Positions 1-64,000 of a stretch of 64,000 nucleotides of DNA are shown here, piece by piece. The position numbers and the translations under genes are program-made. Each line of letters opens with the position of its first letter. Position 1 is the first letter of the stretch. The notes under the pieces are model-generated. The model saw nothing but the letters and a program-made list of their open reading frames with translations. It was not told the origin of the DNA and made no database searches. Source of the stretch: Sulfuritalea sp. (GTDB taxonomy: Bacteria > Pseudomonadota > Gammaproteobacteria > Burkholderiales > Rhodocyclaceae). The stretch is taken from NCBI GenBank assembly GCA_030651305.1, contig JAUSCI010000056.1, positions 1 to 64,000 on the forward strand, given 5' to 3'.

Positions 1-589
1 GCACGATGGCGCCCAGACCGGCGGCAGTGCCGATTGCCGCGAGGCCGGCGACGCCGGCGCCGGCGATGAAGACCTTGGCCGGCGGAACCTTGCCCGCGGC
101 GGTGATCTGGCCATTGAAAAAGCGGCCGAAGGCGTTGGCGGCCTCGATCACGGCGCGGTAGCCGGCGACGCCGGCCTGGGAGGTCAGGGCGTCCATCTTC
201 TGGGCGCGGGAGAGCATGCGCGGCAGCGAGTCGATGGCCAGCACGGTCGCCTTCCTGGCGGCGAGCTGCGTCATCAGTTCCGGATTTTGCGCCGGCCAGA
301 TGAAGCCGATCAAGGTGCCACCTTCACGCAACAGGCCGACTTCCTCGGTCGTCGGTACACATACCTTGAACACGATGTCGGATGCCGCCCACAATTTGTC
401 AGTTCCCTCGATAACTTGCGCACCGGCGGCGCGGTAGGTTTCGTCACTGAAATTTGCGGCATCCCCGGCGCCGGATTCAACCGCAACCGAAAAGCCCAGC
501 TTTATGAGCTTCTCGACGACTTCCGGTACGGTTGCAACGCGTTTCTCGCCGGGGAATACTTCCCGGGGGACTCCGATCTTTAGCGCCAT
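1..589 (-). CDS. pntA: NAD(P) transhydrogenase subunit alpha, 5' part (runs off the window)
   Basis: The first 196 codons are visible, reading leftward from ATG at 589; the rest lies beyond base 1. PntA is the NAD(H)-binding part of the proton-translocating transhydrogenase, which moves hydride between NAD(H) and NADP(H) at the inner membrane. The N-terminus ([19 protein letters not shown]) is the usual start of the alanine dehydrogenase/PntA family. The signature [12 protein letters not shown] followed by [10 protein letters not shown] is present, then a Rossmann glycine motif [11 protein letters not shown] at about residues 182-192, near the window edge. Alanine dehydrogenase shares the fold, but the [12 protein letters not shown] block is typical of transhydrogenase. 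The gene is divergent from corA. Confidence 0.93.
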
Positions 590-667
590 GATTCTCCCAT
601 TCGCATGTCCATTGTTAGCCCGCTCCACGAGCGCCTTTTGGGCCCTCCAGGCCGCGTGCCCGATGCA

Positions 668-704
668 CGTTCTGCCTTTGCAGAACGCGCGCCGGCGGTA
701 TGAT
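668..704 (+). promoter_or_regulatory. putative sigma-70 promoter of corA with overlapping palindrome
   Basis: A perfect 8-bp inverted repeat (CGTTCTGC, CTTT, GCAGAACG; 668-687) covers a possible -35 (TTGCAG, 678-683). A good -10, TATGAT, lies at 699-704; the spacing of 15 is short. The start site would be near 711. The palindrome could be an operator. The promoter call rests on consensus alone. Confidence 0.4.
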
Positions 705-725
705 ACGCTTTCCACATCAATCCAT

Positions 726-739
726 TTGATCGAGATCAA
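726..739. promoter_or_regulatory. FNR/ANR-type site in the corA leader
   Basis: TTGATCGAGATCAA matches the FNR consensus TTGAT-N4-ATCAA at every defined position. It lies 20 bp before the corA ATG and downstream of the putative -10 at 699-704. If that promoter is right, bound regulator would block transcription, so anaerobic repression is more likely than activation. Confidence 0.5.
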
Positions 740-759
740 GCCTTCTTCAATCGCCGGAC

Positions 760-1860
760 ATGACGAATCCCAAGCCAAACCGCTCCCGCATCCGCGCCGC
801 CAAAATCCTGTCGCAAGCGGCCAAGGTGGGGCTGGCGCCGGGCGCGCTGATCCATCTCGGCGAGCGCAAGACCGAGCAGCCGACGATCACCCTGATCGAG
901 TACGGCGACACCGAACTGGTCGAGTACTCCTTCAAATCGATCGAAGAAGCAAAAGCCCACACGCCGCAACTGCCGGTGCTCTGGCTCAACGTCCACGGTC
1001 TGCACGAACCCGAGGTGATGGCGGAAATCGGTCGCCGCTTCAAGCTGCACCCCCTGGTGCTGGAAGACATCCTCAACACCAACCAGCGGCCCAAGATCGA
1101 CGACTATGGCGACTACCTGTTCATGGTCGCCCGCTTCTTCGAGATCGAGAGCGATAAGCATCAGATCAATTCCGACCAGGTCAGCCTGATCCTCGGCCGC
1201 AACTTCGTCCTGACTTTCCAGGAGCGCCCCAGCGGCCGCTTCGATCCGGTGCGCGAACGCCTGCGCCAGGATCGCGGCCAGATCCGCAAGCTGGGCGCCG
1301 ACTACCTTGCCTATTCGCTGCTCGACGCCATCGTCGACCGCTATTTCACGATACTCGAAAGCATCGGTGAGCGCACCGAGGAACTCGAGGACATGATGCT
1401 GGAGCACCCCAGGCCTGGCTCGCTGCAGGCGGTACACCAGTTGAAGCGCGAAACGCTTAACCTGCGCCGATCGATCTGGCCCCTGCGCGAAGTGATCAAC
1501 AGCCTGACCCGTGCCGACGATCGCTTCTTCCGGCCGGAAACCCGACCCTACCTGCGGGATATCTATGACCACACGGTACATGCCATCGAGTCGCTGGAAG
1601 CCAACCGCGACGTCATCGCCGGCATGCTCGACATCTATCTGTCGGCCGTCAGCAACCGGGTCAATCAGGAGGTCAGGGCACTCACCGTGGTCGCCATCAT
1701 CTTCATGCCGGCGACGTTGATCTCCGGCATCTTCGGCATGAACTTCAAGGCCATGCCGCCGCTTGATTGGCCCAACGGATTCCTGATTGCACTCGGCATG
1801 ATGGTGGCGGTGGCCACTACGCTGAGCATCATCTTCTGGCGGCGACGCTGGCTGGAGTAA
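760..1860 (+). CDS. corA: CorA-family magnesium/cobalt transporter
   Basis: A 366-residue inner-membrane Mg2+/Co2+ channel of the CorA (2-TM-GxN) family. It has a long acidic cytoplasmic N-terminal domain and two C-terminal membrane helices from about residue 300 to the end. The family's selectivity motif GMN is present in [12 protein letters not shown] at the end of the first helix, and the protein ends with a short basic tail (RRRWLE). The first 25-30 residues are basic and not obviously family sequence, so translation could start later; ATG at 760 is the first good candidate. The gene is divergent from pntA and preceded by an FNR-like palindrome. Confidence 0.93.
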
Positions 1861-2005
1861 TCGGGAAGGAGAATGAGCAGGCGGCGTGGCATGTCAGATG
1901 CTCAGAAAGTGAGATGTCTCTGACCCTGAGGTTTGACCCTGAGGTTTCTCACGGCTGGGGCGCAGCGAGAGGAAAACGTGGTCTGTCCCCTATTGTCCGT
2001 GCGAG
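1861..2005. other. non-coding remnant with a 13-bp tandem duplication
   Basis: No convincing gene. TGACCCTGAGGTT occurs twice in tandem (1921-1946). The segment from about 1974 (AAAACGTGGTCTGTCCCC) resembles short palindromic repeat relics I associate with REP-type elements in Proteobacteria; that link is from memory. Confidence 0.35.
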
Positions 2006-2101
2006 TACCTGAACGGCGATTACCTCATGCTTTACGCGCTGACCGGGGCGACGATTTCTCTGCTGGCGATTCGCCATCACCGCCAAATTCGTTCAGCCTG
2101 A
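2006..2101 (+). pseudogene. C-terminal remnant of a RelE/ParE-family toxin
   Basis: An open stretch of 31 codons ending in TGA reads YLNGDYLMLYALTG followed by LLAIRHHRQIRSA. This is the typical end of RelE/ParE toxins: a beta strand, then an (I/L)LAIRHxR motif. Nothing upstream restores the N-terminal two thirds of such a toxin (about 90-100 residues), there is no ribosome binding site, and no antitoxin partner is seen. I read it as the 3' relic of a lost toxin gene next to repeat debris. Confidence 0.55.
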
Positions 2102-2158
2102 GCCGGTAACCGCCGTACCCCCATCCGCTACGACGAGGGTCGATAGCCGCCGCGCGCC

Positions 2159-3823
2159 TTATCTTCCTCGCAACAGGCGGCGCTGCACCTTGCCGGTGGT
2201 GGTCATCGGCAGGGCATCGATGAATTCGATGATCTTGGGGTATTCGTAGGGCGCCAGGAATTGCCGCACATGCTGTTGCAGCGATGCCTCCATTTCAGGT
2301 GACGGGAGTTCTCCCGGTTGCAGCACGATGAAGGCCTTGACCACCGCACCGCGCTCCGGGTCGGGCTCGCCGATCACGGCGGCATTGGCCACCGCCGGAT
2401 GCTTGACCAGGCAATTCTCGATCTCGCCCGGCCCGATGCGATAGCCGGCGCTCTTGAACATGTCGTCGCTGCGCCCCTGATACCAGAGCACGCCGTCTTC
2501 ATCCGTCTTCGCCAGATCGCCGGTGCGACCCCAGGCGTCAGCATCGTCGATGCCGCCGCCAAAAAACTTGTCGGCTGTGGCCTGCGGATTCCGCCAGTAG
2601 CCGATCATGAACACCGGGTCCATGACTCCGTCGCAGCTGCGCCGCACGCAGAGTTCGCCGAGTTCGCCGGGCGCCGCCGGCTGGCCGGCATCGTCGAGCA
2701 CGGCGACGTGGTGTCCGGGATAGCCGCGCCCCATGGCGCCGGGCTTGGGCGGCGTCACCGCACTGCAGTTGCCGATGACGTAGTTGATCTCGGTCTGGCC
2801 GCACATCTCGTTGACCGTCACCCCCAGCGCCTCCTGCACCCAGTGGCATACTGCCTCGCCGACGGTCTCGCCTGCGCTCATGATGCTGCGCAAGCTGAGG
2901 TCGTACTTCTCCTTCGGCTGCGGCACGGCCTTCATCATCATCTTCAGCGCCGTGGGAAACAGGAAGCTGTTCTTCACGCCGTACTTCTCCATCAGCCAGA
3001 AAGCCTTCTCCGGATCGAAGCGGCCGCGATAACCGAGCAGCGGCTGACCGAAGTTCCAGCTCGGCAGCAGCGCATCGAACAGCCCCCCGGTCCAGGCCCA
3101 GTCGGCTGGCGACCAGAACATGTCGCCGCGCTGCGGATAGAAGTTGTGCGAACTGACAAAGCCCGGCAGGTTGCCCAGCAGGCTCCGCTGCGCCAGCAAG
3201 GCGCCCTTGGGGTTGCCGGTGGTGCCGCTGGTGTACATGATCATCGCCGCATCGTCGGCCGCAGTGTCCGTCGCGATGTAGCGTGACGACGCCAGCGGCA
3301 GCAGGGTGGCCCACTCGCGCACCCAGGATTCACGCGCGCCGCCGACGCCGATGACGTGTCTCAGCTGCGGCAATGCCGCGCGCGCCACGGCGAGTTTTTC
3401 CAGGCCGCCCTCGTCGACGATGGCAACCCGCACCTCGGCGTGCGACAGCCGGAATTCCAGCGCCTCGGCGCCGAACAGGTGCGACACCGGCACCGCAATC
3501 GCACCCATCTGGTAGCAGGCCATGTGGGCAATGCCGGTTTCCGGACGCTGCGGCAGCATGATGGCGACGCGGTCGCCGGCCATCACGCCCATGGCGCCGA
3601 GCACGTTGGACAGGCGATTGGCGGCCTGCTGCACGTCCCAGAAGGTCCAGGCCTCGGTGTGTCCGGCTTCGTCCTCGTAGTACAGGGCGAAGCGCGAACG
3701 GTCATCGGCCCAGCGTCCGCAGCAGGCGCGGGCAATGTTGTAGCGCGCCGGCACCTGCCAGCGAAACGACGCCCGCAGGGTCTGCCAGTCGCGCGCCGTG
3801 GCGTCGAGTCCGATGTCCGTCAT
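2159..3823 (-). CDS. acyl-CoA synthetase (AMP-forming acid:CoA ligase)
   Basis: A 554-residue ANL-superfamily enzyme that activates a carboxylic acid to its acyl-CoA via an acyl-adenylate. Seen motifs are the P-loop YTSGTTGNPKGALL, the hinge and adenylate-binding block GRTGDLAKTDEDGVLWYQGR followed by SDDMFKSAGYRI, and the C-terminal catalytic lysine in TTTGKVQRR. The frame stays open far upstream, but the ATG at 3823 overlaps the glcF stop codon (ATGA), which marks the real start. As last gene of the glycolate/glycerate operon it is co-transcribed with glcDEF. Substrate is unknown; medium-chain, branched or a small hydroxy acid are all possible. Confidence 0.88.
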   Translation of the reverse strand: MTDIGLDATARDWQTLRASFRWQVPARYNIARACCGRWADDRSRFALYYEDEAGHTEAWTFWDVQQAANRLSNVLGAMGVMAGDRVAIMLPQRPETGIAHMACYQMGAIAVPVSHLFGAEALEFRLSHAEVRVAIVDEGGLEKLAVARAALPQLRHVIGVGGARESWVREWATLLPLASSRYIATDTAADDAAMIMYTSGTTGNPKGALLAQRSLLGNLPGFVSSHNFYPQRGDMFWSPADWAWTGGLFDALLPSWNFGQPLLGYRGRFDPEKAFWLMEKYGVKNSFLFPTALKMMMKAVPQPKEKYDLSLRSIMSAGETVGEAVCHWVQEALGVTVNEMCGQTEINYVIGNCSAVTPPKPGAMGRGYPGHHVAVLDDAGQPAAPGELGELCVRRSCDGVMDPVFMIGYWRNPQATADKFFGGGIDDADAWGRTGDLAKTDEDGVLWYQGRSDDMFKSAGYRIGPGEIENCLVKHPAVANAAVIGEPDPERGAVVKAFIVLQPGELPSPEMEASLQQHVRQFLAPYEYPKIIEFIDALPMTTTGKVQRRLLRGR

Positions 3824-5061
3824 GCGGACAGCCGCGCGTCGAGCACTTCGATCCAGTGTTTCACCGGCAAGGCGGTGGCACCTTGCAGATGCCCCATGCA
3901 ACCCACGTTTGCGCTGGCGATCACGGCCGGACCGCCAGCCGTCAGGGCGCCAATCTTGTTGTCCCGCAAACGCTGCGAAAGCTCCGGCTGCAAAACCGAG
4001 TAGGTGCCCGCCGAGCCGCAGCACAAATGCGAATCGGCCACTGCGGTCAGCGTATAGCCGGCGGCAGTCAGCAGCGACTCGACCGCACCGCGAATCTTGA
4101 GTCCGTGCTGCAGGCTGCACGGACTGTGAAACGCCAGCACCCGTTGGCTTTCCGGCAAGAGCGCGCAGTCCTGCAGCAAGGGCGCCAGGCGCGCCGCCTC
4201 GGCCGCAATGACTTCGCTGATATCGCGCGTCGCCAGCACCACCCTCGCCGCCTTCACCGCATAGTCCGGATCGTCCTGTAGCAGATAGGCATATTCGAGC
4301 ACGTGCGAGCCGCAGCCCGAGGCGGTCATCACCAGACCTTCCGCGCCGGATTCGAGCAGCGGCCACCAGGCGTCGATGTTGCGCCTGGCGTCATCGCGCG
4401 CACCTTCGGCGGCATTGAGGTGGGCTCGCACTGCGCCACAACAACCCGCCCCCGCTGCTTCGACCATCTGGATGCCGAGGCGATCCAGCACGCGCCGGGT
4501 CGCGCCATTGACATTCGGATACATCGAGGGCTGGACACAGCCGGCCAGCGCGATCAGGCGCCGCGCATGGCTGCGCTGCGGCACGGCGCCAGCCGAGGAA
4601 AGCGGCGGCACCATGGCCCGTAGCGCGCCCGGCAGGACCATCCGCACCGACTGCCCCAGCTTCATCGCGGTGCCGAACAGCATCGAACGCGGCAACAGGT
4701 TTTTCAGCGCGCCGCGCATCAAGGCATCGCCTCCCGTGCGCGGCACCTTGCTTTCGACCACCTCGCGGCCGATGTCGAGCAGGCGCGTGTAATGCACGCC
4801 CGAGGGACAGGTGCTCTCGCAGGAACGGCAACTCAGGCAACGGTCGAGGTGCAGGCGGGTCTTTTCGGTCGGTTCGACGCCCTCCAGAACTTGCTTGATC
4901 AGATAGATGCGGCCACGCGGGCCGTCGAGCTCGTCGCCGAGCAACTGATAGGTCGGGCAGGTCGCCGTGCAGAAACCGCAATGCACGCAACGACCCAGTA
5001 TCTCCTCGGCCTCGCGGCCGGCGGAAGTGTGGCGTATGAAATCCGCGAGATGGGTTTCCAT
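3820..5061 (-). CDS. glcF: glycolate oxidase iron-sulfur subunit GlcF
   Basis: A 413-residue subunit of membrane-associated glycolate dehydrogenase that carries electrons from GlcD/GlcE to the quinone pool. Two ferredoxin-type [4Fe-4S] motifs are intact near the N-terminus: CVHCGFCTATCP and CLSCRSCESTCP. Two CCG-type cysteine-rich domains follow; the first shows GAGCCGAV and the second CCGSAGTY. The start METHL at 5061 overlaps the glcE stop by one base (TGATG), which excludes the longer upstream open frame. The 3' end overlaps the acyl-CoA ligase start by 4 bases. Length is normal for GlcF. Confidence 0.95.
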   Translation of the reverse strand: METHLADFIRHTSAGREAEEILGRCVHCGFCTATCPTYQLLGDELDGPRGRIYLIKQVLEGVEPTEKTRLHLDRCLSCRSCESTCPSGVHYTRLLDIGREVVESKVPRTGGDALMRGALKNLLPRSMLFGTAMKLGQSVRMVLPGALRAMVPPLSSAGAVPQRSHARRLIALAGCVQPSMYPNVNGATRRVLDRLGIQMVEAAGAGCCGAVRAHLNAAEGARDDARRNIDAWWPLLESGAEGLVMTASGCGSHVLEYAYLLQDDPDYAVKAARVVLATRDISEVIAAEAARLAPLLQDCALLPESQRVLAFHSPCSLQHGLKIRGAVESLLTAAGYTLTAVADSHLCCGSAGTYSVLQPELSQRLRDNKIGALTAGGPAVIASANVGCMGHLQGATALPVKHWIEVLDARLSA

Positions 5062-6110
5062 CACAGTTCCGGATACAAGCGGCCGGGGTTGAATACGCCG
5101 TAGGGATCGAAGCTCTGCTTGAGGCGGCGGTGCACTTCCATCAGACCGGGGGGCAGGGGCGAGAAAACACCGCCGGTCTTGTCGCCGCCGCGAAACAGGG
5201 TGGCGTGCCCCCCCGCCTTCGCCGCCATGTCGCGCAAGCTTGCGACGTCGACGGCACCGCGCAGCCAGCGTTGCGCACCGCCCCAGTCGATCAGTTGCGG
5301 CGCGGGCAGATCCAGCGACGGCGTCACCGATGGCAATGAGAGGCGCCACAGCGGCTCATCGCCGGCGAAGAACTGTGCTGTCTGCTCGCGCAACGCGGTC
5401 CAGAAATCAGCCGCCTCCGTCTCGGCAATACGTTCGCCACCCAGACTCTTGCAGGCAGCGGTGATGGCGGCCTGCGCGCCGCACAGTCGCAGCGTCAGCA
5501 CGTCGCCCTGCCAACAGGTCGCGGCCAGCGGTACGGGCTGGCCGGCCCAGCGGTTCATGGCGTCCAAGGCCTGGTCCTGCGGCAACTCGAAACGCAGCGT
5601 AGCCTCCGCCGCCGGCAGCGGCATCACCTTGAGCGACACGTCCAGAATCAGGCCCAGCGTGCCGAGGCTGCCGGTGATCAGGCGCGAGACATCGAAACCG
5701 GCGACATTTTTCATCACCTGGCCACCGAAAATCAGTTCGCGGCCTTCGCCGTCCATCAGCGTCACGCCGAGCACGAAGTCGCGCAGACTGCCCGCGGTTG
5801 CCCGGCGCGGGCCGGACAGCCCGGCGGCGACGGCACCACCGATGGTGGCCGCGCCAAACCGCGGCGGCTCGCAGGCAATGCATTGCCGCCGTGCCGCCAG
5901 AGCCGACTCTATCTCGGCCAGCGGCGTTCCGCAGCGCGCCGTGATCACCAGTTCCGACGGTTCGTAGCCAACGATGCCGCTGTGGCTGCGCGTATCGAGC
6001 ATCTCGCCCCGCAGCGGCCCGCCGTAAAAATCCTTGCTGCCGCCACCGCGCAGGCGCAAGGGCCTGCGTTCGAGAATCCGCGAACGAAACTCCTCGACTT
6101 GATCGTTCAC
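5061..6110 (-). CDS. glcE: glycolate oxidase FAD-binding subunit GlcE
   Basis: A 349-residue FAD-binding subunit of glycolate oxidase with a PCMH-type FAD domain. The N-terminal flavin-binding region shows RLRGGGSKDFYG and then GAATIGGAVAAGLSGPRR. GQVMKNVAGFDVSRL and ITGSLGTLGLI are characteristic of GlcE. It is shorter than GlcD because it lacks the full C-terminal substrate cap. It overlaps glcD by 4 bases and glcF by 1, so the three subunits are translationally coupled. Confidence 0.95.
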   Translation of the reverse strand: MNDQVEEFRSRILERRPLRLRGGGSKDFYGGPLRGEMLDTRSHSGIVGYEPSELVITARCGTPLAEIESALAARRQCIACEPPRFGAATIGGAVAAGLSGPRRATAGSLRDFVLGVTLMDGEGRELIFGGQVMKNVAGFDVSRLITGSLGTLGLILDVSLKVMPLPAAEATLRFELPQDQALDAMNRWAGQPVPLAATCWQGDVLTLRLCGAQAAITAACKSLGGERIAETEAADFWTALREQTAQFFAGDEPLWRLSLPSVTPSLDLPAPQLIDWGGAQRWLRGAVDVASLRDMAAKAGGHATLFRGGDKTGGVFSPLPPGLMEVHRRLKQSFDPYGVFNPGRLYPEL

Positions 6111-7579
6111 CGCGCGCTCCCGATCAAGCGATACTCGGAACAGTGCCGCGGGTAAGGCACCGCCTTGCCGGGGTTGAGCAGCGTCAGCGGATCAAAGGCC
6201 GCCTTGACCGCATGGAATTTATCGAGTTCCTCGCGGGAAAACTGGACGCACATCTGCCTGACCTTTTCGATGCCGACGCCATGCTCGCCGGTGATGGTGC
6301 CGCCGACATCGACCGACAGTTCGAGAATCTTTGCGCCGAAGGCGATCGCACGTTCCGTCTCGCCCGGATTGCGCGCATCGAACATGATCAGCGGGTGCAG
6401 GTTGCCGTCCCCGGCATGGAACACGTTGGCGCAGCGCAGGTGGAATTCGGCGGACAACTCGGCGATTCGGGTCAGGACATGGGCCACATGTTTGCGCGGA
6501 ATCGTGCCGTCCATGCACATATAGTCGGGCGTGATGCGGCCCACGGCCGGGAAGGCAGCCTTGCGCCCGGCCCAATACTTGAGACGCTCCGCCTCGCTTT
6601 GTGAAATGCGCAGTTGGCGGGCGCCGTTCTGCTCCAGCAGCACCGACATGGCGGCAATTTCCTCGGCGACCTCTTCCGCCGTGCCGTCGGATTCGGCGAG
6701 CAGGATCGCCGCCGCCGTCAGGTCGTAGCCGGCATGGACGAAATCCTCGACCGCGGCCGTGGCGAGCTTGTCCATCATCTCCAGGCCGGCGGGAATGATG
6801 CCCGCAGCGATGATCGCCGCTACCGCATCACCGGCATCGACCACGCTGTCGAAGCTGGCCATTACCACCTGGGCAGTGCGCGGCTTGGGCGTCAGCTTGA
6901 CGGTGGCCTCGAGCACCACGCCGAGCATGCCTTCCGATCCGATCATCAGCGCCAGCAGGTCGTAGCCGGGATCATCGAGGGCATGCGAACCGACCTCGAT
7001 GACGTCGCCGTTCATCAGCGCCACGCGCAGCCTGACGACGTTGTGCAAGGTCAAGCCGTACTTCAGGCAATGCACGCCGCCGGAGTTTTCCGCGACGTTG
7101 CCGCCAATGGTGCAGGCAATCTGCGAACTTGGGTCCGGCGCGTAGTAGAGCCCGTGGGGGGCGACCGCCTCGGAGATGGCCAGGTTGCGCACGCCGGGCT
7201 GGACCCGCGCCAGGCGCGCCAGCGGATCGATTTCCAGAATGCGCATGAATTTCGCCAGCGACAAGACCACGCCCTGCACCACCGGCGTGGCGCCGCCGGA
7301 AAGGCCGGTGCCGGCGCCGCGCGCCACCACCGGCACCTGTCGCGCGTAACAGACTTTGAGCACCGCCACCACCTGTTCGTCATTCTGCGGCAAGGCGACC
7401 GCCCACGGCAGGGCGCTATAGGCGGTGAGTCCGTCGCATTCGTAGGGTTTCAAATCCTCGGTCGCGGACAACAGCGCCGCCGCCGGCAGCACGCGCGCAA
7501 GTTCGGCCAGCAAGGCTTCGCGATCGGGGTTGGTGGCGTCCCGCGCCGCAGCGGCAGCGTAGTCGTGCTGACTCGTCAT
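6107..7579 (-). CDS. glcD: glycolate oxidase catalytic subunit GlcD
   Basis: A 490-residue FAD-linked oxidase that converts glycolate (and often D-lactate) to glyoxylate. The FAD-binding PCMH domain shows VVARGAGTGLSGGATP and GGNVAENSGGVHCLKYG. The C-terminal FAD-oxidase domain has the family motifs NVFHAGDGNLHPLI and GGTITGEHGVG. Length is as expected for GlcD. It overlaps gckA by 4 bases upstream and glcE by 4 bases downstream. With gckA and hyi in the same operon, the glyoxylate produced is probably routed through tartronate semialdehyde or hydroxypyruvate to glycerate. Confidence 0.96.
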   Translation of the reverse strand: MTSQHDYAAAAARDATNPDREALLAELARVLPAAALLSATEDLKPYECDGLTAYSALPWAVALPQNDEQVVAVLKVCYARQVPVVARGAGTGLSGGATPVVQGVVLSLAKFMRILEIDPLARLARVQPGVRNLAISEAVAPHGLYYAPDPSSQIACTIGGNVAENSGGVHCLKYGLTLHNVVRLRVALMNGDVIEVGSHALDDPGYDLLALMIGSEGMLGVVLEATVKLTPKPRTAQVVMASFDSVVDAGDAVAAIIAAGIIPAGLEMMDKLATAAVEDFVHAGYDLTAAAILLAESDGTAEEVAEEIAAMSVLLEQNGARQLRISQSEAERLKYWAGRKAAFPAVGRITPDYMCMDGTIPRKHVAHVLTRIAELSAEFHLRCANVFHAGDGNLHPLIMFDARNPGETERAIAFGAKILELSVDVGGTITGEHGVGIEKVRQMCVQFSREELDKFHAVKAAFDPLTLLNPGKAVPYPRHCSEYRLIGSAR

Positions 7580-8874
7580 TTCTTCTCCGCCGGTTCGATC
7601 AGGATTGCCCTGAAATCATTCACATTGGTACGGGTCGGCCCGGTGACGACAAGATCACCGAGGGCCTGGAACACACCGTACGCGTCATTGTCGACCAGTC
7701 GTGCGCGCAAATCAATTGCCGCGGCAGCGGCGCGCGCCGGCGTATCGGGCAACAGCAGCGCACCGGCATTGTCTTCCGAGCCATCGATGCCATCCGTATC
7801 GCAGGCGATGGCATGGATGCGTTCATGCCCACCCAGTGCCAGCGCCAGTCCGAGCAGGAATTCGGCGTTGCGTCCGCCTCGCCCTTTGCCGCTCACCGTG
7901 ACCGTGGTCTCGCCGCCGGAGAGCAGCACGCAGGGCGCCGGCAGGGGCACGCCATGCGCGGCGCAGGACAGCGCGATGCCGCCGAGGACACGCGCCGCCT
8001 CGCGCGCTTCGCCTTCGATGGCGTCACCCAGCACTAGTGGCACGAAGCCCTGTGTGCGTGCCGCGGTCGCCGCCGCCGCAAGCGCCTGTTGCGCCGTGGC
8101 AATGATGTGCGACTCGCAGCGCGCAAAACGCGGATCGTCGGCCTTGGGTGTTTCGGCTGCGCCTGTCAGCAGCGCCTGACGTGCGGCGGCAGGCAATTCG
8201 ATGCCATAACGCGTGACGATCTCCAGCGCATCGGCGCAACTGGTCGGATCGGGCACGGTGGGGCCGGAGGCAATCGTCGACAGGTCGTCGCCAGGCACAT
8301 CGGAAATTGCCAGCGTCAGCACTCGCGCCGGAGCGGCGGCCAGCGCCAGACGGCCGCCCTTGATGGCCGACAGATGCTTCCTGACGCAGTTGATCTCGCC
8401 GATACTGGCGCCGCTACTCAGCAGGGCCTTGGTTACGCCACGCTTCTCTGCCAGAGCAATGCCAGCCATCGGCGCCGCGAGCAAGGCCGACCCGCCGCCG
8501 GAAAGCAGCACCAACACCAGATCGTCGGCGGTCATCCCTCCTACGGCGTCGAGAATGCGCGCGGCCGCCTGCTGCCCGGCGGCATCGGGCGCCGGATGGG
8601 CGGCTTCGACGACTTCGATGTACCGCGTCGGCGCGCCATGTCCGTAACGTGTGACGACCAGACCGGAAAGCCGCGCCGGATCGCCGCGCCAGTTCTCCTC
8701 GACCGCGCGGGCCATGGCGGCCGCCGCCTTGCCAGCGCCGACTATTACCGTGCGCCCGGCGGCAGGCGGCTCAGGCAACCAGGCAGGCAGGCAGCGCGCC
8801 GGATCGGCGGCGGCAACGGCAGCATCGAACAAGCCGCGCAGGAGGGTCCGCTGCGGGGAAAAAGTTACCGCCAT
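7576..8874 (-). CDS. gckA: glycerate 2-kinase (GckA/TtuD, MOFRL family)
   Basis: A 432-residue kinase that phosphorylates D-glycerate to 2-phosphoglycerate, the exit from the glycerate pathway into glycolysis. The N-terminal DUF4147 domain shows IVGAGKAAAAMA and VLLSGGGSALLAAP. The C-terminal MOFRL domain contains LLSGGETTVTVSGKGRGGRN and DTDGIDGSEDNAGA, which identify the family. Older annotations call such proteins hydroxypyruvate reductase (TtuD); the kinase activity is the better-supported one. It overlaps hyi by 10 bases and glcD by 4. Confidence 0.93.
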   Translation of the reverse strand: MAVTFSPQRTLLRGLFDAAVAAADPARCLPAWLPEPPAAGRTVIVGAGKAAAAMARAVEENWRGDPARLSGLVVTRYGHGAPTRYIEVVEAAHPAPDAAGQQAAARILDAVGGMTADDLVLVLLSGGGSALLAAPMAGIALAEKRGVTKALLSSGASIGEINCVRKHLSAIKGGRLALAAAPARVLTLAISDVPGDDLSTIASGPTVPDPTSCADALEIVTRYGIELPAAARQALLTGAAETPKADDPRFARCESHIIATAQQALAAAATAARTQGFVPLVLGDAIEGEAREAARVLGGIALSCAAHGVPLPAPCVLLSGGETTVTVSGKGRGGRNAEFLLGLALALGGHERIHAIACDTDGIDGSEDNAGALLLPDTPARAAAAAIDLRARLVDNDAYGVFQALGDLVVTGPTRTNVNDFRAILIEPAEKK

Positions 8875-9641
8875 GGCGCCAGCCAGCCGAAACTGTCTTC
8901 ACTGCGCCCGCTCGGCTTGTATTCACAGCCGACCCAGCCGGCATAGCCGATACGGTCGAGATGGCTGAACAGGAAAGGAAAGTTGATCTCGCCCGTGCCC
9001 GGTTCGCGCCGTCCGGGATTATCCGCAATCTGAATGTGGCCGATCTGCGGCAGATGCTCCTCCAGTGTGCGTGCCAGGTCACCCTCCATCACCTGGGCGT
9101 GGTAGACGTCATATTGCAGGCGCAGGTTGTCGCTGTCGACCGCCTTGATCAGTTCCAGCCCGACGTGAGAGGTGGCGACAAATAAGCCCGGTGTGTCGCG
9201 CGTGTTGAGCGGTTCCAGCACCAGTTCAATGCCTGCCCGCTTGGTGACCGCCGCCGCGAAGCGCAGGTTCTCGATCAGGGTTTCACGCGCCTTGTCGTGG
9301 GCAATGTCGCCCGGCGCAATCCCGGCCAGACAGTTGAGCCGAACGCAGCCCATCAGCCGCGCGTAGTCGATGGCCTGGCCGACGCCGTCCTGAAACTCCG
9401 CGATGCGCCGCGGCTGGCAGGCGATGCCGCGCTCCCCCGCTGCCCAGTTGCCCGCCGGCAGGTTGAAGAGGACGACATCGAGGCCGGAAGTCAGTACCAC
9501 CTCGGCCAGCGCCGCACGGTCGAACTCGTAGGGAAAATGAAACTCGACGGCGGCAAAACCGGCCGCCCGCGCCGCGGCGAAGCGTTCGAAAAAGGGACGC
9601 TCGGTGAACAGAAAGGAAAGGTTCGCGGCAAAGCGTGGCAT
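8865..9641 (-). CDS. hyi: hydroxypyruvate isomerase-like TIM-barrel protein
   Basis: A 258-residue AP-endonuclease-2/xylose-isomerase-like TIM barrel of the Hyi group, which interconverts hydroxypyruvate and tartronate semialdehyde. The N-terminus (MPRFAANLSFLFTERPF) and AGFAAVEFHFPYEFD fit the family. Probable metal ligands are the Glu of LVLEPLNTRD, the Asp and His of QYDVYHAQ, and the late Glu of GCEYKPSG. First gene of the operon; its promoter must lie in 9642-9907. The glyoxylate carboligase and tartronate semialdehyde reductase needed to complete the pathway are not in the window. Confidence 0.9.
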   Translation of the reverse strand: MPRFAANLSFLFTERPFFERFAAARAAGFAAVEFHFPYEFDRAALAEVVLTSGLDVVLFNLPAGNWAAGERGIACQPRRIAEFQDGVGQAIDYARLMGCVRLNCLAGIAPGDIAHDKARETLIENLRFAAAVTKRAGIELVLEPLNTRDTPGLFVATSHVGLELIKAVDSDNLRLQYDVYHAQVMEGDLARTLEEHLPQIGHIQIADNPGRREPGTGEINFPFLFSHLDRIGYAGWVGCEYKPSGRSEDSFGWLAPWR

Positions 9642-9717
9642 GGCGCGATTATATGTCGCTGTGCCGCAAGGCCGGCGACGGTGCTCTGCGCACCTAGGCC
9701 GCCGCTTCGCGGGCAGG

Positions 9718-9734
9718 TGTCCCCTGGTGGGATA
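9718..9734. repeat. isolated copy of the repeat hairpin found at 19258-19389
   Basis: TGTCCCCTGGTGGGATA matches the second hairpin of the 44-bp repeats (TATCCC, CTGGT, GGGATA) except for one base. It lies between hyi and the IS110 element. Confidence 0.5.
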
Positions 9735-9806
9735 GAGCGATGGCGAATGGCGGCGCCTTACGCGCCGGCGTCAGGCGGTATTTGATGTGCCCGGTGATTC
9801 GACGGG

Positions 9807-9833
9807 CGAAAGTCGGCGCTGACAAGACGGCGA
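9807..9833 (-). repeat. dispersed 25-nt repeat, copy 1 (divergent)
   Basis: On the minus strand it reads TCGCCGTC, then five variable bases, then AGCGCCGACTTTCG. Intergenic, downstream of the IS110 transposase. It is the most diverged of eight copies. Confidence 0.5.
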
Positions 9834-9907
9834 TTCCCGATGTCCGTCCGGCGTGATACGTTGAAGACCCGGGAGATCAAGTGTCTCTGAACATCCCTCC
9901 CGAATTT

Positions 9908-11110
9908 TCAAGTGGTTTTTGTTGGTGAAACGGTTTGGTAGTCACGGCCTTGTTTGAGCATGGACCAAATTATCCGAACGAGAACGCGCCCGAGGGCGCG
10001 CAAGGATTGATTGTGGGTTTTCCCCTGCGACCGCTTCTTGTCATAGAAGGCCCTGGAATTCGGCACGGTAGCGGCATTTTGTGCAGCGGCGATCATCATC
10101 GCCGCCTTGGCCCGAACATTGACATGGCGCGGCGGCTTGCTGCCCGAGCGTGCCCCCGAACTGTTGTTCAACGGCGCCATCCCGACGTAAAGCGCAAGGC
10201 TCGACTCTCCGCTGAATCGCTGCAGCGAGCCAATCTCCCCGGCGAGCTCTGCCGAGCAAACGCGGCCGAACCCCGGGATGGTGTCAATCCGGCATGCCAT
10301 CTCGGATTGAGCGGCCAAGCCGTTGATCTGGGTTTGCAGCACGCCAATGGTGTGGCGCAACTCAAGCAGTCGCTTGCCGTCCTCGACGATCATCGGGCCG
10401 ACCCAGGCCACTGTCTCGGAGAACGTGGCCTGCTTTTGCCAAAGTCTGATTTTGCCCGCGTAGCCTTTGCCCACCCCTTGCAGTGCCAGCAGCGAAGATT
10501 CGCGCACTGTCTTCAGCTTGGTCAGGTCGGCACGGCAGGTCAGGAAATTCAGGAACCACAGGTTGTCGGCTTCACCCGTAATATCGAGCAAGCCTGGACA
10601 CACCGCCTGCAAATCGGTCTGCAGGCGACAACTGACGCGCCTTCTTTCGTTGACCAGTTGCTTGCGGCGCCGGGTAAGCGCCTTGAGTTGAACATTGATC
10701 TGGGGTACGGGCGCCACCTCTTGCAGCGCCTCGCGCGCCAGCGGCAGTTTGTCCTTGAGGCTGAACATTTCCAGCATCTTGCGCGCATCGATCGGGTCGG
10801 ATTTCGCCGGCCCGGGAAAGATCTCCTTGAAGCGCGCCAGCTTCATGTTGTTCACGTTGAACAAGCGGTATCCGTGCATCAGCACACGCTCATCCAGCGG
10901 TCGTGCATATCCGTTGTACCCTTCCATCGCGACCGCCACCGGCAATCCCCATTGCCGTTCGTGACGTTCCACGCGCGAAAAGAATTCGTTCAGCCCCGCC
11001 GCATCGTGTCCGATGTCGAATTCATCCAGCAATCTTCCCTCGGACAAACCCACGGCTACGCGATGTCGGGTACATCCCACATCGACGGCCACTCGCAGTT
11101 CAGGATTCAT
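9908..11110 (-). CDS. IS110-family transposase (DEDD recombinase)
   Basis: A 400-residue recombinase of IS110-family elements. The N-terminal DEDD (RuvC-like) domain begins with VAVDVGCTRHRVAVG, with acidic positions in VAMEGYNGY and KSDPIDARKM. The C-terminal Transposase_20 domain shows IDTIPGFGRVCSAELAGEIG and YVGMAPLNNSSG, including the catalytic serine region. Length is normal and the frame intact, so it may be active. Members of this family use a structured RNA from the non-coding end to choose targets; see the hairpin at 11325-11368. Confidence 0.93.
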   Translation of the reverse strand: MNPELRVAVDVGCTRHRVAVGLSEGRLLDEFDIGHDAAGLNEFFSRVERHERQWGLPVAVAMEGYNGYARPLDERVLMHGYRLFNVNNMKLARFKEIFPGPAKSDPIDARKMLEMFSLKDKLPLAREALQEVAPVPQINVQLKALTRRRKQLVNERRRVSCRLQTDLQAVCPGLLDITGEADNLWFLNFLTCRADLTKLKTVRESSLLALQGVGKGYAGKIRLWQKQATFSETVAWVGPMIVEDGKRLLELRHTIGVLQTQINGLAAQSEMACRIDTIPGFGRVCSAELAGEIGSLQRFSGESSLALYVGMAPLNNSSGARSGSKPPRHVNVRAKAAMMIAAAQNAATVPNSRAFYDKKRSQGKTHNQSLRALGRVLVRIIWSMLKQGRDYQTVSPTKTT

Positions 11111-11258
11111 GGTGACTCCCTTCGATCAAGATCGGGCGGTTCACCATCCGAACGTCTCGTCTACTGCGCAGAGCCACTATTCTGGAGAGAATCGGCACCA
11201 TCCCGGAAGACGCTACGGATGATGCGAATGACGGGGGCGGCAATTCAGAGTGAATCAG

Positions 11259-11564
11259 CTAACTACCCCGACGGACCCCAAGAGCCACACCCCCGTCGGT
11301 GCCAATCCTACTCCGCTGCTGCCGCGCGTGGAAGCCGCCTTCGCTACGCTGCGTGCGGCTTCCACGCGCTCGATCATTCGCGACAATTTCGATGGTAGAC
11401 CCCTTTAGTTTAAAAGGCTGCGATCTCGGCGGTGTTGTGCCGTCGTTGGCGTTGTCGATCGGGTGCAACTGATTCCCAACTGCAACATTGCCGTATGTTT
11501 GGTCCATTGCAGTGTATGACGCTCGTAATATCTCGTAGTTGTTCGCAGCAAGATTCACAGGCAT
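11259..11564 (-). CDS. hypothetical small protein, C-terminus probably altered by IS110
   Basis: A 101-residue reading frame. The start at 11564 is supported by AAAGGAG six bases upstream, and it begins just 2 bases after the stop of the upstream gene, so the two form an operon. The first 55-65 residues (MPVNLAANNYEILRASYTAM onward) look like a normal protein. The tail is Arg/Gly/Ser-rich and is encoded by the large hairpin region upstream of the transposase, so the original 3' end may have been replaced by the IS end. I recognise no family. Confidence 0.55.
   Translation of the reverse strand: MPVNLAANNYEILRASYTAMDQTYGNVAVGNQLHPIDNANDGTTPPRSQPFKLKGSTIEIVANDRARGSRTQRSEGGFHARQQRSRIGTDGGVALGVRRGS
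11325..11368 (-). other. strong hairpin upstream of the IS110 transposase, bridge-RNA candidate region
   Basis: CGCGTGGAAGCCGC (11325-11338) pairs perfectly with GCGGCTTCCACGCG (11355-11368) around a 16-nt loop. A second inverted repeat (CCGACGG 11268-11274, CCGTCGG 11293-11299) follows toward the transposase. In the IS110 subgroup the guide (bridge) RNA is encoded in the non-coding end upstream of the recombinase, which is this position. The structure is seen; the function is inferred. Confidence 0.4.
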
Positions 11565-11566
11565 TT

Positions 11567-12685
11567 CTATCTCCTTTGTGCGCCAATTGCGCAATGATCA
11601 AATACAAAAACTCGACTCGGTCGGACACCTCGCGCAAAAGCGACCTTGCATCCGTCAGGTGATATGGTTTCAAACCCCCATGTTTCCGTTCGCTGCGGAC
11701 TCATCAATCCAGGCGAACCAGGTCGCCACAACTCATGCAAGACGCCGTCGCGGAGCAACAAATAGCCTTCACGCTTGCCTCTGGATTCGGCACGAAACAG
11801 CAGGCCATTCTTGACCACGTGAACCCGTTGGATAGGCATGATTTCCATGACTTCTCGCGGAATTGCAATCACCGTCAGATGGCCGAAAGGGTCCAACAGG
11901 TGAATGTCCGGCGGACATTTCTCGCCTTGCAACGAACAGCCACCGCCCGAATCGAGTTGGTACTCTTCAAGAAAAATTAGGTAACGGGGGGCATTTACCT
12001 GCCTTCCCCTTATCGGCAGTTCGATCGCCCTGCCGTCAGGACGATCTAAGACAGCCAATTCGTTGAGCCCCTTCCCAGCAACACCCAGATCTAGGTATCC
12101 GTGGCCAGGTCTGAGTGCTATACGGATACGTTTAGGCAAAGCTGGCGCGTCGCCCTTGCCCATATCGCAGTCGGGGCTACGCCGCGCGTTCTGTGTTGCA
12201 GGCTTCTTGTCAATGATCTCGCCCTCGGAGTCGATGCGCAGCGCGAACACCTCCTGGACTTTCTTGTTGTCCGGGTTGGGATAGAAAACGGCGCCCGCCC
12301 GCCCAAGCGAAGCATCCCAACAGATCGGATGCGCGTACCGCATCAGTTCGCGTGTCTTGCCGGTAGTAAGGTCATATAGTACCGTGCGCCCAATCTTGTG
12401 CGGGTCATGCGCGGACTTCTCAAGCGGAACGCCGGCGACTAGGCTGTGGTCGTTCACCCACACTGCGGCCTGACTCGGCCCAGGATAGGGTTCCATGTTT
12501 TCCAAGCCGGTATCGATCAGTTTGACTGGCGATTTTTTGAGCGTGATCGCCGCCGCTAAGGCGGTCGTCGCATTCCCGAATATCGCAGTGATGCACAGTG
12601 CCGCCGCCAGGGCCGCGCGGCATCGTCTTTGCCCTCCGCTCGAGGTCTGCGCGATTTTTTCGCCTTTGATCGTCACTTCTTTCAT
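11567..12685 (-). CDS. hypothetical exported protein, beta-propeller-like
   Basis: A 372-residue protein of unknown function. The start at 12685 has an excellent ribosome binding site (AGGAGG, six bases upstream). A charged N-terminus is followed by a hydrophobic stretch ending ALAAA at about residues 24-46, which looks like a signal peptide or membrane anchor. Repeated short segments of the type YDLTTGKTRELM, LDRPDGRAIELP and ISPDGCKVAFARG suggest a WD40/PD40-type propeller. It is first in a two-gene unit with 11259-11564. The local sequence looks less GC-rich than neighbouring operons, which with the nearby IS and repeats hints at an acquired segment. Confidence 0.7.
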   Translation of the reverse strand: MKEVTIKGEKIAQTSSGGQRRCRAALAAALCITAIFGNATTALAAAITLKKSPVKLIDTGLENMEPYPGPSQAAVWVNDHSLVAGVPLEKSAHDPHKIGRTVLYDLTTGKTRELMRYAHPICWDASLGRAGAVFYPNPDNKKVQEVFALRIDSEGEIIDKKPATQNARRSPDCDMGKGDAPALPKRIRIALRPGHGYLDLGVAGKGLNELAVLDRPDGRAIELPIRGRQVNAPRYLIFLEEYQLDSGGGCSLQGEKCPPDIHLLDPFGHLTVIAIPREVMEIMPIQRVHVVKNGLLFRAESRGKREGYLLLRDGVLHELWRPGSPGLMSPQRTETWGFETISPDGCKVAFARGVRPSRVFVFDHCAIGAQRR

Positions 12686-12742
12686 CCATTCCTCCTGATC
12701 TCAAACGTCGAATCATTGGCCACCTGCCAGAAGGCGTTCCAG

Positions 12743-12768
12743 TCGCCGTATCGCCAGCGCCGACTTTT
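12743..12768 (+). repeat. dispersed 25-nt repeat, copy 2
   Basis: TCGCCGTATCG then CCAGCGCCGACTTTT, upstream of the 12685 gene. It matches the copy at 39665 across the whole unit. Confidence 0.7.
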
Positions 12769-12773
12769 CAAAC

Positions 12774-12834
12774 AGTGATAAGGAGTGATAAGGTGATAAG
12801 GGGCCAGGCTCGGATTCATTTCGGATTCATTTGG
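12774..12834. repeat. short direct repeats, likely REP-element debris
   Basis: GTGATAAG occurs in near-tandem at 12775-12799, followed by GGGGCCAGGCTCGG and two direct copies of CGGATTCATTT. No gene is present between 12686 and 12884. The GGGGCCAGGCTCGG-type sequence resembles REP-associated repeats I recall from other Proteobacteria. Confidence 0.4.
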
Positions 12835-12884
12835 AATAGTCCGTAAAGCCCCATTCCACCCGTGCCATTGGTTCGAGGCTGGAA

Positions 12885-13316
12885 TTAAATTCGCGAACCC
12901 GCCTCCGCCATCGCCACGGCTTGTACGGCAGTCACAATCGGAATCCCCTGGAAACGCTTGAGGATCAGCAGATGCTTGCGATCCCCCGACACGATCAAGT
13001 CGGCCTTGGCTGCCTGGGCGGCAGCGAGCACCGCATCATCGTCGGCATCCGGAGAAACCTGCTGTGGCAATTGCCGCGCTGACACCAGCGTAATCACCTT
13101 GCGATAGGCCGCCAGCATTTGCGGCACCGTCAGGCCGGTCGCTGCTACGCTCTTCGCCAGCTTTTTGCGACCGAGCACATCGGCCAACTCGTCGAGCAGC
13201 GCCCGACTGGCGAACAGCCGGACTTGCTTCTCGCCGGCCATCTCCAGCAATCGCCCCGGCGTGCCTTGCCACAAGAAGGCCGATACCACCACGTTCGTAT
13301 CGACCACCAGCCTCAT
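12885..13316 (-). CDS. PIN-domain toxin (putative ribonuclease) of a toxin-antitoxin pair
   Basis: A 143-residue PIN-domain protein of the COG1569 type, expected to be an endoribonuclease toxin. The nuclease acids are visible: Asp6 in MRLVVDTNVVVSAFL, the Glu in LLDELADVL, and the Asp residues in SPDADDDAVL and VSGDRKHLL. The layout suggests an active fold. The start overlaps the stop of the upstream antitoxin gene by 4 bases (ATGA), the usual arrangement for such modules. The target RNA cannot be inferred. Confidence 0.88.
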   Translation of the reverse strand: MRLVVDTNVVVSAFLWQGTPGRLLEMAGEKQVRLFASRALLDELADVLGRKKLAKSVAATGLTVPQMLAAYRKVITLVSARQLPQQVSPDADDDAVLAAAQAAKADLIVSGDRKHLLILKRFQGIPIVTAVQAVAMAEAGSRI

Positions 13317-13567
13317 GCGGCGGATTGCCGCCTGCTGCGACGCGCCTTGCGCACCGCATCCACTTCGGCCTGAATCTCATCCATAGACAATGGCTTGCCG
13401 CCCGCTGCCGTGGCGCGTGCCGCGCCGGCCAAGAGCGTCTGCGCCGCATGACGGCGCATCGCATCCTTGAGCAGGTCGGCCAGCGCCTGCGGCGTCAGCA
13501 AGCCCGCCGCCTGCGCCTCGCGCGCCAGCCGGTCGGACAAATTCACCGTCAATTCCAACGTCGTCAT
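13313..13567 (-). CDS. antitoxin of the PIN-domain toxin
   Basis: An 84-residue protein with an N-terminal MTTLELTVNLSDRLAREAQ region, as in ribbon-helix-helix/AbrB-like antitoxins whose N-terminus binds DNA. The basic tail (RKARRSRRQSAA) would contact the toxin or nucleic acid. A possible SD (GGAGAAGGAAAC) precedes the ATG. It is first in the pair and overlaps the toxin gene by 4 bases. It probably represses its own promoter in the 13568-13838 gap. Confidence 0.82.
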   Translation of the reverse strand: MTTLELTVNLSDRLAREAQAAGLLTPQALADLLKDAMRRHAAQTLLAGAARATAAGGKPLSMDEIQAEVDAVRKARRSRRQSAA

Positions 13568-13838
13568 GTTTCCTTCTCCTCAAGCGGAGCCGCCAATGGC
13601 TCGCCCGTGCGGATACCGTATCACAAACTGAAAGGCTGGTGCGCCAGAACAGACCGCCGCCATTGAGGTCTGGCACAGCTCGGCGGCTGAGAGATGGCGC
13701 TGGGCTGCCAGAGCTCTATCGGTCGCATTGTTGCCCGGCATGCACCAATCATTTGTAGTTGGCGATCTATGGAATCCTGGACAAGGCACATAAACTGCAC
13801 ACTTCACGCGAACATTGCCTTGTACCAGCAAAGCCACG

Positions 13839-14426
13839 ATGAGTCCCCTCCCGAGCGCTACGCCAACTGTCAGCACAAGCTATAGCGGCATTGCCATCGC
13901 CCTGCACTGGCTGATCGCCATCGCAATTTTCGGCAGCTTTGCGCTGGGAATATATATGGTCGACTTGCCCTTGTCGCCGCAGAAACTCAAACTCTACTCT
14001 TGGCACAAATGGGCCGGCGTGACGATCTTTCTGTTCGTGATCGTCCGCCTTGGCTGGCGCCTGTCGCACCGTCCGCCCGAACTGCCTGCCGGGATGCCGG
14101 CCTGGCAGAACAGAACGGCGGTGGCGACGCATGTACTGCTTTATGTGCTGATGATCGCGATACCGCTCAGCGGCTGGCTGATGAGTTCGGCCAAGGGTTT
14201 TCAGACCGTCTGGTTCGGCTTGCTGCCACTGCCGGATTTGCTGGCGAAGAACGAAGACCTGGGAAAACTTCTGGCAGGGGTCCACGAACTGCTCAATTGG
14301 ACCATGGCGGCGCTGGTAGCTGCCCACGTCAGCGCCGCGCTCAAGCACCACTTGATGGATCGCGACGACGTGCTGACGCGCATGCTGCCCTTTCTTCGCC
14401 ACCCCGCACCGGGAGACATGCAATGA
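13839..14426 (+). CDS. cytochrome b561-type membrane protein
   Basis: A 195-residue di-haem cytochrome b561 (YodB/CybB-like) with four membrane helices, expected to pass electrons between quinol and periplasmic partners. Candidate haem-ligand histidines are in IALHWLIAI, YSWHKWAG, VATHVLLYV and VAAHVSAALKHH. I chose ATG 13839 (MSPLPSATP) over an in-frame ATG eight codons earlier because family members begin close to the first helix. Its stop overlaps the start of the first YceI gene (ATGA), as in many bacteria where cytochrome b561 and YceI are linked. Confidence 0.88.
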   Translation: MSPLPSATPTVSTSYSGIAIALHWLIAIAIFGSFALGIYMVDLPLSPQKLKLYSWHKWAGVTIFLFVIVRLGWRLSHRPPELPAGMPAWQNRTAVATHVLLYVLMIAIPLSGWLMSSAKGFQTVWFGLLPLPDLLAKNEDLGKLLAGVHELLNWTMAALVAAHVSAALKHHLMDRDDVLTRMLPFLRHPAPGDMQ

Positions 14427-14998
14427 ACTGGCGCCACAAGCTTGCTTTTGGCCTGCTGGCCGCTGCGCTCTCCAGCGCACAGGCCATCGAGTTCAATCAA
14501 CTGCAACTCAACAAGAGCGCACTCTCTTTTGTTTCGAAGCAGATGAACGTGCCGGTCGAGGGCCAGTTCAAGAGCTTTCGCAGCAAGCTTGCGTTTGACC
14601 CGGCCAAGCCCGCTGCGGCCAAAGCCGAACTGGAAATCGATCTGGCCAGCATCGATGCCGGCTCAAAGGATGCCAACGACGAGGTGGCGAGCAAAGCCTG
14701 GTTTGATACCAAGGCCTTCCCGGTCGCGAAATTCGTATCGACGTCGTTCAAGTCCCTCGGCGGCAACCGCTACGAAGTCGCCGGCAGGATGACCATCAAG
14801 GGCAGGACGCTGGACCTGACGACGCCGGTCACCCTGCGCCAGGAAGGCAACAGCGCCACCTTCGAAGGCGGCCTGGTGCTCAAGCGCGCCGACTACGGCA
14901 TTGGCGAAGGCATGTGGGCCGACTTCGGCACCGTCGCCAACGAAGTGCAAGTCAAGTTCCGTCTGGTGGCCACGGCAGGCGCGGCCACAGCAAAATAA
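14423..14998 (+). CDS. YceI-family periplasmic lipid-binding protein
   Basis: A 191-residue secreted protein with a clear signal peptide (MNWRHKLAFGLLAAALSSAQ, cleavage after AQA). It has the YceI beta-barrel, which binds polyisoprenoid or quinone-like lipids. Recognisable features are FKSFRSKLAFDP, the Asp/Ser strand ELEIDLASIDAGS, and MTIKGRTLDLTTPVTL. It overlaps the cytochrome b561 gene by 4 bases. It is more divergent than the second YceI gene, so the two may have different ligands. Confidence 0.9.
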   Translation: MNWRHKLAFGLLAAALSSAQAIEFNQLQLNKSALSFVSKQMNVPVEGQFKSFRSKLAFDPAKPAAAKAELEIDLASIDAGSKDANDEVASKAWFDTKAFPVAKFVSTSFKSLGGNRYEVAGRMTIKGRTLDLTTPVTLRQEGNSATFEGGLVLKRADYGIGEGMWADFGTVANEVQVKFRLVATAGAATAK

Positions 14999-15028
14999 GT
15001 CACACAACCCCAAGCCAGGAGAAACCCC

Positions 15029-15595
15029 ATGAAAAAACTCGCTCTCGTTGCCATCCTTTCCGCATTCTCGGTCGCCGCCCTCGCCGCTCCCGAGACATTC
15101 AACATCGACCCCGTCCATACCGCGCCGCGCTTTGAATACAGCCACTTCGGCTACACCAACCAGTTGCACCGCTTCGACAAGACCAGCGGCAAGATCGTCC
15201 TCGATCGCGCCTCCCGTAGCGGATCGGTGGACGTCAGCATCGATGCCACCTCGGTCAACACCGGTGCGGCGCTTTTCAACGGTCACATTCAGGGTGAGGA
15301 CTTCTTCAGCACCGCGAAATACCCGACCATTACGTTCAAGTCGACCGCGGTCAAATTCGACGGCGACAAGCCGGTCGCCGTCGAGGGTGACCTGACCATC
15401 AAGGGCATCACCAGACCGGTAACCCTGACCGTGACATCCTTCCACGCCATGCCGCATCCGATGCTGAAGAAGGACACAATCGGCGCCAACGCCGTGGCGA
15501 AGATCAAACGCTCGGATTTCAACATGGGCAAGTTCGCGCCTTACGTCGGTGATGACGTCACCCTCAGCATCGCCGTCGAAGCCATGAAGGAGTAG
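15029..15595 (+). CDS. yceI: YceI-family periplasmic lipid-binding protein
   Basis: A 188-residue exported protein. The signal peptide (MKKLALVAILSAFSVAALA) is followed by the typical YceI opening ETFNIDPVHTAPRFEYSH. Other family blocks are GSVDVSIDATSVNTG, the Asp-Phe turn in QGEDFFSTAKYPTITF and LTIKGITRPVTL. It binds an isoprenoid-type lipid in the periplasm; the physiological role is unsettled. A good ribosome binding site (AGGAG) lies 9 bases before ATG. It follows the other YceI gene by 30 bases and is probably co-transcribed. Confidence 0.94.
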   Translation: MKKLALVAILSAFSVAALAAPETFNIDPVHTAPRFEYSHFGYTNQLHRFDKTSGKIVLDRASRSGSVDVSIDATSVNTGAALFNGHIQGEDFFSTAKYPTITFKSTAVKFDGDKPVAVEGDLTIKGITRPVTLTVTSFHAMPHPMLKKDTIGANAVAKIKRSDFNMGKFAPYVGDDVTLSIAVEAMKE

Positions 15596-15621
15596 CCCTC
15601 GCGGCGCAGGCCCCGAGCAGC

Positions 15622-16665
15622 CTAAAGGGCGATCGTGGCCGGTTGGTGCGAAAGCGCTTCGATGGCGGTCTCATCCATGTCGAGCAGGCGCCGGCCAAGC
15701 GCGGTGAAGTGGCTGCGACCCGCCTCCGCCGTAGCGCGCAGAATCGCCGTACCGCCAGCGCCGACTCCTGTTGTTGCGTAGTTTTCGACCAGACGCGGAA
15801 ACAGTTCGCGCCTCATGCCATCGAAGGTCGAGAACCAGAAATGCAGCGAATTCAGTGAATCCGCGGCACCTCGCGCGAGCAGGCCCGGCAGTGTCACCAG
15901 GCAATCCGCCAGGTTGTCGCGCACGGCCCGCGCCAGCAGTTCGGCGCGTTTGCCGCGAAAGCTCGCCAGCTTTTCCGACCAGCCGCTGCCCAGCAGGCGG
16001 CCGGCGGCGATTTCGCCTTCCTCGTGCAGCACCAGGGTCTCGATTTCGCCATCGGTCATGCGCTCGATGGCGGCCTGCGGATCGGCATCGAAGCCGTAGG
16101 CGAGCAAGGCGGCCTTGAGCGCGCCGTCCTGCTGCTTGACGTTCCAGCCCTCGGCCTTCTCCCACAGCCACTGCCGCAGCGCCTCGCGACGCACGATCAC
16201 GGTGGCGCCCTGCGAAGCCGCCGGGATGGCCGACACATCGCGCGCATATTCGCAACCGCAGACCAGCAGCCGCGCCTCACCGCGCTGATCGTCGCGGTCG
16301 AGCCGGCCGAGGAAAAAATGCGGCTTGTGAAAACGCCCCACGCCGGCGCCATACACCAGCCCGCTGCCGGCCAGCGCGGCATTGACCTGCTCGGCAGCGA
16401 AGGGATCGAACGCCTGGCCGGCGACCGGCACGACCACGAAATCCTCGTCGATGATCTGCTCCCAGCGTGCCTCGCGCTCGGCGATCCAGCGCCCCACCTC
16501 GTCACGCGGCGGCGACACGCCGTAGGGCAGTTCATGTTCCCAGCGATAGAACTCGCGCATGCCGAGCAGGTAGGTGCATAGGCTGACGTTGCGCGCATGC
16601 CGCGCATCGGCGATGTCGCAGTTGGTCTGCACGGCATTCACCAGCGCCGCCATGCCGGTAATCAT
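15622..16665 (-). CDS. conserved hypothetical protein (possibly Sfum_1244-type family)
   Basis: A 347-residue soluble protein. The N-terminus (NAVQTNCDIADARHARN, then LCTYLLGMREFYRWE) resembles the uncharacterised Sfum_1244 family; this match is from memory. A second region has LVCGCEYARDVSAIPAA. No catalytic motif is recognised. The start at 16665 overlaps the stop of the upstream gene (ATGA), so it is the last of the five-gene operon that begins with the helix-turn-helix/ferredoxin/reductase fusion. The coding strand contains one copy of the dispersed 25-nt repeat in the opposite orientation. Confidence 0.75.
   Translation of the reverse strand: MITGMAALVNAVQTNCDIADARHARNVSLCTYLLGMREFYRWEHELPYGVSPPRDEVGRWIAEREARWEQIIDEDFVVVPVAGQAFDPFAAEQVNAALAGSGLVYGAGVGRFHKPHFFLGRLDRDDQRGEARLLVCGCEYARDVSAIPAASQGATVIVRREALRQWLWEKAEGWNVKQQDGALKAALLAYGFDADPQAAIERMTDGEIETLVLHEEGEIAAGRLLGSGWSEKLASFRGKRAELLARAVRDNLADCLVTLPGLLARGAADSLNSLHFWFSTFDGMRRELFPRLVENYATTGVGAGGTAILRATAEAGRSHFTALGRRLLDMDETAIEALSHQPATIAL
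15744..15767 (+). repeat. dispersed 25-nt repeat, copy 3 (inside a CDS)
   Basis: TCGCCGTACCG then CCAGCGCCGACTC lies antisense within the 15622-16665 gene, where it encodes Gly/Val/Ala-rich residues. It shares 25 of 26 bases with the copy at 62853 including one flanking A, which makes chance less likely than the composition alone would suggest. Confidence 0.45.
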
Positions 16666-17111
16666 CGCGGCTCCCCGCCATGGCGGCGGCCCTTCCACGC
16701 CGCCATGCCCTGAACGATCTCGGAGAAGGGCAACTCGCCCAGATCGCCGCAACGCTCCAGTGCCAGGCGCACCAGGCGCCGCGCATTGGGCGCCAATGCG
16801 TCTGGGTCAAGCAGGGTCTTCAGACCATCAAGCCCGCCGCACTGAATCCGCATCATCATGGCGTGCGGCAAAATGCGTTCGGTCGCGGTGAGGCCCAAGG
16901 CAAAAGCCGACTTCCGCCGCAGCAACTCCTCCATCCTTGCGCAGTCCGCATGTGCCGCCGGCTGGCTGCAGGCCACCGTCTCGCGCTCGGCGATCTGGTG
17001 CCCCACCGCCAGCTCGCAGACAGCGTGACGGGCCAGCAAGGCGCGCTCGAAGACGCAGGGCAGACGATTGATCTCGCCGCGGATATGGCGGAACGCGGTT
17101 TCGTCGACCAC
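16662..17111 (-). CDS. conserved hypothetical protein, cysteine-containing
   Basis: A 149-residue protein of unknown function, fourth in the operon. It carries six cysteines, four in the N-terminal part (about positions 19, 32, 48 and 57), and several histidines. The N-terminus (AFRHIRGEINRLPCVFERAL) is amphipathic and likely helical. Cys spacing suggests possible metal or iron-sulfur binding, which would fit an operon led by a [2Fe-2S] protein, but I see no known motif. It starts 4 bases after the preceding gene and overlaps the next by 4. Confidence 0.68.
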   Translation of the reverse strand: MVDETAFRHIRGEINRLPCVFERALLARHAVCELAVGHQIAERETVACSQPAAHADCARMEELLRRKSAFALGLTATERILPHAMMMRIQCGGLDGLKTLLDPDALAPNARRLVRLALERCGDLGELPFSEIVQGMAAWKGRRHGGEPR

Positions 17112-17115
17112 GGAG

Positions 17116-17349
17116 CTAGTTGTCCTCCCCCGTCATCGGCTCGTCCCTGGTTGGCTGACTGAGCAGATCTTCCGCCTGCAGCTCGGTTTCGGCGAAGATG
17201 GTCCTGATCGTTTCGCCGGCACCGAGATCGGTTTCGCCACGCAGGCGCTTGGCCTCCCGCGAGGCGTCCTTGAAAGCATCGAAGCAGGTGAGTTTTTCGA
17301 GCCGGGGAACCGGCCCGAGAGAGGTAACACGATAGATGTAATAGGGCAT
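17116..17349 (-). CDS. conserved hypothetical small protein
   Basis: A 77-residue protein. The N-terminus MPYYIYRVTSLGPVPRLEKL is a beta-rich opening followed by a helical, charged stretch (DAFKDASREAKRLRGE) and an acidic tail (DEPMTGEDN). No domain is recognised. It lies 9 bases downstream of the S24 gene and 4 bases upstream of the 149-residue gene, so it belongs to the same transcript. Confidence 0.68.
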   Translation of the reverse strand: MPYYIYRVTSLGPVPRLEKLTCFDAFKDASREAKRLRGETDLGAGETIRTIFAETELQAEDLLSQPTRDEPMTGEDN

Positions 17350-17358
17350 GGTTGGAGC

Positions 17359-17727
17359 CTATGTGACGTAACGTTTGGTGGCCCGGCGACGGCCGGGTTT
17401 CGACTTCTGGATGATGACCCCTTTGACCGCGCCGAGGTCGGGAATATCCGCGGCGGGATAGGCGGGATTCAGCGCCTGCAGGCGCCACCCCGCGCCCTGC
17501 CGGATCAACTGGCGGAAGATCCACTCGCCGGCCAGCTGGGCGAGGACATATGAGCCGTCGGTGGCCAGTCCTTCCGGCTCGATCAGGATCACCTCGCCTT
17601 CGACGAACTCCGGTTCCATGCTGTCGCCCAGCACCATCAGCGCGAAAGGTTCGGCGGACGAGCAGGCGTCGAGCTCCTCGCTTTCACCCAGAGGCATTAT
17701 TGGAATTATGCGGTGCTGTCGGGTCAT
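17359..17727 (-). CDS. S24 (LexA-like) peptidase-domain protein without a DNA-binding domain, catalytic Lys replaced by Arg
   Basis: A 122-residue protein consisting only of a LexA/UmuD-type S24 domain. The nucleophile motif MVLGDSMEPEF is intact (Ser36), followed by EGEVILIEP. Where LexA-type proteins have the general-base lysine (typically LKRL or VKRL), this protein has GEWIFRQL, with Arg at about residue 72. If that alignment is right, self-cleavage is doubtful and the domain may serve as a folding or binding module. A basic tail (KSKPGRRRATKRYVT) follows. It is 18 bases downstream of the helix-turn-helix/ferredoxin gene, which may supply the DNA-binding partner. Confidence 0.82.
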   Translation of the reverse strand: MTRQHRIIPIMPLGESEELDACSSAEPFALMVLGDSMEPEFVEGEVILIEPEGLATDGSYVLAQLAGEWIFRQLIRQGAGWRLQALNPAYPAADIPDLGAVKGVIIQKSKPGRRRATKRYVT

Positions 17728-17745
17728 GGTAACCGGATCATGGTG

Positions 17746-19221
17746 TCAGAAAGCCTCGACATGCAATTGTCGCGGCGGCACGCCGGCCGCCAGCAGTGCG
17801 GTGGCCAGCGGCTCCACCTGTTCCGCCGCACCGGCGAGGTAGACGTCGCTCGCCGGCAAAGCGGAGTTGGCCGCCAGAACGGCCGGCAGCTCAGCGACTG
17901 TCAGTGGCACATAGCTGAACTCGTCGAGCGCCTCGTGCCAGGCGCGGCACTGATTGGGCAGATACTGGCCACCCGGCTGCGAACTGGCCCAATAGAGAGT
18001 AATGGACTCGGCGGCATCCACCGCGATGGCATGTTCGATCAAACTGTTCACCGGCGCAAAGCCCTCGTCGATGGCGATGAACACCACGGGGCGAACCGAG
18101 TTCTTCTCCAGCACGAAACTGCCCCACGGCCCCCACACCGAGACATCGTCGCCGGCCTTGATGCGGCCGTCGACCACGCATTGCCGAAAGTCGGCGCTGG
18201 CGGCACGGCGATCCGCAAGGCCGAGATGGAATATCAGATTGCGATCATCGCAGGGACAACTCGCCACCGGGTATTCGGCATGAAGATCGCTGCCTCCCGC
18301 CAGGTCCGCGCCAACGCCCAGCGTGACCCGCTGGCCGGCAAGAAAGCGCAGGCGGTTGCTGCGCGGCGTTTGCAGGTGCAGGCGCAGCACCTCATCGTTC
18401 AGGACGTCCACACTGCGCACCTTGGCGACCACACGCTGCTCGGGAATGTCCTCCGGCGCGCCGGCTTCCAGCACTTCCAGCACGAGATCGGAACTGAGCG
18501 CGGTGCAGACGCACATCAGCACATGATTCTGGGCTCTCTCGGCTTCCGAAAAACAGTAGTCGGACGGTGCCACCGCGCGCACTTCGCCCGCCACCACGCG
18601 CGCCTTGCACAAACCGCAGACACCGTTGCCGCAACCATAGTTGGGTGTCAGCCCGGCGCTCAGCGCCGCTTTCAGCAGCGTCTGCGAACCCTCGACAAAG
18701 AATTCGTGACCCGATGGCCTGACCGTAATGTGCGCCGACATGACGCGCAGCATAGCATCGAGAGCCGCCACGTCATGCCCCGGCGCCGGGGCCGCCAAGG
18801 CCTTTGCCAGGCCCTCGTCGAGCAAGCGCAGCAGTTCGCCCGCAGCGGGCGCGGGCGCGGCGGCAAGGCGCGCTTCAAGCGCCTCGAACAAGGCGTGGTA
18901 GCGCGTCAGGGTCCGCTGCAATTCCGCGAGTTCCTGCCCCTGCGCGAACAGCCGCTGGGCGAGCGCTTCCTGGCTCGGCAGGAAGCGCTCGCGCAGACGC
19001 TTGGCGAACGCATCCTCGCGAATCGCACGCGTCTTTTCAAAACTTCCCGACGCCTCCAGATCGAGTTCCGGCCAGGTCCGCTGCAAATCATCCGCCGCCA
19101 CCATGCCGTCAAAGGACCGCAGTTCGCCCTCGCGAATGTGCTTCTGCAAAGCAACGCGCGAAACGCCGAGCAGGTGCGCGGCGCGGGAAAGGGTCAGCCA
19201 TTGCGACATGCTTGCAAGCAT
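17746..19221 (-). CDS. helix-turn-helix / [2Fe-2S] ferredoxin / flavoreductase fusion protein
   Basis: A 491-residue protein with an unusual order of parts. Residues 7-52 (WLTLSRAAHLLGVSRVALQK onward) look like an excisionase/MerR-type helix-turn-helix. Residues 60-160 are helical, probably coiled coil. Residues 165-250 are a plant-type [2Fe-2S] ferredoxin with Cys197, Cys202, Cys205 and Cys237 (C-x4-C-x2-C-x31-C). Residues 260-491 resemble an FAD/NAD(P) ferredoxin reductase. The reductase motifs are degraded: EYPVASCP in place of RxYSxAS, and IDEGFAP in place of GGTGIAP. A redox-sensing DNA-binding protein is a reasonable inference. ATG at 19209 (MSQWL) is an alternative start. First gene of a five-gene operon. 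Confidence 0.85.
   Translation of the reverse strand: MLASMSQWLTLSRAAHLLGVSRVALQKHIREGELRSFDGMVAADDLQRTWPELDLEASGSFEKTRAIREDAFAKRLRERFLPSQEALAQRLFAQGQELAELQRTLTRYHALFEALEARLAAAPAPAAGELLRLLDEGLAKALAAPAPGHDVAALDAMLRVMSAHITVRPSGHEFFVEGSQTLLKAALSAGLTPNYGCGNGVCGLCKARVVAGEVRAVAPSDYCFSEAERAQNHVLMCVCTALSSDLVLEVLEAGAPEDIPEQRVVAKVRSVDVLNDEVLRLHLQTPRSNRLRFLAGQRVTLGVGADLAGGSDLHAEYPVASCPCDDRNLIFHLGLADRRAASADFRQCVVDGRIKAGDDVSVWGPWGSFVLEKNSVRPVVFIAIDEGFAPVNSLIEHAIAVDAAESITLYWASSQPGGQYLPNQCRAWHEALDEFSYVPLTVAELPAVLAANSALPASDVYLAGAAEQVEPLATALLAAGVPPRQLHVEAF
18185..18211 (-). repeat. dispersed 25-nt repeat, copy 4 (inside a CDS)
   Basis: On the minus strand it reads TCGCCGTGCCG then CCAGCGCCGACTTTCG, in frame within the helix-turn-helix/ferredoxin gene, encoding RRAASADF. 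The copy at 62853 is read in the same frame, encoding RRTTSADS. Confidence 0.6.
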
Positions 19222-19257
19222 AGCGAAGCGGCAGGCCGCGCGATTCCAAAATTTTTA

Positions 19258-19389
19258 TGTCCCTGTCCACTCGGACGGGGACGGTATCCCCTGGTGGGAT
19301 ATGTCCCTGTCCACTCGGACGGGGACGGTATCCCCTGGTGGGATATGTCCCTGTCCACTCGGACGGGGACGGTATCCCGGGATATGTCG
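19258..19389. repeat. tandem 44-bp REP/BIME-like repeats
   Basis: Two full 44-bp units start at 19258 and 19302, a third starts at 19346 and is cut to 32-33 bp, and a degenerate fourth follows. Each unit holds two hairpins: GTCCCTGTCC/ACTC/GGACGGGGAC (10-bp stem with one wobble) and TATCCC/CTGGT/GGGATA (6-bp stem). The array occupies most of the divergent gap between the ferredoxin-fusion operon and the TonB receptor gene, so it may affect both promoters. There are no unique spacers, so it is not a CRISPR. Confidence 0.85.
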
Positions 19390-19513
19390 CGGTCCGCGTG
19401 GATGGGACGGCATTCAGGGACAGGGGCGCGTAAGCGGCAAGCGGAGGTGGGTCGGGGCATGCCACGCCGCGCTCGTGGAGCATGCCGGGCGAAAAGGGTA
19501 AGATTGTTCGCCT

Positions 19514-21508
19514 ATGCTCCGCGGGACGGTTCGGGTAACCCAAATGCATTTCAGGCTGATCTTTTTGGCGGGCTCCATCGCGGCATGCGGGATGCCGGCA
19601 GCGCTGCTCGCGGGTGAAGACGTTTCCGACATGAATCTGGAGGATCTGCTGCGTGTCGAAGTGCAGGGCGCTTCCCGCTATGCGCAACCGCTGGCGGAAG
19701 CCCCAGCCACCGTCACGGTAATTCCCGCTGCCGACATTCGCCGCTTCGGCTTTCGCAATATCGGCGAGGCGCTGCAGTCGGCGCGTGGCGTCTATACCAG
19801 CAACGACCGGGTCTATAGCTATCTCGGCGTGCGCGGCTTCAGCCGGCCCGGCGACTACAACTCGCGCATCCTGCTGCTGGTGGATGGCGCGCGCAGCAAC
19901 GATCCGATCTACGATCAGGCGCTGGTCGGCAATGAAGCCCCGATCGACACCGACTGGATCAGGCGTCTCGAATTCGTTCCCGGTCCGTCTTCCGCCAGCT
20001 ACGGCGGCAATGCCCTGTTCGGCATCGTCAATGCGGTGCTGTGGACCGGCGCCGACCTGAATGGCACTCGCGTTGCCGTCGATGCCAGCGATGGCCGCGG
20101 CGGCCGGGCCAGCCTGCTCTCGGGCGGACGTACTGCCGCGGGCCTCGACTGGGTGGCCGGCGTCAGCGCCTATCGGCAGCGGGGTGGTGATCTGTATTTC
20201 GCCGAGTACGATACGCCGGGAGTCAGCGACGGCATCGCACGCAAGCGCGATGGCGAGCGTTATCTCAAATCCATAGTCAAGGGCAGTTGGGAAAACTGGC
20301 GCGGCAGCGCCACATTCTCGCAGCGGCAGAAGGATGTGCCGACTGCCTACTACGGCACCGTATTCGATGCGGGGGGAAATTTCGTGCGGGATAGCGGATA
20401 TCACCTCGACCTCGCCCGCACCTCGACGCTGGCCGACGCGCTGGACCAGCAGTTGCGGGTCCATTTCGGCCACTATGCGTATGACGCGGATTATCCGTTG
20501 CCCGGCGTCACCAACCGCGACCTGACCCGTGCCGACTGGTGGAGTGCGGAATGGCAACTGATCTGGACCGGCTGGCGCAATCACCGCCTGCTGACGGGCG
20601 TCGAGGCGCGCAGCTATGAACGCATCGAGCAGCGCAACTTTGACGTGTCGCCGCGCGTGGACAACCTTGACGACCGTCATCAGGGCCGCACGGCGGGCAT
20701 CTTCGTTCAGGACGAATGGCGTTTCGCCCCCACCTGGCTGACCAATCTCGGCCTGCGCCTGGACAGCCAGACCAGCGCGCCCACCATCGCCTCGCCACGC
20801 GTCGCCCTGATCTGGCATCCGCGCGACGAAGTCACGCTGAAACTGATGGCGGGTAGCGCTTTTCGCGCACCCAACGACTACGAGCGCCACTATGGCGACA
20901 ACGGGCGAACGCAGAAGGGCAATCCCGATCTGCGTCCGGAACGCATTCAGACACGCGAGGCTGCGCTCGACTTCACGCCAACGCCGACGCTGCGCCTCGG
21001 CATCGGTCGCTACCAATACACCCTGCGCGACCTGATCGATCAGGAAACCGATCCCGCCGACGGACTGCTGGTGTACCGCAACCGCGACAAACTCGCGGCT
21101 CGGGGCTGGGAGACGGATATCGAAAAAATGTTTGGTGGCGGCTGGCGCATCAGGGGCAGTCTTGCCTGGCAGTCGATCGATCAACCCGGAGGCGAAGCGG
21201 TCAACTCACCGCGTCGTCTGGGCAAACTGCTGCTGGACGGACCCGTTGCGCCGATCGGCGCCACCCTCGGCCTCAACCTGCAGGCCGTCAGTCCGCGCCG
21301 CAGCACACTCGGCGGCGTCGCCGGTCATGTCACCGGCAATGCCGTGCTGCGCCAGACGCAACACCGTGGCCATGGCCTGTGGAGCCTCGGTATCTACAAT
21401 CTGGCGGGCACGCGCTATCGCGATCCGCTCGGAACCGAAGCCGCGCCCCTCGACAGTCTCGAGCGCGACGGTCGACAGTGGCGTCTGCGCTGGGAACTGG
21501 AGCTTTGA
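19514..21508 (+). CDS. TonB-dependent outer-membrane receptor
   Basis: A 664-residue TonB-dependent receptor. A signal peptide is clearest if translation begins at the in-frame ATG at 19544 (MHFRLIFLAGSIAACG). The mature N-terminus SDMNLEDLLRVEVQGASRYA is a TonB-box-like and plug-entry region. The plug domain runs to about residue 180 (VTVIPAADIRRFGFRNIGEA, LGVRGFSRPGDYNSRILLLV, FVPGPSSASYGGNALFGIVN). A 22-strand-type barrel follows with FRAPNDYERHYG and a final aromatic-poor strand (RWELEL). The ligand is unknown. It is followed with one-base overlap by yfiR, so it probably feeds a c-di-GMP signalling unit. Confidence 0.92.
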   Translation: MLRGTVRVTQMHFRLIFLAGSIAACGMPAALLAGEDVSDMNLEDLLRVEVQGASRYAQPLAEAPATVTVIPAADIRRFGFRNIGEALQSARGVYTSNDRVYSYLGVRGFSRPGDYNSRILLLVDGARSNDPIYDQALVGNEAPIDTDWIRRLEFVPGPSSASYGGNALFGIVNAVLWTGADLNGTRVAVDASDGRGGRASLLSGGRTAAGLDWVAGVSAYRQRGGDLYFAEYDTPGVSDGIARKRDGERYLKSIVKGSWENWRGSATFSQRQKDVPTAYYGTVFDAGGNFVRDSGYHLDLARTSTLADALDQQLRVHFGHYAYDADYPLPGVTNRDLTRADWWSAEWQLIWTGWRNHRLLTGVEARSYERIEQRNFDVSPRVDNLDDRHQGRTAGIFVQDEWRFAPTWLTNLGLRLDSQTSAPTIASPRVALIWHPRDEVTLKLMAGSAFRAPNDYERHYGDNGRTQKGNPDLRPERIQTREAALDFTPTPTLRLGIGRYQYTLRDLIDQETDPADGLLVYRNRDKLAARGWETDIEKMFGGGWRIRGSLAWQSIDQPGGEAVNSPRRLGKLLLDGPVAPIGATLGLNLQAVSPRRSTLGGVAGHVTGNAVLRQTQHRGHGLWSLGIYNLAGTRYRDPLGTEAAPLDSLERDGRQWRLRWELEL

Positions 21509-22044
21509 TGTGGCGACGCCGCGGCACGGCAATGCTGGTGGCCCTGCTGCTGGCCTTCAGCGGCCCCCGTGCGTGGAGCGCCGAGCGCAGCGACGAAAAC
21601 GAAGTCAAGGCGGCGGTAGCCTACAATTTGCTGCTGTTTATTCAATGGCCGGCACAGATATCGTCGGCGAGCAGCTTCCGCCTCTGCGTTATTGACGATG
21701 GCGCGCTGACCACCGCGCTGCGCCCCTATGCAGGAAGAGTGGTTCAGGGGCACTCACTCGAGATCCAGCGCATAAGCGCCACGCCCGAGGAACTCGACGC
21801 CTGTGTCGCGGTGATGGTGGAAGCGGGCTATCCCGGCGTTCTTGAGCGACTCGGCGTCCTCGCCCGCAGCCGTGCCCTGCTGGTTATCGGCGAGGGTACG
21901 GGCGCTCTCGACCGCGGCGCCATGATCGGCCTGCGTGCCGATGGCGGACGGATTACGTTCGACATCGACCTCGGCGCCATGAGAAGGGGCGGGCTGGTGC
22001 CCAGTTCCAAGATTCTGCGGTTGGCACGGACGCTGATCGAGTAA
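21508..22044 (+). CDS. yfiR: YfiR-family periplasmic regulator
   Basis: A 178-residue exported protein of the YfiR (DUF4154) family. The start overlaps the TonB receptor stop (TGATG). Signal peptide: WRRRGTAMLVALLLAFSG, cleaved near WSA. Family features include EVKAAVAYNLLLFIQWPA, FRLCVIDDG and ALLVIGEGTGALDRGAMIGL. The end reads ITFDIDLGAMRRGGLVPSSK then ILRLAR. In Pseudomonas, YfiR binds the periplasmic part of the diguanylate cyclase YfiN and inhibits it. The next gene here encodes a membrane GGDEF-EAL protein 4 bases downstream, the likely partner. Confidence 0.9.
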   Translation: MWRRRGTAMLVALLLAFSGPRAWSAERSDENEVKAAVAYNLLLFIQWPAQISSASSFRLCVIDDGALTTALRPYAGRVVQGHSLEIQRISATPEELDACVAVMVEAGYPGVLERLGVLARSRALLVIGEGTGALDRGAMIGLRADGGRITFDIDLGAMRRGGLVPSSKILRLARTLIE

Positions 22045-22048
22045 AGCC

Positions 22049-23896
22049 ATGACCGATCCCAGGCTGCGCAACTACACGCGACTCAACCTGCTCTCGACCG
22101 GCAGCGCGGTGCTGATCGCGCTGCTGCTGATGGCTGGCTACCACTGGTACCGCGAGCGCGAGGATCTGCTGAAAAATCTGACCATGCAGGCGCGCTTGCT
22201 GGGCGCCAACGCCACGGCGGCCATCGTGTTCGAGGATGGCCGCACCGCCAATGAAATAATCGCTACCGTGGATGCTTCGCCAACGATCATGGAGGCGACC
22301 GTCTATCGTGCCGACGGCAGCCTTATGGCGCGTTTTCAGCGTACGCAGACGACACCCGCGCTGGCTGATCAGGCGCCGCCGCTCGGTCACCTGTTTTCGT
22401 CCACCGACCTGCGCCTTGCGGTTCCGGTGCAACTGGAAGGCCGAACCGTCGGTCGCATTGCCTTGCGCGCCTCGCTCGATGACCTGTACGGCCAGCTCCG
22501 CCGCCTGTTCGGCGGCATGTTGCTGATCCTGACGGTTTCCGCCGTGCTCGGAACTTATGTCAGTCGCAAGATGCGCCTGCAGATGGCAACAACCGAGAAT
22601 GAAATCGAGCGCATGGCGCTGTACGATCGGGTAACCGGGCTGGCCAATCGCCATGCTTTCGAGTTGGGTCTCTCGCAGACGCTGCAGCGTCATGCCCGCG
22701 ACGGCGGCGGTTCGGCGCTGTTGTTCATCGATGTGGACGACTTCAAGAAGGTCAACGACCTGTTCGGCCACCAGATCGGCGATGAGGTACTGAAAGCCGT
22801 CGGCGAGCGTCTGGGCAAGACCTTGCGCGCCGCGGACATCGTGGCTCGCATCGGCGGCGACGAATTTGCCGCGATTCTGACCAACACCGTCGCGCGCGCA
22901 GACGCCGCCCATGTGGCGGAAAACCTGGTGCAGTTCGGCGCCGAACCGTTCGAGACCGGCGACCTTCCGGCGCACATCGGCTTCAGTATCGGCATCTGCA
23001 TGATTCCGCATGACGGAGCGAACCTGGAGGATGCGCTGCGCAATGCCGATCTGGCGATGTACCAGGCCAAGAAGATGGGCAAGAACACTTACCAGTTCTT
23101 CTCCCAGAACCTTGGCACCAAGGTGCGGCGCGGACTCGACATCGAAGCCGGACTTCGTTTGGCGCTACAGCACGACGAGTTGTATGTCGTCTATCAACCG
23201 CAGCGTTCTGTCCGCAACGGTCGCATCGAGGGCCTGGAAGCGCTGGTGCGCTGGCGCCACCCGGAGCGCGGCATGATCTCGCCGCTGGAGTTCATTCCCG
23301 TCGCGGAAGAGGCCGGGCTGATTGAGGATGTCGGCCGCATCGTGCTCGACCATGTCTGCCGCGACATTGTCGAACTGCGCGGCAGCGGACACGTCGTGCC
23401 ACCCGTGGCGGTAAATGTCTCCGTGCGACAGATCGCGCGGGGAAATATCGGCGAGGATATCCGGGCAGCGCTGCAAAAGTACCGGCTCAAGCCGGAAGTC
23501 CTCAAGATCGAGGTGACCGAAAGCGTTTTCCTCGACCACCTTGACGCGCACGCCAGAACTCTTGACGAACTTGCCGCCGCCGGCATTGAAATCGCCATCG
23601 ACGATTTCGGCACCGGTTATTCGTCGTTTGCATACCTGCGCCACTTGCCGGTATCCATACTCAAGATCGACATGCGCTTTGTCCGCGATCTGCCGGACGA
23701 CACCGAGGCGCTGGCCCTCGTCAACGGCATTATTGGCATGGGTCACGCCATTGGCCTGAGCGTCATCGCCGAGGGCGTCGAATCCGCGATACAGGCCGAA
23801 TGCCTCAGAGAAGCCGGCTGCGACCTGCTGCAGGGCTATCACATCGGCCTGCCGGTGCGGAAGCAGGAGATGATGATGCTGCTCGAACCGAACTGA
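22049..23896 (+). CDS. membrane GGDEF-EAL protein with CHASE8-like sensor (YfiN-like)
   Basis: A 615-residue protein. Membrane helix 1 is at about residues 12-32 and helix 2 at about 155-172. They bracket a periplasmic CHASE8-type domain (ARLLGANATAAIVFEDGRTA). The GGDEF domain follows with an intact active site (ARIGGDEFAAIL). The EAL domain has LEALVRWRHPERG, VTESVFLDHL, IDDFGTGYSSFAYLR and IAEGVESAIQ. All metal-binding positions I can see are present, so both c-di-GMP synthesis and hydrolysis are possible. With yfiR and a TonB receptor upstream, it looks like the output of an outer-membrane-to-cytoplasm signalling chain. Confidence 0.92.
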   Translation: MTDPRLRNYTRLNLLSTGSAVLIALLLMAGYHWYREREDLLKNLTMQARLLGANATAAIVFEDGRTANEIIATVDASPTIMEATVYRADGSLMARFQRTQTTPALADQAPPLGHLFSSTDLRLAVPVQLEGRTVGRIALRASLDDLYGQLRRLFGGMLLILTVSAVLGTYVSRKMRLQMATTENEIERMALYDRVTGLANRHAFELGLSQTLQRHARDGGGSALLFIDVDDFKKVNDLFGHQIGDEVLKAVGERLGKTLRAADIVARIGGDEFAAILTNTVARADAAHVAENLVQFGAEPFETGDLPAHIGFSIGICMIPHDGANLEDALRNADLAMYQAKKMGKNTYQFFSQNLGTKVRRGLDIEAGLRLALQHDELYVVYQPQRSVRNGRIEGLEALVRWRHPERGMISPLEFIPVAEEAGLIEDVGRIVLDHVCRDIVELRGSGHVVPPVAVNVSVRQIARGNIGEDIRAALQKYRLKPEVLKIEVTESVFLDHLDAHARTLDELAAAGIEIAIDDFGTGYSSFAYLRHLPVSILKIDMRFVRDLPDDTEALALVNGIIGMGHAIGLSVIAEGVESAIQAECLREAGCDLLQGYHIGLPVRKQEMMMLLEPN

Positions 23897-23907
23897 AGCG
23901 GCAGGAC

Positions 23908-26400
23908 TCACGCGCCGAGGAAGTGACGCCTGAACTCGTCGACCGGCATCGGGTTGCCGCGCAGGTAGCCCTGCATCTCGTCGCAGGCTTCACGGATCAG
24001 AAATTCGCGCTGCTGCTCCGTTTCGACGCCTTCGGCGATCACTTTCAGTTGCAGGCTGTGGCCGAGGGCGATCACGGCACGGACAATGGCGCAGTCTTCA
24101 GCGTCGCCCGGCAGACCGAAGACGAAGCTTTGGTCAATTTTCAACTTGTTGAGCGGCAGGCGTTTCAGATAGGCCAGCGATGAATAGCCGGTGCCGAAAT
24201 CGTCTATGGCCAGGCTGATGCCCATCGCGCGCAGACCGTGCAGCACCCGAATGCTTTTCTCCGCCTGACTCATGATGGCGCTCTCGGTGATTTCCAGCTC
24301 GAGCAACTCCGGCGGCAAGCGGGTTGCCTCAAGCACCTTGCGCACCGTATCCTCGATCTGGCCGCGGCGGAATTCAACCCCGGAGACATTGATCGAGAGC
24401 ACACCTGGATTGAGCCCGGCGAGCGCCCATTCGGCCCAGTGACGACAGGCGGCACGCTGCACCCATTCACCCAGGGCGACGATCGACCCCGATTCTTCGG
24501 CCAGAGGAATGAATCTCGCCGGCACCACCAGGCCCTGTTGCGGATGTTGCCAGCGCACCAGCGCTTCGGCGCCGAGCAGTTCGCCGGTCTTGAGCGAGAA
24601 CTGCGGTTGCAGATAGACGATCAGTTCATCGCGTTCAATGGCGCGCCGCAAAGCCGTTTCCATCTTGAATCGATCGAGCGAGAACTGGGTCAGTTCGTCG
24701 CTGAAAAACTCATGGGTATTGCGACCCCTTTCCTTGGCCCGATACATGGCCGCATCGGCGTGTTTGATCAGGGTTGCCGAATCTCCGCCGTCGCGGGGGA
24801 AGAGACTGATGCCGATGCTGGCACCGACAAAAAACTCCTGCTCCAGCGTGACCGGATTGGTGCGCAGATCGTCGAGAATCTTGTCGGCGATGCGCGAGGC
24901 CATGCCCGAATCGTGAATGCCTTCGACGATGATCAGAAACTCGTCGCCACCTACCCGGGCAACGGTATCCGACGCGCGCGTAAGCGCACGGAAGCGCTGC
25001 GCCACCTCGTACAGCACGCGATCGCCGACATGATGGCCAAGGCTGTCATTGATGTTCTTGAATCGATCTAGATCGACGAACAGCAGCGCAACCTGCGCCC
25101 CGTCCCGCTGGGCGCGCTGCAGGGCTCCGCGCAGCCGGTCCTCAAGCAGCAGGCGATTCGGCAGGCCGGTCAGGTGGTCATGATGGGCCTGATGGTTGAG
25201 CAGCTCATTGGCCCGCTTGATCTCGGTTATGTCGGCGAAGACGCCGACATAGTGCATCACCTTGCCGGCGGCGTCCTTCACGGCGCTGATGGTCAGCCAT
25301 TCCGGAACCAGGCTGCCATCCTTGCGCCTGTTCCAGAGTTCGCCCTGCCAGCGACCGCTGCGGCCGATGGTGTCCCACATCTCGCGATAGAAGTTCTTGT
25401 CCTGGCGATCCGATTGCAGAATCCGCGGATTGCGGCCAAGCACCTCTTGCTCCGAGTAGCCGGTAATTTCCGTGAAAGCGCGGTTGACCGCAATGATCGA
25501 GCCATCCGGCGCGGTGACGGTGATGCCCTCGGCGCTGCTGTCGAACACCGTGGCCGCCTGCTGCATGCGTGCCTCCATGCGCTTGCGCTCGGTGATGTCG
25601 AACATGACGCCGATGATGCCGCCCACGCTGCCGTCCGGATTGGCAAACGTGGCCTTGTGGAACAGCACGTCGCGCCGCTCGCCGCTGGCCGGCTGAACCT
25701 GGGTTTCGTACACCTGCAAACCCGGGCTGTTGAACAGTTCCTCGTCAGCCGCCCGATAGCGATCCGCCAGGTCCCGGGGCGCGATGTCATAAACCGTCGC
25801 GCCGATCAATTCGCTGCGCGGCTTGCCGATAAATTCAAGGTAGCGCTGATTGAAACCGAGGTAACGGCCTTGTCGATCCTTGTAGAACACCGGACCGGGA
25901 ATCGCCTCGATCAGTTGTTCCATGAAGTGCAGTTGCCGCGAGACCTCGGTGGTGCGTTCGACGACGCGCTGTTCCAGTTCGCCGTAACTCAGGCGCAAAG
26001 CTTCCTCGGCCTGATGACGCCGGGTGATGTCCTCGTACAACCAGACGTAACCCTCTTCGGGATTGTCCGGGTTGAGCAGGCTGCCTGTCAGTCGAACCCA
26101 GATCAGGCTGCCGTCACGCCGCTGATAGCGGCTCTCGCCAACAAAACTTCCGGTTTCGGCAATCGCCGCATAGGCGCGGCGGCCCAAGGCGGTCCATTCC
26201 GCGTCGTCAATGGGGTAGTAGATCCGGGTTGATTTGCCGACCAGTTCGCCCGGCCCGTAGCCGAGCATTTCCTCGAAGCGCGGGTTGCAGCGCTGGACGA
26301 TACGATCACGCAGCACGACGATGCCTATCGGAGCGCGCTCAACGACCAGTTGCTGCTCGCGCAACAGTTGCGCCTTGGTCTGTTTGTTGGTGGGCTTCAT
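23908..26400 (-). CDS. PAS-PAS-PAS-GGDEF-EAL protein (c-di-GMP metabolism)
   Basis: An 830-residue cytoplasmic protein with no membrane helix. PAS 1 covers about residues 18-130 (ending WLYEDITRRHQAEEALR), PAS 2 about 155-275 and PAS 3 about 280-400 (each with a PAC-type tail such as FDITERKRMEARM). GGDEF spans about 410-575 with VGGDEFLIIV. EAL spans about 585-825 with GAEALVRWQHP, ITESAIMSQ, IDDFGTGYSSLAYL and VIAEGVETEQ. Both catalytic domains look intact. The gene is convergent with the preceding GGDEF-EAL gene; only 11 bases separate the two ends. Confidence 0.93.
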   Translation of the reverse strand: MKPTNKQTKAQLLREQQLVVERAPIGIVVLRDRIVQRCNPRFEEMLGYGPGELVGKSTRIYYPIDDAEWTALGRRAYAAIAETGSFVGESRYQRRDGSLIWVRLTGSLLNPDNPEEGYVWLYEDITRRHQAEEALRLSYGELEQRVVERTTEVSRQLHFMEQLIEAIPGPVFYKDRQGRYLGFNQRYLEFIGKPRSELIGATVYDIAPRDLADRYRAADEELFNSPGLQVYETQVQPASGERRDVLFHKATFANPDGSVGGIIGVMFDITERKRMEARMQQAATVFDSSAEGITVTAPDGSIIAVNRAFTEITGYSEQEVLGRNPRILQSDRQDKNFYREMWDTIGRSGRWQGELWNRRKDGSLVPEWLTISAVKDAAGKVMHYVGVFADITEIKRANELLNHQAHHDHLTGLPNRLLLEDRLRGALQRAQRDGAQVALLFVDLDRFKNINDSLGHHVGDRVLYEVAQRFRALTRASDTVARVGGDEFLIIVEGIHDSGMASRIADKILDDLRTNPVTLEQEFFVGASIGISLFPRDGGDSATLIKHADAAMYRAKERGRNTHEFFSDELTQFSLDRFKMETALRRAIERDELIVYLQPQFSLKTGELLGAEALVRWQHPQQGLVVPARFIPLAEESGSIVALGEWVQRAACRHWAEWALAGLNPGVLSINVSGVEFRRGQIEDTVRKVLEATRLPPELLELEITESAIMSQAEKSIRVLHGLRAMGISLAIDDFGTGYSSLAYLKRLPLNKLKIDQSFVFGLPGDAEDCAIVRAVIALGHSLQLKVIAEGVETEQQREFLIREACDEMQGYLRGNPMPVDEFRRHFLGA

Positions 26401-26618
26401 GCCAGCGTCCTTGTGCCGTACGATTCAGTCTGCCGACTGGGTATTGAGCGCATGGTAGCGGTATTTTGTGCCATCGCGCGCGAAGTTTTCCTTTGACGTC
26501 AGCGCGCCGTCCAGTATTGGCATCAAGGCCTGCCGCAGGTGCGATGCCCGCCGATACCCCCCGGTGCAGTGGGTTGCGGGCGCTGTAAGATGCAGGGAAA
26601 TCTTCGAGCAGGAATCCC

Positions 26619-27809
26619 ATGAACAATCAAACTCGCGGACTCGGACTCGCTCCCGCCACCGCTGGCGACTACCGGGAACTGGCACGCCGGCGGCTGCCGC
26701 GGTTCCTGTTCGATTACCTGGATGGCGCGGCCTATGAAGAAGTCACCGCGGGTGAGAACCGGCGGGCCTTTGATCGGCTGCGGCTGCGCCAGCGCGTCAT
26801 GCGCGACGTCTCGCAATTGAATTTTGCCACCCGCGTGCTGGGTCAGGATCTTGCCCTGCCGCTGATCCTCGCCCCGCTCGGACTGGCCGGCGCGATGGCG
26901 CGACGGGCCGAGGTGCAGGCGGCGCGCGCCGCTGAACAGGCCGGAGTGGCCTTTTGCGAATCGACCGTGTCCATCTGTTCCACCGAGGAAGTTCGCGCCG
27001 CGACCGATGCGCCTTTCTGGTATCAACTCTATGTCATGCGCGACCGCGGCTATGCGAAGGAGTTGATGGCACGCGCCCAGGCCGCCGGCTGCCCGGTGCT
27101 GGTGCTGACCGTCGATCTGGCCGTGATGGGCGCGCGCTACCGCGATGTACGCAACGGCATGGCGGGCGGCCTGTCGCTGAGCGGAAAACTGACCAAGGCC
27201 TGGGACCTGCTGTCGCATCCGCACTGGCTGATGGACGTTGCCATCGGCGGCAAGCCGCTGACCTTTGGCAACCTCACCACGGCCGTGCCCGACGCACGCA
27301 GCCTGCCGGCATTCAAAGCATGGGTGGATAGCCAGTTCGATCCGCGCATCACCTGGAACGATCTGGCCTGGGTGCGGGAAAACTGGGCGGGCAAAATCCT
27401 GCTCAAGGGGATTCTCGATGTGGACGACGCGCGTCAGGCGGCGGTCGTCGGCGCCGACGGGCTGGTGGTATCCAATCACGGCGGCCGCCAGTTGGACAGC
27501 GTCGCGGCCAGTGTCGACGCGCTGCCACGAATTGTCGACGCCGTCGGTGACCGGCTCGAAGTATTGATGGATGGCGGCGTACGCAGCGGACTGGATGTCG
27601 TCAAGGCGCTCGCTCTCGGCGCCAGGGCCTGCATGCTCGGCCGCGCCTGGGGCTATGCGGTGGCGGCCCGCGGTGAGGCCGGCGTCGCCCACATGCTGTC
27701 GGTAATGCGCAGCGAAATGGCGGTCGCCCTGGCGCTGTGCGGTGTAACGGATGTTGCTGCGCTGGATCGTGAAACCCTGCTCCGCCCGGAGGTGACGGCA
27801 GCCCCCTGA
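26619..27809 (+). CDS. lldD: FMN-dependent L-lactate (alpha-hydroxy acid) dehydrogenase
   Basis: A 396-residue member of the FMN-dependent alpha-hydroxy-acid dehydrogenase family. It probably oxidises L-lactate to pyruvate with electrons passed to the respiratory chain. Family marks: DYRELARRRLPRFLFDYLDG at the N-terminus, LALPLILAPLGLAGAM, KGILDVDDARQAAVVGADGL, the active-site SNHGGRQLDS, and the FMN phosphate site DGGVRSGLDVVKALALGARA. Length fits LldD. Glycolate or mandelate as substrate cannot be excluded. It is a single-gene unit. Confidence 0.92.
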   Translation: MNNQTRGLGLAPATAGDYRELARRRLPRFLFDYLDGAAYEEVTAGENRRAFDRLRLRQRVMRDVSQLNFATRVLGQDLALPLILAPLGLAGAMARRAEVQAARAAEQAGVAFCESTVSICSTEEVRAATDAPFWYQLYVMRDRGYAKELMARAQAAGCPVLVLTVDLAVMGARYRDVRNGMAGGLSLSGKLTKAWDLLSHPHWLMDVAIGGKPLTFGNLTTAVPDARSLPAFKAWVDSQFDPRITWNDLAWVRENWAGKILLKGILDVDDARQAAVVGADGLVVSNHGGRQLDSVAASVDALPRIVDAVGDRLEVLMDGGVRSGLDVVKALALGARACMLGRAWGYAVAARGEAGVAHMLSVMRSEMAVALALCGVTDVAALDRETLLRPEVTAAP

Positions 27810-27810
27810 C

Positions 27811-27837
27811 CGCCGTAGCGCCAGCACCGACTTTTGC
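27811..27837 (+). repeat. dispersed 25-nt repeat, copy 5
   Basis: CGCCGTAGCG then CCAGCACCGACTTTTGCG, directly after the lldD stop and next to the hydrogenase-subunit remnant. Confidence 0.6.
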
Positions 27838-27843
27838 GACAGA

Positions 27844-27885
27844 CTACGCCCGGCCGCGAATCGCACTCAGAATGCCGCGCAGCAG
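27844..27885 (-). pseudogene. 3'-terminal remnant of a NuoB/HyfI-type small subunit gene
   Basis: On the minus strand the last codons read LLRGILSAIRGRA and a stop, closely matching the C-terminus of the intact small subunit at 39734-40255 (LLSGILTAIRSQK). In both places the dispersed 25-nt repeat lies just beyond the stop in the same orientation. Upstream on the minus strand the frame dissolves into short repeats. It is a short match, so the call is tentative, but the shared flanking repeat supports it. Confidence 0.45.
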
Positions 27886-27893
27886 AGCCAACA

Positions 27894-27933
27894 CTGATCC
27901 AGCACACTGATCCAGCACCCGCTGATCCAGCAC
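27894..27933. repeat. three direct copies of CTGATCCAGCAC
   Basis: Copies start at 27894, 27907 and 27922, with periods of 13 and 15. They lie between the small-subunit remnant and the hyfB-type gene and look like slippage products. The rest of the gap to 28129 holds no gene. Confidence 0.55.
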
Positions 27934-28004
27934 CCGCTTGTCGAGACCGTGTAAAAGTGCCACTATTGGGCAAGGGTTTTCGGCTGTCCGCATTTGTCAA
28001 AGGC

Positions 28005-28018
28005 GGCTGATTTGTTGC
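28005..28018 (+). promoter_or_regulatory. weak sigma-54 promoter candidate for the first Ehr operon
   Basis: GGCTGATTTGTTGC has GG-N10-GC spacing and a perfect -12 (TTGCA), but the -24 keeps only GGC of TGGCACG. A start site near 28030 would leave a leader of about 100 bases before the ATG at 28130. Weak alone; noted because a better sigma-54 site lies before the sulP/Ehr operon. Confidence 0.25.
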
Positions 28019-28129
28019 ATCTGAAGCGTTGATTCAGCGTGATTCGCTGTTTCGCGTGGCTTCCGGATCGAGACGTTCCACAGGGAGGTTTGGAGTGCGG
28101 TCAAGGTTCCAGTCGTTGGAGTTCTCGCG

Positions 28130-30175
28130 ATGAGCGCGACGATCGGGACCCCGCTACTGCTCGCATACGGTGCCGCGGTTTGCACCTTGCTTTCGGGCGC
28201 CGTTTCCCTGCTGGCCGTGCGCCGCCACCCTGATTTCCTGCATTTCGGTTCCTTCCTGTTTCTGTTCTGCTCCGGTGCGGGCAGCATCGGCGCCGGCGGC
28301 TGGACCCTGCTCGCCAATCTCACCGTCACCGACCGATTCCAGCTCGGCCTGCCGTGGCTCGACTGGCATCTGCGGATCGATCCCCTGTCCGGCTTTTTCC
28401 TGGTGCTGCTCGGCACGCTGGTGGTCGCGATTTCGCTTTACGGCCCCAGCTACACGCGCGAATTCGGGCGCGGCAAAGCGGCGCAACCGCTGCCGCCGCT
28501 GGGGGTGTTCACAGCGCTGTTCGTCCTCGGCATGCAGATGATGCTGGTTGCCGATGACGCGCTGGTGTTCATGATCTTCTGGGAAATGATGTCGCTTTGC
28601 GGATATTTCCTGGTCGTCTATCAGCACCAGCATGCCGCCAATCGCCACGCCGCCTTTCTCTACCTGCTGCTGGCCCACGTCGGCGCCCTGGTCATCCTGC
28701 TTTCCTTTGGCGTACTCGCCGCCTTTGGCGGTGGTCTCACCTTCGACCAGATGCGCGCGGCCAAGCTGAGTCCGCTGTGGGCGACCATCGCCTTTGGCTG
28801 TGCCTTCGCCGGCTTCGGGACCAAGTCGGGCATGGTGCCGCTGCACGTCTGGCTGCCGGACGCGCACCCGGTCGCGCCGTCGCACATTTCGGCCTTGATG
28901 AGCGGCGCCATGATCAAGATGGGCATCTATGGCATCGTGCGACTCAGCTACGACCTGATCGGCAATGTGCGCTGGGAATGGGGCATGGTGGTACTCATCG
29001 TCGGCACCGCTTCGTCGCTGCTCGGCGTCCTTTACGCACTGATGCAACACGATCTCAAGCGCCTGCTTGCCTACCATTCGATCGAGAACATCGGCATCAT
29101 CCTGATGGGCCTCGGCTTGTCGATGATCTTCATCGGCAGCGGGCACAAGATGCTCGGCACCCTCGGTCTGGTGGCGGCGCTCTACCACACCATCAACCAC
29201 GCCCTGTTCAAGGGCCTGCTGTTCCTTGGCGCCGGCGCGGTGCTCTACCGGACGCATGCGCGCGACCTCGACCAGATGGGCGGACTGATTCATCGCATGC
29301 CGATTACGGCCTTCCTGTTCCTGGTCGGCTGTGTCGCGATCTCGGCACTGCCGCCGTTCAACGGCTTCGTTTCGGAATGGCTGACCTTCCAGACAGCCCT
29401 GCAGGGTCCCGCGCTGAAAGACGGTTTGCTGCGCACCATGATTCCGATTGCGGCGGCAATGCTGGCGCTTACCGGGGCACTGGCCGCTGCGTGTTTCGTC
29501 AAGGCCTTCGGCATTGCCTTTCTTGGCCAGCCGCGCACGCGCCGCGTCGCGCGCGCGCGCGAGGTGCCGGTCGGCATGCTGGCCGGCATGGGCTTGCTGG
29601 CGCTGCTCTGCCTGCTGCTCGGCGTGTTGCCGACGACCATGATCGAAGCCATGGCCCCCATCACGCAACTGCTGGTGCACGACGCGCTGCCCTCCGCCAC
29701 CGCCCAGGGCTGGCTGTGGCTGACGCCGATTTCACCGCAGGTGGCTTCATACTCGGCGCCGTTTGTCCTCGTCGCCATCATCCTGGTGTTCGGCCTGGGC
29801 CGCCTGATCCTCAAACGCGGCGCGGAACCGACGCGCAGAGCCGACGCCTGGGACTGCGGTTTTGGCCATCTGACGCAGCGCATGCAGTACACCTCGACGG
29901 CCTTCAGTCAACCGATCCGGCGCGTTTTCCGCGGCGTCTGGAAGGTCGAGGAGCACATCGAAACGCTTGCCGACGCGGGGTCGATCCCACGCGTAACGAG
30001 CCTTCACTACAGCGTGCACACCCACGACTGGGCCTGGCTCAAAGGCTACCTGCCGATCGGACGCACGGTGCTCGCCGCCGCCAATCGCATCGGCTTCATC
30101 CAGACCGGCAACATCCATACCTATCTGAAATTTTCCTTCGTCACGCTACTCACGTTCCTATGGATAGTCAGCTGA
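28130..30175 (+). CDS. hyfB: hydrogenase-4 subunit B-like (NuoL/MrpA-type) antiporter subunit, Ehr module 1
   Basis: A 681-residue polytopic membrane protein, the first of two proton-channel-type subunits of the complex. The NuoL/M/N core has the conserved ionisable sites: Lys in GFGTKSGMVPLHVWLPDAHP, Lys in LKRLLAYHSIEN, and His/Lys in ALYHTINHALFKGLLFL. The C-terminal part carries the HyfB-specific region with DAWDCGFGHLTQRMQYTSTA and a last helix. GGAG lies 8 bases before ATG. It opens a six-gene operon and overlaps the next gene by 16 bases. It is expected to translocate H+ or Na+ when coupled to the rest of the complex. Confidence 0.93.
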   Translation: MSATIGTPLLLAYGAAVCTLLSGAVSLLAVRRHPDFLHFGSFLFLFCSGAGSIGAGGWTLLANLTVTDRFQLGLPWLDWHLRIDPLSGFFLVLLGTLVVAISLYGPSYTREFGRGKAAQPLPPLGVFTALFVLGMQMMLVADDALVFMIFWEMMSLCGYFLVVYQHQHAANRHAAFLYLLLAHVGALVILLSFGVLAAFGGGLTFDQMRAAKLSPLWATIAFGCAFAGFGTKSGMVPLHVWLPDAHPVAPSHISALMSGAMIKMGIYGIVRLSYDLIGNVRWEWGMVVLIVGTASSLLGVLYALMQHDLKRLLAYHSIENIGIILMGLGLSMIFIGSGHKMLGTLGLVAALYHTINHALFKGLLFLGAGAVLYRTHARDLDQMGGLIHRMPITAFLFLVGCVAISALPPFNGFVSEWLTFQTALQGPALKDGLLRTMIPIAAAMLALTGALAAACFVKAFGIAFLGQPRTRRVARAREVPVGMLAGMGLLALLCLLLGVLPTTMIEAMAPITQLLVHDALPSATAQGWLWLTPISPQVASYSAPFVLVAIILVFGLGRLILKRGAEPTRRADAWDCGFGHLTQRMQYTSTAFSQPIRRVFRGVWKVEEHIETLADAGSIPRVTSLHYSVHTHDWAWLKGYLPIGRTVLAAANRIGFIQTGNIHTYLKFSFVTLLTFLWIVS

Positions 30176-31119
30176 TCGACTGGGTGCTCGCCGCGGCGCA
30201 AGGGCTGCTGTTCATTGCCGCGGCACCGCTGCTCGCCGGCTGGCTGCAGCGGGTCAAATGCCATTTGCAGAATCGCGGGGCGCCGTCGGTCTGGCAGCCT
30301 TACCGCAATCTGAGCAAGCTGATGGGCAAGCGGATGGTTCTCGCCGAAAACGCCTCATGGCTGTTCCGCGCCACGCCCTACATCGTCTTCGGTGCCACCC
30401 TGCTGGCCGCCGCCGTGGTGCCCCTGGTCGCGGTGCACCTGCCGACCGCCGCCATCGCCGACATGATCGTGCTGGTGGCGTTTTTCGCGCTGGCGAGGTT
30501 TTTCACCGCGCTGGCCGGCCTCGACATCGGCACGGCTTTCGGCGGCATGGGCGCCTCGCGCGAAATGATGGTCGGCGCGCTGGCCGAACCGGCCATGCTG
30601 ATGGCGGTGTTCACGCTGTCCATGACGGCAAACACCACCAATCTGTCGGTGGCGACCGAGTACCTGCTGCATGCCGGACTGGTGCTGCGCCCGTCCTTCC
30701 TGTTCGCCCTGCTGGCGCTGGCCATGGTCGCGGTGGCCGAAAGCAGCCGCGTGCCGGTGGACAATCCCGCCACCCACCTCGAACTCACCATGCTGCACGA
30801 AGCCATGATCCTCGAATACGGCGGTCGCCACCTGGCGCTGATCGAGTGGGCTTCGCAAATCAAGCTGATGATCTACTCGGTATTTATTGTCGATCTCTAC
30901 TTTCCGCTCGGCATCGCTACCGACTTCAGCGCCGCGTCCCTGGCGATCGGTGTCGTCGCGGTGACGGCGAAACTGATGCTGCTCGCCGTATTGCTGGTGG
31001 TGTGGGAGACGGTGCTGGCGAAGATGCGGCTGTTTCGCGTCCCACAGTTTCTCGGTTTTGCCTTCATGCTGTCCTTGCTCGGCATGCTGACCCACGTCGT
31101 GCTGGAGACTGGGATCTAG
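30160..31119 (+). CDS. hyfC: HyfC/NuoH-like membrane subunit, Ehr module 1
   Basis: A 319-residue membrane protein that anchors the hydrophilic arm, homologous to NuoH/HycD. The acidic quinone-chamber-like segment AESSRVPVDNPATHLELT followed by MLHEAMILEY is intact. I start it at ATG 30160 (MDSQLIDWVLAA), inside the end of the preceding gene; the same frame is open much further upstream, but only as the antisense-like shadow of the hyfB-type gene. The stop codon is directly followed by the next ATG. Confidence 0.92.
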   Translation: MDSQLIDWVLAAAQGLLFIAAAPLLAGWLQRVKCHLQNRGAPSVWQPYRNLSKLMGKRMVLAENASWLFRATPYIVFGATLLAAAVVPLVAVHLPTAAIADMIVLVAFFALARFFTALAGLDIGTAFGGMGASREMMVGALAEPAMLMAVFTLSMTANTTNLSVATEYLLHAGLVLRPSFLFALLALAMVAVAESSRVPVDNPATHLELTMLHEAMILEYGGRHLALIEWASQIKLMIYSVFIVDLYFPLGIATDFSAASLAIGVVAVTAKLMLLAVLLVVWETVLAKMRLFRVPQFLGFAFMLSLLGMLTHVVLETGI

Positions 31120-31845
31120 ATGGAATTCGCCAGCCTCAGTTTGTTTAACCAGGCCATCATCCTGTTCGCGGCGCTGGCCTTGTTCATGTCTTTCATCATG
31201 CTCGCCCAGGCGCGCATGATGCCGCTGATATTTACCTTCGCCTGGCAGGGCTTGCTACTGACGATGGTCTCGGTGCTGGTCGCCATCGCTTCCGGCCATC
31301 CCCACCTGCATATTTCGGCGGCGATCACCTTTTGCCTGAAGGTGGTCGTGATCCCGTGGTTGCTCTACCGACTCAGCGCAAAACTCAACATGCAATATGA
31401 CGCCGAGGCAATCACGCATCCGACGCTGCTGCTGCTCGGCGGCGTGGCCCTGGTGATCTTCAGTTACCACGTGTCGCAGTCGATCGTGCACCTGTCGGGA
31501 CTGGCGACGCGCAATACGATTGCCGTCAGCATGGCCATAGAACTGCTGGGCATGCTGCTGATGATTGCGCGCAAGTCGGCGGTAGCGCAGGTGATCGGCT
31601 TCATGTCGATGGAGAGCGGAATATTCTTTGCCGCGGTGGTATCCACCTACGGCATGCCGCTGATCGTCGAACTGGGTCTGGCCTTCGACATTCTGGTCGC
31701 CTCGATCCTGTTCGGCGTGTTCTTCTTCCATCTGAAAGACTCTTTCGGCTCGCTTAACGTCGGCCAGTTCAACCGCCTGTCGGAAGCGAACCAGCCCATG
31801 CCGTCGCCCGAAGCCGCCGAACCTGCGCCCGGAGAGCGTTCGTGA
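31120..31845 (+). CDS. hyfE: hydrogenase-4 component E-like membrane subunit, Ehr module 1
   Basis: A 241-residue membrane protein of the HyfE family, whose C-terminal part is NuoK-like. Several helices are evident, with GFMSMESGIFFAAVVSTYG, typical of the family, near residue 170 and a hydrophilic Pro/Glu-rich tail after about residue 205. The start codon abuts the stop of the hyfC-like gene and the end overlaps the hyfF-like start by 4 bases (GTGA). It probably forms a proton path next to the NuoH-like subunit. Confidence 0.9.
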   Translation: MEFASLSLFNQAIILFAALALFMSFIMLAQARMMPLIFTFAWQGLLLTMVSVLVAIASGHPHLHISAAITFCLKVVVIPWLLYRLSAKLNMQYDAEAITHPTLLLLGGVALVIFSYHVSQSIVHLSGLATRNTIAVSMAIELLGMLLMIARKSAVAQVIGFMSMESGIFFAAVVSTYGMPLIVELGLAFDILVASILFGVFFFHLKDSFGSLNVGQFNRLSEANQPMPSPEAAEPAPGERS

Positions 31846-33311
31846 CTCTGCTCGAAATCACGCTGCTGATACCGCTGCTCGGAGGCCTGCTGCTGGCACT
31901 CGTCGGCCATCGCCCGATCGCCGGCTGGATCAACATTGCCGTCGGCGTAATGACCTTCGGCGCCGCGCTGGCCATGGCGCTGGAAGTCCTGGACCATGGC
32001 CCGCAACTCTCCCCCAGCCGCATGTTCTACATCGACGCCTTCAATGTTTACCTGGTGGTGTTGACCGCCTTTGTCGGCTTGACAACGTCGATCTTTTCGC
32101 GCCCCTACATGCGCCATGAAGTCGAACGCGGGCGCGTCACGAGCCGGCGCCTGCGCCTGTACCACGCGATGTACCAGTGCTTCCTGTTCTCGATGCTGCT
32201 GGCGCTGTCGACCAACAACCTCGGCATTCTCTGGATCGGGATGGAGCTGGCCACCCTGACCACCGTGCTGCTGGTCTCGCTGTACCGCACGCCGGAGGCA
32301 ATCGAAGCGGCGTGGAAGTATTTCATCCTCTGCGGCGTCGGCATCGCCCAGGCGCTGTTCGGCACCGTGCTGATCTATTTTGCCGCCGAGACCAAATTTG
32401 GCGCGGGCCGCGATGACACGTTGCTGTGGACCGTGCTGCATGAATCGGCGGGCGGCATGGACCCGGCAGTGATCACGCTGGCCTTCGTCTTCCTGCTGGT
32501 CGGCTATGGCACCAAGGTCGGCCTGGTGCCGCTGCACAACTGGCTGCCGGATGCACACTCCGAAGGTCCGACACCGATGTCCGCGGTGCTCTCCGGCCTG
32601 CTGCTCAACGTCGCGCTGTATGCCCTGGTGCGGGTCAAGATGCTGGTCGATGGCTCGCTGCATACCAACCTCGCCGGCAACCTGATGATGGGCTTCGGCT
32701 TGCTTTCCTTCACCGTCGCCGGCCTGTTCCTGCACCGCCAGCACGATGTCAAGCGCATGTTCAGCTACTCCTCGATCGAGCACATGGGCCTGATCACCTT
32801 CGGCTTCGGCATGGGCGGGCCGCTCGCCACGTTTGGCGCATTGCTGCACATGACCGTGCACTCGCTGACCAAGTCGGCGATCTTCATTACCGTCGGCCAT
32901 GCCTGCCAGCTCGCCGGCACGCAGCGCATCACGCAGATTCGCGGCCTGATCCGCACCCAGCCCGCGATCGGCTGGGGCTTGCTGCTCGGCACCGTGGCGA
33001 TCGCCGGCTTCCCGCCCTTCGGCGTGTTCATCAGCGAGTTCCTGCTGCTGATGGCGACCATGAAGACCTGGCCGTGGCTGACGATTCCGCTACTGGCCGG
33101 CTTCGGCGTGGCCTTCGGCGGGCTGTTTCGGCACATGCAGCAGATGGTCTTCGGCGAGCCGCCGCCGGGGCAGAAGCCGGTCGAGGCCAACATGCTGCCG
33201 GTGGTGGTGCACCTGCTGCTGGTGCTCTGGCTCGGGCTGGCCATTCCGGGATTCCTGTCGCGCTGGTTCGAGCAGGCCACGGTGCTCATCACGGGGGCGT
33301 CGCCACTATGA
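31842..33311 (+). CDS. hyfF: hydrogenase-4 component F-like (NuoM/N-type) antiporter subunit, Ehr module 1
   Basis: A 489-residue membrane protein, the second antiporter-like subunit. It begins with GTG at 31842, overlapping the preceding stop. Functional sites are visible: Glu in GMELATLTTVLLVSL, Lys in GYGTKVGLVPLHNWLPDAHS, Lys in VKRMFSYSSIEHMG and His/Lys in HMTVHSLTKSAIF. Length fits HyfF. The end overlaps the large-subunit gene by 4 bases (ATGA). With the HyfB-like subunit, the complex has two antiporter modules, as in hydrogenase 4 but without a HyfD gene. Confidence 0.92.
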   Translation: MTLLEITLLIPLLGGLLLALVGHRPIAGWINIAVGVMTFGAALAMALEVLDHGPQLSPSRMFYIDAFNVYLVVLTAFVGLTTSIFSRPYMRHEVERGRVTSRRLRLYHAMYQCFLFSMLLALSTNNLGILWIGMELATLTTVLLVSLYRTPEAIEAAWKYFILCGVGIAQALFGTVLIYFAAETKFGAGRDDTLLWTVLHESAGGMDPAVITLAFVFLLVGYGTKVGLVPLHNWLPDAHSEGPTPMSAVLSGLLLNVALYALVRVKMLVDGSLHTNLAGNLMMGFGLLSFTVAGLFLHRQHDVKRMFSYSSIEHMGLITFGFGMGGPLATFGALLHMTVHSLTKSAIFITVGHACQLAGTQRITQIRGLIRTQPAIGWGLLLGTVAIAGFPPFGVFISEFLLLMATMKTWPWLTIPLLAGFGVAFGGLFRHMQQMVFGEPPPGQKPVEANMLPVVVHLLLVLWLGLAIPGFLSRWFEQATVLITGASPL

Positions 33312-34906
33312 CGCCGCGCGATCAACTCGCCGCCTTTCCGCGCCGCCTCGCCGACATCGGCGTGCGCGTTGAAGCTCGGGAGTCGCCCGGTTTGGCGCCG
33401 GCGCAACTCATCCTGGTCAAGCCCGGCGACTGGAGCCGGCTCGGCATCGAGGCCCGCAGCTGGGGCTGCCGCTGGGTGGCGAGCTGGGGCGAGGAGGTGG
33501 ATCAGGCGGGCGGCACGGTGATCCGCGTCAACACCTGCTTCGAGCACGGCGGCGCCTACCTGGTGGCGCGTACCGCGGTACCGCGCGCCGCGCCGGTCCT
33601 GGCGTCCCACACCACGTCCTATCCCGGCGCAGACCGTCCCGAGCGCCACATCCGTGACATGCTGGGCGTGGTCTACTCCGACCACCCGGACGCACGCCGC
33701 TGGACGCGCCATCAGGCATGGACGCAAGCCGAGTGTCCCTTGCGCCGGGATTTCCCGGCGGCCGGTTCGCCGCCGGCGCGCACCGCGGCCGATTACCAAT
33801 ACAACTTTTTGCTGGCGCAGGGCGGCGGCGTCTACGAAATACCCGTCGGACCGGTGCACGCCGGCATCATCGAGCCCGGGCACTTCCGGTTTCAGGCGGT
33901 GGGCGAGACGGTGCTCAAGCTCGAAGAACGCCTCGGCTACACCCACAAGGGCATCGAGAAGATTGCCGAGGGCCGCGATGCAGAAGGACTGGCGCGACTG
34001 GCCGCTCGGGTCTCGGGCGATTCAACGGTGGCGCATGCCTGGGCGGCCTGCATGGCGATGGAGCAGGCGGCCGGCCTCGACGTACCGTCGCGCGCCGTCT
34101 GGCTGCGCGCCCTGATGTGCGAGCGCGAACGCGTCGCCAATCATGTCGGCGACAACGGCGCGATGCTCAATGACATCGCCTTCGCCTTCGGTTTCTACCA
34201 GTTCGCCCGGCTGCGCGAGATGTGGCAGCGGGTCTCGCGCGAGGCCTTCGGCCACCGCTTCATGATGGATTGCATCGTCCCCGGCGGCGTCGCGACGGAC
34301 CTGGACCCGCGTTTCATTGCCACTATGCGCGACGAAGCCCATGCCTTGGGCCAGCAGATCGGCAAGCTGATGGCCATCATCAACGATCTGCCCTCGGTCG
34401 CCGACCGCGTGCGCGGTACCGGCGTGCTCAAGCCCGAACACGCCAGGGCGCTGGGCTGCGTCGGCTATGTCGGGCGCGCCTCGGGCATGGATTTCGACGT
34501 GCGGCGCGATGCACCCTACCCACCCTATGACAAGCTGACTTTCGCCGTGCCGCTCCATCACTATGGCGACGTCAATGCGCGGGCGCGGATGCGGCTCGAG
34601 GAAATCACCACCTCCCTGGATCTGATCGAGGCGCTGCTGAACGGGCTGCCCGCGGGACCGATTCGCGCCGCCTGGATGCATCCGGCGGCGGACACCGAAG
34701 GGCTCGGCCTGGTCGAGGGCTGGCGCGGCGAGATCCTGAGTTTCGTCCGCTTCGGCGCCAACGGGCGAATCGCGCGCTTTTTCCCACGCGACCCGTCGTG
34801 GACCACCTGGCCGGCACTCGAACTGCTGATCCACGACAACATCGTTCCCGACTTTCCCGTCTGCAACAAGTCGGTGAACGGCTCGTATTCCGGACACGAC
34901 CTCTAA
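33308..34906 (+). CDS. NuoC/NuoD-type large subunit without NiFe-binding cysteines, Ehr module 1
   Basis: A 532-residue protein like HyfG/HycE: an N-terminal NuoC-like domain to about residue 165, then a NuoD/large-hydrogenase domain. Where NiFe hydrogenases have RxCGxC near the start of that domain, this protein reads ARVSGDSTVAHAWA (Ser236-Gly-Asp-Ser239). The C-terminal DPCxxC motif is PDFPVCNKSVNGSYSGHDL, with a single cysteine (about 519). The four Ni ligands are therefore absent, which defines an energy-converting hydrogenase-related (Ehr) protein and not a hydrogenase. The substrate or electron donor is unknown. The preceding gene overlaps by 4 bases and the small subunit follows after 3. 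Confidence 0.93.
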   Translation: MTPRDQLAAFPRRLADIGVRVEARESPGLAPAQLILVKPGDWSRLGIEARSWGCRWVASWGEEVDQAGGTVIRVNTCFEHGGAYLVARTAVPRAAPVLASHTTSYPGADRPERHIRDMLGVVYSDHPDARRWTRHQAWTQAECPLRRDFPAAGSPPARTAADYQYNFLLAQGGGVYEIPVGPVHAGIIEPGHFRFQAVGETVLKLEERLGYTHKGIEKIAEGRDAEGLARLAARVSGDSTVAHAWAACMAMEQAAGLDVPSRAVWLRALMCERERVANHVGDNGAMLNDIAFAFGFYQFARLREMWQRVSREAFGHRFMMDCIVPGGVATDLDPRFIATMRDEAHALGQQIGKLMAIINDLPSVADRVRGTGVLKPEHARALGCVGYVGRASGMDFDVRRDAPYPPYDKLTFAVPLHHYGDVNARARMRLEEITTSLDLIEALLNGLPAGPIRAAWMHPAADTEGLGLVEGWRGEILSFVRFGANGRIARFFPRDPSWTTWPALELLIHDNIVPDFPVCNKSVNGSYSGHDL

Positions 34907-34909
34907 ATC

Positions 34910-35434
34910 ATGCTGCGCATCCTCGGTAAAATCCAGCGCCTCGGCATCGTCACCGAACAGTTGCCGGAGATCGGCGAGCCCGCGCTGACCGCAATCGGCG
35001 AGCAACTGAAGGCGCACATCGGCGAGCGCTTCGGCGGCAGCCTGGCCATCCGCGAAGTGGACGCGGGCTCCTGCAACGGCTGCGAACTGGAAGTCCAGGC
35101 GCTGAACAACCCTCTCTACAGCATCGAACGCTTCGGCGTACATTTCGTCGCCAGCCCGCGCCACGCAGACATGCTGCTGGTCAGCGGCCCGGTTTCGCGG
35201 CACATGGAAACGGCGCTGCTCCGCACATACGAGGCCACGCCGGAACCGCGGCTGGTCATCGCGGTCGGCGAGTGCGGCGCCTGCGGTGGCGAATTCGGCA
35301 TCAGCTACGCCTCGTGCGGCGCGGTATCAAATGTCATCCCGGTCGATGCCGTCATCCGCGGCTGCCCGCCGACGCCGATCAATCTCATGCGCGGCATCCT
35401 GGAGGCCATCGCCAAGCGTTCTCCGGGTGGTTGA
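34910..35434 (+). CDS. NuoB/HyfI-type small iron-sulfur subunit, Ehr module 1
   Basis: A 174-residue small subunit with one [4Fe-4S] cluster like complex I cluster N2. Cysteines are in VDAGSCNGCELEV (55 and 58), GECGACGG (122 and 125), YASCG (136) and RGCPPTPINLM (152); the family's four ligands are covered. It is the last gene of module 1. No HyfA- or HyfH-type ferredoxin subunit is in the operon, so how electrons enter is unclear. The C-terminus (LMRGILEAIAKR) matches the relic upstream of the first gene of this operon. Confidence 0.93.
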   Translation: MLRILGKIQRLGIVTEQLPEIGEPALTAIGEQLKAHIGERFGGSLAIREVDAGSCNGCELEVQALNNPLYSIERFGVHFVASPRHADMLLVSGPVSRHMETALLRTYEATPEPRLVIAVGECGACGGEFGISYASCGAVSNVIPVDAVIRGCPPTPINLMRGILEAIAKRSPGG

Positions 35435-36039
35435 CGCTTGGCCGGAGATTGCACCGACTCCTGATTGAGCTAACCGGATTTCGTGATTGACAATATGCTG
35501 GCAATGCACAATTCCATAGGATTGAAACTTGGGGCAAAACTGGTCGTCGCAGTTCGGCCACTATGCACTGTTCGCAACTATGTGCAGATCGCAGGAGTAA
35601 AGCCGTGGCGATTCAGGCGGGGTGTTGCCGCTGGCGAGGAGCACCAGTGGGAATCTGTACATAGTTTCCCCGTCAGAGAGCACGGGGATGCATTTGCGAC
35701 GGACCGCCGACAAGGGTAATGCATTTGCGATCCAAGTTAAGCGCCGAAGCGCCTGTCACCGCCACCACCCTGCATGAAGATATGAGGCATTCCCGCGTAA
35801 TCGAGGAAACTGTGGCTGAATCTGGATTGCGTTTGTACAGAATTGAACCTCCTGCGAATACAACAGTGGCGTTGACCAAAACAACGCCACGGGATTTCCA
35901 TGCGCTTAGAATGGATTCTAGACGCGTAGGCACTTAGCGCGTCGATCAATTTTGCGATGAGACAATTCGACAAGATTCGCTGAGGCGCCAGAGATATCTT
36001 GGTTCCTTGGTCGGATGCACAGATGCGTGGATCATCAAT
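35435..36039. other. 605-bp gap without a convincing gene
   Basis: The composition is visibly less GC-rich than the flanking operons. ATGCATTTGCGA is repeated directly, 31 bp apart (starting near 35688 and 35719). One frame from 35719 is open for 72 codons, but it has no good ribosome binding site and resembles nothing I know. The gap probably holds the promoter of the hybrid kinase gene. Confidence 0.5.
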
Positions 36040-39000
36040 ATGGCCCTAAATGACCTTGTTACACCGAGCCTCAAGACGCGGATTGCAGTCGCCATCTCCG
36101 CGCTCTTCGTCCTGGCCTCGGGCGTGATCGCTTTCCTGGCCCTCACCCTGTTCGAGGCGGAGAAGAAGAATTCACTTGCGGCCAATTCCTTTGCGATCGT
36201 CTCGAACATCGCGGATGACCTGGACGCCAAGCTCCGCATGGCACACAGCACCGTTATTGCGGTGGCGGCAACCGTGCCTCCTAATGCGCTGAAGGATTAT
36301 CTTGTCTCAGAGGCGTTTCTCGAAAGTCAGTCTGCGCTGCATGCCCTATTCGATAACGGGTTGTTCCTGGTCGCACCCGACGGTCGCCTGGTCGGGGAAA
36401 GCCCTCCACGGCCGAAGCGCAGAGGGGAGGACGTTTCCAACCGGGAATATTTTCACAAGACACTCGAGACGCGCAAGCCGTACATCTCGAAACCCTACCG
36501 TTCGACCCACAAACCGGGCCAGCCAGCCTTGATCATGACCGCCCCGGTGTTTGACCAGGGCGGCAAGTTGATCGGCCTGCTGTACGGCAGCATGGACCTG
36601 CTGGGTTCGAACATTCTGGTCGACTTGGCGCAGCGGCGGATCGGCCATACCGGATACATCTACCTCGCGGATGGGCGGGATTCACTAATCGTCCACCCTG
36701 ACAAAAGCCGCATCATGAAGCCGTCGGCTGCTCCCGGGGCGAATCAGGCTTTCGACAAGGCGATAGAGGGCTGGGAAGGCACGGACGAAACTGTCAATTC
36801 GACAGGCGTAAAAACCCTCGTGTCCCTCAAACGGATCAAGACGACTGGGTGGATAGTCGGCGCGAACCTTCCCCTCGATGAGTTCTACGCGCCCATCCGG
36901 GAAGCGCGGCGCTACTTCTTGTGGTCGACAGCGGTCGGCACACTCGCCATTCTCGTCCTTGCCTGGCTGCTCATCCATCGTTTAATCCAGCCCTTGTCGA
37001 ACATGACCAGGCAAGTGCATTCGATGGTCGAGGCGCCAACCGCGGCAACGCGATTGACAATTACTTCCCTTGACGAGATCGGAGTGCTGGGCAACAGCGT
37101 CAATCAAATGCTGGATACGCGCGCGCGCAACGAACAACGCTTGCGGACGGCGTCGCTCTACACGCGCAGCCTGATCGAAGCGAGCCTGGATCCACTGGTG
37201 ACCATCAGCGTTGAAGGGAAGATTACCGACGTCAATCAGGCTACCGAGAAAGTTACTGGCAAGAGCCGTTCCGATCTGATCGGGACGGACTTTTCCGACT
37301 ATTTCACCGAACCTGAAAAAGCACGTGCAGGGTACCAGAAGGTGCTCCACGAAGGCTCGGTCACCGATTACGCTCTAGCCTTGCGGCATGAGTCCGGAGA
37401 AGTGATGGATGTTCTGTACAACGCCAGCGTGTACCGTAGCGAAAAGGGCGGGGTGTCTGGGGTATTTGCCGCGGCGCGCGACGTCACAGAGCGCAAGCGG
37501 ACCGAAGAAGCATTACGTAAAAGCGAAAAGAATTTGAAAGAGGCCCAGCGTCTGGCAAAGATTGGCAGTTGGGATTGGGATATGGCAACGGATACGATCA
37601 CTTGGTCCGAAGAGTATTACCGCATTGTTGGGTTCGATCCGACACAGAATCCGCCGGGATACGAAGATCATCTGAAAGCGTATACGCCGGAGAGCATAGC
37701 GCGACTGGATGCGGCAGTAAAAAGAAACACGCAAACCGGCGAACCGTACGTACTCGATTTGGAGCTTGCCCTTACCGAGGGCCCTCGTCGTTGGATCACG
37801 GCTCGCAGCGAAACCAAGCGCGATGCCGAGGGGCGGATCATAGGATTACACGGGACAGCGCAAGACATCACCGACCGCAAGCAGGCCGAGCACGCCCTCC
37901 GTTCAAGCAAACGGCGCTTTCAGGACATTGCCGCCGCTTCCGCCGACTGGATCTGGGAGGTGGACGCCAACGCTTGTTTCACCTATGTGTCGGAGGGCGT
38001 GCAAGAACTCTTGGGTTACACGCCGGCGGAACTTATCGGCAAGACCCCCTTCGACTTGATGCCGCCCGACGAAGCGGACCGGGTTCGACCTCTCTTCCAG
38101 GCGTTGGTAGCGGCGCGCAGCGCGTTCCATGAACTCGACAACATCAACCTGCACAGGGACGGCAGCCTACGGCATGTGCAGACCAATGGCCTCCCGATTT
38201 TCGATGACCAAGGCGCGCTCTCGGGCTACAGAGGATTGGACCGGGACATCACCGAGCGCAAGCAGGCCGAAGAAGAACTCGAGACACACCGCAACCACCT
38301 GGAACAACTGGTGCAAGAGCGCACCCTCGCACTGGCACAAGCCAAGCAAGCCGCCGAAGCCGCCAACATCGCCAAGAGCGCCTTCCTCGCGAATATGAGC
38401 CATGAAATCCGCACCCCGATGAACGGCATCGTGGGGATGGCCAGCATCCTGCGGCGGGAAGGCGTAACGCCCAAACAGGCCGAACGCCTGGACACCATGG
38501 ACAGATCTGCCCAGCATCTGCTGAGTGTCATCAACAGCATTCTCGATCTGTCCAAGATCGAGGCCGGGAAGTTCACTCTTGAAGAGGCGCCGGTTGCCAT
38601 CAGCAGCCTGCTGAAGAACGTGGTCTCGATCCTGTCGGAACGCGTCAAGGCCAAGGGAATCAAACTGCTGGTCAAGACCGAGCCTGTCCCGCTCAATCTC
38701 TATGGCGACCCAGCGCGGCTACAGCAAGCTTTGCTCAACTACGCCACCAATGCCGTCAAGTTCACCGAAACAGGCAGCATAACGCTGCACTTCCACAAGC
38801 AGGAAGAGACAGCCAAATCGGTACTGGTGCGCTTTGAGGTAACGGATACAGGCATCGGCATCGCCCCAGGGGTCATGTCACGGCTCTTCAGCGCCTTCGA
38901 GCAGGCCGACAGCTCAATGACGCGCAAATATGGCGGCACCGGGCTCGGCCTGGCGATTACCCGGCGGCTGGCCGAACTGATGGACGGAGAAGTCGGCGTC

Positions 39001-39501
39001 GAGAGCACGCCAGGGGTGGGCAGCACCTTCTGGTTCACCGCGAGGCTGAAGAAGGGTGACGAGGTAGTCGTAACGCCTCCGGTGATGCATGCCAACGCGG
39101 AGACGGCAATCCGCGAGCGCTATGCAGGCCGCTGCATTCTGGTCGCCGACGACGAGCCGATCAACCTGGAAGTCGCCCAGATTCAGCTGAAGGCGGCCGG
39201 TCTGGCCGTAGATACGGCACAGAATGGCGCAGAGGCCATCGCCCTGGCGCGAAAGACGGCCTATGCGGCCATCTTCATGGACATGCAGATGCCGAACATA
39301 AACGGGCTCGAAGCAACCCGGCAGATCCGCGAGATGCCCGGATACCGGCAAACACCCATCATTGCCATGACCGCCAACGCCTTTGCCGAGGACAAGGCAC
39401 GCTGCTTCGAGGCAGGGATGAATGACTTCCTGATCAAACCCTTCGACCCCGAGACGCTATATGCGATCCTGCTGCGCGAACTGGATCGGCAAGAGGCGTA
39501 G
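36040..39501 (+). CDS. hybrid sensor histidine kinase with Cache, HAMP, three PAS and receiver domains
   Basis: A 1153-residue membrane kinase. Helix 1 is at about 15-38; a periplasmic Cache-type ligand-binding domain follows to about 285 ([20 protein letters not shown], then [20 protein letters not shown]), then helix 2 and HAMP. Three PAS/PAC units span about 365-760. The HisKA phosphorylation site is His788 in [16 protein letters not shown], and the ATPase has [22 protein letters not shown] and [11 protein letters not shown]-terminal receiver has Asp1081 in [15 protein letters not shown]. No HPt domain is present. Translation probably begins at ATG 36040; a TTG 33 bases earlier is in frame. 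It sits between the two Ehr operons, but nothing proves a functional link. Confidence 0.92.
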
Positions 39502-39664
39502 GCGAGATCCGGTCGCTGTCTGAGTCCGCTGTTGAGCAAGTCGAATGTCGCCACCGGGCACTTGACTGTCATTCAGTTCTTTGCCGCAGAATCCCAGAAG
39601 AGCAAAGGTGCATTGCGTCGCACAACCCCATACGCATATCAATCACGAAGTTCGGGCCGCCTAT

Positions 39665-39691
39665 TCGCCGTATCGCCAGCGCCGACTTTTG
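39665..39691 (+). repeat. dispersed 25-nt repeat, copy 6
   Basis: TCGCCGTATCG then CCAGCGCCGACTTTTG, in the 232-bp gap between the hybrid kinase and the end of Ehr module 2, 43 bases beyond the stop of the small-subunit gene. The rest of the gap holds no gene. Confidence 0.7.
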
Positions 39692-39733
39692 TCAGTGGGC
39701 CTTCAATGGCGTCCGACGGACACGGATGCCGCC

Positions 39734-40255
39734 TTATTTCTGACTGCGGATCGCCGTCAGGATGCCGCTCAGCAGATCCAGCGGCGGCGGCGGACAACCC
39801 GGTACCGCGACATCGACCGGAATCACGTTCGACACCTTGCCGCAGCTCGCATAGCTTTCGCCGAAGATGCCGCCGGTACAGCCGCAATCGCCGACCGCGA
39901 CCACCAGTTTGGGCGCCGGCATGGCCGCATAGGTGCGCTGCAGCGCCACCATCATGTGCCGCGAAACCGGGCCGGTAACCAGCAACATGTCGGCATGGCG
40001 CGGGCTGGCAACGAACTTGATGCCCAGCCCTTCGATGTTGTAGTAGGGGTTGTTGAGGGCGTTGATTTCGAGTTCGCAGCCGTTGCAGGAACCGGCATCG
40101 ACTTCGCGGATGGTCAGCGCGCGGCCGAGGATGGCGAGGATCTCGGCGTGAATACGCTCACCCTCGGCCCGCTCCACGCGCCAGTCGTCATTGCCCTGCG
40201 GCGTTGCTTCAGTACGCAGGCCGGTTCTGACAATCTGCTTGAGCATGGTCCACAT
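39734..40255 (-). CDS. NuoB/HyfI-type small iron-sulfur subunit, Ehr module 2
   Basis: A 173-residue paralogue of the module 1 small subunit. Cysteines for the N2-like [4Fe-4S] cluster are in VDAGSCNGCELEI (57 and 60), GDCGCTGGIFGESYASCG and PGCPPPPLD. The first 35 residues differ completely from module 1. It is the last gene of module 2, about 100 bases after the large-subunit gene; that gap holds a CCCCTTGAGGGG hairpin and no gene. It probably conducts electrons from an unidentified donor to the membrane arm. Confidence 0.92.
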   Translation of the reverse strand: MWTMLKQIVRTGLRTEATPQGNDDWRVERAEGERIHAEILAILGRALTIREVDAGSCNGCELEINALNNPYYNIEGLGIKFVASPRHADMLLVTGPVSRHMMVALQRTYAAMPAPKLVVAVGDCGCTGGIFGESYASCGKVSNVIPVDVAVPGCPPPPLDLLSGILTAIRSQK

Positions 40256-40352
40256 CAGCGTATCGACCTCATAAGAAACTCGCCGGGCCGCCCCAAGCGT
40301 TTCTTGCCCCTTGAGGGGAGAACCGAGCGAAGCGAAGGTTTGCGGGGTGGGC

Positions 40353-41909
40353 TCACAGATCCTGCCCCGAATAGCTGAGATTGAACGACTTGTTGATCAG
40401 CGGAAAATCCGGAACGATGTTGTCCATCACCGCATGTTCCAGCAGCGGCCAGTTCTGCCACGAGGGGTCATGGCAATGACAGCGGCGGATGCTGCCCGCC
40501 TCCAGTTCCAGCGTCACCAGCACGTCGCCGCGCCAGCCCTCGACCCAGCCGGCGCCGATGCCGTTGGCGGGCAAGGCGTCGAGTGGGACTAGCGACCTGC
40601 CCTGCGGCAGGCGGGCGATGATCTCGCGGATCAGGCGCAGCGACTCGAAGATTTCCTCGAAGCGCACCGTCACTCGCGCCGCCACGTCGCCGTTGCGGTG
40701 GCTGGTCATGACGGCTTGCAAGGCCGCGTAGGGCTCCCAGGTGAAATCCATGCGCAGGTCGCTGGCCTGCGCGCTGGCCCGGCCGGCCATGCCGCACAGG
40801 CCGAGCTGCCCCGCCAGCCTGGGTGAAACCCGCCCGGTGGTGAGGAAGCGATCCTGCAGGCCGCCATGCTCTTCGTAGATATCCTTCAGTGTCCGCACTT
40901 CGGCCTCGATCGCATCGCATTGGCTGCGGATGCGTTCGCCCCTCGCCACATCGAGATCAATGGCAACACCACCGGGAACAATCCGGTCCATCATGAAGCG
41001 GTGGCCGAACAGTTCGCGATTCAGCCGCAGCCAGTCCTCCTTGAGTCGCGAGAACTGGGCCAGACCGAAACCCAGCGCCGCATCGTTGCCCAGCGCACCT
41101 AGATCGCCCAGATGATTGGCCACCCGCTCGCGCTCCAGCAGCAGGGCGCGCAACCAGCGCGCGCGCCACGAAATCTCGCAGCCGGCCATCGATTCGAGCG
41201 CCATGCAATAGGCCCAGCCAAAAGCCACCGTCGTATCACCGGAAACGCGCCCGGCCAGACGATGTCCTTCCAGCGGCGCGGTGCGCTCGAACAGCTTTTC
41301 GATGCCCTTGTGCTTGTAACCCAGGTGCTGTTCCAGCCGCAATACGCGCTCGCCGACCACCGAAAAGCGGAAGTGCCCCGGCTCGATGATTCCCGCGTGA
41401 ACCGGACCGACCGCTATCTCGTGCACGCCGTCGCCCTCGACCATGACGAAGGGGTAGGACTCGGGGGTCGCGGCGAACGACTCGGCACCGGTATTCTCCC
41501 GGCGCAAGGGAAAATAGTCCTCCGGCCAGGCGCCATGCCGCAACCACGGGCGCTGGTCCTTCACTTCCTCGGCCACCAGGCCCATCAGATCGCGACAGGC
41601 GCGCTGCATGCGCCCCGCCGCGGGAAAGACCCTTGCGATGTCGGGATAGGACGGTTGCACCGGAGCCAGGGTCTCGGCCAGGGGTAAACTCAGCCAGACC
41701 AGGCCTTCGGCCATCGCGTAGGCAACCGAAACGGCAAAGCCGCCGTCAATCCCGCGCCGGTCGGAACCCCACAGCGAAACCAGCCGGCCGCCGACCAGAT
41801 CAACCGCCGCCGGCGCTGCCTGCCATTGTTCGCGCGTCACCGTGGCGCGCTGCATCGGCAGCGGCCCGGGCACAGCCTGAAATTGGCAATTGAGTGCGGA
41901 GAGCGACAT
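40353..41909 (-). CDS. NuoC/NuoD-type large subunit without NiFe-binding cysteines, Ehr module 2
   Basis: A 518-residue paralogue of the module 1 large subunit. The position of the first NiFe motif reads GRVSGDTTVAFGWAY (Ser223-Gly-Asp-Thr226). The C-terminal motif is VPDFPLINKSFNLSYSGQDL, with no cysteine at all. Both Ni-binding pairs are missing, so it cannot be a hydrogenase. Conserved family blocks remain: VGPVHAGIIEPGHFRF, HLGYKHKGIEKL and RERVANHLGDLGALGND. Retention of these around a lost metal site suggests a quinone-like or other cofactor pocket as in NuoD. It is 5 bases downstream of the hyfF-like gene. Confidence 0.93.
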   Translation of the reverse strand: MSLSALNCQFQAVPGPLPMQRATVTREQWQAAPAAVDLVGGRLVSLWGSDRRGIDGGFAVSVAYAMAEGLVWLSLPLAETLAPVQPSYPDIARVFPAAGRMQRACRDLMGLVAEEVKDQRPWLRHGAWPEDYFPLRRENTGAESFAATPESYPFVMVEGDGVHEIAVGPVHAGIIEPGHFRFSVVGERVLRLEQHLGYKHKGIEKLFERTAPLEGHRLAGRVSGDTTVAFGWAYCMALESMAGCEISWRARWLRALLLERERVANHLGDLGALGNDAALGFGLAQFSRLKEDWLRLNRELFGHRFMMDRIVPGGVAIDLDVARGERIRSQCDAIEAEVRTLKDIYEEHGGLQDRFLTTGRVSPRLAGQLGLCGMAGRASAQASDLRMDFTWEPYAALQAVMTSHRNGDVAARVTVRFEEIFESLRLIREIIARLPQGRSLVPLDALPANGIGAGWVEGWRGDVLVTLELEAGSIRRCHCHDPSWQNWPLLEHAVMDNIVPDFPLINKSFNLSYSGQDL

Positions 41910-41914
41910 TCAGG

Positions 41915-43369
41915 TCATCCTGCAATCATTTTGGCCGCCTGCTGGTACCAGCCCAACAGATATGGCGGAATGTAGAGGCCCAGCATCAGGCCCAGGCCGA
42001 GATGAGCAAACACCGGCAGAATCGCGGGCGGATGCTCCAGCGGCTTCAAGTCGGTGTCGCCAAATACCATCTCCTGGACGCGGCTGAAGATCGAGGCGAA
42101 GGCCACGCCCAGTGCCAGCAAGAGGAAGGGCGTCGCCCACGGCAGATCACGCATCGCCGTGGTCAGAATCAGGAATTCGCTGGCAAAAACGCCGAAGGGC
42201 GGCATGCCGAGGATCGCCAGCGTACCCAGCAGCATTCCCCAGCCGACCATGGGGTTGACCTTGATCAGCCCGCGAATTTTTTCCATCAGTTGGGTGCCGG
42301 CACTCTGCGTCGCGTGTCCGACCGCGAAGAAGATGGCCGACTTGATCAGCGAATGGACGGTCATGTGCAGCAGGCCGGCAAAGTTGGCAACCGGCCCGCC
42401 CAGACCAAAGGCAAAAGTCATCAGGCCCATATGCTCGATCGAGGAATAGGCGAACATGCGTTTGACATCCTTCTGCCGCGAAAGAAAAAATGCCGCGGCC
42501 ACCACCGAGAGCAGGCCGAAGCCGATCATCAGGTTGCCGGCCAGATGGTTGTGCAACGCCCCATCGGTGAGCACCTTGCAGCGCAGGACGGCGTACAACG
42601 CAACGTTGAGCAGCAGTCCCGAGAGCACCGCCGAAATCGGCGTCGGACCTTCGGCATGGGCATCGGGCAGCCAGTTATGCACCGGCACCAGGCCGACCTT
42701 GGTACCGTAACCCAGGAGCAGAAAAACAAAGGCCAGTGCCATGACATTGGGTTCGAGCTGACCCTTCACCGCATCCAGGTTGGTCCATAACAGGGCGCCG
42801 CCGCCGGCCCCGATCACCTTGTCGGCGGCGAGGTAGAGCAGGATGGTGCCGAATAGCGCCTGAGCGATGCCGACACCGCACAGAATGAAATACTTCCATG
42901 CGGCTTCGAGGCTGGCCGCAGTGCGATAGACGCTGACCAGCAGCACGGTGGTCAGCGTTGCCGCCTCCATCGCCACCCAGAGGATGCCCAGATTGTTGGT
43001 CGACAAGGCCACCAGCATGGTGAAGTTGAACATCTGGTACATGCTGTGATACAGACGCATCCGCTTCGGCGTCATCTTGCCGTGATCGCGCTCGACGCGC
43101 ATGTAGGGACGCGAGAACACCGATGTGGTGAAGCCGACAAAAGCGGTCAGCGCAATCAGGAAAACGTTGAGCGGATCGACAAAGAACTGGTCGTCGAGGA
43201 CCACCATCGGTCCGCCATCGATGATTCGGGAAGTCAGGAAACCGGCGGCGATCAGGGTACAGAGGCTGACGCCGACGTTCACCTCGGGCGCGCAATCGCG
43301 ATGCCCGCACAAGGCCAGAACGAAGCCGCCGAGCAGGGGGATGGCGAGAACAAGCAGCAGGTATTCCAT
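41915..43369 (-). CDS. hyfF: hydrogenase-4 component F-like antiporter subunit, Ehr module 2
   Basis: A 484-residue NuoM/N-type subunit. Key residues are conserved: Glu in AMEAATLTTVLLVSV, Lys in GYGTKVGLVPVHNWLPDAHA, Lys in VKRMFAYSSIEHMG and His/Lys in HMTVHSLIKSAIFF. It is clearly paralogous to the module 1 protein along the entire length. It lies 6 bases after the hyfE-like gene and 5 bases before the large-subunit gene. Confidence 0.92.
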   Translation of the reverse strand: MEYLLLVLAIPLLGGFVLALCGHRDCAPEVNVGVSLCTLIAAGFLTSRIIDGGPMVVLDDQFFVDPLNVFLIALTAFVGFTTSVFSRPYMRVERDHGKMTPKRMRLYHSMYQMFNFTMLVALSTNNLGILWVAMEAATLTTVLLVSVYRTAASLEAAWKYFILCGVGIAQALFGTILLYLAADKVIGAGGGALLWTNLDAVKGQLEPNVMALAFVFLLLGYGTKVGLVPVHNWLPDAHAEGPTPISAVLSGLLLNVALYAVLRCKVLTDGALHNHLAGNLMIGFGLLSVVAAAFFLSRQKDVKRMFAYSSIEHMGLMTFAFGLGGPVANFAGLLHMTVHSLIKSAIFFAVGHATQSAGTQLMEKIRGLIKVNPMVGWGMLLGTLAILGMPPFGVFASEFLILTTAMRDLPWATPFLLLALGVAFASIFSRVQEMVFGDTDLKPLEHPPAILPVFAHLGLGLMLGLYIPPYLLGWYQQAAKMIAG

Positions 43370-43375
43370 CGCGGG

Positions 43376-44038
43376 CTAGTCTTCCTTGAGTTTTTCCAGA
43401 TGCCGGATATCGAGGCTGTCGAACTGCTCGCGGATTTGGAACATGAACACGCCGAGAATGAACACGCCGACCAGCACGTCGAAGGCAATGCCGAACTCGA
43501 CCACCATCGGCATGCCATAGGTGGCGGACGTGGCGGCAAAGAACAGGCCGTTTTCCATCGACAGGAAGCCGATCACCTGCGGCACCGCCTTGGCCCGCGT
43601 GATCATCATCATGAAGGACAGCAGCACGCAGGCCAACGCAATGCCAAGCGTGCTGTGGGCAATTGACGAAGACAGCTTGGCGATCGGCAGCGCCAGGTTG
43701 AAGGCGAACACCACCAGCAGGATGCCGATCAGCATGGTGGTCGGAATATTGATCAGCGTCTCGACGTCCCATTTGACATTGAGGCGGTCGATCAAGCGGT
43801 GCAACAGGATCGGGATGACGATCACCTTGGTCACCAGGGTTATCGCGGCCGAGTAGTAAAGATGGTGTTGATTGGTGACGTAGGCGACCACCACGGTCGC
43901 CGCGACCAGCGTCGCCCCTTGCAGGGTGAACAAATGAATCACCGTCAGAATGCGTCGCTGCGACAGCATGGCGAAGGACAGCAGCAGCAGCACCGAGGCA
44001 AACAGGTTGATGGACTGGATCAGGTAGGCGTGCATCAT
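43376..44038 (-). CDS. hyfE: hydrogenase-4 component E-like membrane subunit, Ehr module 2
   Basis: A 220-residue HyfE-type membrane protein, with GFLSMENGLFFAATSATYG near residue 155 and a charged C-terminal tail (QFDSLDIRHLEKLKED). The frame is open far upstream, but only as a shadow of the hyfC-like gene; ATG at 44038 overlaps that gene's stop by one base (TGATG), which decides the start. An adjacent in-frame ATG at 44035 is an alternative. Confidence 0.9.
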   Translation of the reverse strand: MMHAYLIQSINLFASVLLLLSFAMLSQRRILTVIHLFTLQGATLVAATVVVAYVTNQHHLYYSAAITLVTKVIVIPILLHRLIDRLNVKWDVETLINIPTTMLIGILLVVFAFNLALPIAKLSSSIAHSTLGIALACVLLSFMMMITRAKAVPQVIGFLSMENGLFFAATSATYGMPMVVEFGIAFDVLVGVFILGVFMFQIREQFDSLDIRHLEKLKED

Positions 44039-44985
44039 CACGAACCGAGCAGGAGATGCACCAGCATGCCGATCACCGCCAGCATGAAGGCGGTGGCAAG
44101 AAATTCCGAAACGCGGAAAATGCGCATTTTGGCGCTGGCGGTCTCGATCAGCGCCATCGTCGCGCCGCCGATGGCCAGTTTGAATACCAGCATGGGCAGC
44201 GCCAGCAGCATCTCCTCCGGCGAGCCCACTTCGGCGATGCCCCAGGGAAAGAACAGCGTGAGACCGATGCAGGAATAGGCAAACAGCTTGAGGCTGGCGG
44301 CCCACTCCATCAGCGCGAGATGGCGGCCCGAATACTCCAGGATCAGCGCTTCGTGGATCATAGTCAGTTCCAGATGGGTGGACGGATTGTCGACCGGAAT
44401 GCGTGCGTTCTCGGCCAATGCCACCATGGTGAACGCAATGCCGGCGAAGGCCATGCTCGGATAGATGACGAACTCGCGGTGGGCCAGCGTCTCGACGATG
44501 CTGGTGAGCGACGTCGACTGCGTGATCAGGGAGGCCGAGAACAGCACCATCAGCAACGCCGGTTCGGCGAGAAAACCGATCAGCATCTCGCGGCGCGCGC
44601 CGAGACTGCCGAAAGCGGTGCCGATATCCATCGCCGCCAGGGAAATGAAGACGCGGGCGAAGGCGAACAGCCCCACCAGAGCGATGGCGTCGGCCGCCGG
44701 CGACAGCGGCAAGTCGGTGGACAAGGTGGGAATGATGGCGCTGGCCATGACCATGCAGCCGAAGACGATATACGGCGCGACGCGAAACAACTGCGAGGCG
44801 TGCTCGGCAACCACCGATTCCTTGTGGAACAACTTGCGCAGCATCCGGTATTGCAGGAGCAGACTCGGCGCCGACTTGTTCTGCAGCCAGGCCCGGCACT
44901 GGTTCGCCCAGCCCGTCAGGAGCGGCGCCAGCAGCAGGGCGGCAACGATTTCCAGCAACTGGGAGAAGACGCCCGACCAGCTCAT
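44038..44985 (-). CDS. hyfC: HyfC/NuoH-like membrane subunit, Ehr module 2
   Basis: A 315-residue membrane anchor subunit. The diagnostic NuoH/HycD segment appears as AENARIPVDNPSTHLELTMI then HEALILEYSGRH, and the opening MSWSGVFSQLLEIVAALLLA is a membrane helix. It overlaps the hyfB-like gene by 4 bases and the hyfE-like gene by 1. It pairs with the NuoB/NuoD-like arm and would transmit the redox-driven conformational change to the antiporter subunits. Confidence 0.92.
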   Translation of the reverse strand: MSWSGVFSQLLEIVAALLLAPLLTGWANQCRAWLQNKSAPSLLLQYRMLRKLFHKESVVAEHASQLFRVAPYIVFGCMVMASAIIPTLSTDLPLSPAADAIALVGLFAFARVFISLAAMDIGTAFGSLGARREMLIGFLAEPALLMVLFSASLITQSTSLTSIVETLAHREFVIYPSMAFAGIAFTMVALAENARIPVDNPSTHLELTMIHEALILEYSGRHLALMEWAASLKLFAYSCIGLTLFFPWGIAEVGSPEEMLLALPMLVFKLAIGGATMALIETASAKMRIFRVSEFLATAFMLAVIGMLVHLLLGS

Positions 44986-47009
44986 AGTCTCACCAGCACC
45001 AGCATGGCAATCAGGGTGACGAAGCTGTACAGCAGATAAACCGAAATGCGCCCCTGCTGCAAGCGCCCGACGAGCTTGGCCACCGCTTCCGTCGTCGCCG
45101 CGATCGGCAGGTAGATCCAGTGCCAGAAATGATCATCGACGCTGACGCTGTAGACCGGCTTCTCGTCGAAGGGCGTGGGATGCTTGATGTCCATGCGGAA
45201 GAAGGGATCGAACATCCTGCGGATCGGCTGACCGAAGCCCTCGGCGGTGTCCTGCATGCGCGCGTTGCCGGCCGGGTAGCCGCAATCCCAGGGCGCGGCG
45301 CGACGCAACTGGCCGCGATAGAGCAAGCGCACCATGATGACAGCCAGGTAGAAGCTCGCGGCTCCGACGACAAGAAACACCAGCGGCGCGTAACTGGCCC
45401 GCTCGACAGACATCGGCGCCAGCAGGAACCAGCCATTGGCGCGAACGGTGTCGGCCAGGTTGTGCCCGATCAGAAGCGCCGTGACACGACCGATCGGCTC
45501 GATGATCTGCACCGGAAACAGGCCGAGCACAAGACAGCCGGCCACCAGCCAGAGCAGTCCCGCCCGCTCCAGCCAGCCGGCATCATGCGCCTGGGCCAGC
45601 TTGGCCTCGCGTGGCTGCCCGAGGAATATCACGCCAAAGAACTTGACCATGGCGAACCCAGCCAGCGCCGCCACCAGTGCCACGGCCGCCGCCACCACCG
45701 GGATCAGCATGTTGAGGAAGGGATCGGGCAGGCCCGGCGTGAACAGGAAGCTTTGCAACAGCAGCCACTCGGAAACAAAACCACCGAACGGCGGCAGACC
45801 GGAACTGGCCAGCACCCCGACCAGAGTGACCCAGGCCACCCAGGGCATGTAGCGCATCAGGCCGCCCAGGCGACCCAGGTTGCGTTCGCCCGTGGCATGC
45901 AGCACCGAACCGGTGCCGAGGAACAGCAGGCTCTTGAAAAAGGCGTGGCTGGCGACGTGATAGAGGCAGGCGGTGAGCGCCAGGGCCGCCAGCGCGTCCA
46001 TGTGGTAGGCCTTGAACAGAACGCCGAGTCCCATGCCGACACAAAGCAAGCCTATGTTCTCGATCGAAGAATAGGCCAGCAGGCGCTTCATGTCGGTCTG
46101 CACGGCGCTGAAGATGACACCGAACAGGGCGGTGACCAGACCCAGGGCAAGCAGGATCACGCCCCACCACCACAACTGCATTTGCAGGAGATCGAAACTC
46201 ACCCGCAGCAAACCGTAGATCGCCGTCTTCAGCATCACGCCGCTCATCAGCGCTGAAACCGGCGAGGGCGCTGCCGGGTGCGCCTCGGGCAGCCAGATGT
46301 GCAAAGGCAGGATGCCGGCCTTGGCGCCGAAACCGAACACCGCAAGCAGAAACGCGGCCGAGGACCAGAAAGACGAGAGCTGCTGGCCGCGCATGTTGTC
46401 AAAGGTGTAGTCGCCGGTGTTCGCCTGCAACACGCCGAAGCAGAGCAGGATGGCGATGGCGCCGATGTGCGCGATCAGCAGGTAGAGATAACCGGCACGG
46501 CGAATCGCGGCAATACGGTGATTGCTGGTGACCAGGAAGAACGAGGACAGCGCCATGGTTTCCCACATCACCATGAACGCGTAGGCGTCGTCGGCCAGCA
46601 CCACCAGCACCATGCTCGTCAGAAAAAGGTGGTACTGAAAACATAGCAGGCCCGGCGGCGTGCCTTCGCCCTTGCGGAAGTAGCCGGCGGCAAAAATAGA
46701 CACGCCGGCGCCGACACTGCCGATCACCGCAATGAACAGGGCCGAAAGTGCGTCTAACCGGAGATGGAAGGGAAGGCCGGGCAGGCCCAGCGGCAGTACC
46801 GCCGTCTCGGGCGATTCGAATATCGCCGACAGCGCGACCAGAAAAACGCCAAGGCAGACCAACCCGCCGAGGGGGAACAAAACGTGTGAAACGAAGCGGA
46901 AGCGCCGCAGCGCGAAGATGCCGAGCGCACCCACGACGAGCCAGGCGCCACACAGCAACAGCAGCCAGTCGAGATGGAGCAGGCTGGCTAACACTTTAGC
47001 AGGAGGCAA
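44982..47009 (-). CDS. hyfB: hydrogenase-4 subunit B-like (NuoL/MrpA-type) antiporter subunit, Ehr module 2
   Basis: A 675-residue membrane subunit. Conserved sites are Lys in GFGAKAGILPLHIWLPEAHP, Lys in MKRLLAYSSIENIG, and His/Lys in CLYHVASHAFFKSLLFLG; the HyfB-type tail has APWDCGYPAGNARMQDTAEG. The first possible start is a TTG at 47009 without an obvious ribosome binding site; a GTG a few codons later is an alternative, so the N-terminus is uncertain. First gene of module 2, 159 bases downstream of the SulP gene on the same strand, so read-through from the SulP operon is possible. Confidence 0.9.
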   Translation of the reverse strand: MPPAKVLASLLHLDWLLLLCGAWLVVGALGIFALRRFRFVSHVLFPLGGLVCLGVFLVALSAIFESPETAVLPLGLPGLPFHLRLDALSALFIAVIGSVGAGVSIFAAGYFRKGEGTPPGLLCFQYHLFLTSMVLVVLADDAYAFMVMWETMALSSFFLVTSNHRIAAIRRAGYLYLLIAHIGAIAILLCFGVLQANTGDYTFDNMRGQQLSSFWSSAAFLLAVFGFGAKAGILPLHIWLPEAHPAAPSPVSALMSGVMLKTAIYGLLRVSFDLLQMQLWWWGVILLALGLVTALFGVIFSAVQTDMKRLLAYSSIENIGLLCVGMGLGVLFKAYHMDALAALALTACLYHVASHAFFKSLLFLGTGSVLHATGERNLGRLGGLMRYMPWVAWVTLVGVLASSGLPPFGGFVSEWLLLQSFLFTPGLPDPFLNMLIPVVAAAVALVAALAGFAMVKFFGVIFLGQPREAKLAQAHDAGWLERAGLLWLVAGCLVLGLFPVQIIEPIGRVTALLIGHNLADTVRANGWFLLAPMSVERASYAPLVFLVVGAASFYLAVIMVRLLYRGQLRRAAPWDCGYPAGNARMQDTAEGFGQPIRRMFDPFFRMDIKHPTPFDEKPVYSVSVDDHFWHWIYLPIAATTEAVAKLVGRLQQGRISVYLLYSFVTLIAMLVLVRL

Positions 47010-47168
47010 GGCAAGCCCTGGGGCTGGCGGGGATCGTTCGGCAAAATGGCAGTCATCGTATCGTCGGCGCGTCCGCCCTTGCCAGCCGGCAATGCAGGAG
47101 TTGGCGCGAAAAGGTTTATTTTACTGCGGCTTTGCCTGCTCGCGACCATCGCGCGAAGACCCGCATCA

Positions 47169-49301
47169 TCAGAATCGCGTCGCCGGCATGGGCCGCAGCG
47201 GGCTGGCGAAATCGTCCTGGCCGCGCTCGGCGGCCCATCCATGGATTGTCGCGAGCGCCATGTCGGCGGTGGCGAAGATGTGCTTCTGCGAAATGTAGTC
47301 GAACAGGCCGGTAGCGCGCATGACGTCGATCACCTGCTTCTTCAGACCAGAGAAGACGACCGTGACACCATTGCCACGCAACCGCTCGACCAGATGGTGC
47401 ATTACTTCCTCGCCCGATGCATCGATCTCGTTGATGCCGTTGCCGACCACCAGCAGGTAGGAAGCCTTCGGATTGGCCGCGACGGCGTCGAGAATCGCTT
47501 CCTCAAAAAAGGAAACATTGGCGAAGTAGAGCCGGCCGTCGAAACGCACGGCCGTCACCAGATCCGAGCCTGGCAGGTGGTTGATCGCGGCGTCGCGCAG
47601 ACTGCCATCGGCATGGCGACCGAGGATGGCTACGCGCGGCGTCATGGTGCGATATAGATAGAGGCCGATGGCCAGGCCGGCCCCGATCATGATGCCGCTG
47701 TCGAGATGCGGCGCAAACCCGACGGTGGCGAAAAAGGTGACACCCGCAGCGATGCCGTCGTGCTTGTTGGCGTGCCAGGCATGCTTGACGGCCTCGAAGT
47801 TGATGAGGCCGATCACCGCCATGATGATCACCGCCGCCAGCACCGCCTGCGGCAGGTGGTAGAGCAGCGGCGTCAGAAACAGCAATGTCAGCAAGACGAA
47901 CAGGCCGGTAAACACCGAGGACATGCCGGTCATGGCGCCGGCGTTGATATTCACCGCCGAGCGCGAGAACGAGCCGGAAACCGGGAACGCATGGCTGAAG
48001 CTGCCGACGATGTTGGCCAGACCCTGGCCGATGAGTTCCTGGTTCGGGTCGATCTTCTGTTTGGTCTTGGCCGCGATGGCCTTGGCGATGGAAATAGCCT
48101 CCATGAAACCGACCAGCGAGATAACGATGGCGGCGGAAAGCAGGCTGCCGATCATGCTCCAGGAAATCCGCGGCGCGCTGATCGAAGGCAGACCCTCTGG
48201 CACATTGCCCACCACCTCGCCGCCGCCGGTGAGCTTCAAGTCGCCGCCGCCCGCCTTGGGGATACGCCAGAGGCGGCCATCGGCCTGCATGCCGGCGGGT
48301 ACCTTACCGGATGCATGGAAGATATCAGGCTGGGCATTGCTACCGGCGACACGCTCGAACGCCATGCTGCGGATAGCGCGGTTGCGGCGGCGATTTTCGT
48401 CCTCGCGATCCTTGAGTTGCAACTTCGCCAGTTCGATCTCGTAATTTATTGTCACCGCCTCGTGGGAAAGTTCGCCATGGCCTTTTTGCAGCGCCTTCAG
48501 TTCCGCCGCCTTGATGCCGATCTGGTCGGTGATTTCCTTGATCCGCCCGTCGGTGCGGGCAAACTCGGTCAGCAGCGCCCTGGCTTCCGGCTCGGCGATT
48601 TGTTCGATGCGAGCAGAAGCGTTGCGCTCGAAGCCTATCGACCATGACACCACGGTGGTCAGCGCCACGGCTATCAGCACGCCAGGCAGCTTCGGCGCCC
48701 AGCGGCGAATTACCCACATGATGGCAATGGCTGCCACCCCCATCATCAGGGACGGCAGGTGGGTATCGCCGACCTGCTGCACCACGCCCCAGATGTCCTC
48801 GACGAAATGCTCGGAGCGGCCCATCGGCACCCCGATCAGCTTGTTGACCTGCGACAGTCCGATAATCATCGCCGCCGCATTGGTGAAGCCGACTATTACC
48901 GGATGCGAAAGGAAGTTAACGATGACGCCAAGCTTGAATATACCGAGCGCGAGTTGTACCAGACCCACCATCAGCGACAGCATGATTGCCAGCGCCACGA
49001 ATTCTTCAGAGCCCACCGCCGCCAACGGAGAGAGGCTCGATGCCGTCAGGAGCGACACCACCGCCACCGGCCCGGTACCGAGCTGGTTCGACGAGCCCCA
49101 CATCGCCGCCACCATCACCGGAAGGAAGGCCGCGTAGAGTCCGTAGTAGGCCGGCATGCCGGCGAGCTGGGCGTAGGCCATCGACTGCGGCACCAGCACC
49201 AGCGCCACGGTGAGACCGGCGAGGAAGTCGGCGCGGAAGATCGATCCCGAATAGGGAAACCAGCGCAGGAAGGGGAACAGGGTCTTGAACGACAGCTTCA
49301 T
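47169..49301 (-). CDS. SulP-family anion transporter with a large inserted domain
   Basis: A 710-residue SulP/SLC26 transporter (sulfate, bicarbonate or similar anions) of the inner membrane. The SulP core begins LFPFLRWFPYSGSIFRADFL, with AGLTVALVLVPQSMAYAQLA and IDPNQELIGQGLANIVGSF. A C-terminal STAS domain (about 570-700) has GNGINEIDASGEE. Between residues about 226 and 355, before VVGNVPEGLPS, lies an insertion of some 130 residues with a predicted coiled coil (IKEITDQIGIKAAELKALQK), then a Gly-rich beta part. Ordinary SulP proteins have a short loop there. The SulP at 53268 shares the insertion. Third gene of an operon with a sigma-54 promoter. Confidence 0.92.
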   Translation of the reverse strand: MKLSFKTLFPFLRWFPYSGSIFRADFLAGLTVALVLVPQSMAYAQLAGMPAYYGLYAAFLPVMVAAMWGSSNQLGTGPVAVVSLLTASSLSPLAAVGSEEFVALAIMLSLMVGLVQLALGIFKLGVIVNFLSHPVIVGFTNAAAMIIGLSQVNKLIGVPMGRSEHFVEDIWGVVQQVGDTHLPSLMMGVAAIAIMWVIRRWAPKLPGVLIAVALTTVVSWSIGFERNASARIEQIAEPEARALLTEFARTDGRIKEITDQIGIKAAELKALQKGHGELSHEAVTINYEIELAKLQLKDREDENRRRNRAIRSMAFERVAGSNAQPDIFHASGKVPAGMQADGRLWRIPKAGGGDLKLTGGGEVVGNVPEGLPSISAPRISWSMIGSLLSAAIVISLVGFMEAISIAKAIAAKTKQKIDPNQELIGQGLANIVGSFSHAFPVSGSFSRSAVNINAGAMTGMSSVFTGLFVLLTLLFLTPLLYHLPQAVLAAVIIMAVIGLINFEAVKHAWHANKHDGIAAGVTFFATVGFAPHLDSGIMIGAGLAIGLYLYRTMTPRVAILGRHADGSLRDAAINHLPGSDLVTAVRFDGRLYFANVSFFEEAILDAVAANPKASYLLVVGNGINEIDASGEEVMHHLVERLRGNGVTVVFSGLKKQVIDVMRATGLFDYISQKHIFATADMALATIHGWAAERGQDDFASPLRPMPATRF

Positions 49302-49310
49302 GATCGGCGA

Positions 49311-49715
49311 TCAGTTGGTTTCATGGTTCGGAGTCCTGGCCGGGGCAGCTGTTACCAAAGGGCAGGCGAGCTTGGCCCACGGATCCGACGCACGATTGGC
49401 GGCCACGCTTTCCCAACCCTCAAGTGAATCAATGACCACGGTCGAGATGCATGCGTGGGAGTTGGCGTAATCGACGATATCGCGACGGCGCAGGTTTGGC
49501 TTCTGGGTCAGGGTGTACACCACCCCGCCCTCACGCAAGGCCGTGACCAGATCGGCAACCTCGGCCGGCAACTCGTCGCCCTCGGCAAGTACCAGGATGT
49601 CGAGACCGGCCGCCATCCTCTGGCACAGGCTGAGGGTCGAGACGAGCAGCCGCGGATCAATGCGCCCCGCACGAACCGCGAGCAACACCTTGTGATCGTA
49701 CTTGGAGCGGATCAT
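49311..49715 (-). CDS. hypothetical protein in the SulP operon
   Basis: A 134-residue soluble protein ending 9 bases before the SulP gene. Segments such as KVLLAVRAGRIDPRLLVST, LDILVLAEGDELPAEVADLV and GGVVYTLTQKPNLRRRDIVD suggest an alternating alpha/beta fold, possibly universal-stress-like, but no nucleotide motif is seen. The start at 49715 lacks a clear ribosome binding site and overlaps the upstream small gene by 59 bases, so translation may be coupled. The role may be regulation of the transporter; this is inference from position only. Confidence 0.68.
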   Translation of the reverse strand: MIRSKYDHKVLLAVRAGRIDPRLLVSTLSLCQRMAAGLDILVLAEGDELPAEVADLVTALREGGVVYTLTQKPNLRRRDIVDYANSHACISTVVIDSLEGWESVAANRASDPWAKLACPLVTAAPARTPNHETN

Positions 49716-49884
49716 GGTCAGTTGGCACCAATGGCAGGCTGCTGGAATTTGTCGAAATCAGAAAATCGTTTTGCAGGCGCTCGCGAACGTAGGCGACTTC
49801 GCGGGCGCTCTCAGCTTCACTCGGTTCGCCGAACGCGCGCGCGACGAACTGAGTTCTAAGTCTTTCAAACCAGGCGGACAGCAT
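49657..49884 (-). CDS. hypothetical small protein, first gene of the SulP operon
   Basis: A 75-residue protein. The start is strongly supported by GAGGAG 8 bases before ATG, and a sigma-54 promoter lies about 55-68 bases upstream. The N-terminal half (MLSAWFERLRTQFVARAFGE, then ESAREVAYVRERLQ) is amphipathic helical; the rest is Ser/Pro-rich with no known domain. It overlaps the next gene by 59 bases in another frame. A frameshift that split one original gene is possible but cannot be tested here. Confidence 0.6.
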   Translation of the reverse strand: MLSAWFERLRTQFVARAFGEPSEAESAREVAYVRERLQNDFLISTNSSSLPLVPTDHDPLQVRSQGVARGSCGAH

Positions 49885-49937
49885 GGCGAGTTCTCCTCAA
49901 TAAACTTCTGTTCTGAAAAATGCCGTATCGGAGGTAA

Positions 49938-49952
49938 TGCAGCATTCGTGCC
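49938..49952 (-). promoter_or_regulatory. sigma-54 promoter of the SulP operon
   Basis: On the minus strand it reads GGCACGAATGCTGCA: a perfect GGCACG at -24, exact GG-N10-GC spacing and CTGCA at -12 (consensus TGGCACG-N4-TTGCA). The start site would be near 49927, leaving a 43-base leader with the strong ribosome binding site of the gene at 49884. An NtrC-family activator is encoded 1.8 kb away. Confidence 0.65.
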
Positions 49953-50057
49953 GCAAAATCAGACAGATCTCAATAGCTTGATTACGCACAACTAACTGCA
50001 CGAATACGTACCACCGGAAAATGGGGCCTTGTGCTGCACTTTGCAACAATCTTTGGC

Positions 50058-50063
50058 TATACT
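50058..50063 (+). promoter_or_regulatory. -10 element for the sensor kinase gene
   Basis: TATACT at 50058-50063 is a good sigma-70 -10. A weak -35 (TGCACT) lies 17 bases upstream. The start site would be about 85 bases before the kinase ATG. Confidence 0.35.
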
Positions 50064-50091
50064 GAGCCCCAGGGCCCAGTTGGCAGAGATC

Positions 50092-50135
50092 GCAACATCG
50101 TTGCAATCAGACATGGGCATGTTGCATGACGCAAT
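50092..50135. promoter_or_regulatory. candidate activator sites (GCAAC-ATC-GTTGC and TGTTGC-N5-GCAAT)
   Basis: A perfect palindrome GCAACATCGTTGC is at 50092-50104, and TGTTGC-ATGAC-GCAAT at 50120-50135. They lie about 165-210 bases upstream of the sigma-54 start at 49927, the usual distance for an NtrC-type enhancer, and just before the sensor kinase gene. TGTTGC-N5-GCAAT recurs at 53183-53198 before the second SulP gene. Confidence 0.45.
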
Positions 50136-50153
50136 CATTGGCCATCACTTCCC

Positions 50154-51638
50154 ATGAACTCCCTGCGACAGAAAATCATCTTCGGCTACTCGATCATCGG
50201 CGTCATGGTGATCGGCCTGTCGCTGTTTTCCCTTTTTGAACTGAGGCTGCTGGAGAGAAAAATTGCCGCCGGCGAGCGCATCGCCGAATTCTTCGATATC
50301 TCCCTCGAGATACGACGTTTCGAGAAGAACTACTTTCTCTATCGCCAGGCGGCCGATCTGGCCGAGAATCAGGAATACGTCGCTCGCGCCCGCGCTCTGC
50401 TGCGCGAATACGATCCGCTCTTCGAGGCGCTTGACGAACCTGCTCGCATCAGCCGATTGGCGGGTGACCTTGAGCGCTACGCCGCGCTGATGAAGGAATA
50501 CGGCCAGCAGGGCAACAGCGATATCCGGGCAAATGCCATCCGCAAGACCGGCAAGGAAATCGTCACCGTCGCCGAAGCACTGGCCAGGGCGGAGCGCGGC
50601 ACCCTGCAGACCTTGCTGGAACGGCATCGCCAGATGCTGATCGGCTCCGTCGCCGGCGTGACGCTGCTGGTGATCGTTATCGGCCAACTGCTCTCGCGCT
50701 GGGTCGTCCGACCTCTCAAACAGATGGAGGCGAGCATGGAGGCGGTGGCCGCCGGCCGGCTCGCCAAGCTGGCGATGACCAGCGACGACCGTGAAATCGT
50801 CTCGCTGACCCAAGCCTTCAACCATGTAATTCAGGAACTGGAACTGCATCAGGGGCAGTTGGTCCGCTCGGAAAAGCTCGCCGCCCTCGGCACGCTGCTC
50901 TCGGGCGTTGCCCACGAACTCAATAATCCGCTGTCGAACATCGCCACTTCCTGCCAGATATTGGTCGAGGAAATCGACGGCAATAATCCGGCCTTCATGC
51001 AGGAACTTCTGGGCCAGATCAACGGCGAAACATGGCGCGCGCGCCAGATCGTGCGCTCGCTGCTCGACTATGCGCGCGACCGCGAGTTCATCGGAGAAAC
51101 GCTGCCGGTAGCCCCCCTGGTGGAAGAAACCCTGCGTTTGATCCGGGGCCTGATTCCGGCCCAGGTGTCGGTGTCGACCCGGATTCCTGCGGATATGGCG
51201 ATTCAGGGTGACAAGCAGCGCCTGCAACAGGTTTTGCTCAATTTGATTCGCAATGCAGTCGAAGCAGCGGCTGGCGCCGGCAATGTCCAGATCACGGCAC
51301 GCCTCGCCAGCGACGACCACAATCCCTGCGTTGCCGGAGCACTGGTCTTTGGCCAATGCGCCGGCCATGGCAAATTGGTGGAAATCGAGATCCGCGACGA
51401 TGGCCATGGCATCGCCGCCGACATCCTGCCGCGCATCTTCGACCCCTTCTTCACCACCAAAGAGGTGGGCCGGGGCCTGGGGCTCGGGCTGTTCATCGTT
51501 TTTGAAATTATCGAGGAGCACGGCGGCTGTATTGCCGTGGAAAGCCAACCCGGCAAAGGGACGGCCTTTTTCGTGCACCTGCCCTGCGGAGAAACATGCA
51601 CCCCTTCCCCCCGCCCCCCTTCCCCGGGAAGGGGGTGA
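50154..51638 (+). CDS. membrane sensor histidine kinase (NtrB-type partner of the adjacent regulator)
   Basis: A 494-residue kinase. Helix 1 is at about 8-28 and helix 2 at about 160-182, bracketing a helical periplasmic sensor of about 130 residues. HAMP follows, then HisKA with His254 in SGVAHELNNPLSN, and the ATPase with LLNLIRNAVEAAAG, EIRDDGHGI and GRGLGLGLFI. The last residues (TCTPSPRPPSPGRG) come from a small inserted element bounded by a 15-bp direct repeat; without it the protein would end CGETNA and overlap the regulator start. It probably phosphorylates the NtrC-type regulator encoded next. Divergent from the SulP operon. Confidence 0.93.
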   Translation: MNSLRQKIIFGYSIIGVMVIGLSLFSLFELRLLERKIAAGERIAEFFDISLEIRRFEKNYFLYRQAADLAENQEYVARARALLREYDPLFEALDEPARISRLAGDLERYAALMKEYGQQGNSDIRANAIRKTGKEIVTVAEALARAERGTLQTLLERHRQMLIGSVAGVTLLVIVIGQLLSRWVVRPLKQMEASMEAVAAGRLAKLAMTSDDREIVSLTQAFNHVIQELELHQGQLVRSEKLAALGTLLSGVAHELNNPLSNIATSCQILVEEIDGNNPAFMQELLGQINGETWRARQIVRSLLDYARDREFIGETLPVAPLVEETLRLIRGLIPAQVSVSTRIPADMAIQGDKQRLQQVLLNLIRNAVEAAAGAGNVQITARLASDDHNPCVAGALVFGQCAGHGKLVEIEIRDDGHGIAADILPRIFDPFFTTKEVGRGLGLGLFIVFEIIEEHGGCIAVESQPGKGTAFFVHLPCGETCTPSPRPPSPGRG

Positions 51639-51708
51639 CGGTTGTTCGCGGGCTGCGCCCGCCCCATATTTTTGGCCGTTCCTCCTTGGGGCGGCCCTGC
51701 GGAGAAAC
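51581..51708. repeat. 113-bp structured insertion between 15-bp direct repeats
   Basis: GCCCTGCGGAGAAAC occurs at 51581-51595 and again at 51694-51708. Between them lie the perfect palindrome CCCCCTTCCC-C-GGGAAGGGGG, a GCGGGC/TGC/GCCCGC hairpin and a GGCCG...CGGCC repeat. Removing one repeat plus the interior (113 bp) would restore a kinase ending ETNA-stop whose last 8 bases overlap the regulator ATG. It looks like a small palindromic mobile element insertion or a repeat-mediated duplication. Confidence 0.6.
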
Positions 51709-51710
51709 CA

Positions 51711-53066
51711 ATGCCTAGTGGAAAACTGCTGATCGTGGACGATGAAAAGATCGCCGTGAAGAATCTCGAACATGTGTTGAAGAAGGAAGGCTACGAGGTC
51801 ACCGCCACCCAGAGCGGCGCCAACGCACTGGCTTACCTCGACAAGCAACAATTCGACGTCGTCCTCACCGACTTGCGCATGGAGAAAGTGGATGGCCTGC
51901 AAATCCTGAAAAAGTGCCGGGAAAACTGGCCTGACACCGAGGTCATCCTCATCACCGGCTATGCCACCCTCGAATCCGCCGTGGACGCCATGAAGCAAGG
52001 CGCCTTCTACTACATCGCCAAACCCTTTCGTCTCGACGAGGTGCGCAAAGTGGTGGCGGAGGCAATGGAAAAAATCAGTCTGCGCCGGGAAAACTGTGCC
52101 CTGCGCGAGCAGGTCGAGAGCTTTCAGGGCAAGGTGCGCATCATCACCCAGGATGGCGAGATGCAGCGACTGCTGGACATGTCCCGCCAGATCGCCCCCA
52201 CCGACTGCAACGTACTGATCACCGGCGAATCGGGTACCGGCAAGGAACTTTTTGCGCAGGATCTTCACCACCACAGCCGACGGGCGGCAGGGCAGTTTCT
52301 GGCCGTCAATTGCGGCGCCTTCAACGAAGAACTGCTGGCCAACGAAATGTTTGGCCACGCCAAGGGCGCCTTCACCGGCGCCGCCACCGACAAGAAAGGT
52401 CTGCTGGTGGCTGCCGACGGCGGCACGCTGTTCCTCGACGAGATCACCGAGATGTCCCAGTCCATGCAGGTCAAGCTGCTGCGAGTCATCCAGGAGCGGG
52501 AAGTGCTGCCCCTGGGCGCCACGGCACCGGTGAAGGTGGACGTGCGCTTCGTCGCCGCCACGAACCGCGACATGCAAGACATGGTGAAGCAGGGACAGTT
52601 CCGCCAGGACCTCTATTTCCGGCTCAACGTGGTCAATCTCCAAGTCCCGCCCCTGTCGCGGCGACGGGAAGACGTACCGCTGCTGGCCTACCATTTCCTC
52701 AAGAAATGCGCGGCCCGCATGGGCAAGCCGGTGACGGAAATTTCCGCCGAGGCCCTGACCATCCTCAAGGCCTACGATTTCCCGGGCAACGTGCGCGAAC
52801 TGGAGAACATCATCGAACGCGGCGTCGCCATCGCCACCGGCGACATCATCGAGTCCGCCTACCTGCCGGATGACCTGCGCGAACTGGCGATACGCACTTT
52901 CCGCAAGAAGGAGGGCCGCCTGCCCTCGCTCGAAGAACAGGAGCGCGACTACATCCGCTGGGTACTTCAGGAAGCAGGCGGCAACCAGACGCTCGCCGCC
53001 CAAACCCTCGGCATCGACCGCGTCTCGCTGTGGCGCAAGCTAAAGCGCTATCAGTTGGAGCAGTGA
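51711..53066 (+). CDS. NtrC-family sigma-54-dependent response regulator
   Basis: A 451-residue activator. Receiver domain 1-120 with Asp54 in VVLTDLRMEKVDG. AAA+ domain with Walker A GESGTGKE (172-179), the sigma-54-contact loop GAFTGA (219-224) and the Walker B-type region GGTLFLDEITEM. C-terminal Fis-type helix-turn-helix (NQTLAAQTLGIDRVSLWRKL). The GAFTGA loop means it should drive sigma-54 promoters; the best one in the window is at 49938-49952, before the SulP operon. The start at 51711 follows the inserted element; a longer in-frame opening only reads through that element. Confidence 0.95.
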   Translation: MPSGKLLIVDDEKIAVKNLEHVLKKEGYEVTATQSGANALAYLDKQQFDVVLTDLRMEKVDGLQILKKCRENWPDTEVILITGYATLESAVDAMKQGAFYYIAKPFRLDEVRKVVAEAMEKISLRRENCALREQVESFQGKVRIITQDGEMQRLLDMSRQIAPTDCNVLITGESGTGKELFAQDLHHHSRRAAGQFLAVNCGAFNEELLANEMFGHAKGAFTGAATDKKGLLVAADGGTLFLDEITEMSQSMQVKLLRVIQEREVLPLGATAPVKVDVRFVAATNRDMQDMVKQGQFRQDLYFRLNVVNLQVPPLSRRREDVPLLAYHFLKKCAARMGKPVTEISAEALTILKAYDFPGNVRELENIIERGVAIATGDIIESAYLPDDLRELAIRTFRKKEGRLPSLEEQERDYIRWVLQEAGGNQTLAAQTLGIDRVSLWRKLKRYQLEQ

Positions 53067-53182
53067 CCCCGCGCACCCACTGCATCACCCGCCCGATGCC
53101 ATGCACCCCGGCGTCCACATAGAGGCATGTAATACAAACATAACGCATCTCTCGGGTACGCCACCACGATGCAGAGATAAAA

Positions 53183-53198
53183 TGTTGCTCATTGCAAT
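53183..53198. promoter_or_regulatory. TGTTGC-N5-GCAAT motif upstream of the second SulP gene
   Basis: TGTTGC-TCATT-GCAAT has the same sequence and spacing as the motif at 50120-50135. It lies 70 bases before ATG 53268. A nearby TGGCGC/TTTGCA pair (53201-53217) resembles a sigma-54 promoter but has GG-N11-GC, one base too long. Confidence 0.35.
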
Positions 53199-53267
53199 GC
53201 TGGCGCTGTAATTTGCATCAAATGTAGTTTGCTTCCCCCTGCGCCCGGCCACCGACCGAGGATTCCG

Positions 53268-55418
53268 ATGTTTTCCAACAAGTTGCTGATGCGTTGTTTT
53301 CCCTTTCTCGCCTGGCTCCCGGTCGATTCCATCATCCTGCGCGGCGACTTGATCGCCGGTATCACCGGCGGACTGGTACTGGTACCGAAGGCGATGGCTT
53401 ACGCGCAACTCTCCGGCCTGCCGGTGTATTTCGGCCTCTACACGGCCTTCGTGCCGGCCATCCTCGGCGCGCTATGGGGTTCGAGTCGACAGCTCGCCAC
53501 TGGGCCGGTGGCCGTCATCTCGCTGATGACCGCCGCCGCCATCACGCCGCTGGCAGTGCCTTTCTCCGAGGAGTACATCGGCCTCGCGCTGCTCTTGACC
53601 CTGATGGTCGGCGTCATCCAGTTTGCGCTCGGCGCGATCAAGCTCGGCACCATCGTCAACTTCATTTCGCACCCCGTCATTCTCGGTTTCATGAATGCCG
53701 CTGCCATCATCATTGCGATGTCGCAGTTCGACATGCTGCTGGGCATTCCCAAGGGCCGCAGCGATTCTTTCCTCGCCGATATGTGGGAAATGGCCGGCTA
53801 CCTGCCGCAAACCCACCTGCCCACCCTGGCCATGTCGGCATTCGCACTGGGGCTGATGCTGGGGCTGAAAAAGATTTCTTTCCTTGCCAAGCCCAGCGTG
53901 CTGGTCGCGGTGGTAATCACCACGGTGGTGAGCGTCACTATCGGGTTCGAGCACAAGAGCCACGGCAAGCCCGAGCAGATCGCCGATCCCGTGGCACGCG
54001 AACTGGTGTCGAGCTATGCCCAGGCCGACCAGCAGATCAAGACCCTGTCGATCGAACTCACCGCCAAATCGGGCCAGTTGCGCGTCGCCGAAAAGGCACA
54101 TGACCGCCGCGCCGCCGCCGACTTGCGCCATGACATCGATCTGGGCCAGCTCGGCCTGACCACGCTCGAAGGCCATAACAAGGTGCGGCTGGCCCAGATC
54201 AACCGATTGCACTTCGAACGTTCCAAGGCAGCCGAAGACGAACCTGCCCTTCTTTACGTCAAGGGCACGGTGCCAGCCGGCGTCGAAACCGACGGCCGCA
54301 GCTGGCACATCAAGAAGGTCGAGAAAGGCGAAATGCGCCTGATGGGCGGCGGCGACGTAGTCGGCAACATCCCCGCCGGTCTGCCGTCTTTTCGGCTGCC
54401 CACGCTGACCTGGGATGCGGTGTTCTCCCTGCTTTCCGCCGCCATCATCGTCGCCCTGGTGGCTTTCATGGAATGCGTTTCCATGGCCAAGGCGATTGCC
54501 GCCAAAACCAAGCAGCGTCTCGACCCCAACCAGGAACTGATTGGTCAGGGGCTCTCCAATCTCGGCGGCGCATTCTTCCAGGCCTATCCAGCCTGCGGCT
54601 CCTTCACCGGCTCGGCGATCAACCTGCAGGCCGGCGCCAAGACCGGCTTCGCCATGGTGTTCAATGGCATTTTCGTCGCCGTCACCCTGCTGTTCCTCAC
54701 GCCCTATCTCTATGACCTGCCAAAGGCCGTGCTGGCCGTCATCATCCTGCTGGCCGTGACCGGACTGGTGACGCCCGAGGCGATCAAGCACACCTGGAAG
54801 GCCAGCCGCGTCGACGGCATGGTTGTCCTCGTCACCTTCGTCGTCACCCTTGCGGCGGCACCGCATCTCGACAAAGGCATCATGGTCGGCGCCGGCCTTG
54901 CGCTGGTCCTCTTCCTCTACAACACCATGAAGCCGCGCGTCGCCGTCCTCGGCCGTTTCCACGACGGCTCCCTGCGTGACGCCAAGGTCAACAACCTGCC
55001 GGCCTCGGACGTGGTGACCGCCATCCGCTTCGACGGCCGCCTCTACTTCGCCAACGTCTCCTACTTCGAGGATGCCGTACTCGAGGCGGTCGCCAACAAC
55101 CCCGATGCACCCTACGTCCTCATCGTCGGCAACGGCATCAACGACATCGATGCCTCGGGCGAGGAAGTGATTCATCACCTGGTCGAGCGCCTCAACGAGA
55201 ACGGCGTCGTCGTGCTCTTCTCCGGCCTCAAGAAGCAGGTGATCGATGTCATGCATGCCACCGGCTTGTGGGAACTGATTGGCGAAAAGCGCTTCTTCGC
55301 CACCGCGGAACTGGCATTGGGAAAAATCTATTCGCGCCCCGAATATGCCGACAAGGACGACCCGCTGCGTCCGCAGCCGCATATCGCCACACTGACACCC
55401 GCCCCGCTGCCTGACTGA
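53268..55418 (+). CDS. SulP-family anion transporter with a large inserted domain (second copy)
   Basis: A 716-residue paralogue of the SulP at 47169-49301. Core: FPFLAWLPVDSIILRGDLIA, GITGGLVLVPKAMAYAQLSG and LDPNQELIGQGLSNLGGAFF; STAS with GNGINDIDASGEE. The same insertion occurs at about residues 228-363 (KTLSIELTAKSGQLRVAEKA, ending LMGGGDVVGNIPAGLPS), with clearly diverged sequence, so both copies retain it under selection or by common descent. I start at ATG 53268, preceded by GAGG; an upstream TTG in frame is less likely. It follows the NtrC-type regulator by 200 bases on the same strand. Confidence 0.92.
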   Translation: MFSNKLLMRCFPFLAWLPVDSIILRGDLIAGITGGLVLVPKAMAYAQLSGLPVYFGLYTAFVPAILGALWGSSRQLATGPVAVISLMTAAAITPLAVPFSEEYIGLALLLTLMVGVIQFALGAIKLGTIVNFISHPVILGFMNAAAIIIAMSQFDMLLGIPKGRSDSFLADMWEMAGYLPQTHLPTLAMSAFALGLMLGLKKISFLAKPSVLVAVVITTVVSVTIGFEHKSHGKPEQIADPVARELVSSYAQADQQIKTLSIELTAKSGQLRVAEKAHDRRAAADLRHDIDLGQLGLTTLEGHNKVRLAQINRLHFERSKAAEDEPALLYVKGTVPAGVETDGRSWHIKKVEKGEMRLMGGGDVVGNIPAGLPSFRLPTLTWDAVFSLLSAAIIVALVAFMECVSMAKAIAAKTKQRLDPNQELIGQGLSNLGGAFFQAYPACGSFTGSAINLQAGAKTGFAMVFNGIFVAVTLLFLTPYLYDLPKAVLAVIILLAVTGLVTPEAIKHTWKASRVDGMVVLVTFVVTLAAAPHLDKGIMVGAGLALVLFLYNTMKPRVAVLGRFHDGSLRDAKVNNLPASDVVTAIRFDGRLYFANVSYFEDAVLEAVANNPDAPYVLIVGNGINDIDASGEEVIHHLVERLNENGVVVLFSGLKKQVIDVMHATGLWELIGEKRFFATAELALGKIYSRPEYADKDDPLRPQPHIATLTPAPLPD

Positions 55419-55430
55419 GTTTCGCCACGA

Positions 55431-55451
55431 GCCCCCGCCGATTCGGGGGGC
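55431..55451 (+). terminator. possible terminator hairpin after the second SulP gene
   Basis: GCCCCC (55431-55436) pairs with GGGGGC (55446-55451) around a 9-base loop, 12 bases after the stop. There is no T-run, so intrinsic termination is uncertain. Confidence 0.3.
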
Positions 55452-55642
55452 GCTACCCACCGGCGGTCCAATAGCCCACGCCATTGAACGTGGTCTCGTT
55501 TCAATTTGATGATCAGGAACGCAACGCTTGCGCCACCCAGGCGCCTCACCCTGGTCGACCCCCGGCCAGAGGTGGCTGAATATCTCGATCTGCTAATATT
55601 CTGGCTTTCTTCCGCAATCTGTATTCCTATCCGCCTCCCACC

Positions 55643-58216
55643 ATGGCCGCACACGCCTTCCCCTGGTTCCGCAAGCTGTTTCCCTTTCTGCTGTGGTGGC
55701 CACTGGTCAACCGGCAGACGGCGAAGGACGACTTGCTGGCGGGATTTACCGGCGCGCTGATCGTGCTTCCCCAGGGCGTCGCCTTCGCCACCATCGCCGG
55801 CCTGCCGCCGCAGTACGGCCTTTACGCGGCGATGATGCCGGCAGTCATCGGCGCGCTGTTCGGCTCCTCCTGGCATCTCGTCTCCGGCCCGACCACCGCG
55901 ATTTCCATCGCGGTCTTCGCCGCCCTTTCCCACCAGGCCGAGCCGGGCTCGGCGCAGTACATCAGCCTGGTGCTGACGCTCACTTTCCTGGTCGGCGTGT
56001 TCCAGTTGGTCCTTGGACTGGCGCGCATGGGCGCGCTGGTCAATTTCATCTCGCACACGGTGGTGATCGGATTCACCGCCGGCGCTGCCATCCTGATCGC
56101 CGCCAGCCAGGTGCGCAATTTCTTCGGCATCGACATTCCGCGCGGCACGCCCTTCTACGAAATCGTTCGCCAACTGTTCGTCCAGGCCGGCCACATCAAG
56201 CCCTGGGTCGCCGGTGTCGGCGTCATCACCCTGGTTACCGGCATCCTCGCCCGCCGCTACGTCAAGAAGATTCCGTACATGATCATGGCGATGATTGTCG
56301 GCAGCATCGTCGCCGAGATCTTGAATGTCTGGTTGGGCCAGGCCGCCACCGGCATCAAGACCGTCGGCGCGCTTCCCGCGCAACTGCCGCCACTGTCGCT
56401 GCCCGACTTTTCGCTCAATACCCTGCGTCATACCATCGGACCGGCGCTGGTCATCACCATGCTCGGGCTGACCGAGGCCGTTTCCATTGCGCGCGCCATA
56501 GCCGTGCGCTCCGAGCAACGCATCGACGGCAACCAGGAGTTCATCGGCCAGGGTCTGTCGAATATCGTCGGCGCCTTTTTCTCGGCCTATGCCTCGTCCG
56601 GCTCCTTCAACCGCAGCGGCGTGAATTACGAGGCCGGCGCGCGCACGCCTCTGGCTTCTGTGTTCGCCTCGATCTTCCTGCTGCTGGTGCTGCTGGCTGT
56701 GGCTCCGCTCGCCGCCTTTCTGCCCAATGCGGCCATGGCCGGAATCCTGTTCCTGGTGGCCTGGGGCCTGATCGACTTCGACCACATCAACCACATCTGG
56801 CACACCAGCAAGATTGAGTCGGCGATTCTCGCCGCCACCTTGATCGGGACGCTGTTCAACCTCGAAGCCGGCATCTTCCTCGGCGTGTTTCTTTCGCTGG
56901 TGACATATCTTCACCGCTCCTCCAAGCCCGAGATCGTTCCCGTGGTGCCCGCGCCGGAAGAGGGTGCCTACCACTTCGTCCGCGCCAAGGGCCGACCCGA
57001 ATGCCCGCAGTTGCGCATCGTGCGCATCAACGGCTCGGTGTATTTCGGCGCCGCCAGCTACGTGCAGCAGGCACTGCAGCAGATTGACGAAGACAACCCG
57101 CGGCAGAAGTCGGTGCTGATCGCCGCGTCCAGTCTCAATACCATCGACATTGCCGGCGCCGAAGTGCTGACACAGGAAGCGCGGCGGCGGCGGCGCCTGG
57201 GTGGTGGCCTGTATTTCTATCGCCTGAACAAGCCGAATTACGAGTTCCTGGGCCAGGGCGGCTACACCAGGGACATTGGCGAGGCCGCCTTCTTTCCGGT
57301 GATGACCGACGTCACCAGTGCCCTGTACTGGACGCTCGACCCGGATATCTGCCGTACCTGCAAGACGCGCATCTTCAAGCCATGCACCGGCAAGCTGTTG
57401 CCCGATGGCTTCCGCCGCCAGCGCCTGCTGCTGGCCACCGATGGCAGCGAATTCAGCCACGCACCGCAGGAGATCGCCATCGCACTGGCGAACAACTTTG
57501 GTGTCACGCTCGACATCATGACGCTGGTGCCGGCGGCGGAGGACGAGGAGATGGCCCGCGCCCGGCTGACGGTCGCCACGCGCGCCGCACTGGTGGCCGG
57601 CGTCGATACCGAGGAAATCGTGCACCACGGCAAACATCCGGTGAAAGAAATCATCGCCGCGGCGAAGACCGCCGACAGCAATATCCTGATCATCGGTCGT
57701 CGACCGCAGCGCGGCGATCTGAGGGAGCGCCTGGTCGGCGATGTCGCGGCGCAGATCATTGCCCATGCGCCCTGCCATGTCCTCATCGCCGGCTGGCGGT
57801 CGCGCATGTGGCGAGGCCGCATCCTGGTTGCCAGCGACGGCTCGACCGACAATGATCGCGTCACCGAAATCGCGTCGCAGATCGCAAAAGCAACACGCAC
57901 TCCGCTCACCCTGGTCGCGGCGGTAATCAGTGGCATGGACCGCGAAAGGCTGACCGAAGAGCTGGCGATCAAGGCCGCGCAGCTTCGCAGCGAGGGTGTC
58001 CAGTGCGACAGCCGCGTAGTTGGCGGCGCGCCGGAACGGTCCATCCCCGCCGCGGCGAAGGATTTCGGCGCCGATTTGCTGATCATCGGCTATCAGCAAA
58101 GTCTGGGGCGCGGCATGGCCGACCGGATCATCGGCAGCCTTGACTGCGCCGTACTGGTGGTGAAACACGCGACCGAGCCGGAACGCATGGCCGCCGCCGT
58201 GAAGAACCAGGCTTGA
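55643..58216 (+). CDS. SulP anion transporter fused to STAS and two universal-stress (UspA) domains
   Basis: An 857-residue protein. SulP membrane domain about 10-425 (LPQGVAFATIAGLPPQYGLY, DGNQEFIGQGLSNIVGAFFS) with a short loop where the other two SulP proteins carry the insertion. STAS domain about 455-560 (SSLNTIDIAGAEVL). Then a Cys segment ICRTCKTRIFKPC (570, 573 and 581) and two UspA domains: about 593-720, opening LLLATDGSEFSH, and about 724-845, opening ILVASDGSTDND. The second contains GADLLIIGYQ but the usual ATP glycine pattern is only partly present. SulP-Usp fusions are known in bacteria. The Usp pair may sense nucleotides or energy state and gate transport. Confidence 0.92.
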   Translation: MAAHAFPWFRKLFPFLLWWPLVNRQTAKDDLLAGFTGALIVLPQGVAFATIAGLPPQYGLYAAMMPAVIGALFGSSWHLVSGPTTAISIAVFAALSHQAEPGSAQYISLVLTLTFLVGVFQLVLGLARMGALVNFISHTVVIGFTAGAAILIAASQVRNFFGIDIPRGTPFYEIVRQLFVQAGHIKPWVAGVGVITLVTGILARRYVKKIPYMIMAMIVGSIVAEILNVWLGQAATGIKTVGALPAQLPPLSLPDFSLNTLRHTIGPALVITMLGLTEAVSIARAIAVRSEQRIDGNQEFIGQGLSNIVGAFFSAYASSGSFNRSGVNYEAGARTPLASVFASIFLLLVLLAVAPLAAFLPNAAMAGILFLVAWGLIDFDHINHIWHTSKIESAILAATLIGTLFNLEAGIFLGVFLSLVTYLHRSSKPEIVPVVPAPEEGAYHFVRAKGRPECPQLRIVRINGSVYFGAASYVQQALQQIDEDNPRQKSVLIAASSLNTIDIAGAEVLTQEARRRRRLGGGLYFYRLNKPNYEFLGQGGYTRDIGEAAFFPVMTDVTSALYWTLDPDICRTCKTRIFKPCTGKLLPDGFRRQRLLLATDGSEFSHAPQEIAIALANNFGVTLDIMTLVPAAEDEEMARARLTVATRAALVAGVDTEEIVHHGKHPVKEIIAAAKTADSNILIIGRRPQRGDLRERLVGDVAAQIIAHAPCHVLIAGWRSRMWRGRILVASDGSTDNDRVTEIASQIAKATRTPLTLVAAVISGMDRERLTEELAIKAAQLRSEGVQCDSRVVGGAPERSIPAAAKDFGADLLIIGYQQSLGRGMADRIIGSLDCAVLVVKHATEPERMAAAVKNQA

Positions 58217-58233
58217 GTTACTTCGAGTAAACT

Positions 58234-58258
58234 TCGCCGTCCCGCCAGCGCCGACTTC
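58234..58258 (+). repeat. dispersed 25-nt repeat, copy 7
   Basis: TCGCCGTCCCG then CCAGCGCCGACTTC. It lies in the 48-base gap between the SulP-Usp gene and the cobalamin adenosyltransferase gene and ends 6 bases before that gene's ATG, so it forms the leader and replaces a normal ribosome binding site. Confidence 0.6.
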
Positions 58259-58264
58259 CTGATC

Positions 58265-58816
58265 ATGGGCCACCGCCTCTCAAAAATCTACACCCGTACC
58301 GGCGACGCCGGCACTACCGGCCTCGGCGACGGGTCGCGCACCGCCAAGAATTCTGCCCGCGTCGCCGCCATGGGCGACATCGATGAGCTCAACTCGCTGA
58401 TCGGAGTGATTCTCTGCGAGGAACTGCCGGCTGACATACGCGAACTCTTCACCGGCATCCAGCACGACTTGTTCGACCTGGGCGGCGAAATGTCGATCCC
58501 CGGCGCGGCACTGCTCAAACCCACGCAGCCGGCGCGACTGGAAGCCGCCATCGACCACTACAACGCCGATCTCGGGCCACTCAAGGAGTTCATCCTGCCC
58601 GGCGGCAACCGATCCGCCGCCCTGACGCATCTAGCCCGCACCGTCTGCCGTCGCGCCGAGCGCGTAACGGTGGCGCTTGCCGCCGAGGAAGCCGTATCGG
58701 ACGCCGGACGGCAATACCTCAATCGCCTCTCTGATTTGCTCTTCGTTCTTGGCCGCTGGCTGAACAAGGCGGCAGGTGGCGGCGACGTAATGTGGCAAAA
58801 AGGCAGGAACGCCTGA
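58265..58816 (+). CDS. cob(I)alamin adenosyltransferase, PduO type
   Basis: A 183-residue enzyme that transfers the adenosyl group of ATP to cob(I)alamin, giving adenosylcobalamin. Family motifs are YTRTGDAGTTGLGDGSR (ATP-binding N-terminus), GDIDELNSLIG, ILPGGNRSAALTHLARTVCR and a C-terminal LNRLSDLLFVLGRW. Length is typical of PduO/MMAB-like stand-alone enzymes. No cobalamin-dependent enzyme is encoded in the window, so it serves genes elsewhere. Confidence 0.94.
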   Translation: MGHRLSKIYTRTGDAGTTGLGDGSRTAKNSARVAAMGDIDELNSLIGVILCEELPADIRELFTGIQHDLFDLGGEMSIPGAALLKPTQPARLEAAIDHYNADLGPLKEFILPGGNRSAALTHLARTVCRRAERVTVALAAEEAVSDAGRQYLNRLSDLLFVLGRWLNKAAGGGDVMWQKGRNA

Positions 58817-58844
58817 CCTGGACAGGAAGAAAACTCTCGGGCGT

Positions 58845-60191
58845 ATGATTGCAGCAAAACATAGTGCCAAGGACAACGGGGGAGGCATGGACAAGGCAAG
58901 CGCCAGCGATCAGGGCACGCTGCAAACCATCATCGACTTTCTGCCGGGCGGAATAACGCTGTTCAATGCCGAGCAGCGGGTGGTGGTGTGCAATCAGAAC
59001 TTTCGTGCCCTGCTCGAATTTCCCGATTCGCTGTTCGCCGACGGCATGCCGTCGCTGTTCGATTTCGCCTTGTTCAATGCCAGGCGCGGGGAGTATGGCG
59101 AGGGCGACCCCGAGACTCTCGCCAACCAGGTCTGCGAACGGGCGCGCGGCATGAAGCCGCATGTGTTCGAGCGGCTGCGGCCCAACGGCACCATACTCGA
59201 AATTCGCGGCGAACCCCTGCCCAGCGGCGGTTGGGTCACCATCTACACCGACATCACCGACCGCAAGCGCAACGAGGAAACTTTGCGCCGGGTGAAAGAC
59301 ATGATGACTGCTGCCATCAACTTTTCCCCGACCTTCATCTGGGAGATCGACGCCCAAGGAAACTACACCCATTTGCAGGGTGTCGAACATATTCTCGGCT
59401 TCGCCGAGACCGAACTGCTCGGACAGCGGCGCAGCGCTACCCTGTGTGGCCCGAACGGATGTCCCGGCTGCGAGGTGGGGAAACTCATGCAGGCCAGACA
59501 GCCGATCGAGCGCCTGGTGGTGGAGGCAAAAAACAAGGCCGGCGCCACTGTCTGGCTGTCCACCAGTGCGCAACCGGTATTGGACAAGGGCGGGCACTAC
59601 GCGGGCTATCGCGGCGTCGATGTCGATGTCACCGAAATCACCCAGGCAAGGCAGGCGCTGGAACAACTGGCTCTGCACGACCCGCTCACCGGCCTCGCCA
59701 ACCGTCGCAAGTTCAGCGACCGGTTCCAGCTCGAACGTTTGCGTCAGGCGCGCGTCGGCCTGCCGCTTTCACTGATGCTGGTCGATATCGATCACTTCAA
59801 GCAGGTTAACGACAACTGGGGCCATATCGTCGGCGATGTCTGCCTGAAAGCGGTAGCCGACGTACTTGTCAGCCATCTGCGCACCCTCGATCTGGTGGCG
59901 CGTTTTGGCGGTGAGGAATTTCTTGTCCTGCTGTCGGATGCCAACGCCAGGGAAGGTGCGCTGGTCGCGGAGAAATTGCGTCGCGCGCTGGAGAACAAGG
60001 TGATTGAGACCGGCCTGGAGGCACAACCAACACTGCAGATAACCGCCAGCTTTGGCGTCACCACGCTGTTGCCCTCGGAAAAACTCTCGCTCCAGGCGGT
60101 CATCGAGCGCGCCGACGGCGCCGTGTATGCCGCCAAGCACGGGGGACGCAACCAGGTGTGTTCGGTTGGCAGCGCCGCGCCGGGCGCCTAG
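58845..60191 (+). CDS. PAS-PAS diguanylate cyclase
   Basis: A 448-residue cytoplasmic protein with two PAS-like domains (about 25-135, ending YTDITDRKRNEETL, and about 145-265, ending VDVDVTEITQARQ) and a GGDEF domain (about 275-435) with an intact active site FGGEEFLVLL. The second PAS carries a cysteine cluster, CGPNGCPGCEVG, that could bind metal or act as a redox switch. An in-frame ATG at 58887 (MDKASASDQ) directly follows GGGGGAGG and is an alternative start. Convergent or terminal to no obvious operon; follows the adenosyltransferase by 28 bases. Confidence 0.9.
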   Translation: MIAAKHSAKDNGGGMDKASASDQGTLQTIIDFLPGGITLFNAEQRVVVCNQNFRALLEFPDSLFADGMPSLFDFALFNARRGEYGEGDPETLANQVCERARGMKPHVFERLRPNGTILEIRGEPLPSGGWVTIYTDITDRKRNEETLRRVKDMMTAAINFSPTFIWEIDAQGNYTHLQGVEHILGFAETELLGQRRSATLCGPNGCPGCEVGKLMQARQPIERLVVEAKNKAGATVWLSTSAQPVLDKGGHYAGYRGVDVDVTEITQARQALEQLALHDPLTGLANRRKFSDRFQLERLRQARVGLPLSLMLVDIDHFKQVNDNWGHIVGDVCLKAVADVLVSHLRTLDLVARFGGEEFLVLLSDANAREGALVAEKLRRALENKVIETGLEAQPTLQITASFGVTTLLPSEKLSLQAVIERADGAVYAAKHGGRNQVCSVGSAAPGA

Positions 60192-60267
60192 CCGGAGCAA
60201 GCCGCGCACGGCTCCGAAGCGGCTAGAACCAACTTCCCCAGTATGGTTTTAAGTTTATGTTTTATAA

Positions 60268-60281
60268 ATGATTTGCATCAA
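60268..60281 (+). promoter_or_regulatory. FNR/DNR-type activator site with matching -10
   Basis: ATGATTTGCATCAA differs from TTGAT-N4-ATCAA at one position. GATACT at 60304-60309 is a plausible -10. Placing the start site at about 60316 puts the box centre at -41.5, the class II activation position. The DUF2249 gene begins at 60340. Confidence 0.6.
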
Positions 60282-60339
60282 TTCCCTGGCCGCGCTGAAG
60301 AGCGATACTGACGTTGTCTTGACCAGCCGGAAATACACC

Positions 60340-60591
60340 ATGCACATTCATCTCTCCCCCGATTCGATCTATCCCTTCGACGCTCGCGGCGTTGCCAAGC
60401 GCTTTCGCCACGCTGCCATTTTCGGCGCGCTGGATGCGCTGCGCGCCGGGGAAACCATGCGTTTCGTCAACGACCATGATCCCCTGCCACTCCTCGAGCA
60501 GCTCGTGCAACGCTATGGCGCCGCGGTGGAAATTGGCTACAAGCAGCGCGAACCCGGCAACATCGTGATCGACTTCGTAAAAAAACAATAA
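60340..60591 (+). CDS. DUF2249-domain small protein
   Basis: An 83-residue protein with the DUF2249 fold (MHIHLSPDSIYPFDARGVAK, then LRAGETMRFVNDHDPLPLLE). The HDPxPL block is characteristic. Function is unknown; homologues often occur with denitrification or nitric-oxide-related genes, and here a good FNR/DNR-type site lies 59 bases upstream, so anaerobic or NO-responsive expression is likely. I prefer ATG 60340; the frame stays open to an ATG inside the FNR site, which cannot be the start if that promoter is right. Confidence 0.85.
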   Translation: MHIHLSPDSIYPFDARGVAKRFRHAAIFGALDALRAGETMRFVNDHDPLPLLEQLVQRYGAAVEIGYKQREPGNIVIDFVKKQ

Positions 60592-60601
60592 GACGGACGC
60601 G

Positions 60602-60712
60602 ATGCAGGCACCGGACTTTTACGGCCAGGTGCGCAGCCTGACGGTATATGACCCGTTGGCGGAGTTTCTCAGCGCCGCGGAGGTGTTTCCGGTGCGCGCG
60701 GTGCTTCAGTGA
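60602..60712 (+). pseudogene. N-terminal fragment of an FmdE-like protein
   Basis: A 36-codon frame, 10 bases after the DUF2249 gene. MQAPDFYGQVRSLTVYDPLA followed by EFLSAAE matches what I recall as the start of FmdE-family proteins found near DUF2249 genes. After AAE the sequence changes to VFPVRAVLQ and stops, so most of the roughly 200-residue protein is missing. Probably a deletion remnant; the family assignment is from memory. Confidence 0.4.
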
Positions 60713-60729
60713 AGCAAGCTTGAAGCCGC

Positions 60730-61260
60730 CTACCGGATGCGCGAACGGCGGGCTTCCATGCAGTCCATGAGTTGCTTGCTGACGTTGCGCAGTCGCTGAT
60801 TAAGCAGCATCAACAACTCCATCAACAGCTTGACGCCGATCTGCGGTTCTTCGGTGATGATGCGCGAAAGGCTTTCACGATCAAGCACGGCAAAGGCAAC
60901 CGAGTCGAGCGCAATGCAGCTGGCAAAACGCGGCTCGCCATCGATCAGCGACATTTCCCCCAGTGTCTTGCCCGGACCGGCGGTGCCCATGATCTGCGCC
61001 AGCCCGCGCACATCCTTCTTGACGATCTCGACGCTGCCCTCCAGCAACAGCAGCATGAAATCTCCCTGATCGCCCTCGTGAATGATTTCGGTACCGAGCG
61101 GTGCGCGGTAGCAGCGCATGTAGCGGGCAAGACCTTCCAGCTCATCCGGATCGAAGTCCTCGAACAACTGGATGACCTCGATGATCTCGCGGATGCGGCC
61201 GACAAACGGCAAGGCATCACCGAGAAACTCGACATTCGGAATATGGTCGATGGTACTCAT
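60730..61260 (-). CDS. cyclic nucleotide-binding (CRP-like) domain protein without a DNA-binding domain
   Basis: A 176-residue protein. The cyclic-nucleotide-binding roll spans about 33-145: APLGTEIIHEGDQGDFMLLL then LEGSVEIV, and the phosphate-binding cassette LGEMSLIDGEPRFAS with its Glu and Arg. Helices follow, but there is no helix-turn-helix, so it is not a transcription factor by itself. ATG at 61260 overlaps the upstream UbiA-type gene (ATGA), which sets the start despite a longer open frame. It may bind cAMP or c-di-GMP and modulate a partner. Confidence 0.88.
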   Translation of the reverse strand: MSTIDHIPNVEFLGDALPFVGRIREIIEVIQLFEDFDPDELEGLARYMRCYRAPLGTEIIHEGDQGDFMLLLLEGSVEIVKKDVRGLAQIMGTAGPGKTLGEMSLIDGEPRFASCIALDSVAFAVLDRESLSRIITEEPQIGVKLLMELLMLLNQRLRNVSKQLMDCMEARRSRIR

Positions 61261-62141
61261 GGCCTTGGCATTATAGCTCCGCCCAGTACGGCAAGAACCA
61301 GCAGCAACCAGCCGACCGCCGCCGCCAGAAGGTGGGGATCGGTCAGCAGTTCCTGCGCCGGATCGCCGCCGCCGCCTCGCGCGTGCAAGCGCCACAAGTA
61401 GCGCAACATGCCGTAGAGCACGAAGGGGACTGTTGCAATCAGGCCGCGCGTGCCGTGCAATGCCACCGTCTCCGCACTCACCGTGTACAGCGCGTAGGAA
61501 ACCACCGTGCCGGCGACGGCAATGCCGATGAACTGGTCGAGCATGGGCGCCGTGTAGTGCTCCAGCACGCGACGATGGCCGGCGCTGTCGGCCAGCAGCG
61601 CATCGAGTTCGGCGCGACGCTTGGCGAAGCCCAGAAACAGCGTCAGCATCAGGCCGCACAGCAGCAGCCACTGCGACGGGGCGATGCCAAGGCCCAGCGT
61701 GCCGGCCAGAATGCGCAGCATGAAGCCGGCAGCGATGATGAATACATCGAGGATGACGACATGTTTGAGGCCGCAGCTGTAGCCGACATTCAGCGCCACA
61801 TAGACGAAAAATATCCACGGCGCCGAACCGGCCCACAGCACGGCGACGGCACTGCCGGCAGCGAGGCAGGCGAGCGCCAGAATCGCGGCCGCCGTCACGC
61901 TCACCGTTCCTGCCGCCAGCGGCCGGGCTTTCTTCTTCGGGTGCAACCGGTCCTGCTCGCGATCGATCAGGTCGTTCATCACGTAAACGGCTGAAGCCAG
62001 CAGGCAGAACGCGGCGAAGGCGGCCAGCGCCTGGCCGAGCCTGACCGGATCGTTCCAGGCGTGGCCGAACAGCAAACCGACAAAAACGAAGCCGTTCTTG
62101 AGCCACTGGTGGGGACGCAACAGCCGAATCAGCGGCGGCAT
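61257..62141 (-). CDS. UbiA-family prenyltransferase (decaprenyl-phosphate phosphoribosyltransferase-like)
   Basis: A 294-residue membrane enzyme with about 8-9 helices. The Asp-rich prenyl-diphosphate/Mg motif appears as YVMNDLIDREQDRLHP, and the second motif is replaced by GLKHVVILDVFIIAAGFMLR. The N-terminus LLRPHQWLKNGFVFVGLLFG is typical of the DPPR-synthase-like subgroup (COG0382), which transfers 5-phosphoribose to decaprenyl phosphate. This would supply sugar donors for the glycosyltransferase encoded just upstream, whose end it overlaps by 13 bases. Confidence 0.88.
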   Translation of the reverse strand: MPPLIRLLRPHQWLKNGFVFVGLLFGHAWNDPVRLGQALAAFAAFCLLASAVYVMNDLIDREQDRLHPKKKARPLAAGTVSVTAAAILALACLAAGSAVAVLWAGSAPWIFFVYVALNVGYSCGLKHVVILDVFIIAAGFMLRILAGTLGLGIAPSQWLLLCGLMLTLFLGFAKRRAELDALLADSAGHRRVLEHYTAPMLDQFIGIAVAGTVVSYALYTVSAETVALHGTRGLIATVPFVLYGMLRYLWRLHARGGGGDPAQELLTDPHLLAAAVGWLLLVLAVLGGAIMPRP

Positions 62142-63634
62142 GCTTCCCCCGGAAAATATCTATCGCACATGTAACAGGCAGTTTGCGGCAACCAGGCCGG
62201 AATCGCATAGTACTTCTGCCTGACGCCGGCCAGCACACCTGCGCGGTAGGCCGCGTAGTCGAAGCCCTCGCCCTTCACCCGCCAGAAACGCGCACCGCGT
62301 ATCTCGAAGCTGTCCGCGCTGACCTGGCGGAAATACTTGCGGTAGTCGTCCAGCCTGGGCTCGGACTTCCTCAGGATCAGGATGTTGCGTCCCGCAAGCG
62401 TGCGGAAATCGGTCAACAGGTCATCGTGCCGGGCATGACTCGACGCCTCGCCGAAAATCATCACGTACTGGCGCAGGTTGTAGCCCAGCGTCACGGCATT
62501 CGAATAACCGTCCATCGCCAGTACCCAGTCAGACCTGTACGCTTGCAGTTCCCGCGCCAGCGCCCGATGTTCAAAGCTCAGCACGATGCCGTCGTAAAGG
62601 CGCGTCTTCTGCCATGTTTCCAGCGGCACACGGGAAACGACCAGGATGCCGGCAATGTGCAGCGTTGCAAACGCGGCAAAGAACACGCCGATCCGGCGCA
62701 AACTGGCGGGCGTCAGGCGCAGCGTCAGCCAGATCAGCGTGAAGGGAATAAACGACAACAACCAGTGCAGGCCGACCTGCTTGACCAGCGAGAGGACGGC
62801 GAACAGCAGGAAGGGTAGCCAGGCCAGGGTCGTGAGCGACAAAGAAAGTGAAGAGTCGGCGCTGGTGGTACGGCGATTGCGCCACGCCAGCCACAGTACC
62901 GGTGGCCCCAGTACATAAATCAGCGTGAGCGCATACAGCAGCGGCGTCTTCAGTGACCAGCCGGCATCTTCGTGACGATTGACGAAGTTGAACATGTAGT
63001 TCGGCCAGCAATGGCCGCTGTTCCACCAGGCCATCAGGGCCAGCGCCGGCAGCGTGCAGGCATAGGCGATGGCCAGACCCGCCCCGGCGCCGGCCTTGCG
63101 CCGTCGCAACACATCCACCAGATAGGCGAAGCCGAGAATCGCCGCAAAGTACTTGGAGAGCACCGCTCCGGCAAGCAGCACGCCGGCGGCCAGATACCAG
63201 CGCAGAGCGTCGTCGCGGGAGGCGCGAATCCACGCCAGACCGGAAAACACGCTGAAATAGATCAGCGGTGTGTCCGTGGTGATGAACACGTTCCAGACAT
63301 TCACCGGTGCCAGCAGCACCAGCACCGCCGCCCAGAGCCGGCGCTCCTCGCCGACCCCGACAATCAAACGCGGCAGCGCCCAGTACACGCCCAGCGCCAG
63401 CACCGCCGGCTGCAGGATGACCGGCAGTCGCAACCACCATTCGGCATCGCTCACTTTCAGCAGCGCGGCGAGCCACCAGCCGATCATCGGCGGATGGTCG
63501 TAGAAGCCCCAGTCCGGCTTCCAGCCCCACCAGATGAAATATGCCTCGTCGCCGGTGATCGGAAATGCAGACGCCAGCCAGAAACGGAAGACCAGCGTGA
63601 GGACCAGCAGCGCGGCAAACAGGCGGCCGGTCAT
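62129..63634 (-). CDS. ArnT/PMT-like membrane glycosyltransferase (GT-C fold)
   Basis: A 501-residue polytopic protein. The N-terminal catalytic loop has FPITGDEAYFIWWG, with the Asp-Glu expected in dolichyl-phosphate-mannose-type enzymes, followed by FYDHPPMIGWWLA and about 11 helices. The C-terminal third (from about 350) is soluble and periplasmic, ending in a cysteine-containing tail (ACYMCDRYFPGEACRR). It is likely to transfer a sugar from a polyprenyl carrier to lipid A or another envelope acceptor. The dispersed 25-nt repeat is found in frame in its middle (RRTTSADS). Confidence 0.9.
   Translation of the reverse strand: MTGRLFAALLVLTLVFRFWLASAFPITGDEAYFIWWGWKPDWGFYDHPPMIGWWLAALLKVSDAEWWLRLPVILQPAVLALGVYWALPRLIVGVGEERRLWAAVLVLLAPVNVWNVFITTDTPLIYFSVFSGLAWIRASRDDALRWYLAAGVLLAGAVLSKYFAAILGFAYLVDVLRRRKAGAGAGLAIAYACTLPALALMAWWNSGHCWPNYMFNFVNRHEDAGWSLKTPLLYALTLIYVLGPPVLWLAWRNRRTTSADSSLSLSLTTLAWLPFLLFAVLSLVKQVGLHWLLSFIPFTLIWLTLRLTPASLRRIGVFFAAFATLHIAGILVVSRVPLETWQKTRLYDGIVLSFEHRALARELQAYRSDWVLAMDGYSNAVTLGYNLRQYVMIFGEASSHARHDDLLTDFRTLAGRNILILRKSEPRLDDYRKYFRQVSADSFEIRGARFWRVKGEGFDYAAYRAGVLAGVRQKYYAIPAWLPQTACYMCDRYFPGEACRR
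62853..62876 (-). repeat. dispersed 25-nt repeat, copy 8 (inside a CDS)
   Basis: On the minus strand it reads TCGCCGTACCA then CCAGCGCCGACTCT, in frame in the glycosyltransferase gene, encoding RRTTSADS. With the preceding A it differs from the copy at 15744 by one base in 26. Confidence 0.55.
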
Positions 63635-63641
63635 GAACGCT

Positions 63642-64000
63642 TTAGCGCTCCGCGAGGGCGACGCGGCGCGCCTTCACTGCAGTGGCGAGGATATCCAGTG
63701 CGATGACCGTGTCTTCCCAGCCGATGCAGGCATCGGTGACCGAAACACCGTATTCGAGGGGCTTGCCGGGCGTCAGATCCTGACGGCCTTCCTTGAGATG
63801 CGACTCGATCATCACGCCGAAAATGCGATCGTCGCCGGCCGCCATCTGGGCCGCTACATCCTTCGCCACATCGAGCTGGCGCTTGAACTGCTTGCTGGTA
63901 TTGGCATGCGAAAAATCGATCATGACGCGCGCCGCGAGACCGGATTTGCCCAGTTCGACACACGCCGCATCGACCGCCGCGGCATCATAGTTCGGCGCCT
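63642..64000 (-). CDS. aroG: 3-deoxy-7-phosphoheptulonate (DAHP) synthase, C-terminal part (runs off the window)
   Basis: The last 118 codons of a class I DAHP synthase (AroF/AroG/AroH type), which condenses phosphoenolpyruvate and erythrose 4-phosphate in the first step of aromatic amino acid synthesis. Visible family blocks are MIDFSHANTSKQFKRQ, VMIESHLKEGRQDL and YGVSVTDACIGWEDT. The start lies beyond base 64000. Which isoenzyme (feedback by Phe, Tyr or Trp) cannot be told from this part. It ends 7 bases upstream of the glycosyltransferase start, so it may lead that operon. Confidence 0.95.
   Translation of the reverse strand, partial: APNYDAAAVDAACVELGKSGLAARVMIDFSHANTSKQFKRQLDVAKDVAAQMAAGDDRIFGVMIESHLKEGRQDLTPGKPLEYGVSVTDACIGWEDTVIALDILATAVKARRVALAER

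Follow-up and report, generated by a model that had tools for sequence, protein, structure and literature searches.

The 64,000-nucleotide stretch of DNA analyzed here (the window) carries two facing energy-converting hydrogenase-related (Ehr) modules, one of which has a SulP anion transporter gene directly upstream, a pairing that recurs in relatives. We propose, with a probability of roughly one-half, that Ehr and SulP anion transporters act jointly in taking up inorganic carbon; the exact mechanism of Ehr in such uptake is less certain.

Gene content of the two Ehr modules

The two six-gene sets that a preliminary description credited with the membrane plan of hydrogenase 4 were both found, at 28130–35434 on the plus strand (module 1) and at 39734–47009 on the minus strand (module 2), where the gene order of module 1 (B, C, E, F, large, small) is repeated:

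28130–30175, plus: EhrB1, HyfB/NuoL-like antiporter subunit (NF005086, hydrogenase 4 subunit B, 831 bits versus a cut-off of 667)
30160–31119, plus: EhrC1, HyfC/NuoH-like (translation; alignment with HycD, HyfC, and NuoH)
31120–31845, plus: EhrE1, HyfE-like (NF008556, 76 bits, under the cut-off of 136)
31842–33311, plus: EhrF1, HyfF-like antiporter subunit (NF005045, 761 bits versus 543)
33308–34906, plus: EhrL1, large subunit, a 30-kDa plus 49-kDa fusion without NiFe ligands (domain matches, alignment)
34910–35434, plus: EhrS1, small subunit with four cluster cysteines (PF01058, alignment)
39734–40255, minus: EhrS2, small subunit (PF01058, alignment)
40353–41909, minus: EhrL2, large subunit (Pfam, AF2 model, PDB match)
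41915–43369, minus: EhrF2 (NF005045, 901 bits versus 543)
43376–44038, minus: EhrE2 (translation; tblastn and alignment with relatives)
44038–44985, minus: EhrC2 (PF00146)
44982–47009, minus: EhrB2 (NF005086, 906 bits versus 667)

Judged by sequence, both modules are Ehr complexes, a family reportedly named by Marreiros et al. in 2013, and are predicted complex-I-type ion pumps composed of the antiporter subunits EhrB and EhrF, a NuoH-like subunit, and EhrE. Each joins a small subunit bearing a 4Fe-4S motif to antiporter-like membrane subunits in one predicted operon, and the large subunits are related to group 4 hydrogenases but have no NiFe-binding cysteines. Alignment bore out the earlier statement that the antiporter lysines and N2-type cysteines are intact: the Lys/Glu/His set of the antiporters is retained in both modules, as are the small-subunit cysteines (55, 58, 122, and 152 in module 1; 57, 60, 124, and 154 in module 2). 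These four cysteines are 100% conserved among 43 representatives, and one [4Fe-4S] cluster is predicted per complex. As first described, neither set contains a HyfA-, HyfH-, or HyfD-like gene, and the maturation gene HypD is absent from the window, its sole match in the genome lying on contig C72; NiFe-hydrogenase matches above cut-off in the host genome fall on contigs C36 and C72.

A rebuilt pocket at the former NiFe site

The two large subunits share 46% identity, and in an alignment that included HycE and NuoCD no NiFe ligands were detected in either. Neither has the four cysteine ligands (CxxC ... CxxC) of [NiFe] group 4 enzymes; the first motif reads SGDS (236–239) in module 1 and SGDT (223–226) in module 2, as the preliminary description had it, and Ser, Ser/Thr, Ser, and Gly occupy the four aligned ligand positions, leaving zero cysteines there. 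That description also gave the C-terminal motif one or no cysteine; C519 does exist in the translated module 1 subunit, but it falls outside the ligand positions, so that the count of ligand cysteines is zero. Across 84 large subunits (70 at 80% identity), the former site follows the pattern R-x-S-G-D-S/T ... S-Y-S-G-x-D-L-end with few exceptions, and because this replacement is so strict, we rejected simple decay of the NiFe site. The former pocket is now, on the evidence of the alignment, a conserved Ser/Asp/Thr/Lys site, in which no zinc-type ligand set was recognized. The assignment to Ehr, with the NiFe site lost and the ion machinery intact, therefore stands.

The C-terminal extension, which in HycE is cleaved during maturation, is absent, and the chain terminates where HycE R537 aligns. 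The single-chain AF2 model of EhrL2 (pLDDT 90.3) has HycE as its best PDB match (7z0s_E, TM 0.91). The large subunits also lack the tyrosine and histidine of a complex I (NuoD-type) quinone site: an invariant Gly aligns with E. coli NuoCD 273, the complex I quinone tyrosine, and NuoCD is gapped beside the Ehr GII segment.

Origin of the facing pair

In the tree, the modules belong to two separate Ehr subfamilies. Two features lie at the outer edge of module 1:

26619–27809, plus: FMN-dependent (lactate-dehydrogenase-like) gene, ancestral neighbor of ehrS2 (PF01070; NF008398 above cut-off; synteny)
27851–27886, minus: remnant at the left boundary of inserted module 1, similar to the 3′ end of ehrS2 (92% over 36 bp in a match to that end in genome G010)

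Repeats were found at 27819 and 39674. Synteny and the remnant indicate that module 2 was already in place when module 1 was inserted beside it, between module 2 and the FMN-dehydrogenase gene, which accounts for the facing pair. Within the genus, the neighboring SulP gene (SulPa, below) and the FMN dehydrogenase are constant while the Ehr core is exchanged. The earlier suggestion that two diverged copies have distinct partners thus holds in part: the subfamilies are separate and module 2 has an identifiable partner in SulP, but module 1 was inserted alongside and none is visible for it within the window. SulP does accompany some relatives of module 1.

SulP transporters beside Ehr

The gene row of module 2 extends to 49715, and further transporters and regulators surround the modules:

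36007–39501, plus: hybrid sensor histidine kinase (dCache, PAS, HisKA, receiver; Pfam)
47169–49301, minus: SulPa, anion transporter of the SulP-STAS type, encoded directly upstream of ehrB2 on the same strand (PF00916 and PF01740; TIGR00815 above cut-off)
49311–49715, minus: 134-aa protein of no known family adjoining SulPa (no Pfam or NCBIfam match)
50154–53066, plus: histidine kinase and sigma-54 response regulator pair (Pfam)
53229–55418, plus: SulPb, second SulP-STAS transporter (Pfam)
55643–58216, plus: SulPc, SulP-STAS fused to universal stress domains (Pfam)

The SulP neighbor of module 2 had gone unmentioned in the preliminary description. The 134-aa gene is retained next to SulPa in genomes G006, G008, and G023, and the kinase/sigma-54 regulator pair is retained near SulP/Ehr in several relatives. 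The window has 12 matches to the sigma-54 promoter consensus, versus 15.8 expected by chance, and these therefore lend no support to sigma-54 promoters. SulPa passes the general sulP subfamily cut-off and scores 130 bits against the 880 required by the NCBIfam BicA equivalog; its closest PDB match is the plant sulfate transporter 4.1, to which it scores nearer than to BicA, and it has Glu where BicA has a functional Asp (spacing judged by eye). SulP proteins transport varied anions, and bicarbonate is therefore a putative substrate of SulPa.

Our genome scan confirmed at least 575 Ehr relatives. Ehr genes again neighbor SulP in Methylococcales, in other Gammaproteobacteria, in Geobacteraceae, and in several families of the host's order (Burkholderiales). 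SulP lies no more than 3 kb upstream of the Ehr operon, or within it, at 13 of 80 scanned loci, with none downstream in the 463 kb scanned; within the order it is present at 20 of 67 informative loci (22 matches upstream versus 1 downstream). No full SulP adjoins Ehr at 47 of those 67 loci and 67 of those 80. Two loci, L083 and L092, carry sulP within the operon. An apparent EhrF-SulP fusion in L083 was discarded, the long open frame having crossed ehrF in a different frame; SulP there is encoded separately, from a TTG start that overlaps the stop codon of ehrF. Ehr-linked SulPs span different subfamilies, one of them BicA-like (that of Geobacteraceae and the in-operon SulP of L092), and the SulP label changes at least nine times on the Ehr tree.

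Neighboring genes were scanned with Pfam (82 upstream; 103 of 111 downstream; 7 of the 14 inside Ehr operons). Other recurrent neighbors were tRNA-synthetase genes (3/82 upstream, read as plain synteny), PTS EIIA/HTH genes (6/82 upstream), and DUF2490 genes (7/103 downstream).

Carbonic anhydrase and RuBisCO context

Carbonic anhydrase, RuBisCO, or carboxysome genes are linked to Ehr in some relatives and not inside the window. In three families of the host's order, a carboxysome-type (CsoSCA-like) carbonic anhydrase gene lies near ehrS, within about 7.5 kb in 6 of the 7 order-level genomes having both. RuBisCO or carboxysome-cluster genes lie within about 9 kb of Ehr at 4 of 79 order loci, in only two families, both among those three. 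The host genome encodes form II RuBisCO on another contig and has no CsoSCA-like gene. Form I/II RuBisCO is present in 18 of 19 SulP-linked Ehr genomes versus 28 of 46 unlinked ones, and is missing from 22 of 77 Ehr genomes. Co-occurrence of Ehr and RuBisCO is confounded, because in a nitrogenase control NifH correlates with both RuBisCO (odds ratio, 25) and Ehr (8.4), which weakens such co-occurrence as proof of a carbon role.

A possible role in inorganic-carbon acquisition

In the proposed mechanism, a soluble donor would feed electrons in at the single cluster, and a reaction at this predicted cluster and the remodeled pocket would lead to outward proton transfer through EhrC, EhrE, EhrF, and EhrB. 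The proton gradient, or direct Ehr-SulP contact, would drive SulP to import bicarbonate, and carbonic anhydrase and RuBisCO, where present, would act downstream; the substrate, the donor, the way in which the pump runs, and any physical contact are our inferences. The carbon-uptake reading is supported by the upstream or in-operon bias of SulP, the in-operon sulP genes, the varied subfamilies and repeated label changes, the CsoSCA-like and RuBisCO/carboxysome genes near Ehr, the RuBisCO share in SulP-linked versus unlinked genomes, the host's form II RuBisCO, the retention of SulPa and FMN dehydrogenase while the Ehr core was exchanged, and the conservation of pocket, cluster, and channel. Weighing against it are the Ehr genomes without form I/II RuBisCO, the SulP-less majority of loci, NifH confounding, the host's lack of a CsoSCA-like gene and its separately located RuBisCO, the distance of SulPa from the BicA cut-off and its nearness to a plant sulfate transporter, the variety of SulP anions, and the confinement of cbb adjacency to two families and of carbonic anhydrase to three.

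Ehr could instead be a redox-driven pump of general use, moving protons or sodium to balance pH or ions; SulP would then exchange anions in a pH-linked manner or import sulfate or dicarboxylates, and the RuBisCO linkage would mirror host lifestyle. The retained antiporter residues, the lifestyle confounding revealed by NifH, the match of SulPa to sulfate transporter 4.1, and the 22 of 77 Ehr genomes without form I/II RuBisCO would suit such a pump, but the CsoSCA-like gene near ehrS (6/7 genomes, three families) and the BicA-like SulP in the L092 operon speak against it, and we consider it rather unlikely. Reduction of quinone by Ehr, supplied with electrons by formate dehydrogenase or another soluble oxidoreductase, appears improbable: neither set has a formate dehydrogenase or electron-entry gene, no such family is among the 25 most frequent of 79 and the 25 most frequent of 181 neighbor Pfam families, and an invariant Gly occupies the column of the quinone tyrosine (E. 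coli NuoCD 273). It would draw on the cluster cysteines conserved in all 43 representatives and on the electron transfer from formate dehydrogenase-Ehr to quinone that the available text of PMC6349859 proposes for Margulisbacteria and Saganbacteria. Those same invariant cysteines, and the pocket in which no zinc-type ligand set was recognized, render quite improbable a vectorial, DAB2-like hydration of CO2 by Ehr itself, through the rebuilt pocket or a bound carbonic anhydrase and without redox chemistry, even though electron-entry subunits are absent, the pocket is newly polar, carbonic anhydrase adjoins Ehr in some relatives, and DAB2 offers a precedent (PMC13144422, available text).

Comparison with known systems

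Ehr shares its subunit plan with hydrogenase-4 and formate hydrogenlyase (E. coli Hyf and Hyc), HycE (7z0s) being the top PDB match of the large subunit, and differs in lacking NiFe cysteines, HyfA/HyfH/HyfD counterparts, and the C-terminal extension. In cyanobacteria, NDH-1MS/CupA-CupB is a complex-I-type machine serving CO2 uptake; Ehr resembles it in type and, by our proposal, in function, and differs in origin. BicA-type bicarbonate transporters are of the same superfamily as the Ehr-linked SulPs, that of Geobacteraceae being BicA-like, whereas SulPa scores nearer to sulfate transporter 4.1 and carries Glu in place of the BicA Asp. NDH-1MS/CupA-CupB is named in the available text of PMC6458275, and that of PMC12628692 places SulP near carboxysomes in Thiomicrospira pelophila. 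DAB/DAC (DabA-DabB; PMC13144422 and PMC12628692, available text) likewise ties a NuoL-like membrane subunit to inorganic-carbon uptake, for Ehr a proposal, whereas Ehr is built of six subunits and is predicted to hold an Fe-S cluster; DabA (PF10070), expected of a DAB/DAC system, has zero matches in the host genome.

Known Ehr complexes combine group-4-hydrogenase-like and antiporter subunits, have no NiFe ligands, and are without established function (PMC6349859 and PMC10284858, available text). The modules here have the same subunit types and likewise miss the ligands, but two subfamilies stand side by side and SulP, unmentioned in the available text of those papers, belongs to the gene row. 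Among the papers listed in our literature searches, we found no title or abstract opening joining Ehr with SulP or carbon concentration, nor any such statement in the available portions of PMC6458275, PMC6349859, PMC10284858, PMC8115632, PMC12810054, PMC10880623, PMC13144422, and PMC12628692. The Ehr family is already known, without an assigned reaction. More tentatively, Ehr may be a third machine derived from complex I that concentrates inorganic carbon, beside NDH-1MS and DAB. Its NiFe pocket would have been rebuilt, and it would function as a single unit together with a SulP that transports bicarbonate, joined in some lineages by a dedicated carbonic anhydrase of the CsoSCA-like type and by RuBisCO or carboxysomes. 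In that case the adaptation of the complex I/hydrogenase family to carbon concentration would have happened a third time, outside cyanobacteria, in lineages that include methanotrophs, purple sulfur bacteria, and the order of the host. Ehr is widespread, and its recurrent link to SulP, joined in some lineages by carbonic anhydrase and RuBisCO, opens a carbon-gathering role to direct testing.

Two facing Ehr modules

The window, part of contig C23 of a 3.9-Mb genome, carries two modules of the energy-converting hydrogenase-related (Ehr) family, for which both features tested were found; the family itself is already known, and what is new here is its gene linkage. The two six-gene sets of the preliminary description were recovered at the following positions:

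28130-35434 (+), module 1, ehrB, C, E, F, large- and small-subunit genes
39734-47009 (-), module 2, the same six genes in the same order
47169-49301 (-), SulPa, a SulP-STAS transporter gene on the strand of ehrB2 and directly upstream of it
27851-27886, remnant like the 3′ end of ehrS2, at the left edge of the module 1 insertion

In each module, the B and F proteins score above the NCBIfam cut-off as hydrogenase 4 subunits. Each large subunit fuses the 30-kDa and 49-kDa types of complex I subunit, and the two share 46% identity. The N2-type cysteines and antiporter lysines, described earlier as intact in the window, are also kept across the family: all four cluster cysteines are invariant in 43 small-subunit representatives, and conservation is 98 to 100% both for EhrB E152, K232, K263, and K310 (44 representatives) and for EhrF E135, K304, H340, K344, and E399 (30 representatives; module 1 numbering). 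EhrC adds two Ehr-specific histidines, H202 and H209.

The facing pair is a derived arrangement, because the FMN dehydrogenase gene (26619-27809, +) and ehrS2 are close convergent neighbors in relatives (125 bp apart in genome G010) and are separated in the window by module 1 and a sensor kinase gene (27810-39734), with the ehrS2-like remnant at one edge and copies of an 18-bp repeat, differing by one mismatch, at both (27819 and 39674). On the tree, module 1 is closest to a G010 module (90% in the large subunit) that lies on another contig, not between the FMN dehydrogenase gene and ehrS2; DNA upstream of module 1 is also common to G010 (80% over 375 bp). The insertion also has three CTGATCCAGCAC repeats, at 27894-27933. 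Tandem Ehr pairs occur in L040, L114, and G163. Four Geobacterales-type loci (L071, L079, L092, L097) have two Ehr-like sets or extra ehrB-like genes next to each other, one of them very divergent (L071, 35%).

The neighbors of module 2 are more constant than the module itself. SulPa is 75 to 83% identical to the window's copy in 14 of 15 same-genus relatives (the best match in G028 reaches only 34%), and the FMN dehydrogenase is 79 to 89% identical in the 13 whose stretch included it, whereas the six Ehr proteins share 84 to 95% identity with the window's in G004, G007, and G010 and 55 to 74% in the other 12. These two Ehr sets fall in different clades, which, with the identity gap, shows that the Ehr core has been exchanged in place between SulPa and the FMN dehydrogenase gene (L119, L121, L122, and L157 versus L134, L135, and L147 to L156).

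Linkage to SulP transporters

Beyond SulPa, which the preliminary description does not mention, come a gene of 134 amino acids, paired genes for a kinase and a sigma-54 regulator, and two further SulP genes. In 15 of 16 same-genus loci, SulPa immediately precedes ehrB2 or, in G022, lies 2.2 kb from it, G028 being the exception; this count, which covers the window plus 15 of the 30 relatives, is biased, as 10 of the 15 were chosen after SulP had been listed. A genome scan confirmed at least 575 Ehr relatives, and among the 80 loci kept, 13 have SulP inside the operon or within 3 kb upstream (one on the opposite strand, one cut by a contig end) and a further one retains a degraded SulP fragment. 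With this HMM, no SulP turned up in 81 kb farther upstream or in 463 kb downstream. In 300 genomes drawn evenly from the host's order, Ehr occurs in 77, and we examined 79 loci from the 76 non-host genomes: SulP lies within 4 kb in 20 of the 67 with at least 1.5 kb of upstream sequence, with 22 matches in 269 kb upstream (some cut by stretch ends) versus 1 in 596 kb downstream.

On the large-subunit tree, the SulP label changes at least nine times among 78 labeled rows, 24 of them with SulP and the selected genus loci included. The linked transporters come from different subfamilies (the L092 copy is BicA-like). In Methylocaldum, ehrF is followed by sulP and then by the large-subunit gene, stop and start codons overlapping, and in one Geobacteraceae genome sulP sits between the large- and small-subunit genes. 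In SulPa and SulPb (53229-55418, +), well over 100 residues are inserted between the halves of the SulP domain, and the Pfam match breaks at this point. Pairs of a kinase and a sigma-54 regulator recur beside Ehr and SulP (L057, L062, L066, L067, L072, L075, and the window at 50154-53066), the regulators of gammaproteobacterial loci being 34 to 37% identical to the window's. Several signaling genes of the GGDEF/EAL type flank the locus at 22049-26400 and 58845-60191 (22049-23896 and 58845-60191 by Pfam, 23908-26400 from its translation only).

Carbonic anhydrase and carbon fixation genes

RuBisCO or carboxysome-cluster genes lie within about 9 kb of Ehr in 4 of the 79 order loci. G050 reads SulP, kinase/regulator, SulPa-ehr, a CsoSCA-like gene, GGDEF/EAL, a CbbR-like gene, rbcL-rbcS, and a CbbO-like gene (CbbO being assigned from position and a VWA domain), a plan shared by G262; a carboxysome cluster (CsoS2, BMC, and CcmL domains) with a CbbO-like gene reaches up to ehrS in G306, as do rbcS- and CbbO-like genes in G193. 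Among the matches listed, RuBisCO is within about 25 kb on the Ehr contig in G267, G178, and G069. Near ehrS, relatives carry genes for a CsoSCA-like beta-carbonic anhydrase family of about 353 amino acids:

L158, 1312-2370 (-)
L156, 16292-17362 (-)
also in L159, L166, L223, and L235

At 30.8 bits the protein is above the Pfam cut-off (21.5) for the CsoSCA catalytic domain, but its 39 bits fall short of the NCBIfam cut-off (241), and its resemblance to solved CsoSCA is weak (E = 6e-5); the six copies checked retain CMDGR and a His-Cys spacing, which we take to be the zinc and catalytic residues. Its gene occurs in 16 of the 300 order genomes, 7 of which also have Ehr, and in six of these seven, from three families, its distance from ehrS is about 7.5 kb or less (exception, G205); simple arithmetic gives a chance expectation below 0.1 for seven genomes each of about 3 Mb, although kin are not independent. 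Within the host genus it occurs in 4 of 31 genomes: between ehrS and the FMN dehydrogenase gene (G025), about 15 kb from Ehr (G023), on a separate contig (G014), and without an intact Ehr match (G003). The Geobacteraceae locus L079 has a match of the classical Can type, 1.4 kb downstream of ehrS; Can matched just L079 and L158 among 208 sequences searched.

Form I/II RuBisCO is present in 55 of 77 Ehr genomes versus 58 of 223 others (odds ratio, 7.1). This co-occurrence is largely a matter of lifestyle, because the control NifH associates with both RuBisCO (odds ratio, 25) and Ehr (8.4), and stratifying by NifH gives an Ehr-RuBisCO ratio of 4.7; we therefore base the case for carbon acquisition on physical linkage. 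RuBisCO is found in 18 of 19 SulP-linked Ehr genomes versus 28 of 46 unlinked informative ones (P = 0.0065, kinship ignored). The best-supported reading of Ehr function, to which we give about even odds (0.5), is that Ehr would serve inorganic carbon acquisition together with SulP.

The host itself has one RuBisCO match, of form II, on contig C13, adjoining genes for fructose-bisphosphatase and a CbbR-like regulator (320 bits, below the cut-off of 450). Neither DabA, of the DAB/DAC inorganic carbon complex, nor the CsoSCA-like gene was matched in the host genome; NiFe hydrogenase and HypD matches lie on contigs other than the window's.

A rebuilt NiFe pocket

Large subunit 2 was modeled with AlphaFold2 (mean pLDDT, 90.3; below 50 in the tail, 513 to 518), and the best PDB match to the model is HycE of formate hydrogenlyase (7z0s_E), with 27% identity and a TM-score, normalized by query length, of 0.91. 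Alignment with Escherichia coli HycE and HyfG bears out the loss of Ni-binding cysteines noted earlier, HycE C241, C244, C531, and C534 becoming Ser, Ser/Thr, Ser, and Gly. The window's two large subunits were aligned with 82 other Ehr large subunits, taken from 79 of the 80 named-record loci, and thinning these 84 sequences at 80% identity left 70. Because the ligand columns are so strict (S, 68/70; S or T, 69/70; S, 68/70; G, 70/70) and the chain stops at the column of HycE R537, the final residue remaining after maturation cleavage, we conclude that the former NiFe site was rebuilt and is kept. D225, between the first two ligand columns, N506, and K507 are each present in 70/70. In a wider alignment of 105 sequences, a few single rows deviate from the Ehr motif, and RVCGICGF occurs in three: HycE, HyfG, and one sequence from a relative's genome that is evidently a true hydrogenase. 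The column of residue 273 of the complex I counterpart NuoCD, which we take to be the quinone tyrosine, is an invariant glycine in Ehr.
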